From: Opisthorchis felineus
Taxonomy: Eukaryota > Platyhelminthes > Trematoda > Opisthorchiida > Opisthorchiidae
Direction: 5' to 3'
Length of the DNA stretch: 64,000 bases
Assembly (NCBI GenBank): GCA_004794785.1
Contig: SJOL01008523.1
Coordinates: forward strand, 124,001 to 188,000
Shown: positions 1 to 64,000 of the stretch, piece by piece
How positions within the stretch are numbered: position 1 is the first letter of the stretch
Layout of the letters: each line of letters starts with the position of its first letter
The notes under the pieces: generated by a model
Told to the model about the DNA's origin: nothing
Database searches by the model: none
What the model saw: only the letters and a program-made list of their open reading frames with translations
Program-made: the position numbers and the translations under genes

Positions 1-3000
1 AGGAAATGTTGCTGGAAATTTTTTGCAGTAGTTGAAAATCACCGTGAATATAACGTTTGTATCCGTTTTCTTTTCATGGTGAACAACCAGGCTTTGAGCG
101 TGCAGGCATGTTTTCACCAAGTCAACCAAATCGGATGTGCTAACTCACGTAAAATTTACAACAAATGTTTCCGGCTCCAAGATGAAATATGATTCCTGAA
201 GGGTAGCGGGGTAGATTTACGCGAAACACCTACAAGGGCAGGAAATGCTGTCTCTTGAAAGGGATGCTTTTGACATGCGGATGGTCGTAAGATATTGATT
301 GCATGTACGTCGTGTCGTGTCAAAAATGACATCCCTAACTGCTCAGGCAAAATAAGGTAAACAAGAGGAGTTGTCTCGGTCAGCTAGAGATGCAAAACCA
401 AAGCGACGGCGCACGAAATAATAAGAGGACTAATGTAAGATTGTTGAATGCTGGATATGCCTAGTCAGTGAAAGTCGTCCATAAAAGGAACAATAACTAG
501 CACTTTTTATGTTAACAGGTGTGCACAGAGGTACTGTCAGAATTGCTTTGCACTTCCAACTAATGGTTTATAATTAAAGAAAAAGTCCAATGCACCCCGA
601 TAGAGGTATTGTTCGTGTAAAGCAACCTAATCTTTCTTCTTAATCAATGCTACATAAAAGTCGTTTCAAAACTGGCGGCTTTCTCTAAATTAACAAGATG
701 CACAAAATGCAAATCCACTTGGCCGGTTTGAAAGATAAGCTTGGACATTGGGTTCAAGAAGCTTTCTATGCACTCTGTATGCCATATATCATGAAAAATT
801 GAGAAATAATATTTTTACAGAAGTAGGAAGTAAAGGGCAGGTTTTCATTGCATTCACTACCGCCCAAGCTGCAGGGTACATTAAGATTTATTATGTCCTG
901 ATCACAGTATCCGGTTTTAAAAAGAGTCGCAACGAACTACCTTTTTCTCGAACGAATTACTTTTTTCTCATATCATCTTATACTGAACCGGGCTACCCGG
1001 AAACCCACTTGCAACTCCTTGATGCACAAAACAATAGTTTTCGAGAGGTTGCACCCTCCAGACGAGCTCGAAAATTGCTCGTCTCAGTGGTGTGCAATGT
1101 TTTGGTGAAGCAGTGTACATTGCTTTTTAAGAGAATAGTCTTTTCGGTATTTGGAACGAAACATCCCCAGACTTTCATTTGGGTTATTTCAACCACGTAT
1201 AAGCTAATTGGGCAATTAAACTTAACCTGAAGGTTAAGTTTGGTTTACACAATTATTCTCCAGACTACAAAGTTGCACGCAGTACGTTGTTTAAAAAGCT
1301 TAAAATACTATTGTCATCCGGTCAACGCTTTCCTGTCCCGTTTTTCATCACCACTTTCCAGGTGTGACATCACTGTTAGCAGCTTATACATTTCTGCTAT
1401 AACCATGAGTTTGCAACAGGCTGCAGTCAGCTAAAATAAATCTTTAAAAAACAAAATGATGATCTTTAGGTGAAGACATCATTGGTTGAGTTTTAATAAT
1501 CAACCTGTGCCATAGATTCACTTATATGTTTATGAGTGTACATTCATGCATGTATACACATATATACATATACATTATGCAGTCCACCTTCTTAAACACA
1601 CATTGTAAAATTTCGCCGTACATACAGTTGAGTGAGAAATTAAAGTACAGTAAAGCCATATGGACCTTGTTCAACTGGCAGCTTGCTTAAATGGGTTGCC
1701 CCTGAAATCTAAACTTTTAAACGCAGCTGAAAATTGTGACAACGAGACTCTTCTCCGGATGGGTACAAGACTCCAAGAAAATCTTTTCAACAATTCTATC
1801 TAAGTGACTCACTAAAATAATTGTGGTATTGAAGTCCCAGAAAATATGTTCCCTTTCACGACTACAATAGTGCCAGTCGAACGCGCGACTTACTATTCTG
1901 ACATTTAATGTATCCATGGTTCTTGCACAATTTGTTCGCATGTCATCCAAATTATTCGCGGGGTTGGGGAGAAAAACAATGTAGAAAAAACATAAGTACT
2001 ACACTTTGAAAGTCACAACATGGTCGTGCAGATATCGTTATGTATTTTTTACTTCACTAACTTGACATGAACCTCCTGGAGTAGGGGTGAACGATTAGGT
2101 TATCCATCAGTTTGTGCGATGCAGCTGCTGTGTTCCACATTCACTAGCGCATTTAAGTGGTAATCGATTTCTGCGCGTTTTGCAATCCACATACAGTCTT
2201 AGCCATTAACAGTACTCTTTGGAATGGTGAGATTCCAGCCCAAGTAGCAAAGTTATGATTTTATCACAGTTCACAAGAGGCACTTAAGCCGTCCCGTACC
2301 AACCACTGATGCATCTCTCCAACTTTAGAATTATTAATTTGGTGCATGTCTGACTGGTACGACGGTCCACAGATGTTGCTCACATTTTATGGCATCTCCG
2401 GCATCAGGCTAAAGTCTTCTTAGTCTGGTCTGTCTAGCGAAGTTGCATAAAAATAGTCAAAGCTGTTATCGCAATAACAGTTTCTTATGAAAAAGTAATT
2501 GAACATTTTGTCAACGTAAATTTGCCTAGTTTATCACGCCTTACCTTTTTTGTCCTTCGTACAAGGTTGTCTTTGAAAATTGGATGCTCTTTACATTCGG
2601 GTAGGTCTAAAGAGAGCCAAACATTAGCTAATTGCGCTTGTAGCTCTCCTGCACTATCACGCGGGCTGGTTCTGTAGACCCTTCAGGTGTCAAGAACGTT
2701 GAAATCACTAAGTTAAATTTACATCATGATCTGTTTTAAGCCACCTCAGGCCACTGCTATTAGGATAATTTCAACACTTCCTGGATATGGAGTACGAAAA
2801 AGATTTAATACGATTTCTTGTCTACGGAAATCGTTGGTCCGAAAAACGTGGAAAATCAGCTGTTGACATTCAATACACCTATAAAATTTTGATTACATAA
2901 TGGTTGTCCAGAAGAGTTTGGTCGAAGGCCTCCTGATAATGCAAATGTTCGCTTAAGTACAGCTGAGGACCTGGTCCAGCAGTACCCGATTACTCAGTAA

Positions 3001-5300
3001 GCATTGCAGATCCATGATTTGCAAGCTGACTTGGTCGAATGAGTCAGCCTTATATTTCGGAATCAAGGGGTTTTTGCCGATTTTCTAAAAACTGCAGCAG
3101 TCAGACACTTGAAAAGTGCTATCTTCAGTCACCCGATTAACATGGGTTAACGGATCGGATCGTCCCGGGCCATTCAGCTTAATTAATGGATCATTTCAAC
3201 ATCTGTAGAAGGCTCATTGCCGAAGAATGCAGGAGAGATTTGCCGGTCCGATTGGTGACCATTCTGTTTATCAACCGAAAGCTTTGACTTTGTATCGTTT
3301 CGTCACTGACACTTCTCCTGATATTAATTAGAGTATTTTTCGTTTCTTGCGATATAATTAGGGCAACGCTGCACTCTTTAGCTGACTTACTACTTCACAC
3401 ACCAATAAGACAAAAATCAACGTGCTGGTTCCAAAACTCGTGTTTTCCTTATTAAAATGTGACTATTCAAACTTCGTAGGTTTTTTGCCATCAAATACCG
3501 TCTATAGACTGTTGTTTACCAGCTGTGATAATTTATTCGGGAATTGACCGACAAAGATGTATGTTCGCATGCTCGGACTTTCTATCAACGTCTGTTACAA
3601 AGGACAAGCAGTTAAATCAAATTGGTACGTTTGTGGAAGACATTGCAGACATTGACTTCCCTCAATCGGTTTGGCATAGAGCAAAAATAGGACTCCAATC
3701 CTTTCGGGTCTAGTTGGTGACATTTTGACAAAAGCTAAAAAGTGAACAAGGTAGTGTCCAGTTCGTTCTGTGTCCTGGGCCCATTTCTGTCAGAGGGCTA
3801 AACAACGACCGCAGCATAATCAGAACCGATTAGCGTTCAGTCATACTCACATCGGTTAAACGAATTCAGTCGTAGGTTGTAAACAAACCCTCTTTGGAAA
3901 TCTCACTCTACCATGAACGTTACTATCCGAAGAGTGGTTGCATTTCTATTCAGTCAGTAAACAGGAGTTTGTGGTGAACGTAAATATCAAGTACAATTGT
4001 TTCAGTTAAAGCAATGGAACATAAAGTAGACTGACCGCCGATAAACATCAGTCGAGTAACAAAGTCTCGTAGGTAGTTCAACAGCGTGGTCATTTAAGAA
4101 AGTTTCTTACATTTTAGTCAACCTTGAAAGCCAGACGTGAGATTGTACCTTTTAATCGATTGCGCATCACATAAACACATAGTTGTTTCTACGGGTGTGT
4201 AGCATTCCACAAAGAAGGATGTGACGCAATCCATCATTCATTGAAAATCTGCACGCTGCATACATTCATATTCCAGTTCTGCTGAATATAATGGTCTCTG
4301 CTTTACGTTCTCACATAATGACTTGAAAAATGCGTCTATGTGGCAGTCCCTCGAACTGTTGGTTCCACTTGAAAAAAGCGACGGCATAGAAAGAAAATTT
4401 GCAGTGTACATTATGAACCTACATCTTAGCCAATTTTACCCTCAGCACTAAAGCTCGGCATGTGTAACTCCTTCTCCCTGGGTGTTCAATAATCAATGAA
4501 GAAATACGGTAAATCTGAGCTGTACATTGTGCATTTGTATTCAGAGTTTCTTGTACAAGAACTTACATGCTGAGAGGATTGATGAGAGTAAAACAGCATA
4601 CACGAGGCTTTGTAAACATATGAGCTCCCAGAAAGTTCCCGAGCAAAAGCGACTTTGCAATTTTCGGAGCCTGGTAAACCCATGCTTTGTAAATGGCGTG
4701 GTCAAACTCAGTGGAAATACTTAGTTACCCTTTCCATGGTGTGAGGGATTTTGGGCTTTTTTGCAACTGTGAGTTGCGTTGCTGCAACTTTTAACAGATG
4801 GTGAAATAAGTTAAATGTCTATCAGAATCCTGATAGGTTCGACACATATCCAGACAGTTTGTCTTCCAGTTGCTCCTGTGGACAAAAACATCAGCAGGAT
4901 AGGTTTGTAGGGTGGAGCACTTTCGAAAAGACCAGCGTTTAAAAACGAAGACTCAGTGTATCCACTATTCACACAGAATTGTGGGAAAACATGAAAGCAA
5001 CGATAATTTTGACACAAGTATACGTAATACAAACGAAATGACAGAATCCGTGGGCAAGGCCCTTGAAAGGTCACTGGTGTGATGTTCGGCTAAGAGTTCT
5101 TGCCCTGTGCCTAATTTACTTATTTGAGACTGTGGAATATCTTAGGCCGTATTCTTTCATGCGCTTAACAATTGGACAAGAAAACGGGAGTAAACAAATG
5201 TACGAGCGGGTTTGAATACTACAAAATGTACAGTGATGATCTGGTGAGCAATTTAGGTACAAACGTTTCATCATCAGTGACATTATCTTGGCGTTGTTAG
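1..5300. other. Non-coding stretch, no gene supported
   Basis: No convincing exon, RNA gene or repeat family is visible here apart from the short palindrome at 1218-1241. The longest open frame (plus strand, 748-1230, 160 codons) has no recognisable domain, no balanced splice sites, and a length expected by chance for a window of this size. The segment reads as AT-rich intergenic or intronic DNA. Confidence 0.5.
1218..1241. repeat. Perfect 24-bp palindrome
   Basis: Two 11-base arms (AAACTTAACCT and its exact complement) are separated by GA. It could form a small hairpin. No flanking context shows that it is a terminator, a transposon end or a binding site. Confidence 0.6.
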
Positions 5301-5400
5301 GGGTCGTAGCGTAGCGGTTCGGTGACTCACCGTCCACACCCTATGCCAGCCGGGCGCTGCAAGGTAATCGAGACAGACATAGCAAGGATGGCCTGCATCC
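5301..5400 (+). repeat. Possible old tRNA-derived SINE fragment
   Basis: Bases 5307-5317 read TAGCGTAGCGG, a full match to the RNA polymerase III box A pattern found in tRNA genes and tRNA-derived SINEs. A box B-like TCGAGAC lies at about 5368-5374. The spacing of about 60 bases is longer than in a tRNA and no clover-leaf can be drawn, so this is at best a decayed SINE head. It shows no clear similarity to the SINE pair at 15.8 and 51.7 kb. Confidence 0.22.
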
Positions 5401-7056
5401 AAATACGCTCCCGCATGGTCTACATATCGTTAATTTTGAACGGTCGATAACCAAACTCTGACCGGTGCTCTGCAGTTTCCGAAGGTCATTTCGGCAACCA
5501 CGACAAAGCTCGATATTTTGACCATTATTAGCATGGATAGTCCTTGATGCGCTAATCGACCAGCCCTATGTCCTTTGCCGTTCATTTTCACTGATGTCGC
5601 AGAAGCGTATTTGTGAACGAAATACCGCTCACTCAAACTGATAAGTCATCGAAAAACTGTCCGGATTTACACCAGCTTTGTGAACAGTATGGCCTTATGA
5701 TTCCATGATGAGTCAGTAGTTTGTCATCAATTACTATGGTATGATACACAAACAAACGGAACGACCGCGACTAATTGCGACTGAAATAGCAAAAACAGCT
5801 GGCGCCGAACTTTGATGTAGGCACTGTGAATTGACAGAGCTGGTTAGTGGTGCAAAACCACATCTTTAAAGGTAGGGTTTTTATAACTCAAAGGTTCAGT
5901 TACTATGCTTGGCATTCGTCAAAAACAAAACATTCAAAATCCCAGAGAACAGGAGCAATAGCTACCCCCACAAACATTGTACTGCGACATCTTGAATGTG
6001 ATTCTAGCTGGAACATCCCTAACGCCGTTCCAGACCGCTGAACTTGGGTTGTAGTTCAGCAATAGTATACTAGGAATATCATCGAATCGACATGATCGCC
6101 GTAACGTGCAAGGTTATGTAACTCGAACAAATTGGCATCAGTTCTTCTCCAATCACAGCAGCGTATGCCTCACAAGACTAATCATCATGACCCTAATTTC
6201 TTTACGAACTGTCAACACACAATGCATCTAACTGAACGATAACACTTGCAGTACAATATTCTCAGTTAATATAATGAAATTTCAACCTTCATATCTGCAA
6301 TAGCCATATCCTTGTGGATGATCACGCGCAAGTATAGCCAAGTAATGACGAGGTATACAGTGAGAAAGTTCACACTGAAAACAATTAGAAACAAATACAT
6401 GGGTATTGCGGTCTTGCAAACTCTAAGAATAAATGTGAAAAGCCGTGTTTGGCACCGATCTTTGTTGCTGTCCTTGAAACCCACGGATGAAAATTGCGAA
6501 AATCACACAAATATCACTAGAAGAAAATGTTTATCATGTTATTTACGAAAAAATTTTCAGAGTGGAATTAGAATATAGCGTGCAAAAATAGCCTGCCTCA
6601 CTAATCGTGGGCCAGTGTTCAGTGAACTAATCTAGACTCTGCGTGACAGTAATAAACCTAATGTACCAACCTACCACATTTTTTAAAAATAATACCAGGG
6701 TGGCATAACTACATTCAAAAATATTTCTGCCTGCTTTCTCGTAAATACATCGATGAGAGCATATATTTAGTCTATTCCTGACTAAATTCTCCTTCAAAAC
6801 TGACGGATATCACGGGCAACAATAAAAAGTCAAATTTTCCTGGCAGATTATTCATGTGCGTTCGTGGGTGGAATGTGCCCCTGATAAAATCATACAGTTC
6901 TAATAAAATGCAGAACCATTATAGTGGACTTAATATAATAAGCATTGACTGTAGTGAGCGGAGCTGTCAGACAGTCGCACTCAACTTGGCACCGGAAAAA
7001 GGTCATCAGTCCCGATAAGTGGTCTATGGCAAGTTTTTATGTACTTGTACACTTGA
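5401..7056. other. Non-coding stretch, nothing recognised
   Basis: Only short, chance-length open frames are present on both strands. No repeats shared with the rest of the window were seen. Confidence 0.5.
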
Positions 7057-7287
7057 TTGCCCATGTTTGTACTCGCCTTTTTCGCCGGAAGTGGTACGGG
7101 AACCATTAACTATCACTTTTACGGTGCGGTCCATTCACGAATTATCGTATCGAACGGAACGGCAATCACAGCAGTAATATGGCTTCTGCAATATCTGGCC
7201 ATGTTACCTATTTTTATGAGTGTGGTCGGAGTTTTTTTACTTTTAGCCCTTTATACCTTCGTTTTATTTTCGACTGGAACGTTGTAG
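7057..7287 (+). CDS. Candidate exon, hydrophobic (membrane) peptide
   Basis: The open frame encodes about 76 residues ending in TAG. The N-terminal part (LAFFAGSGTG) and a long C-terminal stretch (roughly residues 38-74, beginning ITAVIWLLQYLAMLPIF) are strongly hydrophobic, and the second could form two closely spaced membrane helices. Several codons end in G or C, unlike the AT-rich flanks. A stop codon lies two codons upstream of the first ATG, so if real this is either a small protein or a terminal exon entered through the AG at about 7089. I do not recognise the family. The length alone is not significant, so the call rests only on hydrophobicity and base composition. Confidence 0.2.
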   Translation: MPMFVLAFFAGSGTGTINYHFYGAVHSRIIVSNGTAITAVIWLLQYLAMLPIFMSVVGVFLLLALYTFVLFSTGTL

Positions 7288-10200
7288 TTCTAGTTTATCG
7301 GGACCCTTTGTAGGTTGGATCACAAACGACATGCCAAGCACGTGCTTATATCGTCCGTATGGTCGGCTGAGCTGCAGTCGTGAGCATCTTCAGAGAATTA
7401 TTAGCTCCGATTGGTTTAATTGTTGCCTCTATCAGGAATCCTGAGTTTGACCATGCTTTGGGTTGTATAAAGTGTGCTTTGAATAACAAAGTTAGCCAAC
7501 ATAAGATGCAGAGAGCATTTATTACAAATGACAACCTGTTTTCCTCACTAGCGCGTGGGACTTATAAGAAACAAGTCCAACATAATTATCTATTCTATGT
7601 CAGCGTACTCCGTCTCACACACTGACACTGTGGTCAAGCCATGACCAAGGCACTTAATCAGACTGTTTTCCCATTACACAAGTCCTAAACAGAATCGAAA
7701 CAAACACCAATCACATGGAAAATTTACGCAGGCGGCGTCTCAAACGAATGTCTGCATATTCTTCATTGGGATGTGTGTCATTTTTAGTATGAGAGCATAA
7801 ATTAGCATGAAAGCTTGGTAGCACTGTCAGAAGAAGAACTGGGTGCACAAATCACACTGCTGAATACGGTTAACTGTGATGATGGACAGCGTAAGAAAAG
7901 CAAACCTCCTGTGCTGTTCCTATCATTCGAAATGTTTTGCTTGTGTAAACGCTGATAACAATCAGTTGCCATGCCCTAACCAAGCATATTTCGCATCGTA
8001 GAACAGAAAACAAACAGTAATGATTTTCTGCCGAAACAATCAAAATTTAGCAACTGTATTTCATTTTTTAAACCTATTTCTTCAAAGGTAATTCATATGG
8101 TTTACTTATCAAAAAAATTTGGTATGGATAAATGGGAAATGTTTTAAGGTCTCAGTACAGGGGTCCTTCTTCAGGTGAGCCAACTATGCAAATACCATTT
8201 CTTTTAGTTGCCCCAAAAAGAGATTTTATTGCCAGGATATTATTTTTATAAGGGTTTAGCGTGCATTCCATTGCACGGTTCATTTTAGAGTTGATTGGTT
8301 CGCCTAGACATTTTAACTTTGTCAACGAAATCTTGCCCCAAATTTCATAACGATTCGCGTAAGGCCTACAGTAAAGGAGTCCATTCCCAACGGACCATAC
8401 AAAAACATGTAGCTTGTTGAGGTTTGCGTAAGTACCATTTAAAAGCGCTCCTCATTATGCGACGTCAGTTATCACTTTTTAGTGCTTTTTAGTGCTTTTG
8501 AAATTTGTTTCCTCGATAGCTCAATTGAGAGTTCGAGTGCATCCCCCGCAAGGATACATCCCTTACACTCTTCTGTCTGAACACTTGAAAACGTTCTGGT
8601 CTTCAAATTTTACATTTGGCCAAGTACAACTGAGAATGCGGCATTCAAAAGTGTTGTGCACTCTTACTGATTCTTCAAAATTTAATGAAGCTATCCGTTT
8701 CCATTCAAGTAAAACCTAAGACTTCTTCACAAATAATAATAATACCTGGGAGCTCCAGTTATTTCCCTCAAACCCTCAGGATGACCAGCTCACTGTCTCG
8801 TTAGATCATGTTACATTAGCATCGCTGGTTGATAACACGATCACTTTTATGGGTATTCTTCTATTACTTCCTACTTCAGTCAGTTAGATGCACGGGATAC
8901 AAGGTTGTTTGGGACATCTGTGTGTTAATTAGTGGTTAGTTTGCTGTTCAAATGTTCAACCTTTTCAATATTGTTATATCAAAAGTTTGAAAACTGAAAG
9001 AAAAGAGTCCGACAGGTAAACTTGTTGTCAGCTGGTGCTTCTAAGACCTTACGTACCACTCAAAATACTGTGGTCCTCAATGGGAAGCTTTCCAATTGTT
9101 TTAGCTAAGAAATTATCCATTCCTACGGGGTGAGTCACTTTGAGGGACCGTGTAGTATTTTTATCGGGAAATGTTGAGGCCAATAACTTAAGTACTCTAC
9201 TGAACAGCTTAAGGCACCAAAATAATTATCACTGTAGAAAATTTGTGCAAAACAAAACTGTTACAGAGAGCGAAGTTTCCTTTCACAAAAAAGTTATGTC
9301 TCTTGCAACGTGCTCAATTTCCTCATCCGGGTAGACTACTTACAAATAGAGGGATGTTAACTGCTTCGGGAGATATAGTATTACGATAACACTATCAACG
9401 GACGAAAAACACGCGGTTCCTTGAAGACCTAGAATGCTACGTAAACATCCGAGTGCCCACGAACCACTGGAGTAGACTGAGAATGTGTGGTGTTTTTCTT
9501 AGCCTTCTGTGCTCAAGGGCCTTCACGATCAGCGCACACGCTAAGTTTCGTTTGACTTCTGGTAATTCGCCAGAGTGAAGTGTATTCCTAACTGACAGGA
9601 GCGCCACTAATCTGTCTGATATCCAGATTTGAATGATGCTGGCAATACAGTGTCTCAGGCAAAACTACGGGCGTTATGGAAGGATGTGTTGACCTCGTTT
9701 CATTGTGGACGTTGGGACACTCTGAAGAGAGTCTATTTGGTCTTGAGGCTGACAGATGGCGTACAGCTGGTCGTTACCCAACATAGACTGCACGCTGGAC
9801 ATTTGCTGTCTTTTTGAACCAGGAGTTTGTTTTACTCATTGGTTCCCAGTACTATTTTGCACCATGCGGATTTGGCAATTTTCGAAGTACTGGTTTTAAC
9901 TAGGTCTTAATGCATAATTTAGTCAACATGGTTATTACTTAGCTCATCGATAAACCGAATGATCTCGCTCTTGTATCCTGCACTATAGCTGACACAGGAC
10001 GTTTTGCAAGGGGTTTTATTTGTCATCTCTGGCTTTCAACTAGACAGATCCCAAGTCATCCTTCACATATAACTATCCTGTTATGCGGATGAACTGTTGG
10101 TGCATTGCAAAGCACAAAATTATGTCTGTCAGACAAACTGACAAACGATTCAGGAACTATTACAGTCATCATATACCGTATTATTATACACTAGTAACTT

Positions 10201-12541
10201 GATGTTTGGACAATGGTTGACAGCATCAACAGTCTTTTTTCGCTTGATATTTTGTACTAACTATACAGAAAGCATCCACCATCAACGAACTCGAATCTCT
10301 TTAAATGAACGGTTGGAATAGTCACTGGGTGAAAACCCATATATCAAAGGAAGCTTACAGATTTGCTGATAACCAGTGTTGACGGTCCACTCAAAATCTG
10401 TCTGACACTGATGTTTACACTCTTGCGCATGTCAACATAGATGCATTTGTTTGTATACATAACGAGGGCAGTTGAAGTGAACGGAAGAGAGTTTTTAGTC
10501 AGTGCGACTGTAAATTTTTTTAGAAATGAGAGGGTCCCGTCCCTAATCACCAAACACCGAAAGGCATGCAGTTACCTGTTCTGAAGGGTTCGCATAAATG
10601 GGAAGACCCAAAGTAGCACCCCTCTCTTGTCTTAGATGAGCACTGGTCGATTGCGTGGCCGAAGAGCCGTATAAGTTATAGTAAGGTGTTTGTACCTAGT
10701 CAGCTCACGACAGACACTTACCGTAAAATCTGGTAAAGACTGTGATAAATCTGGATATCCTGCTTTATTAAACGCAATACGCGTCTGTATGCATCAAGCA
10801 TGTGGACATATAGTGTCTGATTAATGGCGACTGACTGCTTTGCATGCTTACACTTGCAGAGTTCTCTGATTCTGGTTACTGACATCGGACTTTCGTTAGA
10901 TTTAAAACCTGTGTGCACCATTTGTCCGTCGCGTTTATCGACTCAACAAACAGACTTCCAGACCTGCAGGAAAAAGAAAATATGGTGGTGCGATACGACA
11001 CCAAAAACAGCACGGCGGAATAGTTGACAGTTTGCCAAGGTCAATTAATTGGGCTCAGTATAAAAAATGTGCCTTAAATTTATTGTATTTCAGAATAGAA
11101 TAAACTAATCGTGCCAATTTACGCCGGAGTTTGGTTAAAAATGCTTCCACTGGGATGCCAAGGCAATGAATGGACTTATAGTACATAATTGGCTAAAAAC
11201 TTCATAGGGACCATTGGCCATAAGTCTGGAAAGGCTCATGGGTTTAAACTGATGCATGGATGCGAAGCTCCACTTGGGTGAAAATTTATGGCTCCACTTA
11301 ATTCCCCCTGTTATTTTGTCACTTTGTCCACTCACACAAAGCCATGCTAACTCAATGCTAAAATCCGTCAGTCCTACGAATATTATCGGACAGAATTGAA
11401 GTCATAATATAGGGTATTGGCATCAGGGAATCACAACAGTTGATGTAAAAAAAAATGCTACGTGTGTATAGAATTTTAGGATAAATGGTATTTTTTTGAA
11501 AAAACAAGTAGTCATCAGAGATAACTCTGGGACTGCATAGCCGAAGTGGGGGGTCTTTCGAGATGACATTAATTATTATGGTTAGAGGTCAAATTTGTCG
11601 TTGTTTGTAACACCATGCCGAATGCACTGCATTGAACGCTCATTTGTAAAACTCAAGCAGTTTGCTGGGTCACTGGAATATCCAATGAACCCATTACTGT
11701 GATTCACAACAAACTTACGCACGATTGGCGCACGTAACAGTGCCACTGGCTAGTCCTAATAGTATGCATAGGACTGGTTTAACGTTTTATTAGTGGGGTC
11801 CACAACCATATATCAACAGTTGGTAATCACGAGCGATCTCCTTGGCCCAAGCCTGGTCACAGTAATTGTGGCACCGGTGTCAGGTGTCGAGAAATTGCAG
11901 CACTCTCGTGCTATGTTATCCGCTGGTGAATCCCAGCAATAACGAGTACAGTCAGGATTACGTAAAAGGAGCATAATAGTGCAAAACCTAATAGTAACTG
12001 CACCAGTGTGGTTTGCTGATTTGACTGCATAGCTAACGATAAACAGAAAATATTAGTTCATCCGTTTAGAAACTTATAAAGTGCATCAGAATGCCCACTG
12101 ACTACTGACAAGCTTTTGACGGATAAACTGAAAGGGATAAAACTTACTCATAATACCCGCGCCTCCACATTGTCCTACTGTTTTATGTGCCCGAACTACA
12201 ACGTTTCCGAACCCAAGGCTAAAATTATTGACTGTAAGCATTTATAGTTATAATTTTAATATAGAGAATAGAAAATGCAATTTCACTGACCTGGCTCTAT
12301 AAATCACAGTAACGCGGAGGATTTTGAATTCTTGTTTTCTGTGCACTAATCGACTTTATGTGCAATACAGTACAACACGAGGTACCGCACATTTCGCTGT
12401 GTGACTTGTAAATACCCGCTATTGGGGGTTGTCGATTCCACTGATCTTCCATTTGTTCTTAGGATAAGATCTTGCAAGATAAACAAATATTACAATAAAA
12501 GACTTGAAGGCACGTATTCACTATGTCTTCTTTGTCATCAG
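7288..12541. other. Non-coding stretch
   Basis: No gene is supported. The only small structure noted is a direct repeat of TTTTTAGTGC around 8476-8497. All open frames are short and lack domain-like sequence. Confidence 0.45.
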
Positions 12542-12676
12542 GTTACCAAAGCAAAGGTCATTGTTTGTTCCGAAGGTCAGTATTGCTTATTCGAACGGGT
12601 ATATCTAAACTCCATGCAGTATGACCACATTAAAATAATCACGTTAAAGGCATCTAAGTACTTCACAGAGAAATAA
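12542..12676 (+). CDS. Candidate terminal exon
   Basis: A good 3' splice-site context (pyrimidine-rich CTATGTCTTCTTTGTCATCAG ends at 12541, described here by position and its final CAG) precedes a phase-0 open frame of 44 codons ending in TAA at 12676. The peptide starts VTKAKVIVCSEGQYCLFERV, has mixed polar and hydrophobic composition and ends in a lysine-rich tail. No domain is recognised. There is no clear AATAAA signal close behind the stop, and no partner exon could be identified upstream, so this could be fortuitous. Confidence 0.18.
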   Translation, partial: VTKAKVIVCSEGQYCLFERVYLNSMQYDHIKIITLKASKYFTEK

Positions 12677-15117
12677 GCTCATCACTGAGTTAGAAAATGT
12701 AGATTTCGCACACGGGATTTGTAGTTCTCATAGTGCTACTTTGGTCCCAGAGACTGTTCATTGCGGAGGACAGTATATCTATGCCACAGTCTAAAATGGG
12801 TCTAGCTCGCAAAGCAACGCTCTCCTGAAATCTCACTCGGATACCGGTGCAGTAAGCATTCTTTATGGCTTGATTGAAATTGCGCACTGAGAAATCGACC
12901 TTCTCGTTTACCAACCCAGTCAGCGGGCAGAGCATGTGCAGTTTCCTATGTTGATTCTTGCACGCTTCTGCTCCTATACCGTGATTCAAACCCTATTTGC
13001 TTTTGCTATGATTCATCAAGAATTCAGGTGATATGGGACTGTAGCAGATTCTTGGCATTGATCATCTGACTCCAGTGTCACAATTAAGCAAAACGGCTTC
13101 AGCCGTTTATGACTGCCCTCAAATATTTTCTTCAGTAGGCGGAGCGTGGGTGTGGTCACCACTGAATAGACGTGTGAAAAAAGGCCTCCGAAAGAATTAG
13201 ATGGCAAGCCGCACACCAGTGCGTGTTTGAAAAGTGCATAATGTGTCTACAAAGTGGGTTCATGGAATACTCTGGCGACCAAGCACAATGGCCCAATTTA
13301 TTAGTGTTTTGCTTTTGCGCGCACTCCCCCTGCAATGGCAAACTACTACTATTACTTTTCACTCCGACCAAAGATTGCCCAAAGCAAGCTAACTGCGAAC
13401 TACTGTTTCTCCGGACCCCTTCCATATTTCTGCCCGGAGAATCAAGGACCACCGCTGTTAATTTTTGACACAGCTATTGGCCACTTACTCTCTTCACCGA
13501 TTTGTCTTGTCCTTACACATTACATCACAAATGACCGTTAGGAAGAACAAGTTTATGGACGGTTGCCATGTGGCAGTAGCGTTTCAGGCATATTTGTAAT
13601 TGTCAATAGAGGAACTTCTTTCATGTGCACCAATGATGGTTATTTCTAAAGCGCACATTTATGACATTGCAGTACATCAACAGCCCTCTGTAGAACGCAC
13701 AAGGATACAACCTAACAGCAGCTTATATCTCGACAAGATCACTTGACACATTATCACGTGTATGAAAGTGGCTGAGATTTAACATGTATTTCCGAAAGAT
13801 AGTTCAAAAGGGACAAGAAGGACAACAGGACATTAAATTCAACTTTTAACCTGATTAGCCTTAATCCATCGTTCGTGGTAGTAAATGTAACAACTGAAGC
13901 TCCAGTAATCTCAGTATTTCGAAAACAGCAGCCTAAATCATCTTGGAAAATGTTTGATTGATTAAGATATTTTTTCTTATGGTTTACAGTCTTTATTGCT
14001 ATTAAAAACTCCCAGTCTTTTGACTAACATCTAAAAAAGTTACTAAATATCCGAATGTCTAGCAGACCAAGTTTCGAATGCTTGGATTCCTGTCACAATC
14101 CAATTAAACAGTCACGCTCAAAAGTTATCCGGTGGATAGACAAATTGACAAGCACCAAATGAGGGATGGTTTTGTTTTCAAGGCTTCAGTAATTTTCATT
14201 TGGTGTTTACAAAATCCTCAGTCAAAATTACACATCAAAAGCGCAATCAATTTTTCAATTCTTGAAAAGAGTAGTTCTAGAATGAAATGATCACATCTGA
14301 TGGCAGAGATTCTTCTCACTTCTATATATAAAAATACACAAAACTCTTGGAGTTCCTAGTCCTTCTCCTCAGTTTTCCCAAGATTTGCTAAATCGGTGAA
14401 TTTTTGCATTTGCAAACAATGGGTGTTGCGCACTTCGAAAAATAAACACATGATGAAAATCGTCACTGACGTAAGCACACCTCTTGTTTCTAAACTATCC
14501 TATCTGGTATGGGACGCTGTTTTTGAAAAGTCCTACTTCTGACACAATTTAGCAAAGCAAAGTAAAGCTGCCCTCCTTAGTACATCACTAGATCGAACGT
14601 TATTGAAAATTCCTCGACGGTCCACCGCCGACTTCCTAAACAGACAGAAGTGCACAGTGGTCTCAGGTAAAGTACCGAACATGCTTGAGGTGTTTATGAT
14701 TTGGAGCCCACACACATTAAAAAGGAGACGACCCAATACACCCGCTATTCATTTTTTGGAGCTCACTTCATTCAATATAATTCATAATACTTTGACGATG
14801 TAAGATTAATTTGCTCGAAAATAAAGTAGACTATTAATTGCTTATAATACTTCCAGTCTCAGTACCACACCAATCCTGGTCTGTGTTCCATCAATCTACC
14901 TGTGAGTCTCTAAGGTGAATAAGCTTGTAAGTATTTATCACATAAAGGCTCTGCCGGAATAAATATCTGCCGGATACAGAAGTGTAGTTAGTATATGTTT
15001 AAGCTAGAAATCCAGGATTACAGAGCAGAAATCCAATGGTTGTTTCCAAATTTTGTGTGCTCGGACTCCGTGTTTTGATATTTTTTAAGCTTCCGCCCTA
15101 TTCGTTTCCGTTTTACC
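12677..15117. other. Non-coding stretch
   Basis: No supported genes. A short perfect hairpin (AAACGGCT, two-base loop, AGCCGTTT) sits at 13091-13108. Open frames on both strands overlap each other and look random. Confidence 0.45.
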
Positions 15118-15567
15118 CTAGTGCCTTGAGAATATCTGGACAACTTTAATGTCTGGCAGTTGTTGGAGTAACACAAAGGGCTCATAGAAGGCACTGAAAA
15201 TCAGATGTTTATCTTCTTGACAGATAGCCGAAGAACTACCTATGAAGTTCAATTCCTCAGGTGTGAGGAAGAACGGGAGCTCTCCATGCTTAGTTGGTTG
15301 AACGCCATTCCGGTGGACAGGATTTCGGTGAATTGTGTCCATTCTCAGGAGTATGTTTTTGCTTGTGCTCCCCACACTTAGGTTTCTCATTTTAAAACAT
15401 ATGTGAATCATTACACCTAATTTTCCAGGATTATTCTTGATTGGTTGTTTGTGAGGATTTCTGTAGTTACAATTTTTTGCATTCGATTTTATTATTTTCG
15501 ATTTGAAGGCAAGTTTCTTCTGAATTTCCCATTTAAAATTAGAGTACAAGCAGGACGGATACGTCAT
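15118..15567 (-). CDS. ORF of 149 codons, function unknown
   Basis: This ATG-initiated minus-strand frame is one of the longest in the window. The first half is basic (many K, N and R residues). The second half, from about residue 95, is more protein-like, with the stretch GELPFFLTPEELNFIGSSSA and a hydrophobic end. No domain is recognised and no signal peptide or membrane helix stands out. By a rough stop-codon estimate one or two frames of this length are expected by chance in 64 kb, so it may not be a gene. The SINE copy begins 250 bases beyond its 5' end. Confidence 0.17.
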   Translation of the reverse strand: MTYPSCLYSNFKWEIQKKLAFKSKIIKSNAKNCNYRNPHKQPIKNNPGKLGVMIHICFKMRNLSVGSTSKNILLRMDTIHRNPVHRNGVQPTKHGELPFFLTPEELNFIGSSSAICQEDKHLIFSAFYEPFVLLQQLPDIKVVQIFSRH

Positions 15568-15814
15568 TTTAAATCCTCCAAATTACTGAATACAATACGA
15601 GCTTCTACCTAGTCGATTAAACACAAAATAAGACCTTTGTAGTATACTGTTTGGCAGCACTATTATTCCTAGTATTCGTCACCGAAACCATTCTTCCGGA
15701 TCCTAGAAATAGCGTTAGGAGTAAAAACAGCCCCAAGTTAGTCATGTTTCATATAGATAGTTGGTATATGTTGAGGGGATTTGGGGTTTTTAATGAGGAT
15801 TTTGTCCGAAAATT

Positions 15815-15980
15815 GGCGCTACTCGCGGTCGAACGGTTAAGTGTTCGAACTACTAGACGAGAGGTTGCGGGTCGGAGACTCTCCGAGTTTCGCAGATACG
15901 CGCTGATGATGATCCGATAAGGATGACGCGGATGTACAATTCTTCTCTGCTTTTCAGCATAGCTCAGGCTTCGCTTTCAG
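15815..15980 (+). mobile_element. tRNA-derived SINE, copy 1
   Basis: The head carries a box A-like GGTCGAACGGTTAAG (15827-15841) of the kind found in tRNA-Ser/Leu genes, and a degraded box B region at about 15863-15876. The body and tail align with the copy at 51.7 kb: shared words include GGATGA, ACA/ACT followed by GTTCTTCTC or ATTCTTCTC, and TTTTCAGCATAG or TTTTCAACATAG. Two unlinked copies that share both the tRNA-like head and an unrelated body are the signature of a SINE. No poly(A) tail or target duplication was found, so the insertion is old. Mobilisation would need a LINE reverse transcriptase supplied from elsewhere. Confidence 0.55.
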
Positions 15981-16469
15981 GACGAAATCTTCATGAGAAC
16001 AGTGGGTAAAGTGGACAGGAATTGACAAAATCAAAAGATCACCCACTCCGCCCAGCTGGAAATCGCCAAACTAGAGGCTTTCAAGGCATACCTAACCCTA
16101 GCAGCCAAAGGGAGGCAATCAACCATAAAATGGCTGCTAGCGACAGGCCAGTTAACTGTTCCAATAAAATCGGCCCAACACTGATTGGGTGTTACAGAAA
16201 TGCGAACAGCGGTCGATATGTCAGGTATGATGAAATTACTGTGGAATTTCAAAACAATGAGTACTTGCCAAGGTTCATTCGGCATAGATTTAATGAACCC
16301 ACCGCGAGACTACAAGACCACGAGTTGTTCGTCAGTTGTCATATCAATATCAGGTTGTGAAAAATTCGAAAGGCGAACAAACATAGATAAATTAATCCTA
16401 TTGGTTCGTGAGCGAGATGTATTTTGATATCATCGAACCGAAAAGGTTGTTTGGATATTAAAAAATCTA

Positions 16470-17160
16470 TTTCTTGGACTCACTCTGTGGGATATTTCCG
16501 CGCCAGAATCGTCACTTGCCAAGAAAAGAACGGAGCGAGGCTTCTCGTGATGTTCCTAGCCCGATGAAGGCTAGTAAATTATCTATTAGCAATTATAAGG
16601 CATCACTAAAAATGTACTCCAACGCCGTGTGTAAAATAGTGTCACTGATAAGCATTTTTGACGTAAACACGAAAACGTTCGTTTGCCTATTATTTATGTC
16701 ACAAAAACGCATCCACCAGGACAATTATTTAGGATTTTCTCGCCTTCTGAGGAACAGTGAGCACAAGCGTGGATTCGCTGAATCCTTGCTGCACCGTGGC
16801 ATACAAATTGCTACTCCAGGCGCTAAACCTGGTGAGCAAAGAGCCGTATCAGCCATCCAGTGCGTTCGCTTCTACAGTGCAGAAAGGGCTTGTCACACAA
16901 AGGCCGGCCGCTGGTGGATAGGCTGCCTTCAGGCAAATCAGTCAACCACCTTTAGGCTGGTTTGACGTGTCTCGTTTCCTGTCGCTCAGGCCCCAGTTGA
17001 GAAGCCTATGGTATGACGATATAGGCGCTGCATGTTGCACCCAAACCGTTTGATCGACTGAGATGAAAACTGGGGTGCAGTAGAGCCATGAAGACAAAAG
17101 CACCGCATATCAGGCGGAAAAACGTACAAATGTCCAAACAAAGCACTATGCCCCTGAGAG
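16470..17160. other. GC-richer block with a 163-codon ORF
   Basis: This segment is visibly richer in G and C than its neighbours, most clearly at 16740-17050. It holds the longest open frame of the window (plus strand, 16474-16965). Translation gives no recognisable domain. The opposite strand is broken by stops. It may be a decayed repeat or an old coding fragment. I cannot decide which and do not call a gene. Confidence 0.25.
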
Positions 17161-19617
17161 TAGTCTAGTTCTAGTGTTAAAACCCAGATACCTATTGTTT
17201 GATAAGAAATACCTTAAAATGCTGAACAAATGGATTTCAACCTTGATCCCCTGCTGAATTAATGCTTAGTGCAGGGCTGGTTACACCTTACAAAGATGAA
17301 GGTGTTTCAAGTGATCCTTGATTTTCCAACTCAAGTTGGCTTTGACTTTCATGCCCAGATGCACAAGATACAAATTTCATTTTCATATACGGATCTGCTG
17401 GGATGTCTCAGTGAAACCGAAATGGCAGTGCGCGAAAGATTGTCTTACAGTCGGAGCTACCGATTGTGCTCTATGTATATGATTTTTCGCTCATGGTTAC
17501 AGCTTCACGTGATCTAGACTCCTGTCTCTGCTACTGCTGTCTGATGAAACGCAGGTAAACGATGCCATGATGAAAATGCATTCTGATAGATTAGGATCTT
17601 CAAAAAAAGATTTACGCGCAACATAAATATTCCCAGCCATAAAATACAATCTTATTACGTCCCATTTCCACATAAATCGCTCGTTCGGAATTTCTACACA
17701 CAAGAACGAATATGTGTATTTCAGTCTAAATTATTATTGTTAATACTTTACCATTACGATCTGGTGATTCACTCTTTTTTCCGTGTGGTTGCGCGTTTCA
17801 AAATTTGCAAATTTCTATCTTGCGTAAAATCACGAATTGCCAGGTTTTTGGACAGGGATCAGTGGTCCAAAGCATATCATAAATAACCACCTTACCGCCC
17901 ATAACTATTCAAATATCGATGCTAACTTGTCGCATGAACTGCACTATGAATCCATTCCAATGAATGCACACTATCATCGAAGTTCGCTCGGCTTTATCCG
18001 AAAATGTCCTGATTAAAACCGACCCAATGAAGAGAATGTTGATACTGCTTGACAAACGTCGTTACTCTCATAGCTGAGAAACGCATCTGTGTGGAAGACA
18101 TCAGACAGAATAAGATGTATGGGTTGAGGTTGACAGCTTAAATCGTTCCATGATAATCTGCTACTTCCCTTCGAATGTTTTAAGAAGAATTAATGGGGCA
18201 ATTCTAACGCGGGGCGTGCAATATTGGGTATCCGATTAAAAGACCTTCAATTATTTTCATTTGCTGTGAATAAGCTGCCCATAAAAAGGCCGTTTTTGTG
18301 TTTCCAAGAGCATTTGGAAAATTCCTCATTACGTCGGTATACATGTCATCAGCTTGAAGCAACCCACAGCACTATGTTGCCCATCTAAACGCATTCTTAA
18401 TATATATGCAAAATTTGCGGACATACGCTAGAACGTTGCCTTAGTCCTTACATTCTAAGCCCACAGATGTGTTTATAACATTATACCGTTAGAATTAAAC
18501 CGTGTAAAAATTATTAAAAACGAAACACGTTTCGTAGTTGACGCAACCAACCTCATACGCCTGAACGACAGGAAGTTTTACGGAATTATGAATGAATGGC
18601 TTCTTATGCTGCCGGTCAGTTCATAAATTAATTCACCATATTAATTTCACACCACGGAAATAACCGCCAGCTGTACAGCTGTTGCGGAAAACAACTTATA
18701 TGTGTGGACATGAAACAGGTGTAAGCTACTTTAAACGTCCCAAGCCAAGCAGGTGGGGAGAAGTAAAATTATAAAAATCATTTTAGGACTACAACTAAAA
18801 TTGCAAGGTTTTTTGTGTTAAGTGAGCTTGCACAATGAAATTTCATTGCGCGACATTGGGGATATTATTCAATCCAACCTAATGCGACTATTTGCCGTTT
18901 CAAAACGTTTTGAATTAAAGTTTATTCACACTTAGTCCCTTAATGTCCAGACACAGGATCTGTATGTTTCTGTACGTTTGTATGTTTCAATGTGTTTATC
19001 CTTATCCGTACCATTTTTGAAGTTACTCATCATTTTGCAGTCCGAAACAACTCTGGCTTTGCACGAATTTTTCTCGGATTTGACGTAATTTGTCCTTGGT
19101 ATCTAATGCACGGCAGTCCAGGGCTGGGTGGATTTGATTTTGTCGACAATGTAACCTGACAGTATATCAGAAGGTTTATGGCTCATGGAAGTGAATGGAA
19201 TGCGTGCATAAAAGTCAAGAAGAAATAGTTTTTCACACGCCAAGTGTCACATGTATTTTCTTGACAATATATTACTCGTCTGAATAAAGTGTAATCTATT
19301 TATGTAATTTCTAAGCACACTTACCGTCTTGTTTATTAGGCTTTCTACACTGAACGTAAAATGGGACAGTAGGTCCAAATTTTATTTTACACCCTGCAAA
19401 CGAAAGTAACATACGTCGCACACCTGAAAAACGTTCGACTGTTTCATCTCCCATAGCCATTACCAGAAATAGATGTCTCATAAAATCTAGATGCCCGAAG
19501 TTGCAACCTCGCAGTGATAGCCAGATTTGTCATGTTTTGCTTGCAATAAGGAGCCGTGCAGCATTTTCCCTTACTTTCGGATGGCGGGTGTTGGTTTGCT
19601 AAATTTTTTCCCTGAAC
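17161..19617. other. Non-coding stretch
   Basis: Nothing beyond short random frames is visible. No repeat shared with other parts of the window was recognised before the fold-back insertion that starts at 19631. Confidence 0.5.
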
Positions 19618-19630
19618 TCATAAATGTTAG
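19618..19630 (+). repeat. Left target-site duplication of fold-back element 1
   Basis: TCATAAATGTTAG here is repeated exactly at 20247-20259, on the far side of the element. The last TCAT of the right copy could instead belong to the element end, so the true duplication is 9-13 bp. Confidence 0.75.
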
Positions 19631-19820
19631 ACAAATACACTCATTTGCAAATCAATTTGGTTTTCACGGGAGACTCAACTGAGTCTCTCGTTTATGATGT
19701 TCTTCAACTGAATGTGCTGCACACAGGCCGCCTCATGTTTCAGTTGGTACGATATTCAAGATATCGCAGTATATTTTCATGAAGGAAACTACTCACAAGG
19801 TTGCTGAAAACTCTTCGACA

Positions 19821-19863
19821 GCCCACGACCGGTTTCGCCCTTCTTGGGGCTCATCAGGTAGGC
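19821..19863 (-). ncRNA. Type I hammerhead ribozyme (intact core)
   Basis: On the minus strand the order is GCCTAC (stem I, 5' side), CTGATGA (core), GCCC-CAAGAA-GGGC (stem II with six-base loop), GAAA (core), a three-base-pair stem III from the palindrome ACCGGT, the cleavage base C, and GTGGGC (stem I, 3' side, six pairs with one G-T wobble). All invariant bases are present. Stem III has no loop, so a dimeric fold is likely, as known for hammerheads in Penelope-like and retrozyme elements. Predicted cleavage follows the C at 19827 (minus strand). Activity is inferred, not shown. Confidence 0.88.
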
Positions 19864-20165
19864 GCAGTCCCCGAGTTTCTGTCAACCTTATGTTCTACTT
19901 GAACCCACATTGGACTGATTTCGACAAATACACTCATTTGCAAATCAATTTGGTTTTGAAAACATACTGCGATATCTCGAATATCGTACCAACTGAAACA
20001 TGAGGCGGCCTGTGTGCAGCACATTCAGTTGAAGAACATCATAAACGAGAGACTCAATTGAGTCTCCCGTGAAAACCAAATTGATTTGCAAATGAGTGTA
20101 TTTGTCGAAATCAGTCCAATGTGGGTTCAAGTAGAACATAAGGTTGACGGAAACTCGGGGACTGC

Positions 20166-20208
20166 GCCTACCTGATGAGCCCCAAGAAGGGCGAAACCGG
20201 TCGTGGGC
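20166..20208 (+). ncRNA. Type I hammerhead ribozyme (intact core)
   Basis: Stem I GCCTAC at 20166-20171 pairs with GTGGGC at 20203-20208. CTGATGA is at 20172-20178. Stem II is 20179-20182 with 20189-20192, and loop CAAGAA is 20183-20188. GAAA is 20193-20196. The ACCGGT palindrome is 20196-20201 and predicted cleavage is after C20202. Beyond an internal loop, GAC at 20160-20162 can extend stem I by pairing with GTC at 20210-20212. That provides the internal loop which usually contacts loop II in natural fast-cleaving type I ribozymes. Confidence 0.9.
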
Positions 20209-20246
20209 TGTCGAAGAGTTTTCAGCAACCTTGTGAGTAGTTTCCT

Positions 20247-20259
20247 TCATAAATGTTAG
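20247..20259 (+). repeat. Right target-site duplication of fold-back element 1
   Basis: Exact copy of the 13-base sequence at 19618-19630. See that entry for the ambiguity of its first four bases. Confidence 0.75.
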
Positions 20260-20400
20260 CTTTTTCTGAGTGAAGCGCTTAGAATTGTCAGAAGGAAATA
20301 ATTTTTTTAATTCATACGCGAAAATATTTCGAAGTTTTGGGTAAACAGAGATTGAAGAGCATTTTGTTTCCAGTTTGCAGCTAACATAGACAAAACAAAA

Positions 20401-20448
20401 ACAAATAACTCAAATAACTCAAATGACTCGAATAACTCAATAACTCAG
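20401..20448 (+). repeat. Minisatellite, unit about 9-10 bp
   Basis: About five tandem copies of a unit close to AAATAACTC, with small variations such as AAATGACTC and GAATAACTC. Confidence 0.75.
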
Positions 20449-22603
20449 TAAAAATTTTAAAAACCCTAGGTTGTTGTGAATATTGATTTTCTTATTCTCT
20501 TTCTCATGAAGGTGGGTATGATGAACTTGTTGTGATGCTGGGTGTGTACTTTCTCTGCTTTGCAATGTGAAGTAACTTGCGGGGTTCAAGTAGAATGCTA
20601 ACGCATAGGTGTTTGAGTTAATTTATTTAAACTCGGTTGAAAGAAAAAAGATCAAAATTATATGCATAAGAACGTTTAAGTGGCGTGCTTCCTGACCATT
20701 TAACCAATTTTGGTCACTTGGAAACAATGTTTTGCGTGTTAAGAAAGTCAGTTGTAATGATGACAACAGATGGAGTTAAAAATTAACGATTCCCTGTGGG
20801 TTAACTCACATTATGTTTGTGCATATGACAGGCGCCATTACAGAAAGACAGTATCTATCACAAACCACCCATCGGTTGAGTAGGTAAACCGGTGGATGGA
20901 TCTTGTACCAAAATGACGCTCAAGTATCTGATCACAGCATAGTTTCAGCAGCCAAGTAGCATTTTTCGGAAAGACGAACCACTCGTCTTCATTTTTGTAA
21001 CACGAACAAACCCTAATTTACCGTGAAGACTATGAATTCTAATCGAAGGGAAGTTACTATCCCACAGTCACGCATTACACTAGAAACTTGATACACTGAA
21101 CGCGTTTTTTACATAATAAGCGCCTATAGTATACCCCAGCTGGAGCTCTGCGTTTCATCTGAAATTCACCTTCACGCGGTTTAAACCTAAACGATCCAAA
21201 CGTGCAAGCGATGTATTTCGCTGCTGGTTATTAAGTAACGCCCACTTGACGAGTCCCAGTAAAGACAAAATCGCTGTCTTCACTCAGTCTCTTAAGCTTC
21301 AGTCAAACGTTCACCGGACATCATTCTTACCGCAAACTATTTGACAAGCACGACCCATACAATTAAACATCAAAATTAATGCCGTGATAATCACGTCAAT
21401 CATATTCTTGTTCTTGTTTGAAGCATGATGGCTGTGTTGCTTCATGTGTTTTTTGTATCATTACTATCCCTTTAAAATATTCACAATTTGAGTGTGTTCA
21501 TCTTAAGATGCTAATACGCTTGGTCATAAAATTTCATTCACTTATTCATGGAAACGTACGAGAAAAAAATTCACTATTTAATATGATGGGACACAAGGTA
21601 ACAAATTGAATTTCGAGATAAACAAAAACCGGAGACTGTGATTTCAACGGAAAGTACGAGAGAAAGGAAAAAGCGGATCTAGCCAACTATTTTCACAATT
21701 TTTTCCTATCCAATTTACCATCTATCTATTTCTATCTACTCTATCTAGTTATCCTTCTATCATTTCCATTCTATTTTATCTGTCTATTTCTATCTATTTC
21801 AAGACATCGTACAGGGGACAGCCTGCCTTCCTAGTTTTGAGACCTGTAGACACAATGTTGACCACTCGCTACACCTTTGAAGGAAAAACGTAACAATGGT
21901 TCTAAAGTCTGATAAATTTGTTTTATTGTGCGTATCGTTGCTGGAGACGTGTGGATATTATACCTAACCTAAATCTCTTTACGAGCAAGAAAGAAAGTTG
22001 ATAAGGGGCGGTTCGCTGTTCATTTGTCACAATTTAACAAACTGTACCATAAAATGACGATGATGCATGGACAAGCAAAATGGTTTTCAAGGTTGTTAGA
22101 AGAATTCTCGTAAATTATTCTGAGATGATGGATCACTGTGTTTCTAATAGGATCTGTCTAAATGTCAATGGGACCTCTTGATGATAGCCATTCTGAAAAC
22201 CTGTGTACTAAATACCTTAGTTCATAACGGAGCCCAATTACCTCACCAACGTGACTAAGTGACTACTTCCGGAGCCATAGGGGATATATAAATTAGGTTT
22301 CGCGTTAATTCTACTAATGACTTGACACATCAGTTTTACTTTGGGGCTGAGGCATTTGTTAGAAGCTGTCGCGATAGTAAAATTCCCAAGGTATATGCAT
22401 ATTTATAAGTAAAATTCAAATAGGATTCGTCGATCAGCACTGGTCACACTGCTGGACAACCGCCTATAAAAGGACAGTCACAGACGGCTTGCAAAGATTC
22501 GACTGTCGTGTTGTACTCAGGGCCTTGGTGTTGAATTAGATCCTGCATTTAGACCTGGTGGGATAACGATTGGCACCTAAACAAGTTACGTTTTTATTAT
22601 CAG
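20449..22603. other. Non-coding stretch
   Basis: No gene is supported. It includes the TCTA-type microsatellite at 21706-21805, listed separately. Otherwise it is AT-rich unique sequence. Confidence 0.45.
21706..21805 (+). repeat. Degenerate (TCTA)n microsatellite
   Basis: TCTA, TTCTA and TCTATCTATTTC words recur over about 100 bases, with interruptions that indicate an old tract. Confidence 0.7.
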
Positions 22604-22714
22604 GGTACTGGCTGCATCCATCAAAATCTCTAAGTTCCGGCGTAATGCTTTACCTCCCGCCAGTATACGACTATTCACAGGTTACCGGGATCAGCCCACT
22701 AACACATCGTAAAG
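22604..22714 (+). CDS. Candidate internal exon, 111 nt, phase 1-1
   Basis: A pyrimidine-rich TTTTTATTATCAG precedes 22604, and the block is followed by AAAG|GTAATA at 22715, a fair donor. The open frame reads YWLHPSKSLSSGVMLYLPPV and continues through the donor with no stop. Both splice junctions fall after the first base of a codon, so the exon is symmetric (37 codons), as is common for modules of extracellular proteins. No domain is recognised. The frame also stays open in the flanks (22570-22815), so openness alone does not prove an exon. Confidence 0.22.
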
Positions 22715-22963
22715 GTAATACCGGTTGGCCTGTTGGCATTCCATTAACCACATTAATGTTATTTATCATGTGGAGAGAAGTCACAGACAATAAAACAGAC
22801 TTGTCTGTGTTCTAGAAGGTTGTCAAATGGACCGGTATGTCTGCTGGTAACCCACAAAACCGATTCATTTATAACATTTGGGTTCTCAGGTAATTCCATT
22901 CCACATAGACAGTGTTGCTTTGAGGAGATACAGTTCCTTTCTAATGGTTGGCCTGTTTTTCAG

Positions 22964-23054
22964 AATTACAAACGGTTACATTTCAAAGATCCTCACGCCT
23001 CCTATGATAATCGTTACCCATGCCATTCTGTGAGGTGCCGACTCCTCCCACAAC
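22964..23054 (+). CDS. Candidate internal exon, 91 nt
   Basis: The acceptor GGCCTGTTTTTCAG ends at 22963 and a donor CAAC|GTAAGG starts at 23055. The frame between begins at a codon boundary and reads NYKRLHFKDPHASYDNRYPC. Its start phase does not match the end phase of the candidate at 22604-22714, so the two cannot be joined directly, which weakens both. No family is recognised. Confidence 0.18.
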
Positions 23055-24631
23055 GTAAGGTGGAAGTTACAGCGAGATTTACAGACACCCAGTCCCGCTG
23101 CTCTGCTATTTCGCAATCGGTTTTCGCCACCTAATAATCATGTCACTCTAGATAAGTCAGACGAGTAAGTCTTTTCTGTATTTTGAGGTAGGTGTGCTAC
23201 ATAGCTCATTCAACATTTCCTAGCCGACGCAGTAGTGTTAAGAATTTTTTCACATGCTGCCGGAATTTTGTGGGTTCGTTAGGTTTTCACCGGCTTCTTT
23301 GTCTTCTGTCAGCTGAAGATATTTGATTTTCGCTGCATAGATTTCTTTTGGTTCCTTAAAGATTTTTTGTGTGCCAACGGCTATCCGCTTACAATTGAAC
23401 GCGTTCACTTTGCCAGTATTTTTTTTAATTCTGCCGGTGTTTAGAAGTTTGATGGTTAAATTCTGAGCTGCTTACAGGCTTCTGTGTTGGTCTCATCCCG
23501 GGCTGTTTTGACAAATGGTCGTTGGTTCTTTGCTCTGCTATCTACATTTAAATTAGGGTAGAAAGTGACTTGCCTTTCTCATCAAACCAATCTCGCCTGC
23601 GTTATTTCTCGGGTTTATTTGTCTCCCCAGCAGCCGTTTGGAAAGTTGTTTGTTTTGGAGCCAAAGGAATTTCGATTGTTTGGGGAATTATCCATCGGCT
23701 TTGGCGGTAGAGCTCGGTAAATCTTCGGTGCAGTTTGCGGGTTCTCCAGTTTTCTTAAACCTAGTTTTAATTTGTCTCCTGCTGGTCCAAGTATATACCA
23801 CAAGCTTTCTCGTGACAGTGCTTGCATTCAGCTCCACGTGATTGATAAATTATTGAGACATTCCGGCCTCACATTCACATAGTCACCTAAGTGAAAAATG
23901 TCTCGTGCTCGAATTATTCAACCTCAAAAGCGATATATGCCACATTGAACCACCTATTTGGTGGTGAGATTTCCAATGCTGCACAAACCGTCAGCATTCT
24001 TCTGTAGTTGTTGTCGTTTACTGAGACTAGTTCAAATTAACCTCAGTATCTTCTTTCAGGATTCCCATACCTTTTCACTCCCAGCTTTCAACTCATCCTA
24101 CCGGAACACGGGTTGCTTAGAGATGCGGATCCGACAAGATTCGGCAGCAGGCCATTAAATTTGTTATTTCTTTGTTTGTGTGTGGCACTGTGGCGAGGTA
24201 GGCATTGGCTTAACTTGTTCTTCAAAGCCTAAATTGGATAACCATCATTCTCACATTGGTGCAGTTCAGTGCACCCGTTATTTCCTTATTAATGTGATCT
24301 GCAACAGCAAATCCGGTATTGTGTTCAGGCTGGATTCTTGGCTAGATTCTTGCTTTTCAGAAGTGTTTCCACCGTAATGAATAATGCGCACGAATTGTGC
24401 CAGAACCGGCATGATTTTACTCCCCGGACATTCTCGTTATACAAATGTTTGCAGTCTGAGGGCATGCTGTCCCCGTTTGGACTGCTCCGCTTTGGCATTT
24501 TTGATACGGCAATACCTTAAGTAACTTAGTTTCATTCAGTGTAGCCGACAAGATCACTACGGCTCAGAAGCCCAACTACTAGGACAGTGACAATAATGTG
24601 TTGAAATACTGGTAGCTTGGGTGAGTTTATT
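23055..24631. other. Non-coding stretch
   Basis: T-rich sequence with overlapping short frames on both strands and no recognisable domain. It could be intronic if the neighbouring candidate exons are real. Confidence 0.4.
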
Positions 24632-24838
24632 GGTTGATGATCAGGTGGCTGTTGATCTGTTCACCGAGCTTGGCAACTGGCTTGCAAACGTTTCGTCACC
24701 ATACGAGGAGACACCATAAGTGAACAGTTGGGTAATGTACTGATGCGCACTGATGATGCCTTCTCGTATGGTGACGAAACGTTTGCTACCCAACTGCCAA
24801 GCTCGGCGAACAACTCAAAAGCCACCTGATCAACAACC
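24632..24838. mobile_element. 207-bp inverted-repeat (hairpin) element
   Basis: Arms at 24632-24707 and 24763-24838 are imperfect reverse complements of about 76 bases, separated by a 55-base loop. The inner ends read CGTTTCGTCACCATACGAG and its complement. Loop plus right arm contain CTGATGA (24750-24756) and GAAAC (24776-24780), the two core words of a hammerhead. The bases between them pair badly and the left arm lacks CTGATGA, so a functional ribozyme is doubtful. Imperfect direct repeats TGGTAGCTTGGG (24610-24621) and TGGCAGCTTCGG (24846-24857) flank it with two mismatches, but not immediately at its ends. The 60-codon minus-strand frame here is a by-product of the repeat. Confidence 0.65.
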
Positions 24839-27800
24839 AGCATAGTGGCAGCTTCGGCTCAGGATATGTATGTGTAGTAAGACCGTTCGAGTTTTAATTC
24901 AGGGGATCAAATTCCATTGGATCATCTTGATTTTAACGTTAGTTTCATTTATATAGGTAAAACTGAGGATCCGTTTTCAGTAATCTTGTAATTTCATCGA
25001 AACTCTTTTGAAAATGTCGACATATACTGAAGTCAAAAAAGACCTTCCAAGTCTGAGATTTTGCATAGTCAGAAACGTCCGCAATTAGTATGATTCCGCA
25101 CTAAAACAGTGCCACCAATGAAGTGAATGGAGCATAGAAAACAGCTGTAACCTCCAGTTTCTTAAGAATATACGAGTTTCTGGCCTAAGGAAATCTAATT
25201 TCGCCTAATTAGTCCACATACATAAAAGATGTCTCTTCCTAGGAGAAATCACAACAGTTTGCAGCATACATTCCAATGGCTACCTGGACGAAAAACTTGT
25301 CACTTCTCGTAGGCGGTCTATTTTGGCAAGACTAAAATCTCAAAGCAACCTTCAGGAGGCCAGCCAATCTTTCCTTAGGTTTGGTCTATCATATGCCTGT
25401 TCTAAATGTATGCAGGAAGAAGATACTGTCATCTGAATGACGGTACGTTAATAATGTGGTGATGCGTACTCTGCGCATGGTGGCGTAGCACCCAGTGTTT
25501 CACCAGCATTTTTCTAAATTCAGTCACACTGTCCTGAAAGACCACTACTAAAAAAACTAGCAGTCTTGGTACACTGACACTTGCAGAAAAATTTGGAACC
25601 CTTTGGAAATATTCCGCCCGACCTCTCGGAAAGGGAAGCAAATGGAACAGTCTCAAATAAGCAGTAAACATTTGCTTAGGCCTAAAACCACCATTCTTTT
25701 ATTCTACGTACCAGCTGCCAAAACATCAAATGCATTTCAGGCTTCTTGCATGTTCGTGCTCATTATGCGAATTATTCACCAAGAGCTAGGTGATCTTTGC
25801 CAGAAGCTACGTAGAACCTGCCTAGGAATTTCGGCCTAAAGACAAATCTCCCCAACTTTTAAGTAAAGTTTAGCAGAATGATCATAGTATTTCGGCTAAA
25901 ATACTCTAACTTAAACTCTTCTTTTCTACATGGTTAGGTCTCCGTTAACCACAATCACATAGGTAATCCTCTTTGGGACATGGAAAAATCATTTTCCGTG
26001 CTCCACGTACAACGTGAATGATACACTTGCAGGCGCTCTAACAAGTACCATTAGTTGGGTTCAACAATAACAAGTCGTTTTACAGGAAGCTTGTGTTCTC
26101 TGGCAACGTATCTCGCCTATGCAAAGGCTCGCATAAAGCATTTGCATGGAGTTTAATAGTGCAGCGCCTATTTTCTCAAAATGGTGGGCCACCTCAACAA
26201 GGAAAATAAACGTAATATGGATGACTTGACTCCCTTTCTTCTCTTCCCATCTTTCAGTACAAAACCTCTCGAAAAAGGTTCTGAAACCTAATGTGCATTT
26301 TACAGTACCTTATGAAGCAATGAAGAAACCTGATGCACCAGTAACCGATACCGAGACTTTCAGTAAGCACTCTCCATCTTGAGTGTTTGAGTATACTTTT
26401 GTTGATACCTTGCTCCGTATCACATAACCAAGACAGTGAAGCAGAAACACAAACAGCGCAAACTACTAGTTCCCTAATGCAAACAAGGGACTGCCCCAGG
26501 AGATTTCAAGCTTGTTCGGAATTTTAAAAGGCGGCAATATTTACTGAGTAAATAATTCCTCGTTTTAATTTAAGCTCACCTTTAGCCTAAAAAGAGAAGA
26601 TTCACAATTCTTCACACGAATTCCTGGGAGCTTTTCAGAAATCTACCCACATTGTGTTTCACCAATCCGATAAACTGATAAGTGGGTTTGATTGAAATGA
26701 ATCGTGTCTGTTGAACTGTAGGTCTTCCTTTCAGACAGATGCGCACAACTCCTATGCGTGCATATTATTTTTTGAGACCAATATCAGGCTTCAAAAATTA
26801 GCACATTTTCTTCAATAAGTGTCTCTCATGTATGTACCGCTGTTGGGATCATATGGTCGAACATGATGACAAATTATTTTGGGTGGCAGTAAACAGATCC
26901 AAAGAAGTGTATTGAATAATAAACCGGTAGGCGGCTAGCATCTCGCGGAAGGGTAGAATATTGAGGGACTGAATGACTGATGTTCGAGCATGTGTAGGTT
27001 AATTTACTAACACATAAAGTGCATAACCCTACCCTTGCAAGTGATGGCACCATTTTGGTCCCGAATTACGCTACAGTGATATTGCCTTTGTCTGCCGTTA
27101 GCATTTGTATGTTTGCTAGACGCTGGACGCCTTATGAAGAACGCTGTACGATCAAACTACGAAGTTAGTTGCTTTAAGATGCGTGTTACCTAATATGATA
27201 ATTCAGCCTAAGCTAGCTGGCAGAAAGAATGTGCGGTTGCTGAACGTTACATTTTATTCCTTTACGAAAGTCCCGAGTTATATTTCGGCCGTCCTTGGGT
27301 CTGAGAGCTACGCCATCCTAAAGAAATTCCTCCTCATCTCATGCGTCGAAATTACACTTACTTCGTTTACTTCGTAAACGTTGTAGCGCACATTGTGCAA
27401 AGCATTTTGTCGATGCAAACACTTGCATTTACAGAAATTCGTCATTTTAACGATGTTCCGATAAATTTGGCACCATTACCCATCCAGCCTGTTTGACTAA
27501 GTCGCATGAAAAAAGGATAGATTTCAAGCGCTCCGAATTTATCTTCTCAGCCACAACAACAGCAAAACCGAAGGTACGTAGATATAATGAACAGAAGCTA
27601 AGATTTTTTCTTAAGTTAAAATACCGTAGTTAACTCCCGCGTGCCTTACCAGTACGAGTTGCTCCACGGGGATTGCTACGGAATCCGCAGACATTTATGT
27701 CACCTATATTGATGGATATGATGTGGACCTTTTTCGAGATATTTTAATTTCAAATGAGTTGAAAAGCAACATTTGGATAAGCTTCCCACCACGGGAACTG

Positions 27801-30319
27801 GAGATTCTCGAATACCTCTTGTTCTGACTCCATTTATTTGACGAACTAAGTATCTTGCAGGCTAGGCATTTTGTTGGTTGGATATTGCCGAAGTGGCCTC
27901 CTTGATTCCATTGTTTGTAGACAGTTTTATTTGACAAGCTAACTAACCCTATGGTTAAATAGTCAAGCAAAATGATGCCGATAAAATTTGTGAAAATTAC
28001 TTTGACGGTGTTAACCCTACGTTAGCTGTGTATATCGTTCGAAAAATTTCATTCAGACATGAAGTTTACCTCAATCACGCCTCTGACAATCTTTGTGAAC
28101 GGCGAAATAGCGCACACCATACAGGCAAGATAACATGTGCCAACCGATGTCAACATTCAGATAGCGATTAGTCGTGTACATGTTTGGACCTGTGGGTTCT
28201 GTTGTGATTGGGAAAGCTGCACTTAGTCGTTCGGTGTTTTAGTTCTGCCCACACGGTAAATAGATGTTGAGATATTGACACAAGTGGCTGGTCTTGAATT
28301 GCCAGGTTTTCCACAAAACGAAGTTTCTAACACCGTAGCAGGATTCTACAGTATCTTTTGACTTGCAACTCTGTAGGAGCATGAAGCAAAACTACCTCGT
28401 CCTGATTCTGGTCTCCCGTGCTTGTTCGCTGATCAGCATGTGTCTTGCCCAAGTGCAGTGTTTAGTGACCGAAACCCGAAAGCCATTAACAGGAGCCATG
28501 TTAAATGAATTAAGTAGTGGTGACTAACGTTCTAAGGCAGGAGAACTGATTCTGTTACCTTCATGTATTAATGGGCGCAGATGACAACTATTTTTGTTTA
28601 TATGCGTGCAGTCACCGTTCCCGCAGGCACGGACTGAGTTTGCTCGTGCGACAAAACAAACTAGTTCGAATGCGTCACGTGCCTCTCTGGTGTGACTTCT
28701 AGCCAAAAATTTATGGACATTAATTTTTAATGGGGTAGTACGCATCATTTCAGAAGTACCTTTCCCATATGATGTACGTACGGCCCTTTCAACATCTGCA
28801 TGTGTTAACTCTACCTAGCGTTATTTTGCGTAATTGTGATACAATAAATTTTAGAGGATATCCATTTCTTTTCAGCACTGCCTAAAGGCGCCAAACTCAA
28901 AGTTTTTACGTCTTGTCTACGGAAAGATCTCCCGCCACGTTTACCAACGATTTTAACACTTTCCGCTTCATGCTGATGGACACATCAAAACTCAGCCAAT
29001 CCTGACTGTTATCAGGCATACTGGGAACGGTTCGCACGTTGTAGAAGCCTTTAACTGTTATGATGGCGTCAAGTTGACCCGAGATGGTGTGGTGTCATCA
29101 CTCTCCAGTAAAAGTCGTAAGACAACAACAACCATTTGTTAGTACAATTGTGCAAAGCGAAGCCACATCAAAGCTTAGAATTACAACATCTTTTTTTAAC
29201 GCAGTTTGCTGCAGCTTTTAAACAAAATTAAAACGACTTCTAATTTCGCTTACTAAGTCATTCTATATTGATTCGATACTTCAATTTAGAGGCTCTCAAA
29301 GTTGACTTGTTAGACTGGCATAGTAGTTCACATCTAGTTGTATTGAACTTCCTGAGTGCTTTTCGAAGGCATTCAGAATGTGAGAGTTTATTGGTTCTAA
29401 ACAACCTCTTCTTTTACCGTGCAAAGGTATGCACCAGTTTATGACAAGAATTTGTTGAGCACTGCGTTTGTTTTTTAATATATGTCCACTAGATCCTTTG
29501 TGGAAACGCCGAAGACATTTCTCCCCATTATCATCGCTACACTGCACTTATCCGCTTTTGAAGCGTGATTTGTTGAACCTCCTCCTAGAAACCGCAGCGC
29601 TCGGTTGTTGGCGCTAAAGGAAACTTGCACTGCTGAAACTCGCCCGACCAGTATCCTCACCCGTGGAATTACATTATTTGGTTTCAGCGATGAGCGCTGT
29701 AAAATAAAGTTCAGTCTTAAATGAAGCGTATGAAGGTCACCCTTGCTAGGTGGCTAAAGGTTTCTTGTATCTTACTCAGTGAGGTGTCTAGCTGACCGAA
29801 TGTCTTCAGATGGGACGTCTTCAGCTGAGGTCGGCCATAGCAAACAACGTTGACTTGTCAAAAAATTAACACCGGTAGGCATGTGTGCCCTATTCCCGTG
29901 ATGACTGTCCGAGGTCAATGGGACGTGGAGCAACAAGCATTGTGATTAATGACGTCGTGTTCTTCCCCAAAAACTACCCCAAACAATAAGTCGCACACAA
30001 CGCCCAAACCATTTGACTAAAATCATGTTGAATGTGAACTGCAGTTATTATGCGGGATTCATGTTTACTGGAAACTTATTGAATCATGAAACTGTTGCGT
30101 CAGTGTTGTGTGGTCCAAAGCAAAAGAGATCATTTACGCTGTTTGTATTCCGTATAAATGCAACATCAATGCCAAAGGCTTAGAGGACAAATCTAACTAC
30201 TGAATACAAAGGACATATGAAAAGTGAGTGGTTTTCAGTCACATTTCTTGCGTTAAGCCTGGTATGGACCGAATAAATGTAGCTCTCTTTACAAAACTGG
30301 ATAAAATGATTTCAAATAG
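24839..30319. other. Non-coding stretch
   Basis: More than 5 kb with no supported gene. A small hairpin (CGTTTAC, TTC loop, GTAAACG) lies near 27363-27379. Open frames are all under 90 codons with no domain-like content. Confidence 0.45.
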
Positions 30320-30547
30320 ACGTAATACACCACTCAAAAAGTTGCTGAAAACTTCGACAGCCAGCGACCAGTTTTGCCCTCGTTAGGACTCATTAGGTCA
30401 GCGCAGTCCCCTAGTTACCGTCAACCTTGTGTTCTACTTGAATCCAAATTGCACAAAAATAACAAAATACACTCATTTGCATACCAATTTGATTTGACGG
30501 GAGACTCACCTGGAACCCAGGTGAATCTCTCGTTTACGATGTTGCTT
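30320..30547 (-). mobile_element. Decayed hammerhead retroelement, single orientation
   Basis: The whole segment is one uninterrupted unit with the ribozyme sense on the minus strand, without the fold-back inversion seen in the three younger copies. Its outer end ACGTAATACAC (30320-30330) matches the outer end of fold-back element 2. The ribozyme at about 30365-30407 is inactivated: the core reads CTAATGA instead of CTGATGA, and the GAAA box has lost its G. No direct repeats flank it. Confidence 0.7.
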
Positions 30548-33500
30548 AAAAACTTACTCTGTATTGCTTGACCACACATTCAGAGCCTTAGAATGCCACA
30601 GTAGGTGGAATTGAGGGCGGAAAATTGACAGTCTATGCCGAAAACGTACAGGCTCATGCTCCGTCTTGTTGCAATGTTGCAAAATGCTTTGGAACAAAAT
30701 AAGGTTACTCACTCAGAGAACAAATGGAATTTTCATCAGTTTGATTAACATTAAGGTGATATCTATGAGTAGCCTGATATGCTAGAATTTGTTTGTCACA
30801 CAGCATGACGAGTTGCTTAACGAACGCAATCGGACCAAAGCAACTAGACGCAACGTCGGTCCATTTATGTAGCCAAAACGGCTGTCATTAGGTTGCGCAA
30901 CCATATTCTGAGTTTTATAAAGCACTTCTTGAACTTTCGGCTTGACAGATCCGCATTCCCACGTCCAACTACAACGCCAAGTTCATGCGCACAGGCCGAG
31001 ATCCTTTGTTTCAACATCTACGCCTTACGGGCAAGGAAACTTGCATCAGCTCCCTAACTTTGGCAAGCGTTAGCTCTATCCAGGGTGTTGGGTGGTTAGT
31101 TTCAATTTGTTTGCTGTCTATTTAACTGGTTGGGAACTTGTTATCTAAACAACATAAGGAGAAATTATTGAGGCCACAATTTTCATTAACTGCCTATCTT
31201 TATTCATCACTTGTCTCATCCAAGCTTAAAACTGGCAGATTCGTTGAAATTTAAGCGTATTTTGTTTGCAAAATATTTGCATCCCAGTTGCTGACTCGCT
31301 TTCCGGTACAAGAAATAAACCCAAATAACAGCGTAAATGGTCTAGGTCCCTAAGCATTGGCCTTGATGTCGCACTACAGTCGGCTGCTGCGAACGATTGC
31401 TCAGTGATGATGATAACTAGAAATGGCTTAGCACTTTTTATCCAATCATTCGGTGATCACCCACATCATTCTGTCAGTAATATTTACAGTCAATTCTGTT
31501 TTGTTATTTGTTTGTTCGCACAGAACAAACTGACAATCGTACCATCTAGCAGTTCCTTATGTTTGCAAATGTTTTTGGACAGGACGAGGGGTGCCAACAA
31601 AAATTATCTCAGATTTTAGGGGGTATATGATGAACCAAACAGTAGATTGTGTCTGTCAGATGGCATAATTTTCGGAATCTTTGGACAAAAACTGGTTCAC
31701 TGTTGGGTTATGCAACTGCTTCCTACATAATTTGCTATAAAAAAATCGCAAACCTTCCTCAGCTTTAGGCTAGCCATGCTGTTAAACCGATATATTGGCT
31801 TTTCTAAGTTTGTAGAACTGTCTTCGAAGGGGTAGAAAAGGCAGTAATTATTACAAACATGGAATAAACAGCATTTCATCATACACAAATTCGCCGTTAT
31901 GTGCTGTCTAGTATTCTGTATTACGTTTCGAGGTTTTCAGTTTTTTTCAACAGCTGGACTAATAGCGAATAATAATCTTTCTATATAGAAACAGCCATGC
32001 CCGTTTTGCTCACGTATCTTGAACTCTATCCTCAAGGTGGAGAATTTTTTGTGTCCTAAAAGTGGTAAGTCAAATGAGTCGTAGAACGTTCCACAAAAAA
32101 CACATCTGTCAATGTAATTTTCCTAGACTTCGAAACCAATCACTCTTAGAGAAAGAGGGTAGTGTGTGCTGTCACATGGAACGAAGCTAGTTCATTCTAG
32201 TTTTTACACTTGCTCAAATGGACAAACTCTTGAAGGAAGAAAACCATCAAGATAGTTATCCATTGTACGTACATGTTCAACAAATCGGGATGACTTGCTG
32301 CAGTGTGGATTCAGCACATTTGTTGATTTATTCAGACACTGAGGTACATGTGAAACTTTATTTAATTGTGTGTGTAACACAAAACAAGGATTTCAAGCGT
32401 CTAAAACACGATCTTCTTCCTCCCTTGCGATTATCCCAACTTACTTGTTCAGACCTACTTTGTTGGATGGCTCCCAGGTTAAGCAAAACTCACTAGAAAA
32501 ACGTGCTTCGCTTTCCACATCAACTACAAATAGGATGCTACCTAGTGAGGTTTATCGGATGAAGCACATAACTCTATCTGGAGTGGGAATAATTAGAAAG
32601 GACTGAAAACTAGTGTTTTGGCCAACTTCGAGGTAGTCGATTTCTGACTTAAGAACAGAGCTGACGTGAGTTTCTAGTGTGCTCGGAAGAACGCTAAAAG
32701 GGCCTCAAAACTTGACACGAAAAGATGGGCTGTAACTCTACCATGTATATATCGCACGGGTACGCATTATGAAATATCGTCCCTGTTCGGGTCGGCATAC
32801 AGTTCATGAAAACTTACACACATTAAAGCCCATAAAATGCAGCTGCCCTTACTGTTGTGTTCGTGATTAAGCAGGACAATCAAATGCCCACTTTCAAAGT
32901 GCACAGAATTCCATCAAGATATGGAAAGCACTGAGCTGGATGCTATCAAGAGGAAAGAATTTTAGTAACTAGAAGTGGAGTGGTTTAGGAAGCTGGCGGA
33001 TTATTAACATAAGTGAACTCGGTCGGCCTTGCTTGTATGCAGTTGAAAATTAGTGCAGACGCATCACCTGCATTAGAGGAAGTTCAGCGTCAGTTCATCA
33101 CTTAGTTTTTTCTTTGCTTGTATATCAAAATTTAATTTGCACACAGAATTCATGCCTGTCATGAGCAATGCTTTATTGCTAAACTTGGTCGAAAAAACAA
33201 TGTTTCCCGAGAACAAGAAATGAAGTGAGTTTCGGTCCACAAAGCTTGCTCTTTAAATCAGTGGTTATTGTTAACTCGTTTCTCCCGGATAATTTCCTAA
33301 AAAACGTTTTGATAGCACTAAAATGAGCGAATAACCTCCCATTAGGAGAGGTTGTTTGGTAGATACCTTCAATCCGGTTTCCACTGTTGAAGTGCTGTCT
33401 GCAGGCATAGATGTACAGTTTTCTGCCTTCCCTCTCATTGTCCAAATTTCAACCATTGATACAGATGACAAGAAGTGTGAAATGCTGACAAGTTCATGCC

Positions 33501-33630
33501 AGTTTTATTGTGGTTCTTCCAATGGATTTTTCCGCTTCCGAACTGGTGACTTAAACTGCAGCTGGTTGACAGTCAGGCGAATTTACTCCACAACTTTATT
33601 TTGTGGACTTTTCACATTGTCGTATTGCAG
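30548..33630. other. Non-coding stretch
   Basis: No gene is supported. The pair of overlapping frames at 32218-32606 has no splice signals or domain that would lift it above chance. The last part would be intron if the exon at 33631 is real. Confidence 0.4.
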
Positions 33631-33818
33631 CTCAGGCATGATGTTATTCTCGAGTATGTGTATCGATCTCTTTTTCTTCCTAGCAAGTTGTACCAACCAC
33701 GTAAATCTTACACGCTACGTGCTGCCACTGCCCTTTCACAAAATAGGTGTGAACCTTTGTCTCAACTCAAAGTGCCGATGAAACCTACGCTGGGTTTTAC
33801 GTACTTGTCTCTAAAAAG
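33631..33818 (+). CDS. Best candidate internal exon, 188 nt, family unknown
   Basis: A textbook acceptor (pyrimidine-rich stretch ending TCGTATTGCAG at 33630) and a donor AAAAAG|GTGAAT at 33819 bound an open frame that starts in phase 0 and ends in phase 2. The donor lies just before an in-frame TGA, so splicing would remove the stop. The 62-residue peptide begins LRHDVILEYVYRSLFLPSKL, is rich in leucine, arginine and tyrosine, and has no membrane helix. It reads like the inside of a folded protein domain, but I do not recognise which. Neighbouring exons could not be placed. A second frame covers the same bases (33356-33781) and looks less protein-like. Confidence 0.3.
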
Positions 33819-36800
33819 GTGAATAATCTTTGCTGGTAGGGTAGAGTTTTTGTCTTCCGACGCACTGTGAATCATTAAGGTGTGTTTGGCAGATAGCTCT
33901 GGTAAACAATACTTATTCGCACTGTGCATATGAATGGAATAAGTTTTTGACAACGGTGGTTAGGCATAAACGCAGTCTTTTGTACGCAGTACGCATATCC
34001 CATTGGAGATTCGGCCCTAACTCCATTAAAAATTCAACCGAAACTTTTTACGAACTTCATAATTTCTATCTCTGGAGGACCATTTCCACCTCCTCCCACC
34101 CAGCAGAGAGTCTGTGGTATCATTTCTTGAAGATTACGGTTTCGCCTGTTATGAGTGTAAAAAAAATACAAAATTATCAGATAAGCTTGTCACGCTTAAC
34201 CACGTCCTTCTTAATGTTATCTCTCTCATTCTTCGATGTAATTTATTGTCTTTGAGCAATGATTTCCTTTGGTTATCATTTATACATTAGATGTTGCTTT
34301 GAATCCCGGAAATCGTAAAAAAATTTGTTGAACCTGGATCTGCTTTTATCTGTCATTCATGGGCGATATACACCCAGGATGCTGCTCATGGGTAGTTGAT
34401 TGGAACTTGAGCGTGAGATACCACAGGGAATGTGAAACACTTTCACTCATGGTAGTCTATCGTAAAAAAAGGCGATTGTTTTCAAAATTTGCCCCTAGCT
34501 AAACCGTTACCATGGTCGGGAGGTGAATCACTTCGCAAGTTTTGTTAGGTGAGTGCCCATGAAAAGCCAGCCCGCGGTAAATCGTTTGCGCTGGTGGACA
34601 GTTGCTGAGGATTTTCAAGGTCCGGTGGTAGACCCACCCAAATTTTCTCTGTGTTCAGAAACTTCTGGGGCCGACAACGGACGATAACAGTGGACAGTCG
34701 AGTACTGTTCACTGCGGTTTTGTCATTCGTGGAGCTCATCTAGTAGGCTTAGTCCCCAAATTGCCTTTTTCCACAGGAACTAGTTACCGAGGGAATAAAG
34801 TACAGCTGAGCCAAATGCTTCGTTTGTTTCGCTTTGTTTGTAGTATTGCGTTTGCTCGGTCTAGAAACTCCTTTTGAGCTAGTTTCCTTACTCGCCACAA
34901 TGCGGGAGCAAACTGAGGAATTTAACTAGGCAAAACTCAAAACTCTTGACTAAGTTCTTAACAATCCATGAGATTTAGGGAGACGATGCAACCTCTCACC
35001 TTTCCAATGGCTATTTCCTCAGTGTGCTTTGTCGTTTGGAGATAATTAATTAAAAACGTTATTAATTAATTAAATTAATTAAAATTAAATTAAAGTAATT
35101 AGAAACGGGAAGGAAAACGATAAATAGTTTTGTGCTTGGCTTTTTCAGAATACATTGAACGAATGACCCAAGGATCAACATTTTTTCAGCATATGAATCC
35201 AGTCGGCTGGGGACCGTATTTTCAGCATGCCTATAAATATAGCAGACCGAGATCGCAAGCCATCGGCGCCATAACCCATACTCTGCATAGCCCTAAAAAT
35301 ACATCTCGGGTTCACGAAGATCATAATTTCATACACTAACTCACTCGGATCCCCTTCGGTGAGAGAAGTCGTCCTTGAGGGGTTTCAACAGACTGCTTAA
35401 AGCAATACGTCCACTATATTGAAAATATTTATCTTGATCCGATTCGAGGCATTCTTAGTGTACCAAGGTTGGACTGCTACGGACGTTTCCCGAGGGGTAG
35501 AGATCGTAGAATTCTGTGCAAGGTTAGAATGACCATTCCCGCAAAGGCCAAGTATTTTCGTCCTTCTTATACAGTGCAATAACCCGATGCCTCATATACT
35601 TTAGAACGGCCGCTTGTAAGATTTCGGTTTTTTGCTCTTCTCTGGGATTTTTAGTTTTAGTTCAACGACATAAGCTTTGCGAAAGGACTCTTGTTCTATC
35701 CCTCTAGGCCCACCCGAAAAATCCTATGATAATGGCAGCACTCATGTGTGTTTGTTCTCCGGGATCCAACCACAACCTCATTTCAGACAATGATTGTGGG
35801 TTAGAATCAATGGCCCTGCCGTTAGTTGTCTGTCCAGGCGCACGCAGCAGGTGACGGATAAATGCAGCTACTGAGTGGATGGATGAGTGGTGTGCTAGCC
35901 TGATTTGGTCATGTCACCGGGGTGAATGACAGATTTCGTCCAAAAGTAGTATTACGGGATGCTCGATCTCCGCTGTTCGGAATATTGTCATGGGAGAAGA
36001 TAACGTGAAATTCAGTGTAGAAATGGTAAATCCACTATAAATGAAATCGAATGCTGTGTTATCACTGAAAATCCCAGATGAGTATTTGAAGGACGATACA
36101 ACTATTTTTATCCAGACACTACCAGCAGTTGCAATCGACGCCCCAGATGAGAAGCTGCATCGATGCACATGTGGATAGTAAACATTGCACGCTACAACAT
36201 GACCGAAAAGGATAAACAATGCATTTCTTGGTGGTCTGTTATATGAGCGGTGATAAGACACGGTTGTTTTTGTTTGCCCAAGAGCAAGACACATAACATA
36301 TTACCGCATCATTTTTGATTTATTGCCAAAAAACAAACCACTGATTGTGCAACGATAACGTGAGTGGCGAGCCTTGGTAAGCTTCCCTGTGCACCATGGT
36401 GATATATGGATCATGACAACTCGTTCCGGAAGTGTGCTTGAATAAACAGGTTGGTACCGACTTGATTTAGTGCTTGTATTCAATAGCACTTATGTTACGA
36501 AGTAATTGAGAAAATGTAAGTTGCATCAAATATGAGGTGAAAATGGCTCAAAGCTACGCGCCAAACCGTAATCTAATCAACGTCCTGTCGTAAGCAGACA
36601 TTAAAATATGACTTACAAATATCCATATCAGTCCCATGGCCCGCCAGAAATATAAATGTTGCGAAGCCAGCTAGGATGACGTTATAGTGTCCTAGTATAA
36701 CTTCCCCAACAGGAGAAAATGAACAGGGAGATATTTAATACTGGCTTGACGAATAGGTGTGATCACGTCTATGGATCCTCAACACTCAGCAGCTTTCGAC

Positions 36801-36980
36801 GGCTGAGTCTTAGATTATGTTGCAATAACTGGTCTTCATGACCAGGACGAAGTCGATTTCACAGATACAGCATTTGTCCATATACCACAGAGACAACGTG
36901 CCAGGACATTTTCAACTCCATAGGAACAGAAATGGATAGGTAATGACCAACCCAAGTTGCTCTGTAAGCATGTCATGAAA
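33819..36980. other. Non-coding stretch
   Basis: Apart from the AT-rich tract at 35039-35101, nothing is recognised. The minus-strand frame at 35914-36294 (126 codons) has no domain and is within chance length. Confidence 0.4.
35039..35101. repeat. TTAATTAA-rich simple repeat
   Basis: Almost pure A/T made of overlapping TTAATTAA and AATTAAAT words. Its two halves, around ACGTT at 35055, are partly inverted copies of each other, so the strand could fold. Confidence 0.75.
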
Positions 36981-36984
36981 GCGT

Positions 36985-37165
36985 ATATAGTCGACGAAAG
37001 CCCTGTTCAGCTCTTCACTGATCTCGCCGTTCTCAGCGCTCATCAGGTAGGCCTAGTCTCCGAAGTCCCACCAAATTTACTTTGTAGTTGGGCACATTGT
37101 GGAAAGAACTGAAAACAAAATAACCATCTCAAATCTCATTTCAACTGAAACATAAAGCAGCCTTC
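36985..37165. mobile_element. Degenerate fold-back hammerhead element
   Basis: The first part (to about 37075) resembles the antisense of the ribozyme unit, including CTCATCAGGTAGGC at 37039-37052. The end (from about 37136, CAACTGAAACATAAAGCAGCC) resembles the sense unit, so this too was probably a fold-back copy. The ribozyme is decayed: on the minus strand the GAAA box reads GAGA and stem II is mispaired. No flanking duplication remains. Confidence 0.5.
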
Positions 37166-37644
37166 GCGTCAATAAGTGCTTCTTGCAATAGCATAGCGCA
37201 TGAAAAAACTATCCAGGACCACCAGATTTTCCTGTCGGTCTGATGCGATCGGAACACTGTGATCAGCAGGAACTTTTTCTGTCCATAAGCACGATCCACG
37301 TTAAGGTGATTACAAGAGACTCACTAGTCTCTGAATTCAGCGTGTTTCACCTTATTTGATTCATAATACCGAGCACCACAACCACCTGTATCATCACCCC
37401 ATCCGCAATGGTGTGTGTAAAAAACTTCAGAGAAAAAAAGGTTTGTACGTGAAGAAGTTACCATGACGTGGGGCTTTTATTGCTACTTATATTTATCTTT
37501 GCTTCATTTTGATTGGTTAGCCGCCTTCTTGATATGTGTAGAACTCCGCTGAAGGCAAACCGCGAAGCAATTTTCCTGACATGACGAAAAGTATAGAAAT
37601 AACGTCAACTGAAGAAAATTACCCTAGTATCGTGAATACCATTC

Positions 37645-37740
37645 CAGCAAAAACATGAGGCGGCCTTTGTTCAACAGATTCTGTTGTGGGACTTTGAAAA
37701 CAGGAAATTGAGCTGGAATCCATTTGAGTCTCCCGCTAAC
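37645..37740 (+). mobile_element. Degenerate fragment of the hammerhead element
   Basis: The segment shares AACATGAGGCGGCCT and GAGTCTCCCG, in the same order and spacing, with the upstream half of the unit. The ribozyme part is absent. Confidence 0.5.
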
Positions 37741-38589
37741 ATCAACTTAATATATACTTCATCGTTTATCTGAACAAGTTTGTAAATGTCTGCCACATTC
37801 TGTCATTGAATCCATAGGCATTCATACCCAGTGCCTCTGCCTAAGGCAGAATCACGGAAAGCACTGAGTTCCTTGTCCGGGCTCAGTCACCGGTCACCCT
37901 CAGGTGACCCGTGTGTGTGCTCAGGTCATTTCTGGCTGCCGGATAGTGGCTGAAACCATCGTCAAAATTTCCCGTTTATTTCACTCCTTTAACGTCTGAC
38001 GAGTACCATCTGTGGTGGAGGAAATTTTAGCAACACGATTCTGCCCCTAATTTGTGTCCTTCCTTCAAATACTGGATTACAGTTAGGTAGCACTTACTCG
38101 AACTTTTCGAACTCTCCTGCAATTCGTTTGATGTTCTATTTTAAAAATAATAAATAATTTGATTTCAGTGGCAAACAACTGTCAGCGTGGTCTTTCATCA
38201 TATTTTCAACACCTGGTTTCCAAGAATTTTGGAATCCTTTAAACACTTCACCGCTATCATATTTTTCATGCTTAAATCCCTAAATCTCTTACTGAAATGG
38301 AAAAATTACTTGTGTTCTTATCCTGTGAGTTTCGCAATGCTGTCTTGAAACGATCAGAATTTATATAATATGCACACATCTATCTCTGACTTATTGTAAT
38401 CATCTAACGCTTAATAGCTTATCGTCCCGGTAAAGTACTTTTGGATGTTGAACTTCGCTTGTTTGTTTTGCCTTCGCATCCACCTGGCATAGGTATGAGT
38501 TTCTTGTTCGGACACGCTGCAACAAGCGTTCTGCTGGGCCACTTAGAGACAACTTAGATAGCTAGCGATTTTGAATGATCACCACAAAT
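37741..38589. other. Non-coding stretch
   Basis: No gene or shared repeat is recognised between the degenerate fragment and fold-back element 2. Confidence 0.45.
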
Positions 38590-38600
38590 CTACTCGCGTT
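38590..38600 (+). repeat. Left target-site duplication of fold-back element 2
   Basis: CTACTCGCGTT is repeated exactly at 39109-39119. Confidence 0.8.
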
Positions 38601-39108
38601 ATACGTAATGGACTACTCATAGGGTTGCCGAAATTTTTTCGAAAGCCCTCGTTGGGGCTCATCAGGTAGACGCAGTCTCCGAGTTTCCGGCCTGGTGCAG
38701 AACATTCAGTTGCCTGGAAACATCATAAATGAGAGATTCAGCTGGGTTCTCGGTGAGTCTCTCGCAAAACCAAATTTGTTTTCAAATGAGTGTATTTCGC
38801 TAATTCCGAGCAATTTGGTTTCGAATATCGAACATAAGGTTGACGAAAACTCGGGGACTGGGCCTACCTGATGAACCCCAAGAAGGGCGAAACCGGTCGT
38901 GGGCTGTCGAAGAATTTTCAGCAACCTTATGAGTAGTGTATTACGTATATACATGTATCGCGATATCTCGAATATCGTACCAACTAAAACATGAGACGGC
39001 CTAATGCAGCACATTCAGTTGCCTGAAAACATCCCAAACGAGAGATTCAGCTGGGTTCCAGATGATTCTCTCGCAAAACCAAATTCGGTCGCAAATCAGT
39101 GTATTTCG
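38601..39108. mobile_element. Fold-back hammerhead retroelement 2 with tandem unit
   Basis: The 508-bp insertion starts with a short antisense piece (38601 to about 38690) and continues with about 1.35 sense units on the plus strand. CATTCAGTTGCC recurs at 38703 and 39012, giving a unit of 309 nt. The flanking 11-bp direct repeat is exact. The sense part ends GTGTATTTCG, the same terminus (GTGTATTTGTC) used by the other two fold-back insertions. The antisense piece holds a second ribozyme that has lost its GAAA box and stem III (38641-38672). The tandem repeat shows that the reverse-transcribed RNA had at least two joined units or was a circle. Confidence 0.85.
38862..38904 (+). ncRNA. Hammerhead ribozyme, one stem II change
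   Basis: The arrangement is the same as in the copy at 20166: stem I GCCTAC with GTGGGC, CTGATGA at 38868-38874, loop CAAGAA, GAAA, the ACCGGT palindrome, and cleavage after C38898. The base after CTGATGA is A (38875) instead of G, which breaks the stem II pair next to the core (A opposite C). All invariant core bases remain, so weak activity is possible. Confidence 0.82.
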
Positions 39109-39119
39109 CTACTCGCGTT
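39109..39119 (+). repeat. Right target-site duplication of fold-back element 2
   Basis: Exact copy of the 11-base sequence at 38590-38600. Confidence 0.8.
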
Positions 39120-40510
39120 TTGTTTATGAAATTATGAGCGTGCGACGCGATGGCGTGACGGTTGCCTTATACGCTCTATGTAATGGTATCATTTTTATGC
39201 GGAATTTGAAGTGACCGGCAAGCAAACAGTTTTCTTGTTTTCTTGGAACAAAAGGAATACAAGAAAATCGAACCTATCATATAACCTTCCTTATATCCTG
39301 GTACCAAAGGCCTCAAAGAGGGATTTTTACTTTTGCCTAATTACCGATTATGGTTATAAATGCCGTAGAAAGACATCCATACTATCAAAAAAGCACATAG
39401 ATGGCCTGTATGGAATCCATCTTTGAGTCTATGATGCACACCATATTGATGAAGTGTTATCCTGTTCACCCTGCTTTCGTATGAAAATCACATCGACATG
39501 CACTCATGTGCACTCACTGTAAAGCAAAATCCGCCACTGACTGAGTGGTAACTGCCATTGAATGAAGCTGTATCTAGCAGATGGAAGACGACTCAGAAAA
39601 ACAAAGAAGGCGTGAGCTGTTTTGTCAGCTTGGAGATTTATTACTGTATATCCCTAAGGCAATTCACGTACAGCACCCAGGAGAACTAATTTGGTTGGCT
39701 TCTGGGTATATAGTAAAAACCAAAGCTTTTCCAAAACATTATCCCTGACATTTTCAGCTTGGGCGAAACTCGCGCGGCTCCATTGTCCAAGAACATGTTA
39801 CTGTGAACACTTTAGGTGGCTTGGAATAATGAACGCGTCCAACTCTGCTAAGAATTCGGACTAGTGGGGTGTAGCCGGAGGTCTAATCATATCGTAAAAT
39901 TCACAACTCCATTTGGTTTAATTGGTTGATTAAAAGTGGTAACTAAGCTTCCCTCTACGAATCTTTGATTTTGGTGTAATTAAAGTCTACATGGCTCGTA
40001 ACAAGGCGTAATCTGAACCGCATCACAAGAGATTCGCCTTCTTCACCTTATTAACAGATGGATATTGCTATCAATAAATGCTTGTCAGTCATTAGACTGT
40101 GCATCATTTATACTCTTCTGTGTGTTATGCTTGCTAATGGCGTTAGGTAATTCACCAAATTAACAAGGAACCAAACACGGTAGTCTATATAACAGCTGAG
40201 GACAAATTCCTTTACGCCATACAAAAAATTAAAACACACAGACGAGACATATCAGCGAACGCCGGTCGCCGTTTTTTACACCTCCACATTTCCGCAAATT
40301 CTGACAGCTAAGGGTCCCTCATAAGGAAGATATCTCTATTCCTCGAGCTTTTTACATGGGCAATCTTGGTTTCCCAGTAGGTCATTGCATGGTCTCTAGG
40401 AAAGTCATGTTCAAACTTCTACGTTTTAAGTTATTAACTACACTCAGACCTCTCAAATTTGGCACCGTTTGGGGCACCAGTTCGTCAAGTGTACTAGTTT
40501 TGTTTCCGGA
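39120..40510. other. Non-coding stretch
   Basis: No supported gene. The plus-strand frame at 39211-39426 (71 codons, lysine-rich) has no domain and no clear splice sites. Confidence 0.4.
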
Positions 40511-40738
40511 TCATATCAGGTAGTTTCCCAAGGAAACTTGTACCGTAGCATGAAAGTCGTCAAATTCTGATAACAAACCTCGCAGTAAGATTCCTGTGCT
40601 GTAGGAGTCAAACGTATTGCAGTAATTTTGGATGTCTTGACAGGCTTGAGTTTGTTGCTGTTCTGCTGCTGTGGTTCCAAATAGGTCTCTTCCGTTTTTA
40701 GCTGCTTTTAATGGAGTATGCAGCGTTATGTCCGTCAT
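40511..40738 (-). CDS. Candidate coding segment, downstream part
   Basis: The ATG-initiated frame gives 75 residues beginning MTDITLHTPLKAAKNGRDLF, followed by a glutamine-rich polar stretch and an amphipathic end containing LLRGLLSEFDDFHATV. The composition is protein-like, with acidic and basic residues spread evenly. A donor-like ACG|GTACAAG near its end (about 40546) would cut it before the stop. No family is recognised. It lies just downstream, on the same strand, of a second protein-like frame in another phase. A joining intron with matching phase could not be found, so they may be two exons or an old frameshifted gene. Confidence 0.22.
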   Translation of the reverse strand: MTDITLHTPLKAAKNGRDLFGTTAAEQQQTQACQDIQNYCNTFDSYSTGILLRGLLSEFDDFHATVQVSLGNYLI

Positions 40739-40790
40739 TCTTAGCTGTATACTCCAAATAGGCTCTAATTAGGTCGTTATCAAAGCGTCT

Positions 40791-40973
40791 CTACCGCATT
40801 CTCAAGCCTAAAAAAGATTGAAGATCGCTAAACCAAAGTTCTAGCACCATCTGTTTATCCATCATGGTGTTCCTTTTTTGGCGAATTTTTATAACGCTAC
40901 AAATGGAGGGCTTGGTTGGGGCATTTTTATTTTCGGCTATGGAATACTGATGTAAGCTCCTAAGTTCTACCAA
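40791..40973 (-). CDS. Candidate coding segment, upstream part
   Basis: This 60-codon frame is preceded by a T-rich stretch and an AG at about 40969 that could be an acceptor. It ends near AATGCG|GTAGAG, a possible donor. Its second half (KQMVLELWFSDLQSFLGLRM) would form an amphipathic helix, and the middle is basic. No family is recognised. It is offset by one base from the frame of the neighbouring segment at 40511-40738. Confidence 0.2.
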   Translation of the reverse strand: MVELRSLHQYSIAENKNAPTKPSICSVIKIRQKRNTMMDKQMVLELWFSDLQSFLGLRMR

Positions 40974-43900
40974 TTAAGAAATGCTTTCCAAGGATAAAAA
41001 CGACAAACTAACGTGGAATAAATGTTCATTCGACAAGTATCCACGTTAAATTTACCGTCATCCTTGGAGCAGAGCAAGCTGACAACTGCGAATTAATTTA
41101 GTTCGATTTCAAAAAGCGTCCTTTCCAGATTCAAGTTATTGTATCTCTAGCAGTTCCTGTTTAATCTTAAAACGTCACGTTTTATTTTGGCTGGTGCTTG
41201 GTTTTGTTATTCTGCATCCATTTTCTTGAGGAAAAACTGCCGTGGAAGAATGTTGTAAAATCCAGTGCTCTTCTGTAATTGACTGAAAACCCAACTCACC
41301 CCGATCGAGCCTTGATTGCAGAAGTTGGGACTATTTTTCTGCTACAAATCCCGAGAAACCACATAGCTTTTCAGCAGTAGCCGGCTTTGTTTGGACCGCT
41401 TTGTAATTTTCTTTATTATGACCCCTTTCATAAAATCTCATTTTATTAGATTTTTTATTATAATGGAAGCTAACCTAACGATAGCTCTACATTAATGGAC
41501 AGCATGGTCTTCAATCGTCAAAACGGCGTTCTTAACAAGGACTTTTATCGGTTGGCTCATAAAAGACTGATGCACACTCGAATGCTGATGGCGTTAAAAG
41601 GAATCCGATAGCTACCAGAAGTAAATGCCTTTAGTAGTTGAGAGAGAGATGATGATGAGATGATATACATTTTGGGGTATCGTGTCGTCCTTTTGGTTTA
41701 CCTTACAATTTATCACACTCTGAACTGTCGTCGTAAAGATGTAGATGTGCCTAATTTATGACGTCCCTGCCGTAAGTACCCAGCCGATGATGCCTGTTTC
41801 TGCTTGTCTCTCAAATGACTAGACACCTATGAACACGGACAAATCCTGGAAAAAATTGTTCGAGTCAATATGAGGCAACCTGTATTCCGTGCGATGCCTC
41901 AGCTAGTAAATAACGGCGATGCGGCCCCAGTAGGCTGACTTGACTCATTTGCGTGCTGTGCTAATTTGGTCGAATGGCAACACGTTTACCACCAACACAG
42001 TCTTGTTCTATTAGCTTCTGTTAGGTGCCTAAGCAACAAAGGCATGGATACACAATGTCCAAAGTCAACAAGTACTACTGATCCTGAATGCTTCCAGGGC
42101 CATTCAGCCTAGTGTTTATTTTGACATTGGCTTGGTGTCGCAAGTCGCTTAGCATCGAGAACTGGCACTGCTGGGTGCGACACAACACGAGGTGAAATCA
42201 TCCTTGTTAGTGCTCCACTGGGTTGCGTGGGTTTTTAGCGTCAAACAAGTCTCACACCCCGTCATCTTTATTGACATGCTTGGAAATAAAGACCGATTGC
42301 AAAGCCTTTGGTGCAGAAAGATTTCTGTATAGCATCTGGGATTATTGGGCTTTCTGTGGTGCAGCTGTGCCTATCGTGTTTGTTCCTTCATTTCTATCCT
42401 GATTTTCCTAGGTGCTAAGTCTACCACCGCCACGGACAGAAAGTTACTGGTGCATTTACTGGCAAGCTAATCTTTGTTCCACATCACATCCCTTTGCACG
42501 TTGTGGCCCAAATGGAACAGAGAATGTACAAACTATTTTAGAACGCGCTTATGATAGCTTTTGACGCATGTGATGATAAGTCAAAAAGGGACCGGTGTAC
42601 TAGTTAAGTGTAGTTCCGTTTTAATGAAGCAGATCACGCTTACAATTTCCTAGTGTTTTTGGCAATTGAACATTTCGAAAATTATAAGTAACAGCCCGAA
42701 TGTGTTGTTTTTCTACAGCCGGTTGCATCTAGGCGGCAGGGTCCACCGATTCGTATCCCATTTTGAGAAAACTAATACTTTGACGCTCCATTTTACACGC
42801 CGCTGTGCTTGTAACTGTCATGTACTCCGAATAAAATGCATAAACGCGTGTCTCTAAAACGTCGGCTTACAATAACGACTGTGGTTCTGTGGGACGAAAT
42901 GTGGATTGCCAGTGTTGATGGAGCAACAGACACCAAAAATCTCTTATGCTAAATGTGGAGGCTGAATAATCCAGGTTAGTTTGCTTTGTTTTTGTGATCA
43001 GTTTTGGATCCATTTAAACTCATGGCGACTTAACTCAAACAAGTGTTATTTTTTCCAGAAGCCCTAAATCAGATAGAAGCCGTTAAAAGGAGCTTAAAGC
43101 CAATCAAGAGATTGTCGTTTTAAAAAACTTTGGAAAAAAACGCCTGTGAATTCAACGACTGGGTGCATTTGGCTTTTAGCCCAAGGTATATCAGACCCGG
43201 TAGGTAGATTAGAAGTATTCGTGGATATTAAGGTAGCCAAAGAAGGAAGGGATTTGGATCTTTTTCAGGTAATAGGCTAAATCAGTATTATATGCCAGCT
43301 GCTACATTCTGTTCGATAACGTCGAAGATGGGTAAAAACTCCAGTAGTAAATGTTTTGAGAGTATATCAAATGGAAGCAGTAGTTGTGTACGTTATACAG
43401 CTGCCTGGTCAATCATTCCAGCCATTCTATACTTCTCTCCAAAATATGGTCATCGCTTTAACAGGTTTCCAAATATTTGACAGATGATACCTGTGGCATC
43501 TGAGACATGCCTGTCAGCAGGTATATGCTGAAACGATATGCTGGTTCATTGGTCTCCTTCTTCGTTGCAGTTTTTCAGTCAATGTCCGAGTGACTACAGT
43601 AGCTGTAGTTCAATAGTGACTGTAAAGGTTGACAGGAACGTATGTCTACGGGGCATATTCCGAGGCCAAAGAGAAGCTTGAATGCATTCATATATGCTGT
43701 CCAAAGGGCGCAATCAAGACGATTTTTAAAGTTGTGGATTATCAAATCGTTTAGCTCCCATCTTGGACCTTAGTGCTACTAACGAGGAATGGGGATCATT
43801 TTAAGACGGGTTCATGCTAAAATACCGCAAATTAGCTCAAGGTAATCCTGCAACAAGAATAAAAGAAGCACAGCATATCATTGAATGACTGACCGAACCT

Positions 43901-46900
43901 ATAACTGAAGGTTGTGTTTGGATTATAGATAAAAAAACTTCTCTCTTTCTGTAATCGGTTCTCGAAGCCTCTCCGAGGTGGATTCACAAGCATACAATCA
44001 CCCCGGACGGTTCGGGTGATATACTGGCATTCACTTATTCGTACCCTAGGGAATTTATACATAGTCACTAGTCCTAATGCCTGGATTACATCGCATTCAA
44101 ACCTGAGGTGTCAATATCGGTGTAATGGTGTATACTACTGATGAGCATGCAAGTAGTCTAATGTTTAATGAACAGCTTCACGCCGAAGCCGATGGAAGGT
44201 GAAGGTTACTACGAAAAACATGGAACCACTTTGCAGTGTTAGTTTGCTATTGTTTAAACAACGAACATTCGGGAAAGTTTAAGAAGGTGCGTGAGAATCT
44301 TCATTTTTCAAAACTATGCAGATAAGGTGCCTACTTTGTCTAATGGCTTGTAACCGCTTAGTTTGTGTTTGCTAATGAACGAATTCGCAGCGAAGGACTT
44401 TCTCTCTGTTGATGGTAATACAACGGTGTGTGATTGTTCGTAGTCAATTTTATCGGCGTGCTTAAGAGCGTTCTTTCTACCAAACTGGCTCTGCGGACAT
44501 TGGTAATCTTCCAACAAACTATGTGTACACTTTACCTAGGTAATTAGACTGTGGTCGTGAAATCCTCTCACACTATCTATCGCACTAAAATCGGCTAAGA
44601 TAGATGAAGTTTATGGAGACAGTTTTTTGTTGCATAATAATGATATTATCAGGTATGGTATTATCAGACCGTTATACCGTGAATTTCATACAACCCACAC
44701 ACTTAGATCCTTAAGAGCTTTCTTAATTTTTAATGAAACATGCACAAATGCGAAATGCACAGAACTAATCATGGACATATTTGTAAGCGTTTCACTGATT
44801 GTGAGTAACAACCACGTTCTTCTCACTTTTGGCAACATAAGGTTCGTCCTTTTCAGCAGTGTGTGGCTTCTTGAAACGTTCGACTCTTTAAGTGTTTTCC
44901 AACTAAGATGAGGAACCCACCCTACCACAGTCATTGCCTGTATTCGGGCTGCAGTGAGGTCAGTGTGGTTCATTTACATGGGCTGACGGATGGCCGTTGT
45001 GCTCCCGAAAACAGATCAAAAGGGCTCATTTCACTCCAGGCAAATCCCTAGCAATACAAACCACGGGTTTACTTTAGGCTACAAACAGCATTGTTCACCG
45101 CTCTTTGAACGGCTCACTGGATGTTCGAAAGTGCTGGTTAGTGATTGGTGTACTATGTGACCAGCTCTATGAGAGGTGGAGCTTTTGTTTGAAACCACCG
45201 ATTGTTTTAGACTGCAGCATAGACTAAAACGCCTGGGTGCTGTTGTGTTTCTCGCCCGCAGCGAAAAGTTCTGCTGACTGGCTGAAGGACGGTTCCTCAA
45301 CTATGCACTACTACCGACCGGAAGTGTCGCAGGTTCTACGCTGACTGCTGACGATTTTGCGCACCACTACTAAAGCCGAGTATTTGACCGTTTGCTGGTC
45401 CAAGCTGAAACTTTCACCCAGCAGTAACACACCATAGAAATTCTGGTGGTCCCCCCTGTTGTCCAATGACTGTGGAACTAAATTATATGCAATCGTAATA
45501 GAAAGAAGCAGCTGGGTCCAAATATGCAGAATATACTATAATTGCGATTGAAAATGTATGTAGGCGAACAAAAGACAAAATTCAGGTTCCAGATATCAAC
45601 TATATGGACCGATTTGAACTAAAATAAAATAGCACTGTAGCCACTGGTGAGGGCACCAGAAAGATTACGTTATTTCAAGGTTCTAAAGAGCATTATATGG
45701 TATGTCGTTCCTTTTCAGTAAAATATATTCCAATGTAATACTTAAGCATCCCGGAGTCTTGGTTGAGCCGTGCAACCTGGTCGCTCCTGAATACTTGTTT
45801 TGTTTTTCTGAATAGCCGTTGGTCATCGCGAATCGTCTGTAGAAGCGCAAGTCTTGGACTTGAAATTTAAACCGAATGTTGGAAGAAACGTGATCAGATC
45901 GAAAACATCTCAGCCATCCGGATGCAGCTGACGTTGGGCCGCATGCGCATCCACCTGAACACCGCGCACCTGATGTAAACCTGAGGGAATAGGACCAGAG
46001 TGGAAACAGGAAGAAGGTGGGGGAGGTGAGTTGTTTAGCTGCAGCGATTAAGGTTTGTTCACGGTTGATCAGCTGATTTCCATTCATTCAGAAAAACATT
46101 GTAAATCGTAAACAAAAACACCATTAGGTGCAGATGACTGGGGGCTTTGTAGAGTTTGCAAGCCGTTGGTTCGTATATGATAATTTGGCGTGTGCTAGTA
46201 AAACAGTGATAGCAGTTTCAATTCGCAGGTCAGATGTCTGGCGGTCAAATACCGGCGCGGGTAAGGTTTTGCACTTCTGACGAGTGCTAATAGGCAGAAA
46301 TCAAGCCCAATGCTTCCCGCCTTTGGTGTGGAATACTCAGAGTAATTATGCTGGGACAGGAGATTGGAGCGGGAGCAGTATAAGTGCAAAAAAAACAACG
46401 TTTACACTATTTTCAAGCTAATACTGGTTGAGGCCGTGTGTGCATGTTTTTTCTTCCGAGGACGCCGGATGACTGCACTAGACTGTCACCCTGCCAGACT
46501 ACTGCAATACTTGGGGTCAGGCCTCTTTTTCTGAAGTGCCTGATCAGATGATTATGTTTGAGGCGACCGACTCGGTTGTAAATAATCAACTGGTCGGTTC
46601 AGCCGGTTATGCAAAGAACTTAAATGATTTGAGTATTCGATACACCCCTAACAACAACTCAGTCCTTAATGGTCACTGTTTCAGAAGCAGTCACTACAGA
46701 GGTGGGGTCACTCTACAGGAGCTTGTGGGGTGAATATGTGCTAAACAAGCATAGCCCATGCTATCGTAGCAGCCATATATGGTCGAAACATTTATCACTG
46801 TAACTATTTACCACGTGTTTTTTCGAATATTCGCATGCGAGAAAAGTCGGAATCTTAAAATTACTTCAATTAACTGTGGATCGCTGACTGTCGACCTTTA

Positions 46901-47663
46901 TACTAGAACCAGAACTTTAGCAAACTATGATAATAAGAGAACCGACGCACGATTTCTAACTTGAATTTTTATTCATTTTTTTACTGTCATTGAGAAGATG
47001 GTGGAGAAATTGAGCGACCGACGAAACTCGCTACTAAGGCACCATCTCTGGTCTTTCACGACTCAAGATTAACGCGTTATTTGTCTGTGGAGGTGAACAC
47101 TTGTTTGCAAACTGAAGACGCGTGAACATGGAACCCTAAAGATTCCCTCACTTGTAATATTCCCCAGCCGAAAGTGCTACACCTGGACTGCCCATCCGAT
47201 GAATCCCAAAACGGTGACACTGGCAGTAGGCTGCCGGCGGTTTTACAAATCTGACAAACACTATCTTAGTAACTTCACCGACAGAGGTCGGTAAGGAAAC
47301 ATCTGAAGAGTAAACGAGCAGCCAGCGTTGCTTGTGCCGCATTAATTTCTTTGGTGATTTCATACAAGGTATTCACTATTGTTCGTGTAAGCAACAAGAT
47401 TTGTTCGCGTCCTTTATTCGCAGGGCCTGAACTTTCGTGAGTGCGTTTGGATGCAGAAAGGTGCGTTTCTACTTCAACGAGGATCATTCCTTAAACGATC
47501 GCAAACTGAAGTATTAGTTCAGTAATTTTCTGCTTATACTGATACCTCGCAGCTTTGCTTCTGTTATGTTTCATGCACTGGCTGACGAATGCTTTGATCG
47601 TGCCATCTGTGTAGAGGTTCATCAAATTTAAATGCACTTTGACGCAACCATGAACTGCAAAAC
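40974..47663. other. Non-coding stretch
   Basis: Nearly 7 kb with no supported gene. The minus-strand frames at 44686-44973 and 45683-46087 are open but show no domain, and their splice signals are weak. A CTGATGAG at 44136 has no partner GAAA box and is not a ribozyme. Confidence 0.4.
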
Positions 47664-47676
47664 AAAAATTACTCTC
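47664..47676 (+). repeat. Left target-site duplication of fold-back element 3
   Basis: AAAAATTACTCTC is repeated exactly at 47942-47954. Confidence 0.82.
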
Positions 47677-47941
47677 ATGAAGGAAACTACTCACAAGGTT
47701 GCTGAAAACTCTTCGACAGCCCACTACCGGTTTCGCCCTTCTTGGGGCTCATCAGGTAGGCGCAGTCCCCGAGTTTCGGTCAACCTTATGTTCTACTTGA
47801 AACTAAATTGCACGAAATTAGCGAAATACACTCACTCAGCACATTCAGTTGCCTGGAAACATCACAAACGAGAGATTCAGCTGGGTTCCAGGTGAGTCTC
47901 CCGTGAAAACCAACTTGATTTGCAAATGAGTGTATTTGTCG
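47677..47941. mobile_element. Fold-back hammerhead retroelement 3
   Basis: The 265-bp insertion begins ATGAAGGAAACTACTC, the reverse complement of the right end of element 1. It runs as antisense of the unit to about 47835, then switches to the sense strand (from CAGCACATTCAG) and ends GAGTGTATTTGTCG. An exact 13-bp direct repeat flanks it. The inner junction lies in a short shared CTCA/CAGCA region, which suggests template joining at microhomology. It is shorter than the other two because both arms stop within one unit. The 87-codon plus-strand frame that crosses the left end is not a gene. Confidence 0.87.
47719..47761 (-). ncRNA. Type I hammerhead ribozyme, cleavage base A
   Basis: The minus strand has GCCTAC, CTGATGA, GCCC-CAAGAA-GGGC, GAAA, ACCGGT, then A at the cleavage position (complement of T47725), then GTGGGC. 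All core bases and all stems match the copies at 19821 and 20166. The cleavage base must be any base but G, so A is allowed but is usually slower than C. Confidence 0.87.
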
Positions 47942-47954
47942 AAAAATTACTCTC
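47942..47954 (+). repeat. Right target-site duplication of fold-back element 3
   Basis: Exact copy of the 13-base sequence at 47664-47676. Confidence 0.82.
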
Positions 47955-50034
47955 TTTCAGGTGAAAAGTTTAACTGGGGTTTGTTGCAATCTACTTGCTT
48001 TGGCTAGAAACAAAAATATGCCTGAAAATCCTAATCATGCATTCGTTGGAGAAAAACGACTACACATATTGTTGATCTCCCTCACAAAAACAAGAGGTAA
48101 TGATTGCGTCGTTTTTGTCTGAGAATAATGCGACCATTTTGTGGACCGATGATAGACTTCAGTTTGTTTCTGAATGCTGTTAGAGTAGGACGTACTCAGT
48201 AGAAATTGTGTCCATCAAAGGGATGTTTTCTCTTGAAGACTGTTCTTGGGGTTGTTACTGTTATGCTCACTGAAATTTGCTTTTTTGATACTATTGCGCA
48301 TACTGGTGGTGATATCCAAATATGGCGATTCAAAGATCCACACTTTTCAATTTAACAAGAAATAGTTTGTGCTCTGTAGTGTTGAAAAATCAGAATGACC
48401 AGCATGCACCCCAGATCTCAATTCAACTGTGTATCGGTGAGTCATACAAGACTCAACTCTGCATCTCACATACTAAGTTGGCTACCCTTGGAAAAGAGGT
48501 AGCTTCCATCCACTTACTACTATAAAGGCTAAATTAAAGGTTATAATTGGAAACGACTGGAGCAGATTTTTCTAACATTTCTGGAGAGAAAAGCAATTTG
48601 GGGTGGCCCAAGTACATCAACACCAATATTTTCCCACTTACCTGCATGAGCTATCTCCATGATCATTATCAGCTCCTACCTGATCGCGAGTAATTCAGCC
48701 AACAACAAAAACCGGGTTTAGTAACTTATTACGATAGTGTGAGTACGGGTCAGGTAGGCCAAAAGGCCTCTCCAGAAAAGAAGCTAAATGCTCCTTTCTC
48801 GGTAGTAGCCGGCTTATAGTAGGATTGTCCTGATAATCTGTCAGTGTTCACCGAAAATTGTATCTAGAAAGCACAAATCTGAACCTCTTAGTAAGTTCTG
48901 CACAGTACTCCTATCTATACGAGATACATATCATCCAGTCTCGCTGCGGTTGGGTAAAATATTTTCACAACTAACTGATAAACGACTGTCGCCGTTTGTT
49001 TCAGGATTTATGGCCTGTCTTTGGAGGGTGTTATTCAAGCGCAGAGTTTCTAGGAGACGGTTAGTGTTAGGAAGTTTACACAAAAAGCACAAAGAAGAAT
49101 GGTGCTTGCGTTCGAAATAAAACTATCACCGTTGAATATCATTTCAGCGAGAACCCACTATTTACTTTATGTTTCATGAAGCGAATTTCGCTAAAAATGG
49201 AAATTTTCCTGACACATCACGTTGACAATTTATGTACTGGCACGAAGATTTCTCTTTTCAACGCTAAATCAACGTAAATGGATCATATTACAACAAATTA
49301 CTCACAAACGTTGTGCTAATACACTGAAGACAGTTGCGTAATGAAACCCATTCATCACTTTTAAGCATTCGCTTTAGAAAAATAGAATTAAACGTACACG
49401 GGTGTGTCACATTCCTTACAATGTTCTTATTTTCACTAACGCACGAAGCTGGCTTATTCAGATATCTACTCCAGCCATTTTTGAGTCCCAGTTAGAGCAC
49501 GACAAAATCCAAAACCCTGTGCTTACCTGCTAAACACTTGAAAGAACCCGGTAGATTTCTTCACCTAATCGCTTTCCTATATAACAATTTTAATCAAGTG
49601 ATAGAGAAAAGACCGGCCACTTTGTTCGCACAAACTTCCCCCGTTTACTTTCTACAAACGTAAAGGATTGTACACTTGAAGTTTTCAATCAACTATAGAA
49701 AACATTAAGATCTGAAGTTTGTTTTCCGCAAGGGTTTCCAACGTTCGTGTTCACTTAACTGAAGTTTGAAGTGCCCATTCTGATTTCATCGGTCCCAGTT
49801 GTCCCCTTTCTTCTTGACCCAATTACAGGCAGCAACGTTCAAATAAGTTTTGTTATTCTCTAAAACGCTGAGCAATAAAATGGCGAAAATAAAAAATTGC
49901 GTGAAGTGACAAGTTCGTCGAACTGACTGCTTAACACATGTCTGTGTCTTAGTTTATAAACTGCGAAAGACTTATGAGGACAACAGCAGAGTTTTCTTGT
50001 TTTGCGCACGTCACTAGTACCCTGGACTAACAGC
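47955..50034. other. Non-coding stretch
   Basis: No supported gene or repeat. Open frames are short. Confidence 0.45.
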
Positions 50035-50275
50035 AGTCGTCACCATTGACGGCAACAACAGCATCATCACACCCTCATTATCGTTATCCCAACGATCGTT
50101 ATATTTATCATCATCGTTATCACTGTCGTCATCATCACCACCATCGGCGATGACATCAGCATCATCGCGATCATCATCACCATCAGCGCCATCCACCATC
50201 ATTACCATCGCCAGCCCCATCGTCAGCAGCACCATCATCGTCAGTATCATTGTAAACAACAACAACACTTTCATT
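50035..50275 (+). repeat. Imperfect trinucleotide repeat, (CAT/CAN)n
   Basis: CATCAT, CATCAC, CATCGT and CAGCAC words with period 3 dominate about 240 bases, followed by a short AACAACAAC run. Frames on both strands translate to low-complexity peptides (Asp-rich on minus, Ser/Ile-rich on plus). These are consequences of the repeat, not evidence for a protein. Confidence 0.8.
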
Positions 50276-51416
50276 GTCAACAGCAGCTGTAATAATATGG
50301 AACCTCGGTTATCAGGTTCCCAGAAACCTTGCCAAGCAAAGGATTTGAAAAGTCACGGAGCCTGGTGTTGGTATGGCACTCATTTAAGAAATCCTTTCAA
50401 TGCCAATCCCGCACTCATAAGGTCCGGTTAGCAACTGATTGAAAGAATGGCCTTGGCAACAGTTCTAAGAGATCGTTATGCTGAGCATTTTGATCGCGGT
50501 AGTACTCCGTAGGTTTCTCCCTCAACATTGCCTTCTTCTCATGTATAAACAGCACGAAAGTCAGGCTACACGTAATTATCTTTAAAAAAGAAGGCCTAGA
50601 TAAGGAACGGGCATGGTTGATGAACTTGCTCAGTCGGCTGAGTCAACAACTACATGGAAGAATACAACCACTGGGTGTGATTAGTAGTTTACACAGGAGC
50701 TCGTTGAGGCGGGTTTGAGAGATGTAGTTCATGAGGTCAAACTAGAGATTTCACAATTTGTGTACATAAGTTTACACAGCTAAATATCCATGGCCACCTT
50801 CGCCGGTGACATGCGAAGTGTGACTGGTTTAAATGAACAGTCTGTAGCAACTTTTCCACAAAGGGAGACGGAAGTCTGTAGGCTGATGGCGATGTGGAGT
50901 TGAATAAGGGCTGAGGGACGAGGAGATGTGTTTACCATCCTGAATATTTGTGGTCCAGTTGCGAGGTTGTTCCATTTATCCAAATGCCTTTTCCATTGTG
51001 TGAGCACACCCACACTATCCGGACAACCACCATCATGTTATCATGCACTTTACCTTAATTGTAGCTTTGAGTGTGTAAAGAAACTCGGATTTTCTAAACC
51101 TATTTATTGTTAACAGACCTGTGCTGTTACAAAATGCACAAGTTTGTTCATACAGCCATGCCGCTGCCACCAATCAATGTTAATCTGCCGTGAGCTTTGA
51201 ATACAAAACTTGTCTGTCTACTGATAGGGCGTTTATGGTCGCGCTGTGAACCATCACAACAGAAACAACGGATGACCAGTTGAGGGTTGCTTGACAACAC
51301 GTAATCACTGTAGTTGTCTACGTTAAGGCCCATGTTTGGGCACGATTGTTTAAACTTTTAGTTGCACGAAGAAATTTGTAAACGGCATCCTAAACCGTAA
51401 AACATGACAGACTTTT
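50276..51416. other. Non-coding stretch
   Basis: Nothing is recognised between the trinucleotide repeat and the truncated element. Confidence 0.45.
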
Positions 51417-51500
51417 AGCGAAATACACTCACTTGCTGACCAATTTGGTTTTGCGGGAGATTCACCCGGAACCCAGCTGAATCTCTCGTTTATGATGTTT
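51417..51500 (-). mobile_element. 5'-truncated copy of the hammerhead element
   Basis: On the minus strand this is the 3'-terminal part of the unit only, from CATCATAAACGAGAG to the terminus GTGTATTTCGCT. It lacks the ribozyme and any inversion. A shared 3' terminus with a variable 5' end is typical of target-primed reverse transcription. No clear flanking duplication is visible. Confidence 0.68.
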
Positions 51501-51740
51501 AAAAACATAGAATGGCGTCATTTAAAGGATGAAATCTCGACTGAAGATTAGCAAACCTCTTACTACCGTCAAGTTATAAGTTGCTCAGAGAAACACTAAT
51601 TTCCCAGGATGAGTGAAGTTTCCATATGAGAAGTCGTTGCTCCAGGAGCCAGTCAATACTGGACTACGCAATGTGGTTTCTGTGATTCAAGGATAAGCAG
51701 CGCTGTATCCTGTATAAGTGATAGCTTACCACACTGCCGT

Positions 51741-51905
51741 TCAGCCGCTCGTGGCCGAACGGTTAAGCGTTTAACTGCTGGCACGAAGATCGCTGATTCG
51801 AAACCCTGAGTCTCTGGAGATGTGCACTATTGATAATTCCCAAAAAGGATGAAACAACTCTACAGTTCTTCTCGGTTTTCAACATAGATTGGTTTCAATA
51901 TCAGG
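51741..51905 (+). mobile_element. tRNA-derived SINE, copy 2
   Basis: This is the better-preserved copy. Box A reads GTGGCCGAACGGTTAAG (51751-51767), close to tRNA-Ser/Leu genes, and box B reads GATTCGAAACC (51795-51805), with tRNA-like spacing. The body aligns with the copy at 15.8 kb through GGATGA, GTTCTTCTC and TTTTCAACATAG. It is not a functional tRNA: the acceptor stem does not pair and the body continues past the tRNA-like part. No tail or target duplication was found. Confidence 0.6.
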
Positions 51906-54900
51906 GTAAAATTTAGTTTACAAATTAGCAAATCTCTTCACACTATCATCACGTGTTCCATATGCCTGACTGTCTTGATTACTTCCGGTCTCCGAAAAAT
52001 TCAACCTACGGATTTTTTACCTGGTAGATAACATCGACCGATTTTGTGATAGCCTCAAATAGATATCACTTTTGTTCCCAAATTTATCCACAGGCTTCGC
52101 TTCTTGCAGACCATACACTACCGTTATGTTTTGAATCAGGTCAATGCATGCACACTGAGCGATGTTAATTCAACTGGAATCACAGTAGATCATTTACGCC
52201 AACGGATAAAAGCCAAGATGAAATGAGTGATTTGTCGCGCTGCCTAATTACACGTGCAGTGGCTCTCACTAATGTTGCTTCCATACTAATACGGGATTAG
52301 AAATGTTTGACTGTCCGTCACAGCCACTCTATTTGGTTGACTAAGTGCTAAACCCCACCGTCACTCACCAGCTGCTGCCAGACCAGACGCCCGTACGAAG
52401 TCACCTGATACATTTAGTGTTTTGTTAAACAGTGTCCAGTGCAACTAAGTCTCAGCACTCAAAGCAAACGCTTCGAATTCTAAAACCACCACACATCAGG
52501 AGAAAAAGAAGCATTCAATTACTGGTAATTTAGAAGTTACCCTAAAGCTTTGCCCTATCCCAAGCTGCCGAAAAAAGTGTATATTCAGGAAATGTTGACC
52601 TTACCGTTTCAGAAGGTATGAAGCAGCATAACTGACCCGAACCGATTATTCCTGATGCACCAAAACTGAGTGGATTTTGTTGTTGCCAGAAGAAACGTCG
52701 ATAATTGTGTTTCTATTCCATGAAGGACAACTCACATAAGTGAGCTAGTGCTATCAGTCTCGACTCATTTACCGTTGGTCTCTGTTTAGACAGAACAGAT
52801 CCAGGCGAAAATAAAGTTGCGTAAATAGTATACACTCAAGATTTTACAGAGGTTACCAATATTGTCTGTATACGCAACAGCGGTCATACATTCGAATAAA
52901 TATAACAGGCAAGACGACGGCTTCAGGCCGTGAAGGATATCTGTTAGGAAGTCCACTGGATGAAACAATCTCTCCACTGGTTATCAAATAGGTTACTAAC
53001 CCAGTCTCGAAACTCAGAACTGGCGCGGTTCATCGACGAAATCTTGTGTTCCATTGGCACCGTGGTACTCCGTTTCTGAACACTGAATTCCAAGTGGTAT
53101 ATCTCTGACTCACTTTGTCATGAAGCACTCCGTCTCATGATGGCAGCATAAAAATATATGACGGTCACCGGGTTTCCTCGCGCAGTCTCGTTACAGCTTA
53201 TTTGACGGTAATTAATTTCCGGCATCTTGGATTGTGTTGGTTCATAGTGGTCAAATTGCTGGACGTCTCAGGATATTCGAAGAGACAAGTGGTTGCGCGA
53301 AGACCAACCGGCCACTGAATTAGCAACAATAGCGGTCCATGTAGTTGCGAAATACACGCTAGTTTGGTTGTTCTTCGTTTGGTTAACTTTTACTGTAGGT
53401 TCTTTAAGGAATGTTAAACAACTGCGTTTATTCCGCCCACAGAATCTAGGCCTTACCGAGCCTGAGCCTATGTGCCTAACATATTTCTTATCCAGCGGCT
53501 GTGTTTTATCTCTACCGACGAGTTGTTTTTGTGATAGGTTTACATTGGTACTTACTTATATCGAATACGTCCCTAAAACAACCGCGACTCGGAGTGGCTT
53601 GTTTTACAGTCACCAGTCGATGTAGTTACTTCAAATTATCAACGCACCTTTGACAAGCGCTCAGGCCTCCTCAAATGACAACTGATATCTTTTCATTAAC
53701 TAAGTTTTGTAATGCTACTGACACTTACCATCTTGTGAAAACACCATATTTATTTGATGAACTCCGTTTTCGATTAATTCGGCCTACAGATTTCTCGCAT
53801 GACTCAAGGTAGACTCTCGAAGTGCATTTCTCTTTGAATGTAAGCATGGTGTGAAATGTTTTGTCACCATACACTGCCATTTTTATAATGTCAAAAAGAT
53901 ATAATCATACGGCTTTTCTCACCATCCAGGACACTGCGCTTATTTGGAAAAAAATTCAGATGCATTTATCAAACGTTACCAGTAAAATGCGCAATTTTCG
54001 GCCCGTAGACAGGATTCGGCATCCTGTATGTGGATCCTCATAACAGCCGTCAAACCGGTGCACCACTACCCCAGTTCAAAAGGGGGAATATGTCTTGTAT
54101 CAAGAAGTGGATAAATGAACTTTCTTACAAAAAAGCTTAGATTATTTGGTCATTCGGCAAGATGTGGAAAATGTCTCTGGTCTTAAATTTCAATTCGGGC
54201 TCCGTTGATCCGAGAGAAATAAGAGATGCAAAAAAAGCTTGTTTTTCCGATAAATAAGCCTCCACTTTTATCTTCAATGATCCAGGGCGTCACTCTCACA
54301 ACTAGAAAAACACACCATTGGATGAGAAAATAAAATGTGATAAGTCGCCTGAAGAGCGTATAGCATCCTGTTTGTGCTGCAAGGGTGACAGTAAGGATTA
54401 CGTGTTCTACATCTTTCGTCCTCGGCCTAGGCACAATTCCCATCACCTCTATCAAGTCAGGATTTTAAGTCAGTAACTCTTGGAATTTGTCAAACAAGCC
54501 CCAAGAAAACCATCTACTTTTTAGTAAAAGGCTACGGTAAAATGCCAGAAAAATATCCACCTCCTAGCGCAAGAGACTCCTGAGCGACGGAGTCAAGTTT
54601 TCGTACCAGGATAAAAGTTAAGGCGCGTAGCCCCATGACGCCGATACTCCCCCTCACGTGTCAATTCCATTGTCTCTGAATGTTTCCATTGGTATGATCC
54701 TATCTGCTTCTAACTCCATCAATTCAGTAACAATTCTGAAGCTTCCACCCGGAGAACCAGAAATGGGTATAGGCCTCCAACTTCAGGGTACCTGGTTGCC
54801 CTGCTTACAGTCAACAACCATCGCTGGCTTATGCATCCTCCTCGCCTCTTTTTTAACAACCATACACAAAATTCCGTAATGCACCACGACGCCTTGCAAT

Positions 54901-57504
54901 ACGATCCCAAATGACTCCGGGTTCTTGCCTCTGAGAACGATTATGGCGATGAATCATTTTGGAGCCAAAGTGGGGCCCATGTTACCGAAAACTAAACCCT
55001 TAGGTAAATATCAACCACAGGATAGGAGGCTGAACCGTATTCCTCGTTTATTCCTAAAGTGTGCGAATCAGATAGGGAGGAGTAATACAGCCAACCGTGC
55101 AGGTGCCTGAGAATTCCATGAGCACCATTGTCCGGTGCATATCTTATGGGTGAACGGTTTGAAACCACAACCCTCCAGGACTAGACTAGGGAGAATCGCT
55201 TTCCACTTTTAACACAAAAGACAGAAATAAAGCCAAACCCGCAAATGCAATACTGGGAATACTGTCTGGCTCACGCTGTTCAAAATCAACGACAAAACTG
55301 TACATCACACAGTCTCGGCGACCTGATGTAGATTTGTCAATCAACATATCTTCCCACTATGAGGGTATTTCTTGAATGCAGACTTCCCAAATGTAACTTC
55401 CTGGGGCACATGGGATACATAAAGACACCTGGGCTAAATTTTAGGATTTAACGACCTCCTGTTTGTTACACGAGTACTCCTAATGTTTTAGAAGAATGAC
55501 CATCCCAAACTCCTGTTGGATCGCTCTTGAAGCCTCGCATCATATTTCACACAGATACTCCACTCGATGTTCACCATTCTCGAAGGCACCATTTGGATGG
55601 GGGAGGGTCTACCTGTTGTGATATAACTGACACTCTAAGACGAGCCAAAATAGAACGCAAGTCCCTCTGAGTGGTGGCCCAATGCCGAGCTTAAGTTCTG
55701 ATGGAGAATAAGTTTGGATGAGTTCAGCGAATAGTGACATTAAAACAAAAAACAATCCCTAACTCTGCATCAGGCACTACTTCGTCTTTTCTCCAGCTTA
55801 GCAACTAGCCTGAAAACCCAGCGAACAACAACCATCTGATCAAAAATCAGTAAACTTACTCGAACTATCAACTGCTGACACCGTCAAATGCAATAAAAGC
55901 TGGCATATTAACATTTGGGAACAGTTCACGTTCCCTTTGTTTGAGCTTTAGGAAGACTACATTAATGACTTTGAACATTCTGACGATGTTACATTCTTTG
56001 GGGTAGATATCTCCCAGATGCAAAATTCAAATGTTCGACCAAATTGCAACTTCAAATTGCGAACTTTCAGTGCACTACAAGTAGTTTGGTCATTGTTTCT
56101 TAAATGGTAGAAGCACTTACCCAGGTAGTTTAACATATACTGATAGCAACATTGCCAGTTTGGGGATTTTCAAAGCTGTCTTTTCCGTTCAGTCGACGAC
56201 TTTAGCTAGACAGTGAATGAGGGAGCTCAAAATGCAACAGTAACTATAATAACAGGGTAGAGTTTCTAAACCCGAAAGTCCTCAAGGCACCAGTTAGGAT
56301 TAGGCTTTGAATGAAAATTGATCCACTGATTAATTCCACTGAGTTTTCGGTAGTGATTTGTTCGTACAGTCTGTACGAGATGAATATTGACGGATTGTTC
56401 CGTGAGTGGGCATTGACAAACAGGTCAGTCAGACTTGCCTGCCGAGTGGACTGGCCTGACAGCTCAAGATGAAGCTGCACTGATCATCTCACTCATCCGT
56501 TGCAGTAGCTGGCAAGAATTTGGAACCATGGGGGAATAGCCTCAATTGCTGCGCCTGCGTTGGCTTGAGTCAAGTATTGTCGCATGCAAAAGTGGTAACC
56601 TTTATTACTGAAAAAGTCGAAAGTCAAGTAACACATAGACACTCAGTCTGAGTAGCATGGTGGCACATGTGAATACTGCTATATTTAGGTCTTAGTGAAC
56701 TTCTGCGCTTGAGTTCAGTAACTCCACCGCCCAGCATTGTTGTTACGTACAGGACGATGGGGGTACTGATCAAATAAATGAAGAACTTAGCGACGGCCGT
56801 CACATAACCCCCAGTGCTTTTCAGGCAAAACACGATGTATGAAGTGTTAGCCCTCACACTTTAATGTTATTTGTGACGGCCGAGTTCTATTTTTATCTCC
56901 GACAGATCCTGATGTTCAGTATCACTCCAAACCTTGAGGTTCATCGTCCTTACATCTGTGTTGTGGGGGTTGTAATCACAGCTGCAAGCATCAAAGCTTA
57001 CCAGCCACTTCTTCTAAATATCTTCCCACCCGCTTAATCCAGTAGAGGAACTAAGTTGGCCCTTTATTATTCACTTTGCGTACACCTCTATTACATCTGT
57101 AGTGCCGATAAATATAACAGACCTGAACAGCTGTTTCCAAAGCGGTCTCACCGAATTCTACATTGTTCCACGAATTTTCTTGTATCCGCCTAAGTGTTTC
57201 ATGCCGTCAGTTTTTCAAAATTTGGATGGGTCGCAATCTAATTGTTATGCTCGGCTGATAGACCAACAACCAAATAACACACTGTCTATCTAGTACGTAG
57301 TCAGCAGCAAATGACGTGCGTCCTTCAGGCACAGTGCTTATAGTTTTTTCTTGTCCCATAGTTCAAGTATACAAGGTATCAATCGTTTAGGATTCGTTGT
57401 AATTCAGTCATACAAGGATCCGTGTCGTCATCTTATTTTGGGTTTCTAATAACCTCTAGCTAACATTTGCAAAAACGAAGGGTGATTCATAGTCGTTCTT
57501 CCAT
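51906..57504. other. Mostly non-coding stretch
   Basis: No supported gene. The plus-strand frame at 53293-53625 is treated separately. The frame at 57102-57293 (63 codons, ending in TAG) is somewhat protein-like but has no convincing splice site. 54.6-55.7 kb is richer in C and shows short frames only. Confidence 0.4.
53293..53625 (+). CDS. 110-codon ORF with a hydrophobic segment
   Basis: Opens at GTG 53293 and ends in TAG. Residues 17-36 (beginning HVVAKYTLVWLFFVWL) could span a membrane and are followed by a basic stretch. The second half has several cysteines and a second hydrophobic patch. No family is recognised. The length is within chance and no splice sites support it. Confidence 0.14.
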   Translation: MREDQPATELATIAVHVVAKYTLVWLFFVWLTFTVGSLRNVKQLRLFRPQNLGLTEPEPMCLTYFLSSGCVLSLPTSCFCDRFTLVLTYIEYVPKTTATRSGLFYSHQSM

Positions 57505-57726
57505 TTGACCAACCCTATGGGGGTTAAATTTATGAACAACCCTCAACTGCAGCTTTCGGTTGGGCACAAACGCGACCAGAGGCGTGTGCCGTATCTCGAA
57601 GCAGTCGTTAATTCTTTTTGTTTGGTATTGCTGCTGTTACTGGTATTTCTGTCTATTTGCAAACCTCACCGGGACTCTAGGGAAGATGTCAGTTATCAGC
57701 AAATGTACTACTCTCCTCGGCGATGA
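57505..57726 (+). CDS. Candidate last exon of a single-pass membrane protein
   Basis: The frame has a clean layout for the end of a receptor-like protein: a polar lead, one strongly hydrophobic helix (about residues 37-52, SFCLVLLLLLVFLSIC), a positively charged stop-transfer region (KPHRDSR), and a short tail with tyrosines (SYQQMYYSPRR) before TGA. A possible acceptor, CCTCAACTGCAG, ends at 57552. A second overlapping frame (57560-57832) shares the same bases. No family is recognised, and no upstream extracellular exons could be identified. Confidence 0.22.
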   Translation: MTNPMGVKFMNNPQLQLSVGHKRDQRRVPYLEAVVNSFCLVLLLLLVFLSICKPHRDSREDVSYQQMYYSPRR

Positions 57727-57954
57727 GTGTGTTTATCCCTCCATTATTCTTTATTCAACAAGGTTGACCTTCTCTGTGCCATTCTGGTTTGTTTTAAGTG
57801 AACACGACCACTCAGCTATTGTTCACGGCTGATCGGTTTGCTCCGATATTATCATTTCTAATCATATCTATCTTGCCTGAAAATTTCTGAAATAGTCCAC
57901 GCAAATTATTTAAGCTAGACTTACACCACAAGCCTTTTTCTAGCACACTCATGA

Positions 57955-58720
57955 TGTAAATATTGGTTTGGGTTTGTTTATTTTTGTTTATTTCGAGGAT
58001 CCTAATTGCACCGCCACAATCGCCTATAAAGTTCAGAGGAGATTTTTCGGGTCCTTCCCAGCAGCATAAGGGACTGACTATTTTTCTTCATTACGATGTT
58101 TCTGAGATGAAACGAAATCCACATTTCTTTTGGTTGGAGAAACATTGAAGTCCGTTTTATCCTCATTGGAAATCGGCCTCCAAATCCACTTCATTGGTCC
58201 TCCGCACTTTAAAAATCCAAGGTTGTTTGCCTTTTAGTATAAAACTAATGTCCTAACATAACAACTCTATCATCGGCTGCGTTGTATAAACTGCAGACTA
58301 CTTTGTCTTATGTTCTGCGCTTTGTTGGCGGTGCACGGAAGAATGGCGCTGAGTTCACTGCGTTTGTGATGAATATTAACATGTTTCATTTGAGCTTTGG
58401 TGGTACGACTTCCGTGAACTTCGATGAACTTCAGATGGAACCATACCTAATGGTCTATCTTCACCACCACCGTGCTATCCATCAAATGTAAAATTCAATA
58501 GCTTTCTCTTTACTGGACTGCACATCTTGCCAATACTAACCTACAACATTTCTCTCCAGTTGCTGTTCCTGTCACGCAAGACAATTGTTTGCACTTTGAT
58601 AGATGTTTCGTTACAGACGCAGACAAGATAAAACTTTGCATTTTGATGTAAATGTGACGAACAAGCCATGAGGAACCGAGTAATGGTAAACGGCAATTTA
58701 TTGTCTTAGGTGTGCTTGTC
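57955..58720 (+). repeat. Duplicated segment, copy 1
   Basis: This segment aligns in order with 61638-62330, about 3.6 kb downstream, through several blocks: GGGTTTGTTT, ATTGGAAAT, ATCGG(C/T)TGCGTTGTAT, a long conserved core at 58328-58440, GCCAATA, CAAGCAAG-type words, and GGTAAACGGC. Most of it is strongly diverged, but the core is over 90% identical. In the core one frame reads FVMNINMFHLSFGGTTSVNF. Whether this is a repeat family or a local duplication with an exon inside is undecided. Confidence 0.6.
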
Positions 58721-59093
58721 CTTATTTTACTCAGTTACCAGGCGTTCGAGTTCCCTATCTTAAGTGTAGCTTCTTGTGTAGCCGGCAAAATAAGCGGAAT
58801 TATCAACAGGCTTACGCTCGATGTTTTGGATTTTTGGAAATGATGAGACTTCCTGAGATAGCGCTTAGCACTTTGAGCGTGCAAAGTGCATACAGAAGTA
58901 CTTACCACCTACACCATTCTGTGTGTTTGTGTAGTTTGTTTAGGCAACTAATAATTTAAAAACTAATAAGCATCATTCTAGGCATTCAAATTCAGTCATT
59001 TCTTATCGGCGTGATTTTGATACCCATATTCCTGATCCTTTGGATGATACGGATGGCAAAAGTGATTTAAAAAAGGAGACGACCTGGAATAAC
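58721..59093. other. Non-coding stretch
   Basis: No gene is supported. A GTTCGAG at 58743 resembles a box B, but nothing upstream folds as a tRNA. Confidence 0.4.
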
Positions 59094-59537
59094 CTACCAG
59101 TTGTGGGTGTTGAATATTTCATGACACACAACAGCCCAACGGGAGGTATGTGACTGAAGGCTGATAAGAAGTTCTATAAATTTCAAGGGCATTCTTCTCT
59201 GGTCAGCGGCATGCGTGGCGTTTTTTAAACAATACAAAGTTGTGATCATTGCACTAACTTCCTGGAATAAGCTTACTTGATGCTCTCGGACGCTTTTCTC
59301 ACATGCTGAATTTGGGCACGGCACTATTAGCAATGAAGCCGTTAGCCATGTTAAAACGAGCGTAGTTCTTATGACTCTTTGGTTGAGCGGGTTTTTGGAG
59401 CGTCTTTGGAGCGCTTCCTTGTTCTTATATAAGTTCAAGCAACAGACTGAAGGCAGAATATAAAGCGGATGATGCCTCAGGATAGAAGAGCATACTATTA
59501 CTTTAGAGGATACCGGAACTCCAAACGTGCAGACCAC
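59094..59537 (-). CDS. Possible decayed rhodopsin-like GPCR fragment
   Basis: The 147-codon minus-strand frame shows an order that recalls the C-terminal third of a class A receptor: a hydrophobic patch ending LPSVCCLNLY (TM5-like), a short basic loop (KNKEALQRRSKNPLNQR), a hydrophobic helix (VIRTTLVLTWLTASLLIVP, TM6-like), a loop with cysteine, and a helix (LFQEVSAMITTLYCLKNATH, TM7-like). After NAT the spacing to M..KF matches the usual distance from the TM7 motif to helix 8. The NPxxY motif itself is replaced by polar residues, so a functional receptor is unlikely unless highly divergent. No TM1-4 exons were found upstream. The resemblance may be chance. Confidence 0.2.
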   Translation of the reverse strand: MVCTFGVPVSSKVIVCSSILRHHPLYILPSVCCLNLYKNKEALQRRSKNPLNQRVIRTTLVLTWLTASLLIVPCPNSACEKSVREHQVSLFQEVSAMITTLYCLKNATHAADQRRMPLKFIELLISLQSHTSRWAVVCHEIFNTHNW

Positions 59538-61637
59538 AGCTCAAACTCTGTGGGTCAAATGAAAGACATTGGTACGTGGCAGGGTGTGACTAACCAAACT
59601 GTTATGAATTATCTCACGTAGGGATCTACAGGCCGGCTTTATATGTTAAGAGTGATAGTGAACTTTCTGAAGTCTAGTGGATTCCGTGGACGTGCTTGGA
59701 AACACTATCTTCAGAGTTTCCGGCCTCACGTATGGCTGTTGTTGCTTATGTCACTCATGGCCTCCTAGGAGGCCGCCTGTAAAGCACACAACAGTAAGAT
59801 TTGACAACTTTCCATTCGTATGTCAGGAACCACTTGTAACACCAAATGAGGAGTTCGGTACTCTGGTTTATTTAGGAAAATTTAGTGAAAATCTGCATTG
59901 AACGAGGGCGTGAACTGAACTGCACTACAAGTGACACGAGGACCGGCTAACTGAATCTAGCTATCGCTAGATGATGGCTATTTGATCACCTTAAATCCAA
60001 GGCTACCCAACTGCGTGAGGACGTCAGGTAACACAGCAACGCACACTTCACCGAAACTCAGTGCTGTTGTAAAGTGAATGTTGACCGGTAACATGTTGCA
60101 AAGTGCTCTCATCGGCAGCATTACGTTTTGCGCCCAGATTGAACATACCAAAAAGGTGTACCTCCGATGAGCCTAAGCGCCCTACGTGTGCTTTGATGGA
60201 TACCTTAGCTTGGTGGACAACACTGTTGCCGGAGATACAGTTAGTTCATGCGTAAGTGAACGCGACAAACGAAGACTGTTCAGTACTTCGACCAGCGCTA
60301 GTTCTCATGGAGGTGGACGGCAGGACAGCAACCCGCCTGGTGTTTACAGGTGCCCGCTTGGATGCTGAAGCATAGGTTTACGAAATAAGGGCTATATCAA
60401 CAACGGTTCAACCCACTCCAGCAGCTGCAGTATCGCTCGAAATTCCTGATCAATCGTTTCCTGTCCGCCACAAGCACCACCACCGTCCATTGGGCTTGTA
60501 TTTGATTTGCAGGGATGCATCAACTATAAACGGATGAAGTATCTAGAATGCGTGCAACATCAGCCTTATAGACAACCTGACTTGCAGTCTGCAACCCAAC
60601 TTAACTCCGCACATCATATTTGCCACCAGCTGAATGAGCATGCTGGTGATTGTAACTAATGCGAATTTCAAATGTAGCTTTATTAAACGGCTCACAACAG
60701 TGTGAGAGAATGGACGTCTGAGGATACCTACTTCACCAGACTAATCCTCTGCCGTTTTTTTGTCTACAGTTCCCGTAGCTGTCCGCTGTGTACGTAATAT
60801 TGAGCTGTTTCATGGCTTTCCTGAGTTATATACTTTGTTTGACCCGTCTTTCCTCGAACTGAAATGAATGTCACCTACGTGCGTCGGTTATGCACCGAAC
60901 AACCCCTGACACCTAGAGGTTGGTTGTCCCCATAATCCACGGAATTATACCTTGAAACATCCACAAATCATCCTCAAATGTATGATTAGGGCTGCGTTCT
61001 ATTGTGTCTTGTTTTTGCGCCCTTACGCTGCTTAACCTGGTTCACCGAAAATGGCCGGATATAATGCTTTTTTACATAATTTTCAGAAAAATCGTTAGAT
61101 TGTCCGTGACGATGCTGCGCGACCAGATGATTAAATCCGAGGCTCTTCGTCACGTTTCTGAAAAGCCTACTAACAATTTGAGAACGACTGAGCTTGAAAA
61201 CTACTTGTCTGACGTCTTTTCGGCCGTCTAACAGTCTCCAAGCAAGCACAGTTCTAGGAATCCAAGTTTCCCGAAAGGCACTTGCTACCTGAACCGCTCC
61301 AACTTGCCTGAGACTGCGGCGGCTGACTATAGTCTTGATGGTGGCTATCGGTTCCATGGCAATTGCTTCTGTTATTTGTTATCCAATCAGGCATCTCTCC
61401 ATCCTTGCGTATTGTGTGTTGAAATGTTACTCTAACCAGTCTTCCTGTCACTTAACTGAATACCCAAGGGTTTGTTTGTTTTTTCTATAAGCTCAACTGC
61501 TGTCGACGCTAATCCTAAGTTTGGTTTGTTTGCACTAATGCGACGATTTCTCTCTCCTGAAGATCCTCGACATGGCTGAGGTAAATGTTTTGAGCTCAGT
61601 TTATACCACATATCTTTTCCCAACCTATTTCACGCCG
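59538..61637. other. Mostly non-coding stretch
   Basis: No supported gene. A perfect 16-base palindrome, GGCCTCCTAGGAGGCC, is at 59759-59774. The frames at 59677-59901 (plus) and 60986-61357 (minus, 123 codons, basic) have no recognisable domain. Confidence 0.4.
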
Positions 61638-62330
61638 AAAATATTTGCATGGGTTTGTTTTAACCCAGTCTATTTCCATCATCCCGATTATGCTGCCACA
61701 GTTGCTCACACAGGCTAGGAGACGAATTTCCTGAGATGAGACGGAGTAGGTTTCCTCTCGGTCGGAAAGACATGAAAATCCGTTCTAAGTTCATTGGAAA
61801 TTTGTCTATAGATCAAATTGAGTTTTACTTGTTTTTTACGCATGTTCAAAATCCACAGTAATTAGTCAACAAATATTTCAACAGAGTAGCTCTATCATCG
61901 GTTGCGTTGTATGAACTGTGGATCAGTCCGTCCTATGTGGCGGTGCAAGGAAGAATTGAGCTGAGTTCACTGAGTTTGTGATGAATATTGACATGTCGTT
62001 TCATTTGAGCTTTGGTGGTACGACTTCCGTGAACTTCAATGAAATGCAGATAGAAACTCTACCGAAATAACTTCACTAACACTATATTCTGTCATATTAA
62101 TTTTCAGCAGTCTATCCCTTTTGTATTGTACGTCATGCCAATAATAACACATTTTCCTCCAGTTTCCTTTTCCGTCAAGCAAGTACATAATTACGATCTG
62201 ATAAAGTTATTTACATAGAGGCAGAGCTGGTAATTTTTTACAGAGTGGCATAACAATCGGTCAGTGCAAAAAGAACCAGAGTAAGGTAAACGGCCATTTG
62301 TTGCAATTCCTAATTGATTCCATGGTCATT
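61638..62330 (+). repeat. Duplicated segment, copy 2
   Basis: Diverged copy of 57955-58720. The conserved core is 61940-62055. Relative to copy 1 it carries one in-frame three-base insertion and about five substitutions over the 78 bases at 61975-62055. An in-frame TGA lies a few codons upstream of the core, so if the core codes, the open part must start inside it. Confidence 0.6.
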
Positions 62331-64000
62331 TTGGGTTTGGTAAAGTGTGCTTCTGTATTTACCGATTCTCACGAAAATCCACGACAATCTCCACAATAAT
62401 TATAAGTCGGATTAAAACAGAATTTAGGCGTTTTAGATCATACCAACATGTTTCGAGTGAATTTGATCCGATATGGAAGCATTCACCGTACACACCCTAA
62501 TTTGCTTGTCATCCTTCTATAGCTTTTCTGGTGCGGAATGTTGTAGATAATTGAGTGCTATGTACACCTGAATGTGGCGTCTTCAGTTTATTCAAGCTTG
62601 ATACATGTGTTTCCCTCTTACCCCCAAAATCTCCTTTCTGGAGACCTCCTTTTGGGATACGACGTATGAAACCAAGACTAGGCGAATAACTACTGCAGCT
62701 TGAATATAATTTCAAAACTTTGGGATTGCCTTCTGAATGATTAGAAAGCAAATAGGAAATAAGTGAATTAGCTTTTCTGACCCCGTGTGAGGTCTCTTCT
62801 TAATTCCATTAGCTACCGTGACCATACTGAAAGGTGACATTTACTCATTAGGTTTGAGGATGGACTGATTAGAGAATTCAGTGGGGTATAGTAGTTGTCC
62901 CAAATGTTTAAATTGCTGTTCCGAAAGTGGTGCCGTTAGAAAGTTTCATACATTCTTTTATTCAAAAACTGGCTAACGGAGTTTGCGGCATCAACAGCGA
63001 GAGATACCAAATCAATGATTGATTGCTGATCCTTGATGGAATCAGCTGCGTTTGTGGTATTCGGAAACCGGCGCACGTTAGTCTCGTCTGATTGTCACCT
63101 CAAAATGTTTGGAATTTCTTCCCGACAACCGCGACAAACTGATAAACTGCCGCGAGAGATTTAAACGGCCAACTCCGGCCATGTTTGAAAATAACCGGTT
63201 CAATAAAACTGATGCTGCATTCAAATGAAAATCTATTTCTAAATTACGCAGCCAAAGTTTGGTTTTCTTGTAGATACAACCGATCTTTGTGCTGCACACC
63301 TTTCCCAGTAAATACTCTTATATAACCAAACTAAAATTTTGTGTCCCTTCCTAGTAAATTTGGATCCACTGTTGAAGGTGACAGTACAGTATACAGGGTT
63401 CCATTGACATATGCAGTTAGTAAATAGTCATGCTTTATGGAAACTCAGTTAAAATAACTGCCTGGTTGTTTTCCACCTATACACTCAGTATTTATTGGAT
63501 TTTCCTGAATTTCGAGGAATTATGTGGACTTGCCGTAAACTATCAGATAGAATCAGATCCAAATATTTTGTGGGGAACGTATCACCTCGAACCTTTCCGA
63601 GGGGTAAATTGGAGGCATCAAATGCTAACAGATGAACGAAAAACTAAACGATTTGCTCAATGGAACTTCGAATTTAATAACAGTGACCTACGTGCTTGTT
63701 GGGACAACAAGATAAATGACAATGAAATCTTTTATACTTTGCTTCTCGGGTCAAGATGACTCCAAACACCATGAAAGCCACTTACTTACAAACCCCGACT
63801 TAAGCTCCAGTACGTCGATTCCACTCTGGCCAAACCTACGCCACAAGTGTCCACGTATGTGCCATCATGTTCAAAGGGAGTGTGGGAAATAAAATAAAAT
63901 GTCGCCTATCAAACGCACTACAACGTTTCTCCATTTGCATTCCATAAGCTATTCTTCAGTGCCACGGTTAACGTGTCCTTATTGAAACGTACGTTTCTTA
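62331..64000. other. Non-coding stretch to the window end
   Basis: No gene is supported. The plus-strand frame at 63430-63759 (109 codons) has a hydrophobic start and a polar end but no recognisable domain. It is within chance length. Confidence 0.4.

What the first reader, a model, noticed from the sequence alone, without database searches (positions are those of the whole stretch)
19618..51500. A hammerhead-ribozyme retroelement family with fold-back copies
At least seven related segments occur (19.6, 30.3, 37.0, 37.6, 38.6, 47.7 and 51.4 kb). The sense strand carries a complete type I hammerhead: CTGATGA, a GCCC/GGGC stem II with loop CAAGAA, GAAA, a loop-less palindromic ACCGGT stem III, and a six-pair stem I. 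Hammerheads of this shape are known from Schistosoma Sm-alpha, Penelope-like elements and animal retrozymes. This family, with a 293-309 nt unit, may be undescribed. Self-cleavage and circularisation are inferred from the class.
Basis: partly seen in the sequence, partly recalled or inferred. Interest (0 to 1): 0.88.

Follow-up and report, generated by a model that had tools for sequence, protein, structure and literature searches.

The report
Ribozyme element with Penelope-type scars
A tiny non-coding mobile element that carries a self-cutting RNA motif is scattered, often as mirror-image copies, through a genome that looks like a liver fluke's, and the scars it leaves resemble those of Penelope retrotransposons in the same genome, which points to the machinery that moves it.

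Summary
Its stems covary across 27 aligned copies.

The new result is how copies are inserted. I mapped 46 copies: 6 in the window, 23 in a 200-kb sample, 17 at loci of ribozyme hits. 28 map as two-armed, all head-to-head with sense strands outward. Exact flanking repeats of at least 9 nt occur in 13 of 46 (0.6 expected). Outward ends cluster at two internal positions, A and B, neither at the ribozyme cleavage site. Of 28 two-armed copies, 18 have one A and one B end, 3 A+A, none B+B; 7 have an unplaced end.

Penelope-like elements (PLEs) in the same genome show head-to-head arms, 9-12 nt target duplications and one main plus one tail end in the 3 two-armed copies examined.

Best reading: a new animal retrozyme family inserted by PLE-type enzymes priming on both nicked strands, probably from circular RNA. 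PLE mobilisation of animal retrozymes had been proposed without a sequence signature. Self-cleavage, circles and the PLE partner are not shown.

The parts
19618..19630 (.). left target duplication (13 nt) of the 19.6 kb copy
   Evidence: exact 13-nt repeat
19631..19957 (-). antisense arm, outer end B; longer than one unit
19808..19872 (-). type I hammerhead
   Evidence: Rfam HH9 35.2 bits, E 3.7e-5
19957..20246 (+). sense arm, outer end A; reference unit is 19957-20253
20157..20221 (+). type I hammerhead; cleavage expected after 20202
   Evidence: Rfam HH9 35.2 bits, E 3.7e-5; cleavage site inferred from the class
20247..20259 (.). right target duplication (13 nt) of the 19.6 kb copy
30316..30543 (-). 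single-armed copy, outer end A; decayed hammerhead; no target duplication found
37008..37135 (-). decayed antisense arm with a degenerate hammerhead core
   Evidence: 65% identity, core at 37024-37063
37628..37751 (+). decayed sense arm, probably of the same copy as 37008-37135
   Evidence: 68% identity
38590..38600 (.). left target duplication (11 nt) of the 38.7 kb copy
38601..38689 (-). antisense arm, outer end A
38690..39108 (+). sense arm of about 1.4 units, outer end B
38858..38917 (+). type I hammerhead
   Evidence: Rfam HH9 29.3 bits, E 0.003
39109..39119 (.). right target duplication (11 nt) of the 38.7 kb copy
47664..47676 (.). left target duplication (13 nt) of the 47.7 kb copy
47677..47834 (-). 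antisense arm, outer end A
47706..47770 (-). type I hammerhead (A at the cleavage position)
   Evidence: Rfam HH9 32.3 bits, E 3.2e-4
47837..47941 (+). sense arm, outer end B
47942..47954 (.). right target duplication (13 nt) of the 47.7 kb copy
51415..51500 (-). single-armed fragment, outer end B, without the hammerhead
   Evidence: 88% identity

Best explanation
This is a new family of animal non-LTR retrozymes: a ~300-nt non-coding repeat with a conserved type I hammerhead. Shown: dispersed copies, conserved ribozyme pairing, short target duplications, head-to-head arms with sense strands outward, and two preferred internal outer ends, A and B, about 140 nt apart on a ~300-nt unit, of which a two-armed copy usually has one each. 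Inferred: PLE-type reverse transcriptase/endonuclease nicks both target strands about 9-16 nt apart; each 3' end primes reverse transcription inside the retrozyme RNA, one at A and one at B; the two cDNAs meet and are joined. Arms longer than one unit, with no arm of two units seen, suggest a circular template made by hammerhead cleavage and host ligation.
For: 28 of 46 mapped copies are two-armed, all 28 head-to-head. Flank repeats >=9 nt in 13 of 46 against 0.6 expected from 2070 swapped flank pairs. Window plus sample: 31 of 47 outward ends fall in two windows that should hold 6.0, while inward ends do so in 8 of 51 with 6.6 expected. Two-armed ends: AB 18, AA 3, BB 0, 7 with an unplaced end; P about 5e-4 to 7e-4 for 18 of 21 under independence. 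PLEs in the same genome: L044 with a 12-nt duplication, inverted arm, main end and ~28-nt tail end; C1522 and C954 with 11- and 9-nt duplications and again one main and one tail end. Published: a lizard PLE cuts and extends both strands and starts reverse transcription at two internal RNA sites (PMC11167929); rotifer PLEs have inverted pLTRs, 8-10 bp duplications and an optional tail on one inverted end (PMC3846280). Stem covariation.
Against: No sequence similarity was found between the retrozyme and the start-site region of the two PLEs examined, so no partner is identified. A and B are ~140 nt apart, the PLE sites ~28-39. 33 of 46 copies show no exact flank repeat >=9 nt. Three copies are A+A. 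One compound locus (C1369:39368-39827) has a sense stretch followed by an antisense one, though mapped it as a single arm. Only three two-armed PLEs were examined, and of C1522 and C954 only the ends were read. One arm continues into 151 nt of upstream flank of another copy, which fits a linear transcript. LINE insertions in this genome were not examined.
Confidence: 0.7

Rival explanations
1. A SINE-like RNA moved by a LINE; the fold-backs are ordinary twin priming as described for L1 5' inversions (recalled, not looked up).
For: Twin priming gives the same arm orientation and duplications of similar length (recalled). Animal retrozyme papers name LINEs as well as PLEs as candidates (PMC7229834).
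Against: Twin priming predicts one fixed and one variable outer end; here both outer ends are usually fixed and usually different. No poly(A) or simple tail is seen at either end. PLEs in the same genome show the paired-end pattern.
Confidence: 0.15
2. A PLE-moved element whose template is a linear or multimeric transcript, not a circle.
For: In the lizard PLE assay hammerhead mutants did not affect insertion and unprocessed RNA appeared to be the main substrate (PMC11167929). One arm runs into upstream flank. L008 has an arm with two hammerheads.
Against: 11 of 79 arms are >=315 nt (one of them, C1369:39374, doubtful) and none reaches 594, so genomic multimers that could supply such templates were not seen in what was mapped.
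Confidence: 0.3
3. A foldback or MITE-type DNA transposon that happens to contain a hammerhead.
For: Inverted arms flanked by short duplications.
Against: The two outer ends usually differ (A and B), inner ends vary, arms are circular permutations of one unit, duplications vary from 9 to 16 nt, and single-armed copies exist.
Confidence: 0.03
4. Assembly artefact or inverted duplication after insertion.
For: Inverted repeats are prone to misassembly.
Against: Arms of one copy differ in length, end and sequence, and the pair lies inside one target duplication on several contigs.
Confidence: 0.02

Closest known systems
Animal non-LTR retrozymes (Cervera and de la Pena 2020, PMC7229834; parts 1-4 of 6 of the text read)
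   Same: Type I hammerhead, ~170-400 nt unit, GC under 50%, non-coding, many copies, target duplications longer than 4 bp when present.
   Different: Those occur as head-to-tail tandem repeats, dimers to large multimers; here copies are single arms or head-to-head pairs and no arm reaches two units. Two preferred outer ends are not mentioned in the parts read.
Penelope-like elements (lizard PAc, PMC11167929 main text read; rotifer Penelope, PMC3846280 passages read)
   Same: Head-to-head arms, short target duplications, two internal reverse-transcription starts or ends, hammerhead.
   Different: The element here is non-coding and ~300 nt; its two ends lie ~140 nt apart, not ~30; its hammerhead is longer than the PLE's minimal one.
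Schistosoma Sm-alpha and Sj-alpha SINE-like elements with hammerheads (only titles seen, in the reference list shown; the rest recalled)
   Same: Short SINE-like fluke repeat with a type I hammerhead.
   Different: Not compared: no schistosome sequence was available. Whether they fold back head-to-head is not known to me.
Rfam RF02275 Hammerhead_HH9
   Same: Best-scoring model in the window; stem I with an internal loop and an outer helix.
   Different: Scores 29-35 bits against a gathering score of 52; stem III here has no loop.

Membership tests
Type I hammerhead ribozyme | Core CUGAUGA..GAAA with stems I-III, stem I open | tested here: met
   16 of 21 genome matches to RF00163 are over its cut-off, of which some belong to other hammerheads
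Type I hammerhead ribozyme | Self-cleavage | not testable with these tools
   no experiment
Animal non-LTR retrozyme | Non-coding unit of ~170-400 nt, GC below 50% | tested here: met
   297 nt, 45.1% and 310 nt, 43.9%; no sense frame over 82 codons in the tripled units
Animal non-LTR retrozyme | Head-to-tail tandem copies | tested here: not met
   0 of 79 arms reach two units; no ~300-nt array in the window. Other loci may hold arrays; no genome-wide search was answered
Animal non-LTR retrozyme | Target duplications longer than 4 bp | tested here: met
   >=9 nt in 13 of 46 against 0.6 expected
Animal non-LTR retrozyme | Expressed as linear and circular RNA | not testable with these tools
   no RNA data
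Product of PLE-type integration | Head-to-head arms | tested here: met
   28 of 28 two-armed copies; one compound locus with a sense-antisense junction
Product of PLE-type integration | Two defined outer ends, different on the two arms | tested here: met
   AB 18, AA 3, BB 0 of 28, 7 unplaced; PLEs 3 of 3 examined
Product of PLE-type integration | Sequence or structure shared with a PLE start site | tested here: not met
   no match at the ends of L047 or L048; only two PLE families checked, structure not compared
Penelope-like element proper | Reverse transcriptase and GIY-YIG frame | tested here: not met
   unit non-coding; so it is at most a passenger of PLEs
Foldback/MITE DNA transposon | Same terminal inverted repeat at both ends, fixed duplication length | tested here: not met
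   ends usually differ, duplications 9-16 nt

The most novel reading that the evidence does not exclude
Each insertion is made on one monomeric RNA circle with exactly two reverse-transcription start sites about half a turn apart. A dimeric PLE enzyme docks on both, nicks both target strands and copies the circle from both sites at once. Because one circle offers each site once, a two-armed copy should carry one A and one B end. This would be target-primed reverse transcription of a circular RNA from both strands.
Probability: 0.3. Interest if true: 0.85.

Novelty: new variant of a known kind. Interest (0 to 1): 0.62.

Why it matters
Which enzyme moves animal retrozymes has been a guess; a 2020 review says the repeats show no conserved motif that would reveal the partner (PMC7761336, passages), while naming PLEs as likely candidates. 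Here integrated copies keep a readable scar, two preferred start sites with both strands primed, that resembles PLEs in the same genome. That makes the guess testable, and offers a small, plentiful substrate for studying PLE integration, about which little is known (PMC11167929 abstract).

Tried and rejected
CTGATGA counts were dropped as evidence. Window frames: 10 of 13 stop-to-stop frames of >=120 aa were scanned, with no Pfam hit. A scan of window, sample and L001-L020 for GIY-YIG and RT motifs (patterns recalled) found no PLE; one RT-like YADD stretch in C1369 was not followed. Similarity between retrozyme and PLE start sites: none. A motif shared by A and B (about GAGT..GTATTWCG): B is the best match to A in 2 of 5 units (W38, L008), has 3 higher positions right beside it in L006, and 10 and 14 higher positions in L005 and W19; suggestive only. 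Inward ends piling up at the hammerhead cleavage site, expected for cleaved linear templates: no clear pile-up (by eye). The insert in the copy at C1369:85764 matches other dispersed places and looks like a later insertion. About 4 kb of N inside L011 left that locus largely unread. PF26215 is not in the tool's Pfam, though the protein table carries it. No genome-wide copy count was obtained.
Full report
What is in the window. Six insertions of one repeat family lie between 19.6 and 51.5 kb. The reference unit, 19957-20253, is 297 nt; the 38.7 kb copy gives a 310-nt unit; GC is 45.1% and 43.9%. Rfam's HH9 model finds four hammerheads at E 3.7e-5 to 0.003, all below its gathering score. In the whole genome (630 Mb, 1848 contigs) model RF00163 gave 21 matches, 16 over its cut-off, with 74 of 115,518 candidates scored. 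These lie in 20 loci (L001-L020). Sixteen of the 20 hold this family; L002, L010, L018 and L020 hold other hammerheads, and in L009 the matched hammerhead is also a different one, the family copy lying at the locus edge.

Ribozyme conservation. Of 43 BLAST matches to the hammerhead region I aligned 27; the 16 left out were short, decayed, or a second copy of L011, and include the decayed window sites at 34.7, 37.0 and 38.65 kb. In the structure I named, 90.7% of 857 cells are paired, against 33-47% when partners are slid by 1-3 columns; 9 of 34 pairs change on both sides against 2.4 in shuffles. Stem II columns 44-55 are CG, UG, UA and other in 11, 10, 5 and 1 of 27. Caveats: most copies were found with a hammerhead model, the structure was read from one of them, and related copies inflate such scores.

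Insertion anatomy. I mapped 46 copies: 6 in the window (7 clusters merged), 23 in a 200-kb sample (26 clusters merged; C1454 and C1369, 100001-200000 each, 18 kb of it N), and 17 at loci of ribozyme hits. The two sample contigs had been seen to hold ribozyme hits elsewhere, but the stretches were chosen without looking for copies. Left out of the 46 were weak or distant matches in L009, L011 (two), L014, L015 and L016. 28 copies map as antisense-left/sense-right and 18 as single arms; none as tail-to-tail. One locus that maps as a single arm, C1369:39368-39827, has a sense stretch followed by an antisense one and may be compound. Exact flank repeats of >=9 nt occur in 13 of 46 (0.6 expected) and of >=13 nt in 6 of 46 (0.0 expected). 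L014 has a 16-nt duplication that one search missed because its mapped edges ran into it. The sample densities (17 and 6 copies per 100 kb) would mean tens of thousands of copies; a rough figure from two contigs.

Two preferred ends. For window plus sample, outward ends lie at u281-u9 (A) in 16 of 47 and u145-u156 (B) in 15 of 47, with 4.1 and 1.9 expected; inward ends lie there in 5 and 3 of 51, with 4.5 and 2.1 expected. I chose these windows after seeing the data. With wider classes (A u268-u33, B u136-u166) the 28 two-armed copies are AB 18, AA 3, BB 0, and 7 with at least one end in neither class; two of the 18 (C1369:14813, L014) sit at class borders, and one AA (L012) rests on a 27-nt match. 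Under independence 18 of 21 has P 5e-4 to 7e-4, and 18 of 20 without L012 has 2e-4. Neither end is the expected cleavage site (u246). Between A and B lie 136-146 nt in five units of 294-310 nt. Of 79 arms, 11 are >=315 nt (the longest, C1369:39374, doubtful; the next is 425 nt at 38.7 kb) and none reaches 594.

PLEs in the same genome. The GIY-YIG search gave 6 matches with 150 of 553 candidates scored. L043, L044 and L046 are PLEs by their reverse-transcriptase and GIY-YIG frames; L042 and L045 share short stretches with them, L041 does not. A 114-aa query gave 150 matches with 150 of 3524 candidates scored; 17 rows share one score (83% identity) and 19 rows another (59%), which suggests two young families. 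By eye in that table, nine neighbouring pairs lie within 5 kb: six head-to-head, three tandem, no tail-to-tail. The 858-aa frame of L047 scores above cut-off for RVT_1 and GIY-YIG. A minimal hammerhead at the ORF start was read by eye; Rfam did not report it at E <= 0.5. L044 has a 12-nt duplication, an inverted 59-nt arm, a main end at ...GACCAT and a tail of about 28 nt on the other arm. C1522 (11 nt) and C954 (9 nt), of which only the ends were fetched, again have one main and one tail end (tails about 39 and 28 nt by eye). L046 is single-armed with a 14-nt repeat; L043 has the main end and no repeat was found.

Host. Of 493 relatives of the L047 protein, 120 listed, the named close ones are Opisthorchis viverrini (90% over 53% of the query) and Clonorchis sinensis (88% over 58%). 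I infer an opisthorchiid fluke or near relative; the species is not established.

Reading. A lizard PLE protein cuts and extends both target strands and starts reverse transcription at two internal RNA sites (PMC11167929, main-text section read). Rotifer PLEs have inverted pLTRs, mostly head-to-head, 8-10 bp duplications and an optional tail on one inverted end (PMC3846280, passages). The retrozyme copies share head-to-head arms, short duplications and paired different ends. I conclude that PLE-type machinery most likely inserted them. Against this or open: no sequence shared with the PLE start sites, a wider spacing of the two ends, no look at LINEs, and in the lizard assay the hammerhead was not needed for insertion. 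One arm of C1369:68550 continues into 151 nt that are 91% identical to the upstream flank of the copy at C1369:5844, which fits an RNA intermediate but a linear one.

Novelty. Animal retrozymes and PLE hammerheads are known. Six library searches listed no paper whose title or shown abstract describes head-to-head retrozymes with paired ends, or a hammerhead retroelement of Opisthorchis or Clonorchis; some searches listed only part of their hits (20 of 22, 15 of 17, 12 of 399). Two key papers, PMC4209133 and PMC5785218, are not held, nor are most subscription papers.

Noticed in passing
L002:1501-1545, L010:1501-1545, L020:1501-1545, L018:1501-1556, L009:1507-1532: Other hammerhead families in the same genome; L002, L010 and L020 look alike, with palindromic or near-palindromic stem III CTCGAG.
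   Followed up: no
   Followed up: no
C1369:68828-68968 (within L037), compared with C1369:5700-5850 (L031): Filler between two retrozyme arms is 91% identical over 151 nt to the upstream flank of another copy 63 kb away; looks like co-copied flank.
   Followed up: partly
L047 (C860:437700-441500): Tandem PLE copies 2.8 kb apart with an 858-aa open frame; two groups of equal-scoring PLE matches suggest recent activity.
   Followed up: partly
window 19957-20253, antisense: In the 297-nt unit one antisense frame has no stop all the way round when tripled; not so in the 310-nt unit, probably chance.
   Followed up: no
C1369:85920-86140: Insert inside a retrozyme copy matching several dispersed places, with tRNA-like box motifs by eye; probably a SINE.
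   Followed up: no
window 50129-50201: Short 21-nt tandem repeat of the TCA/ATC kind.
   Followed up: no
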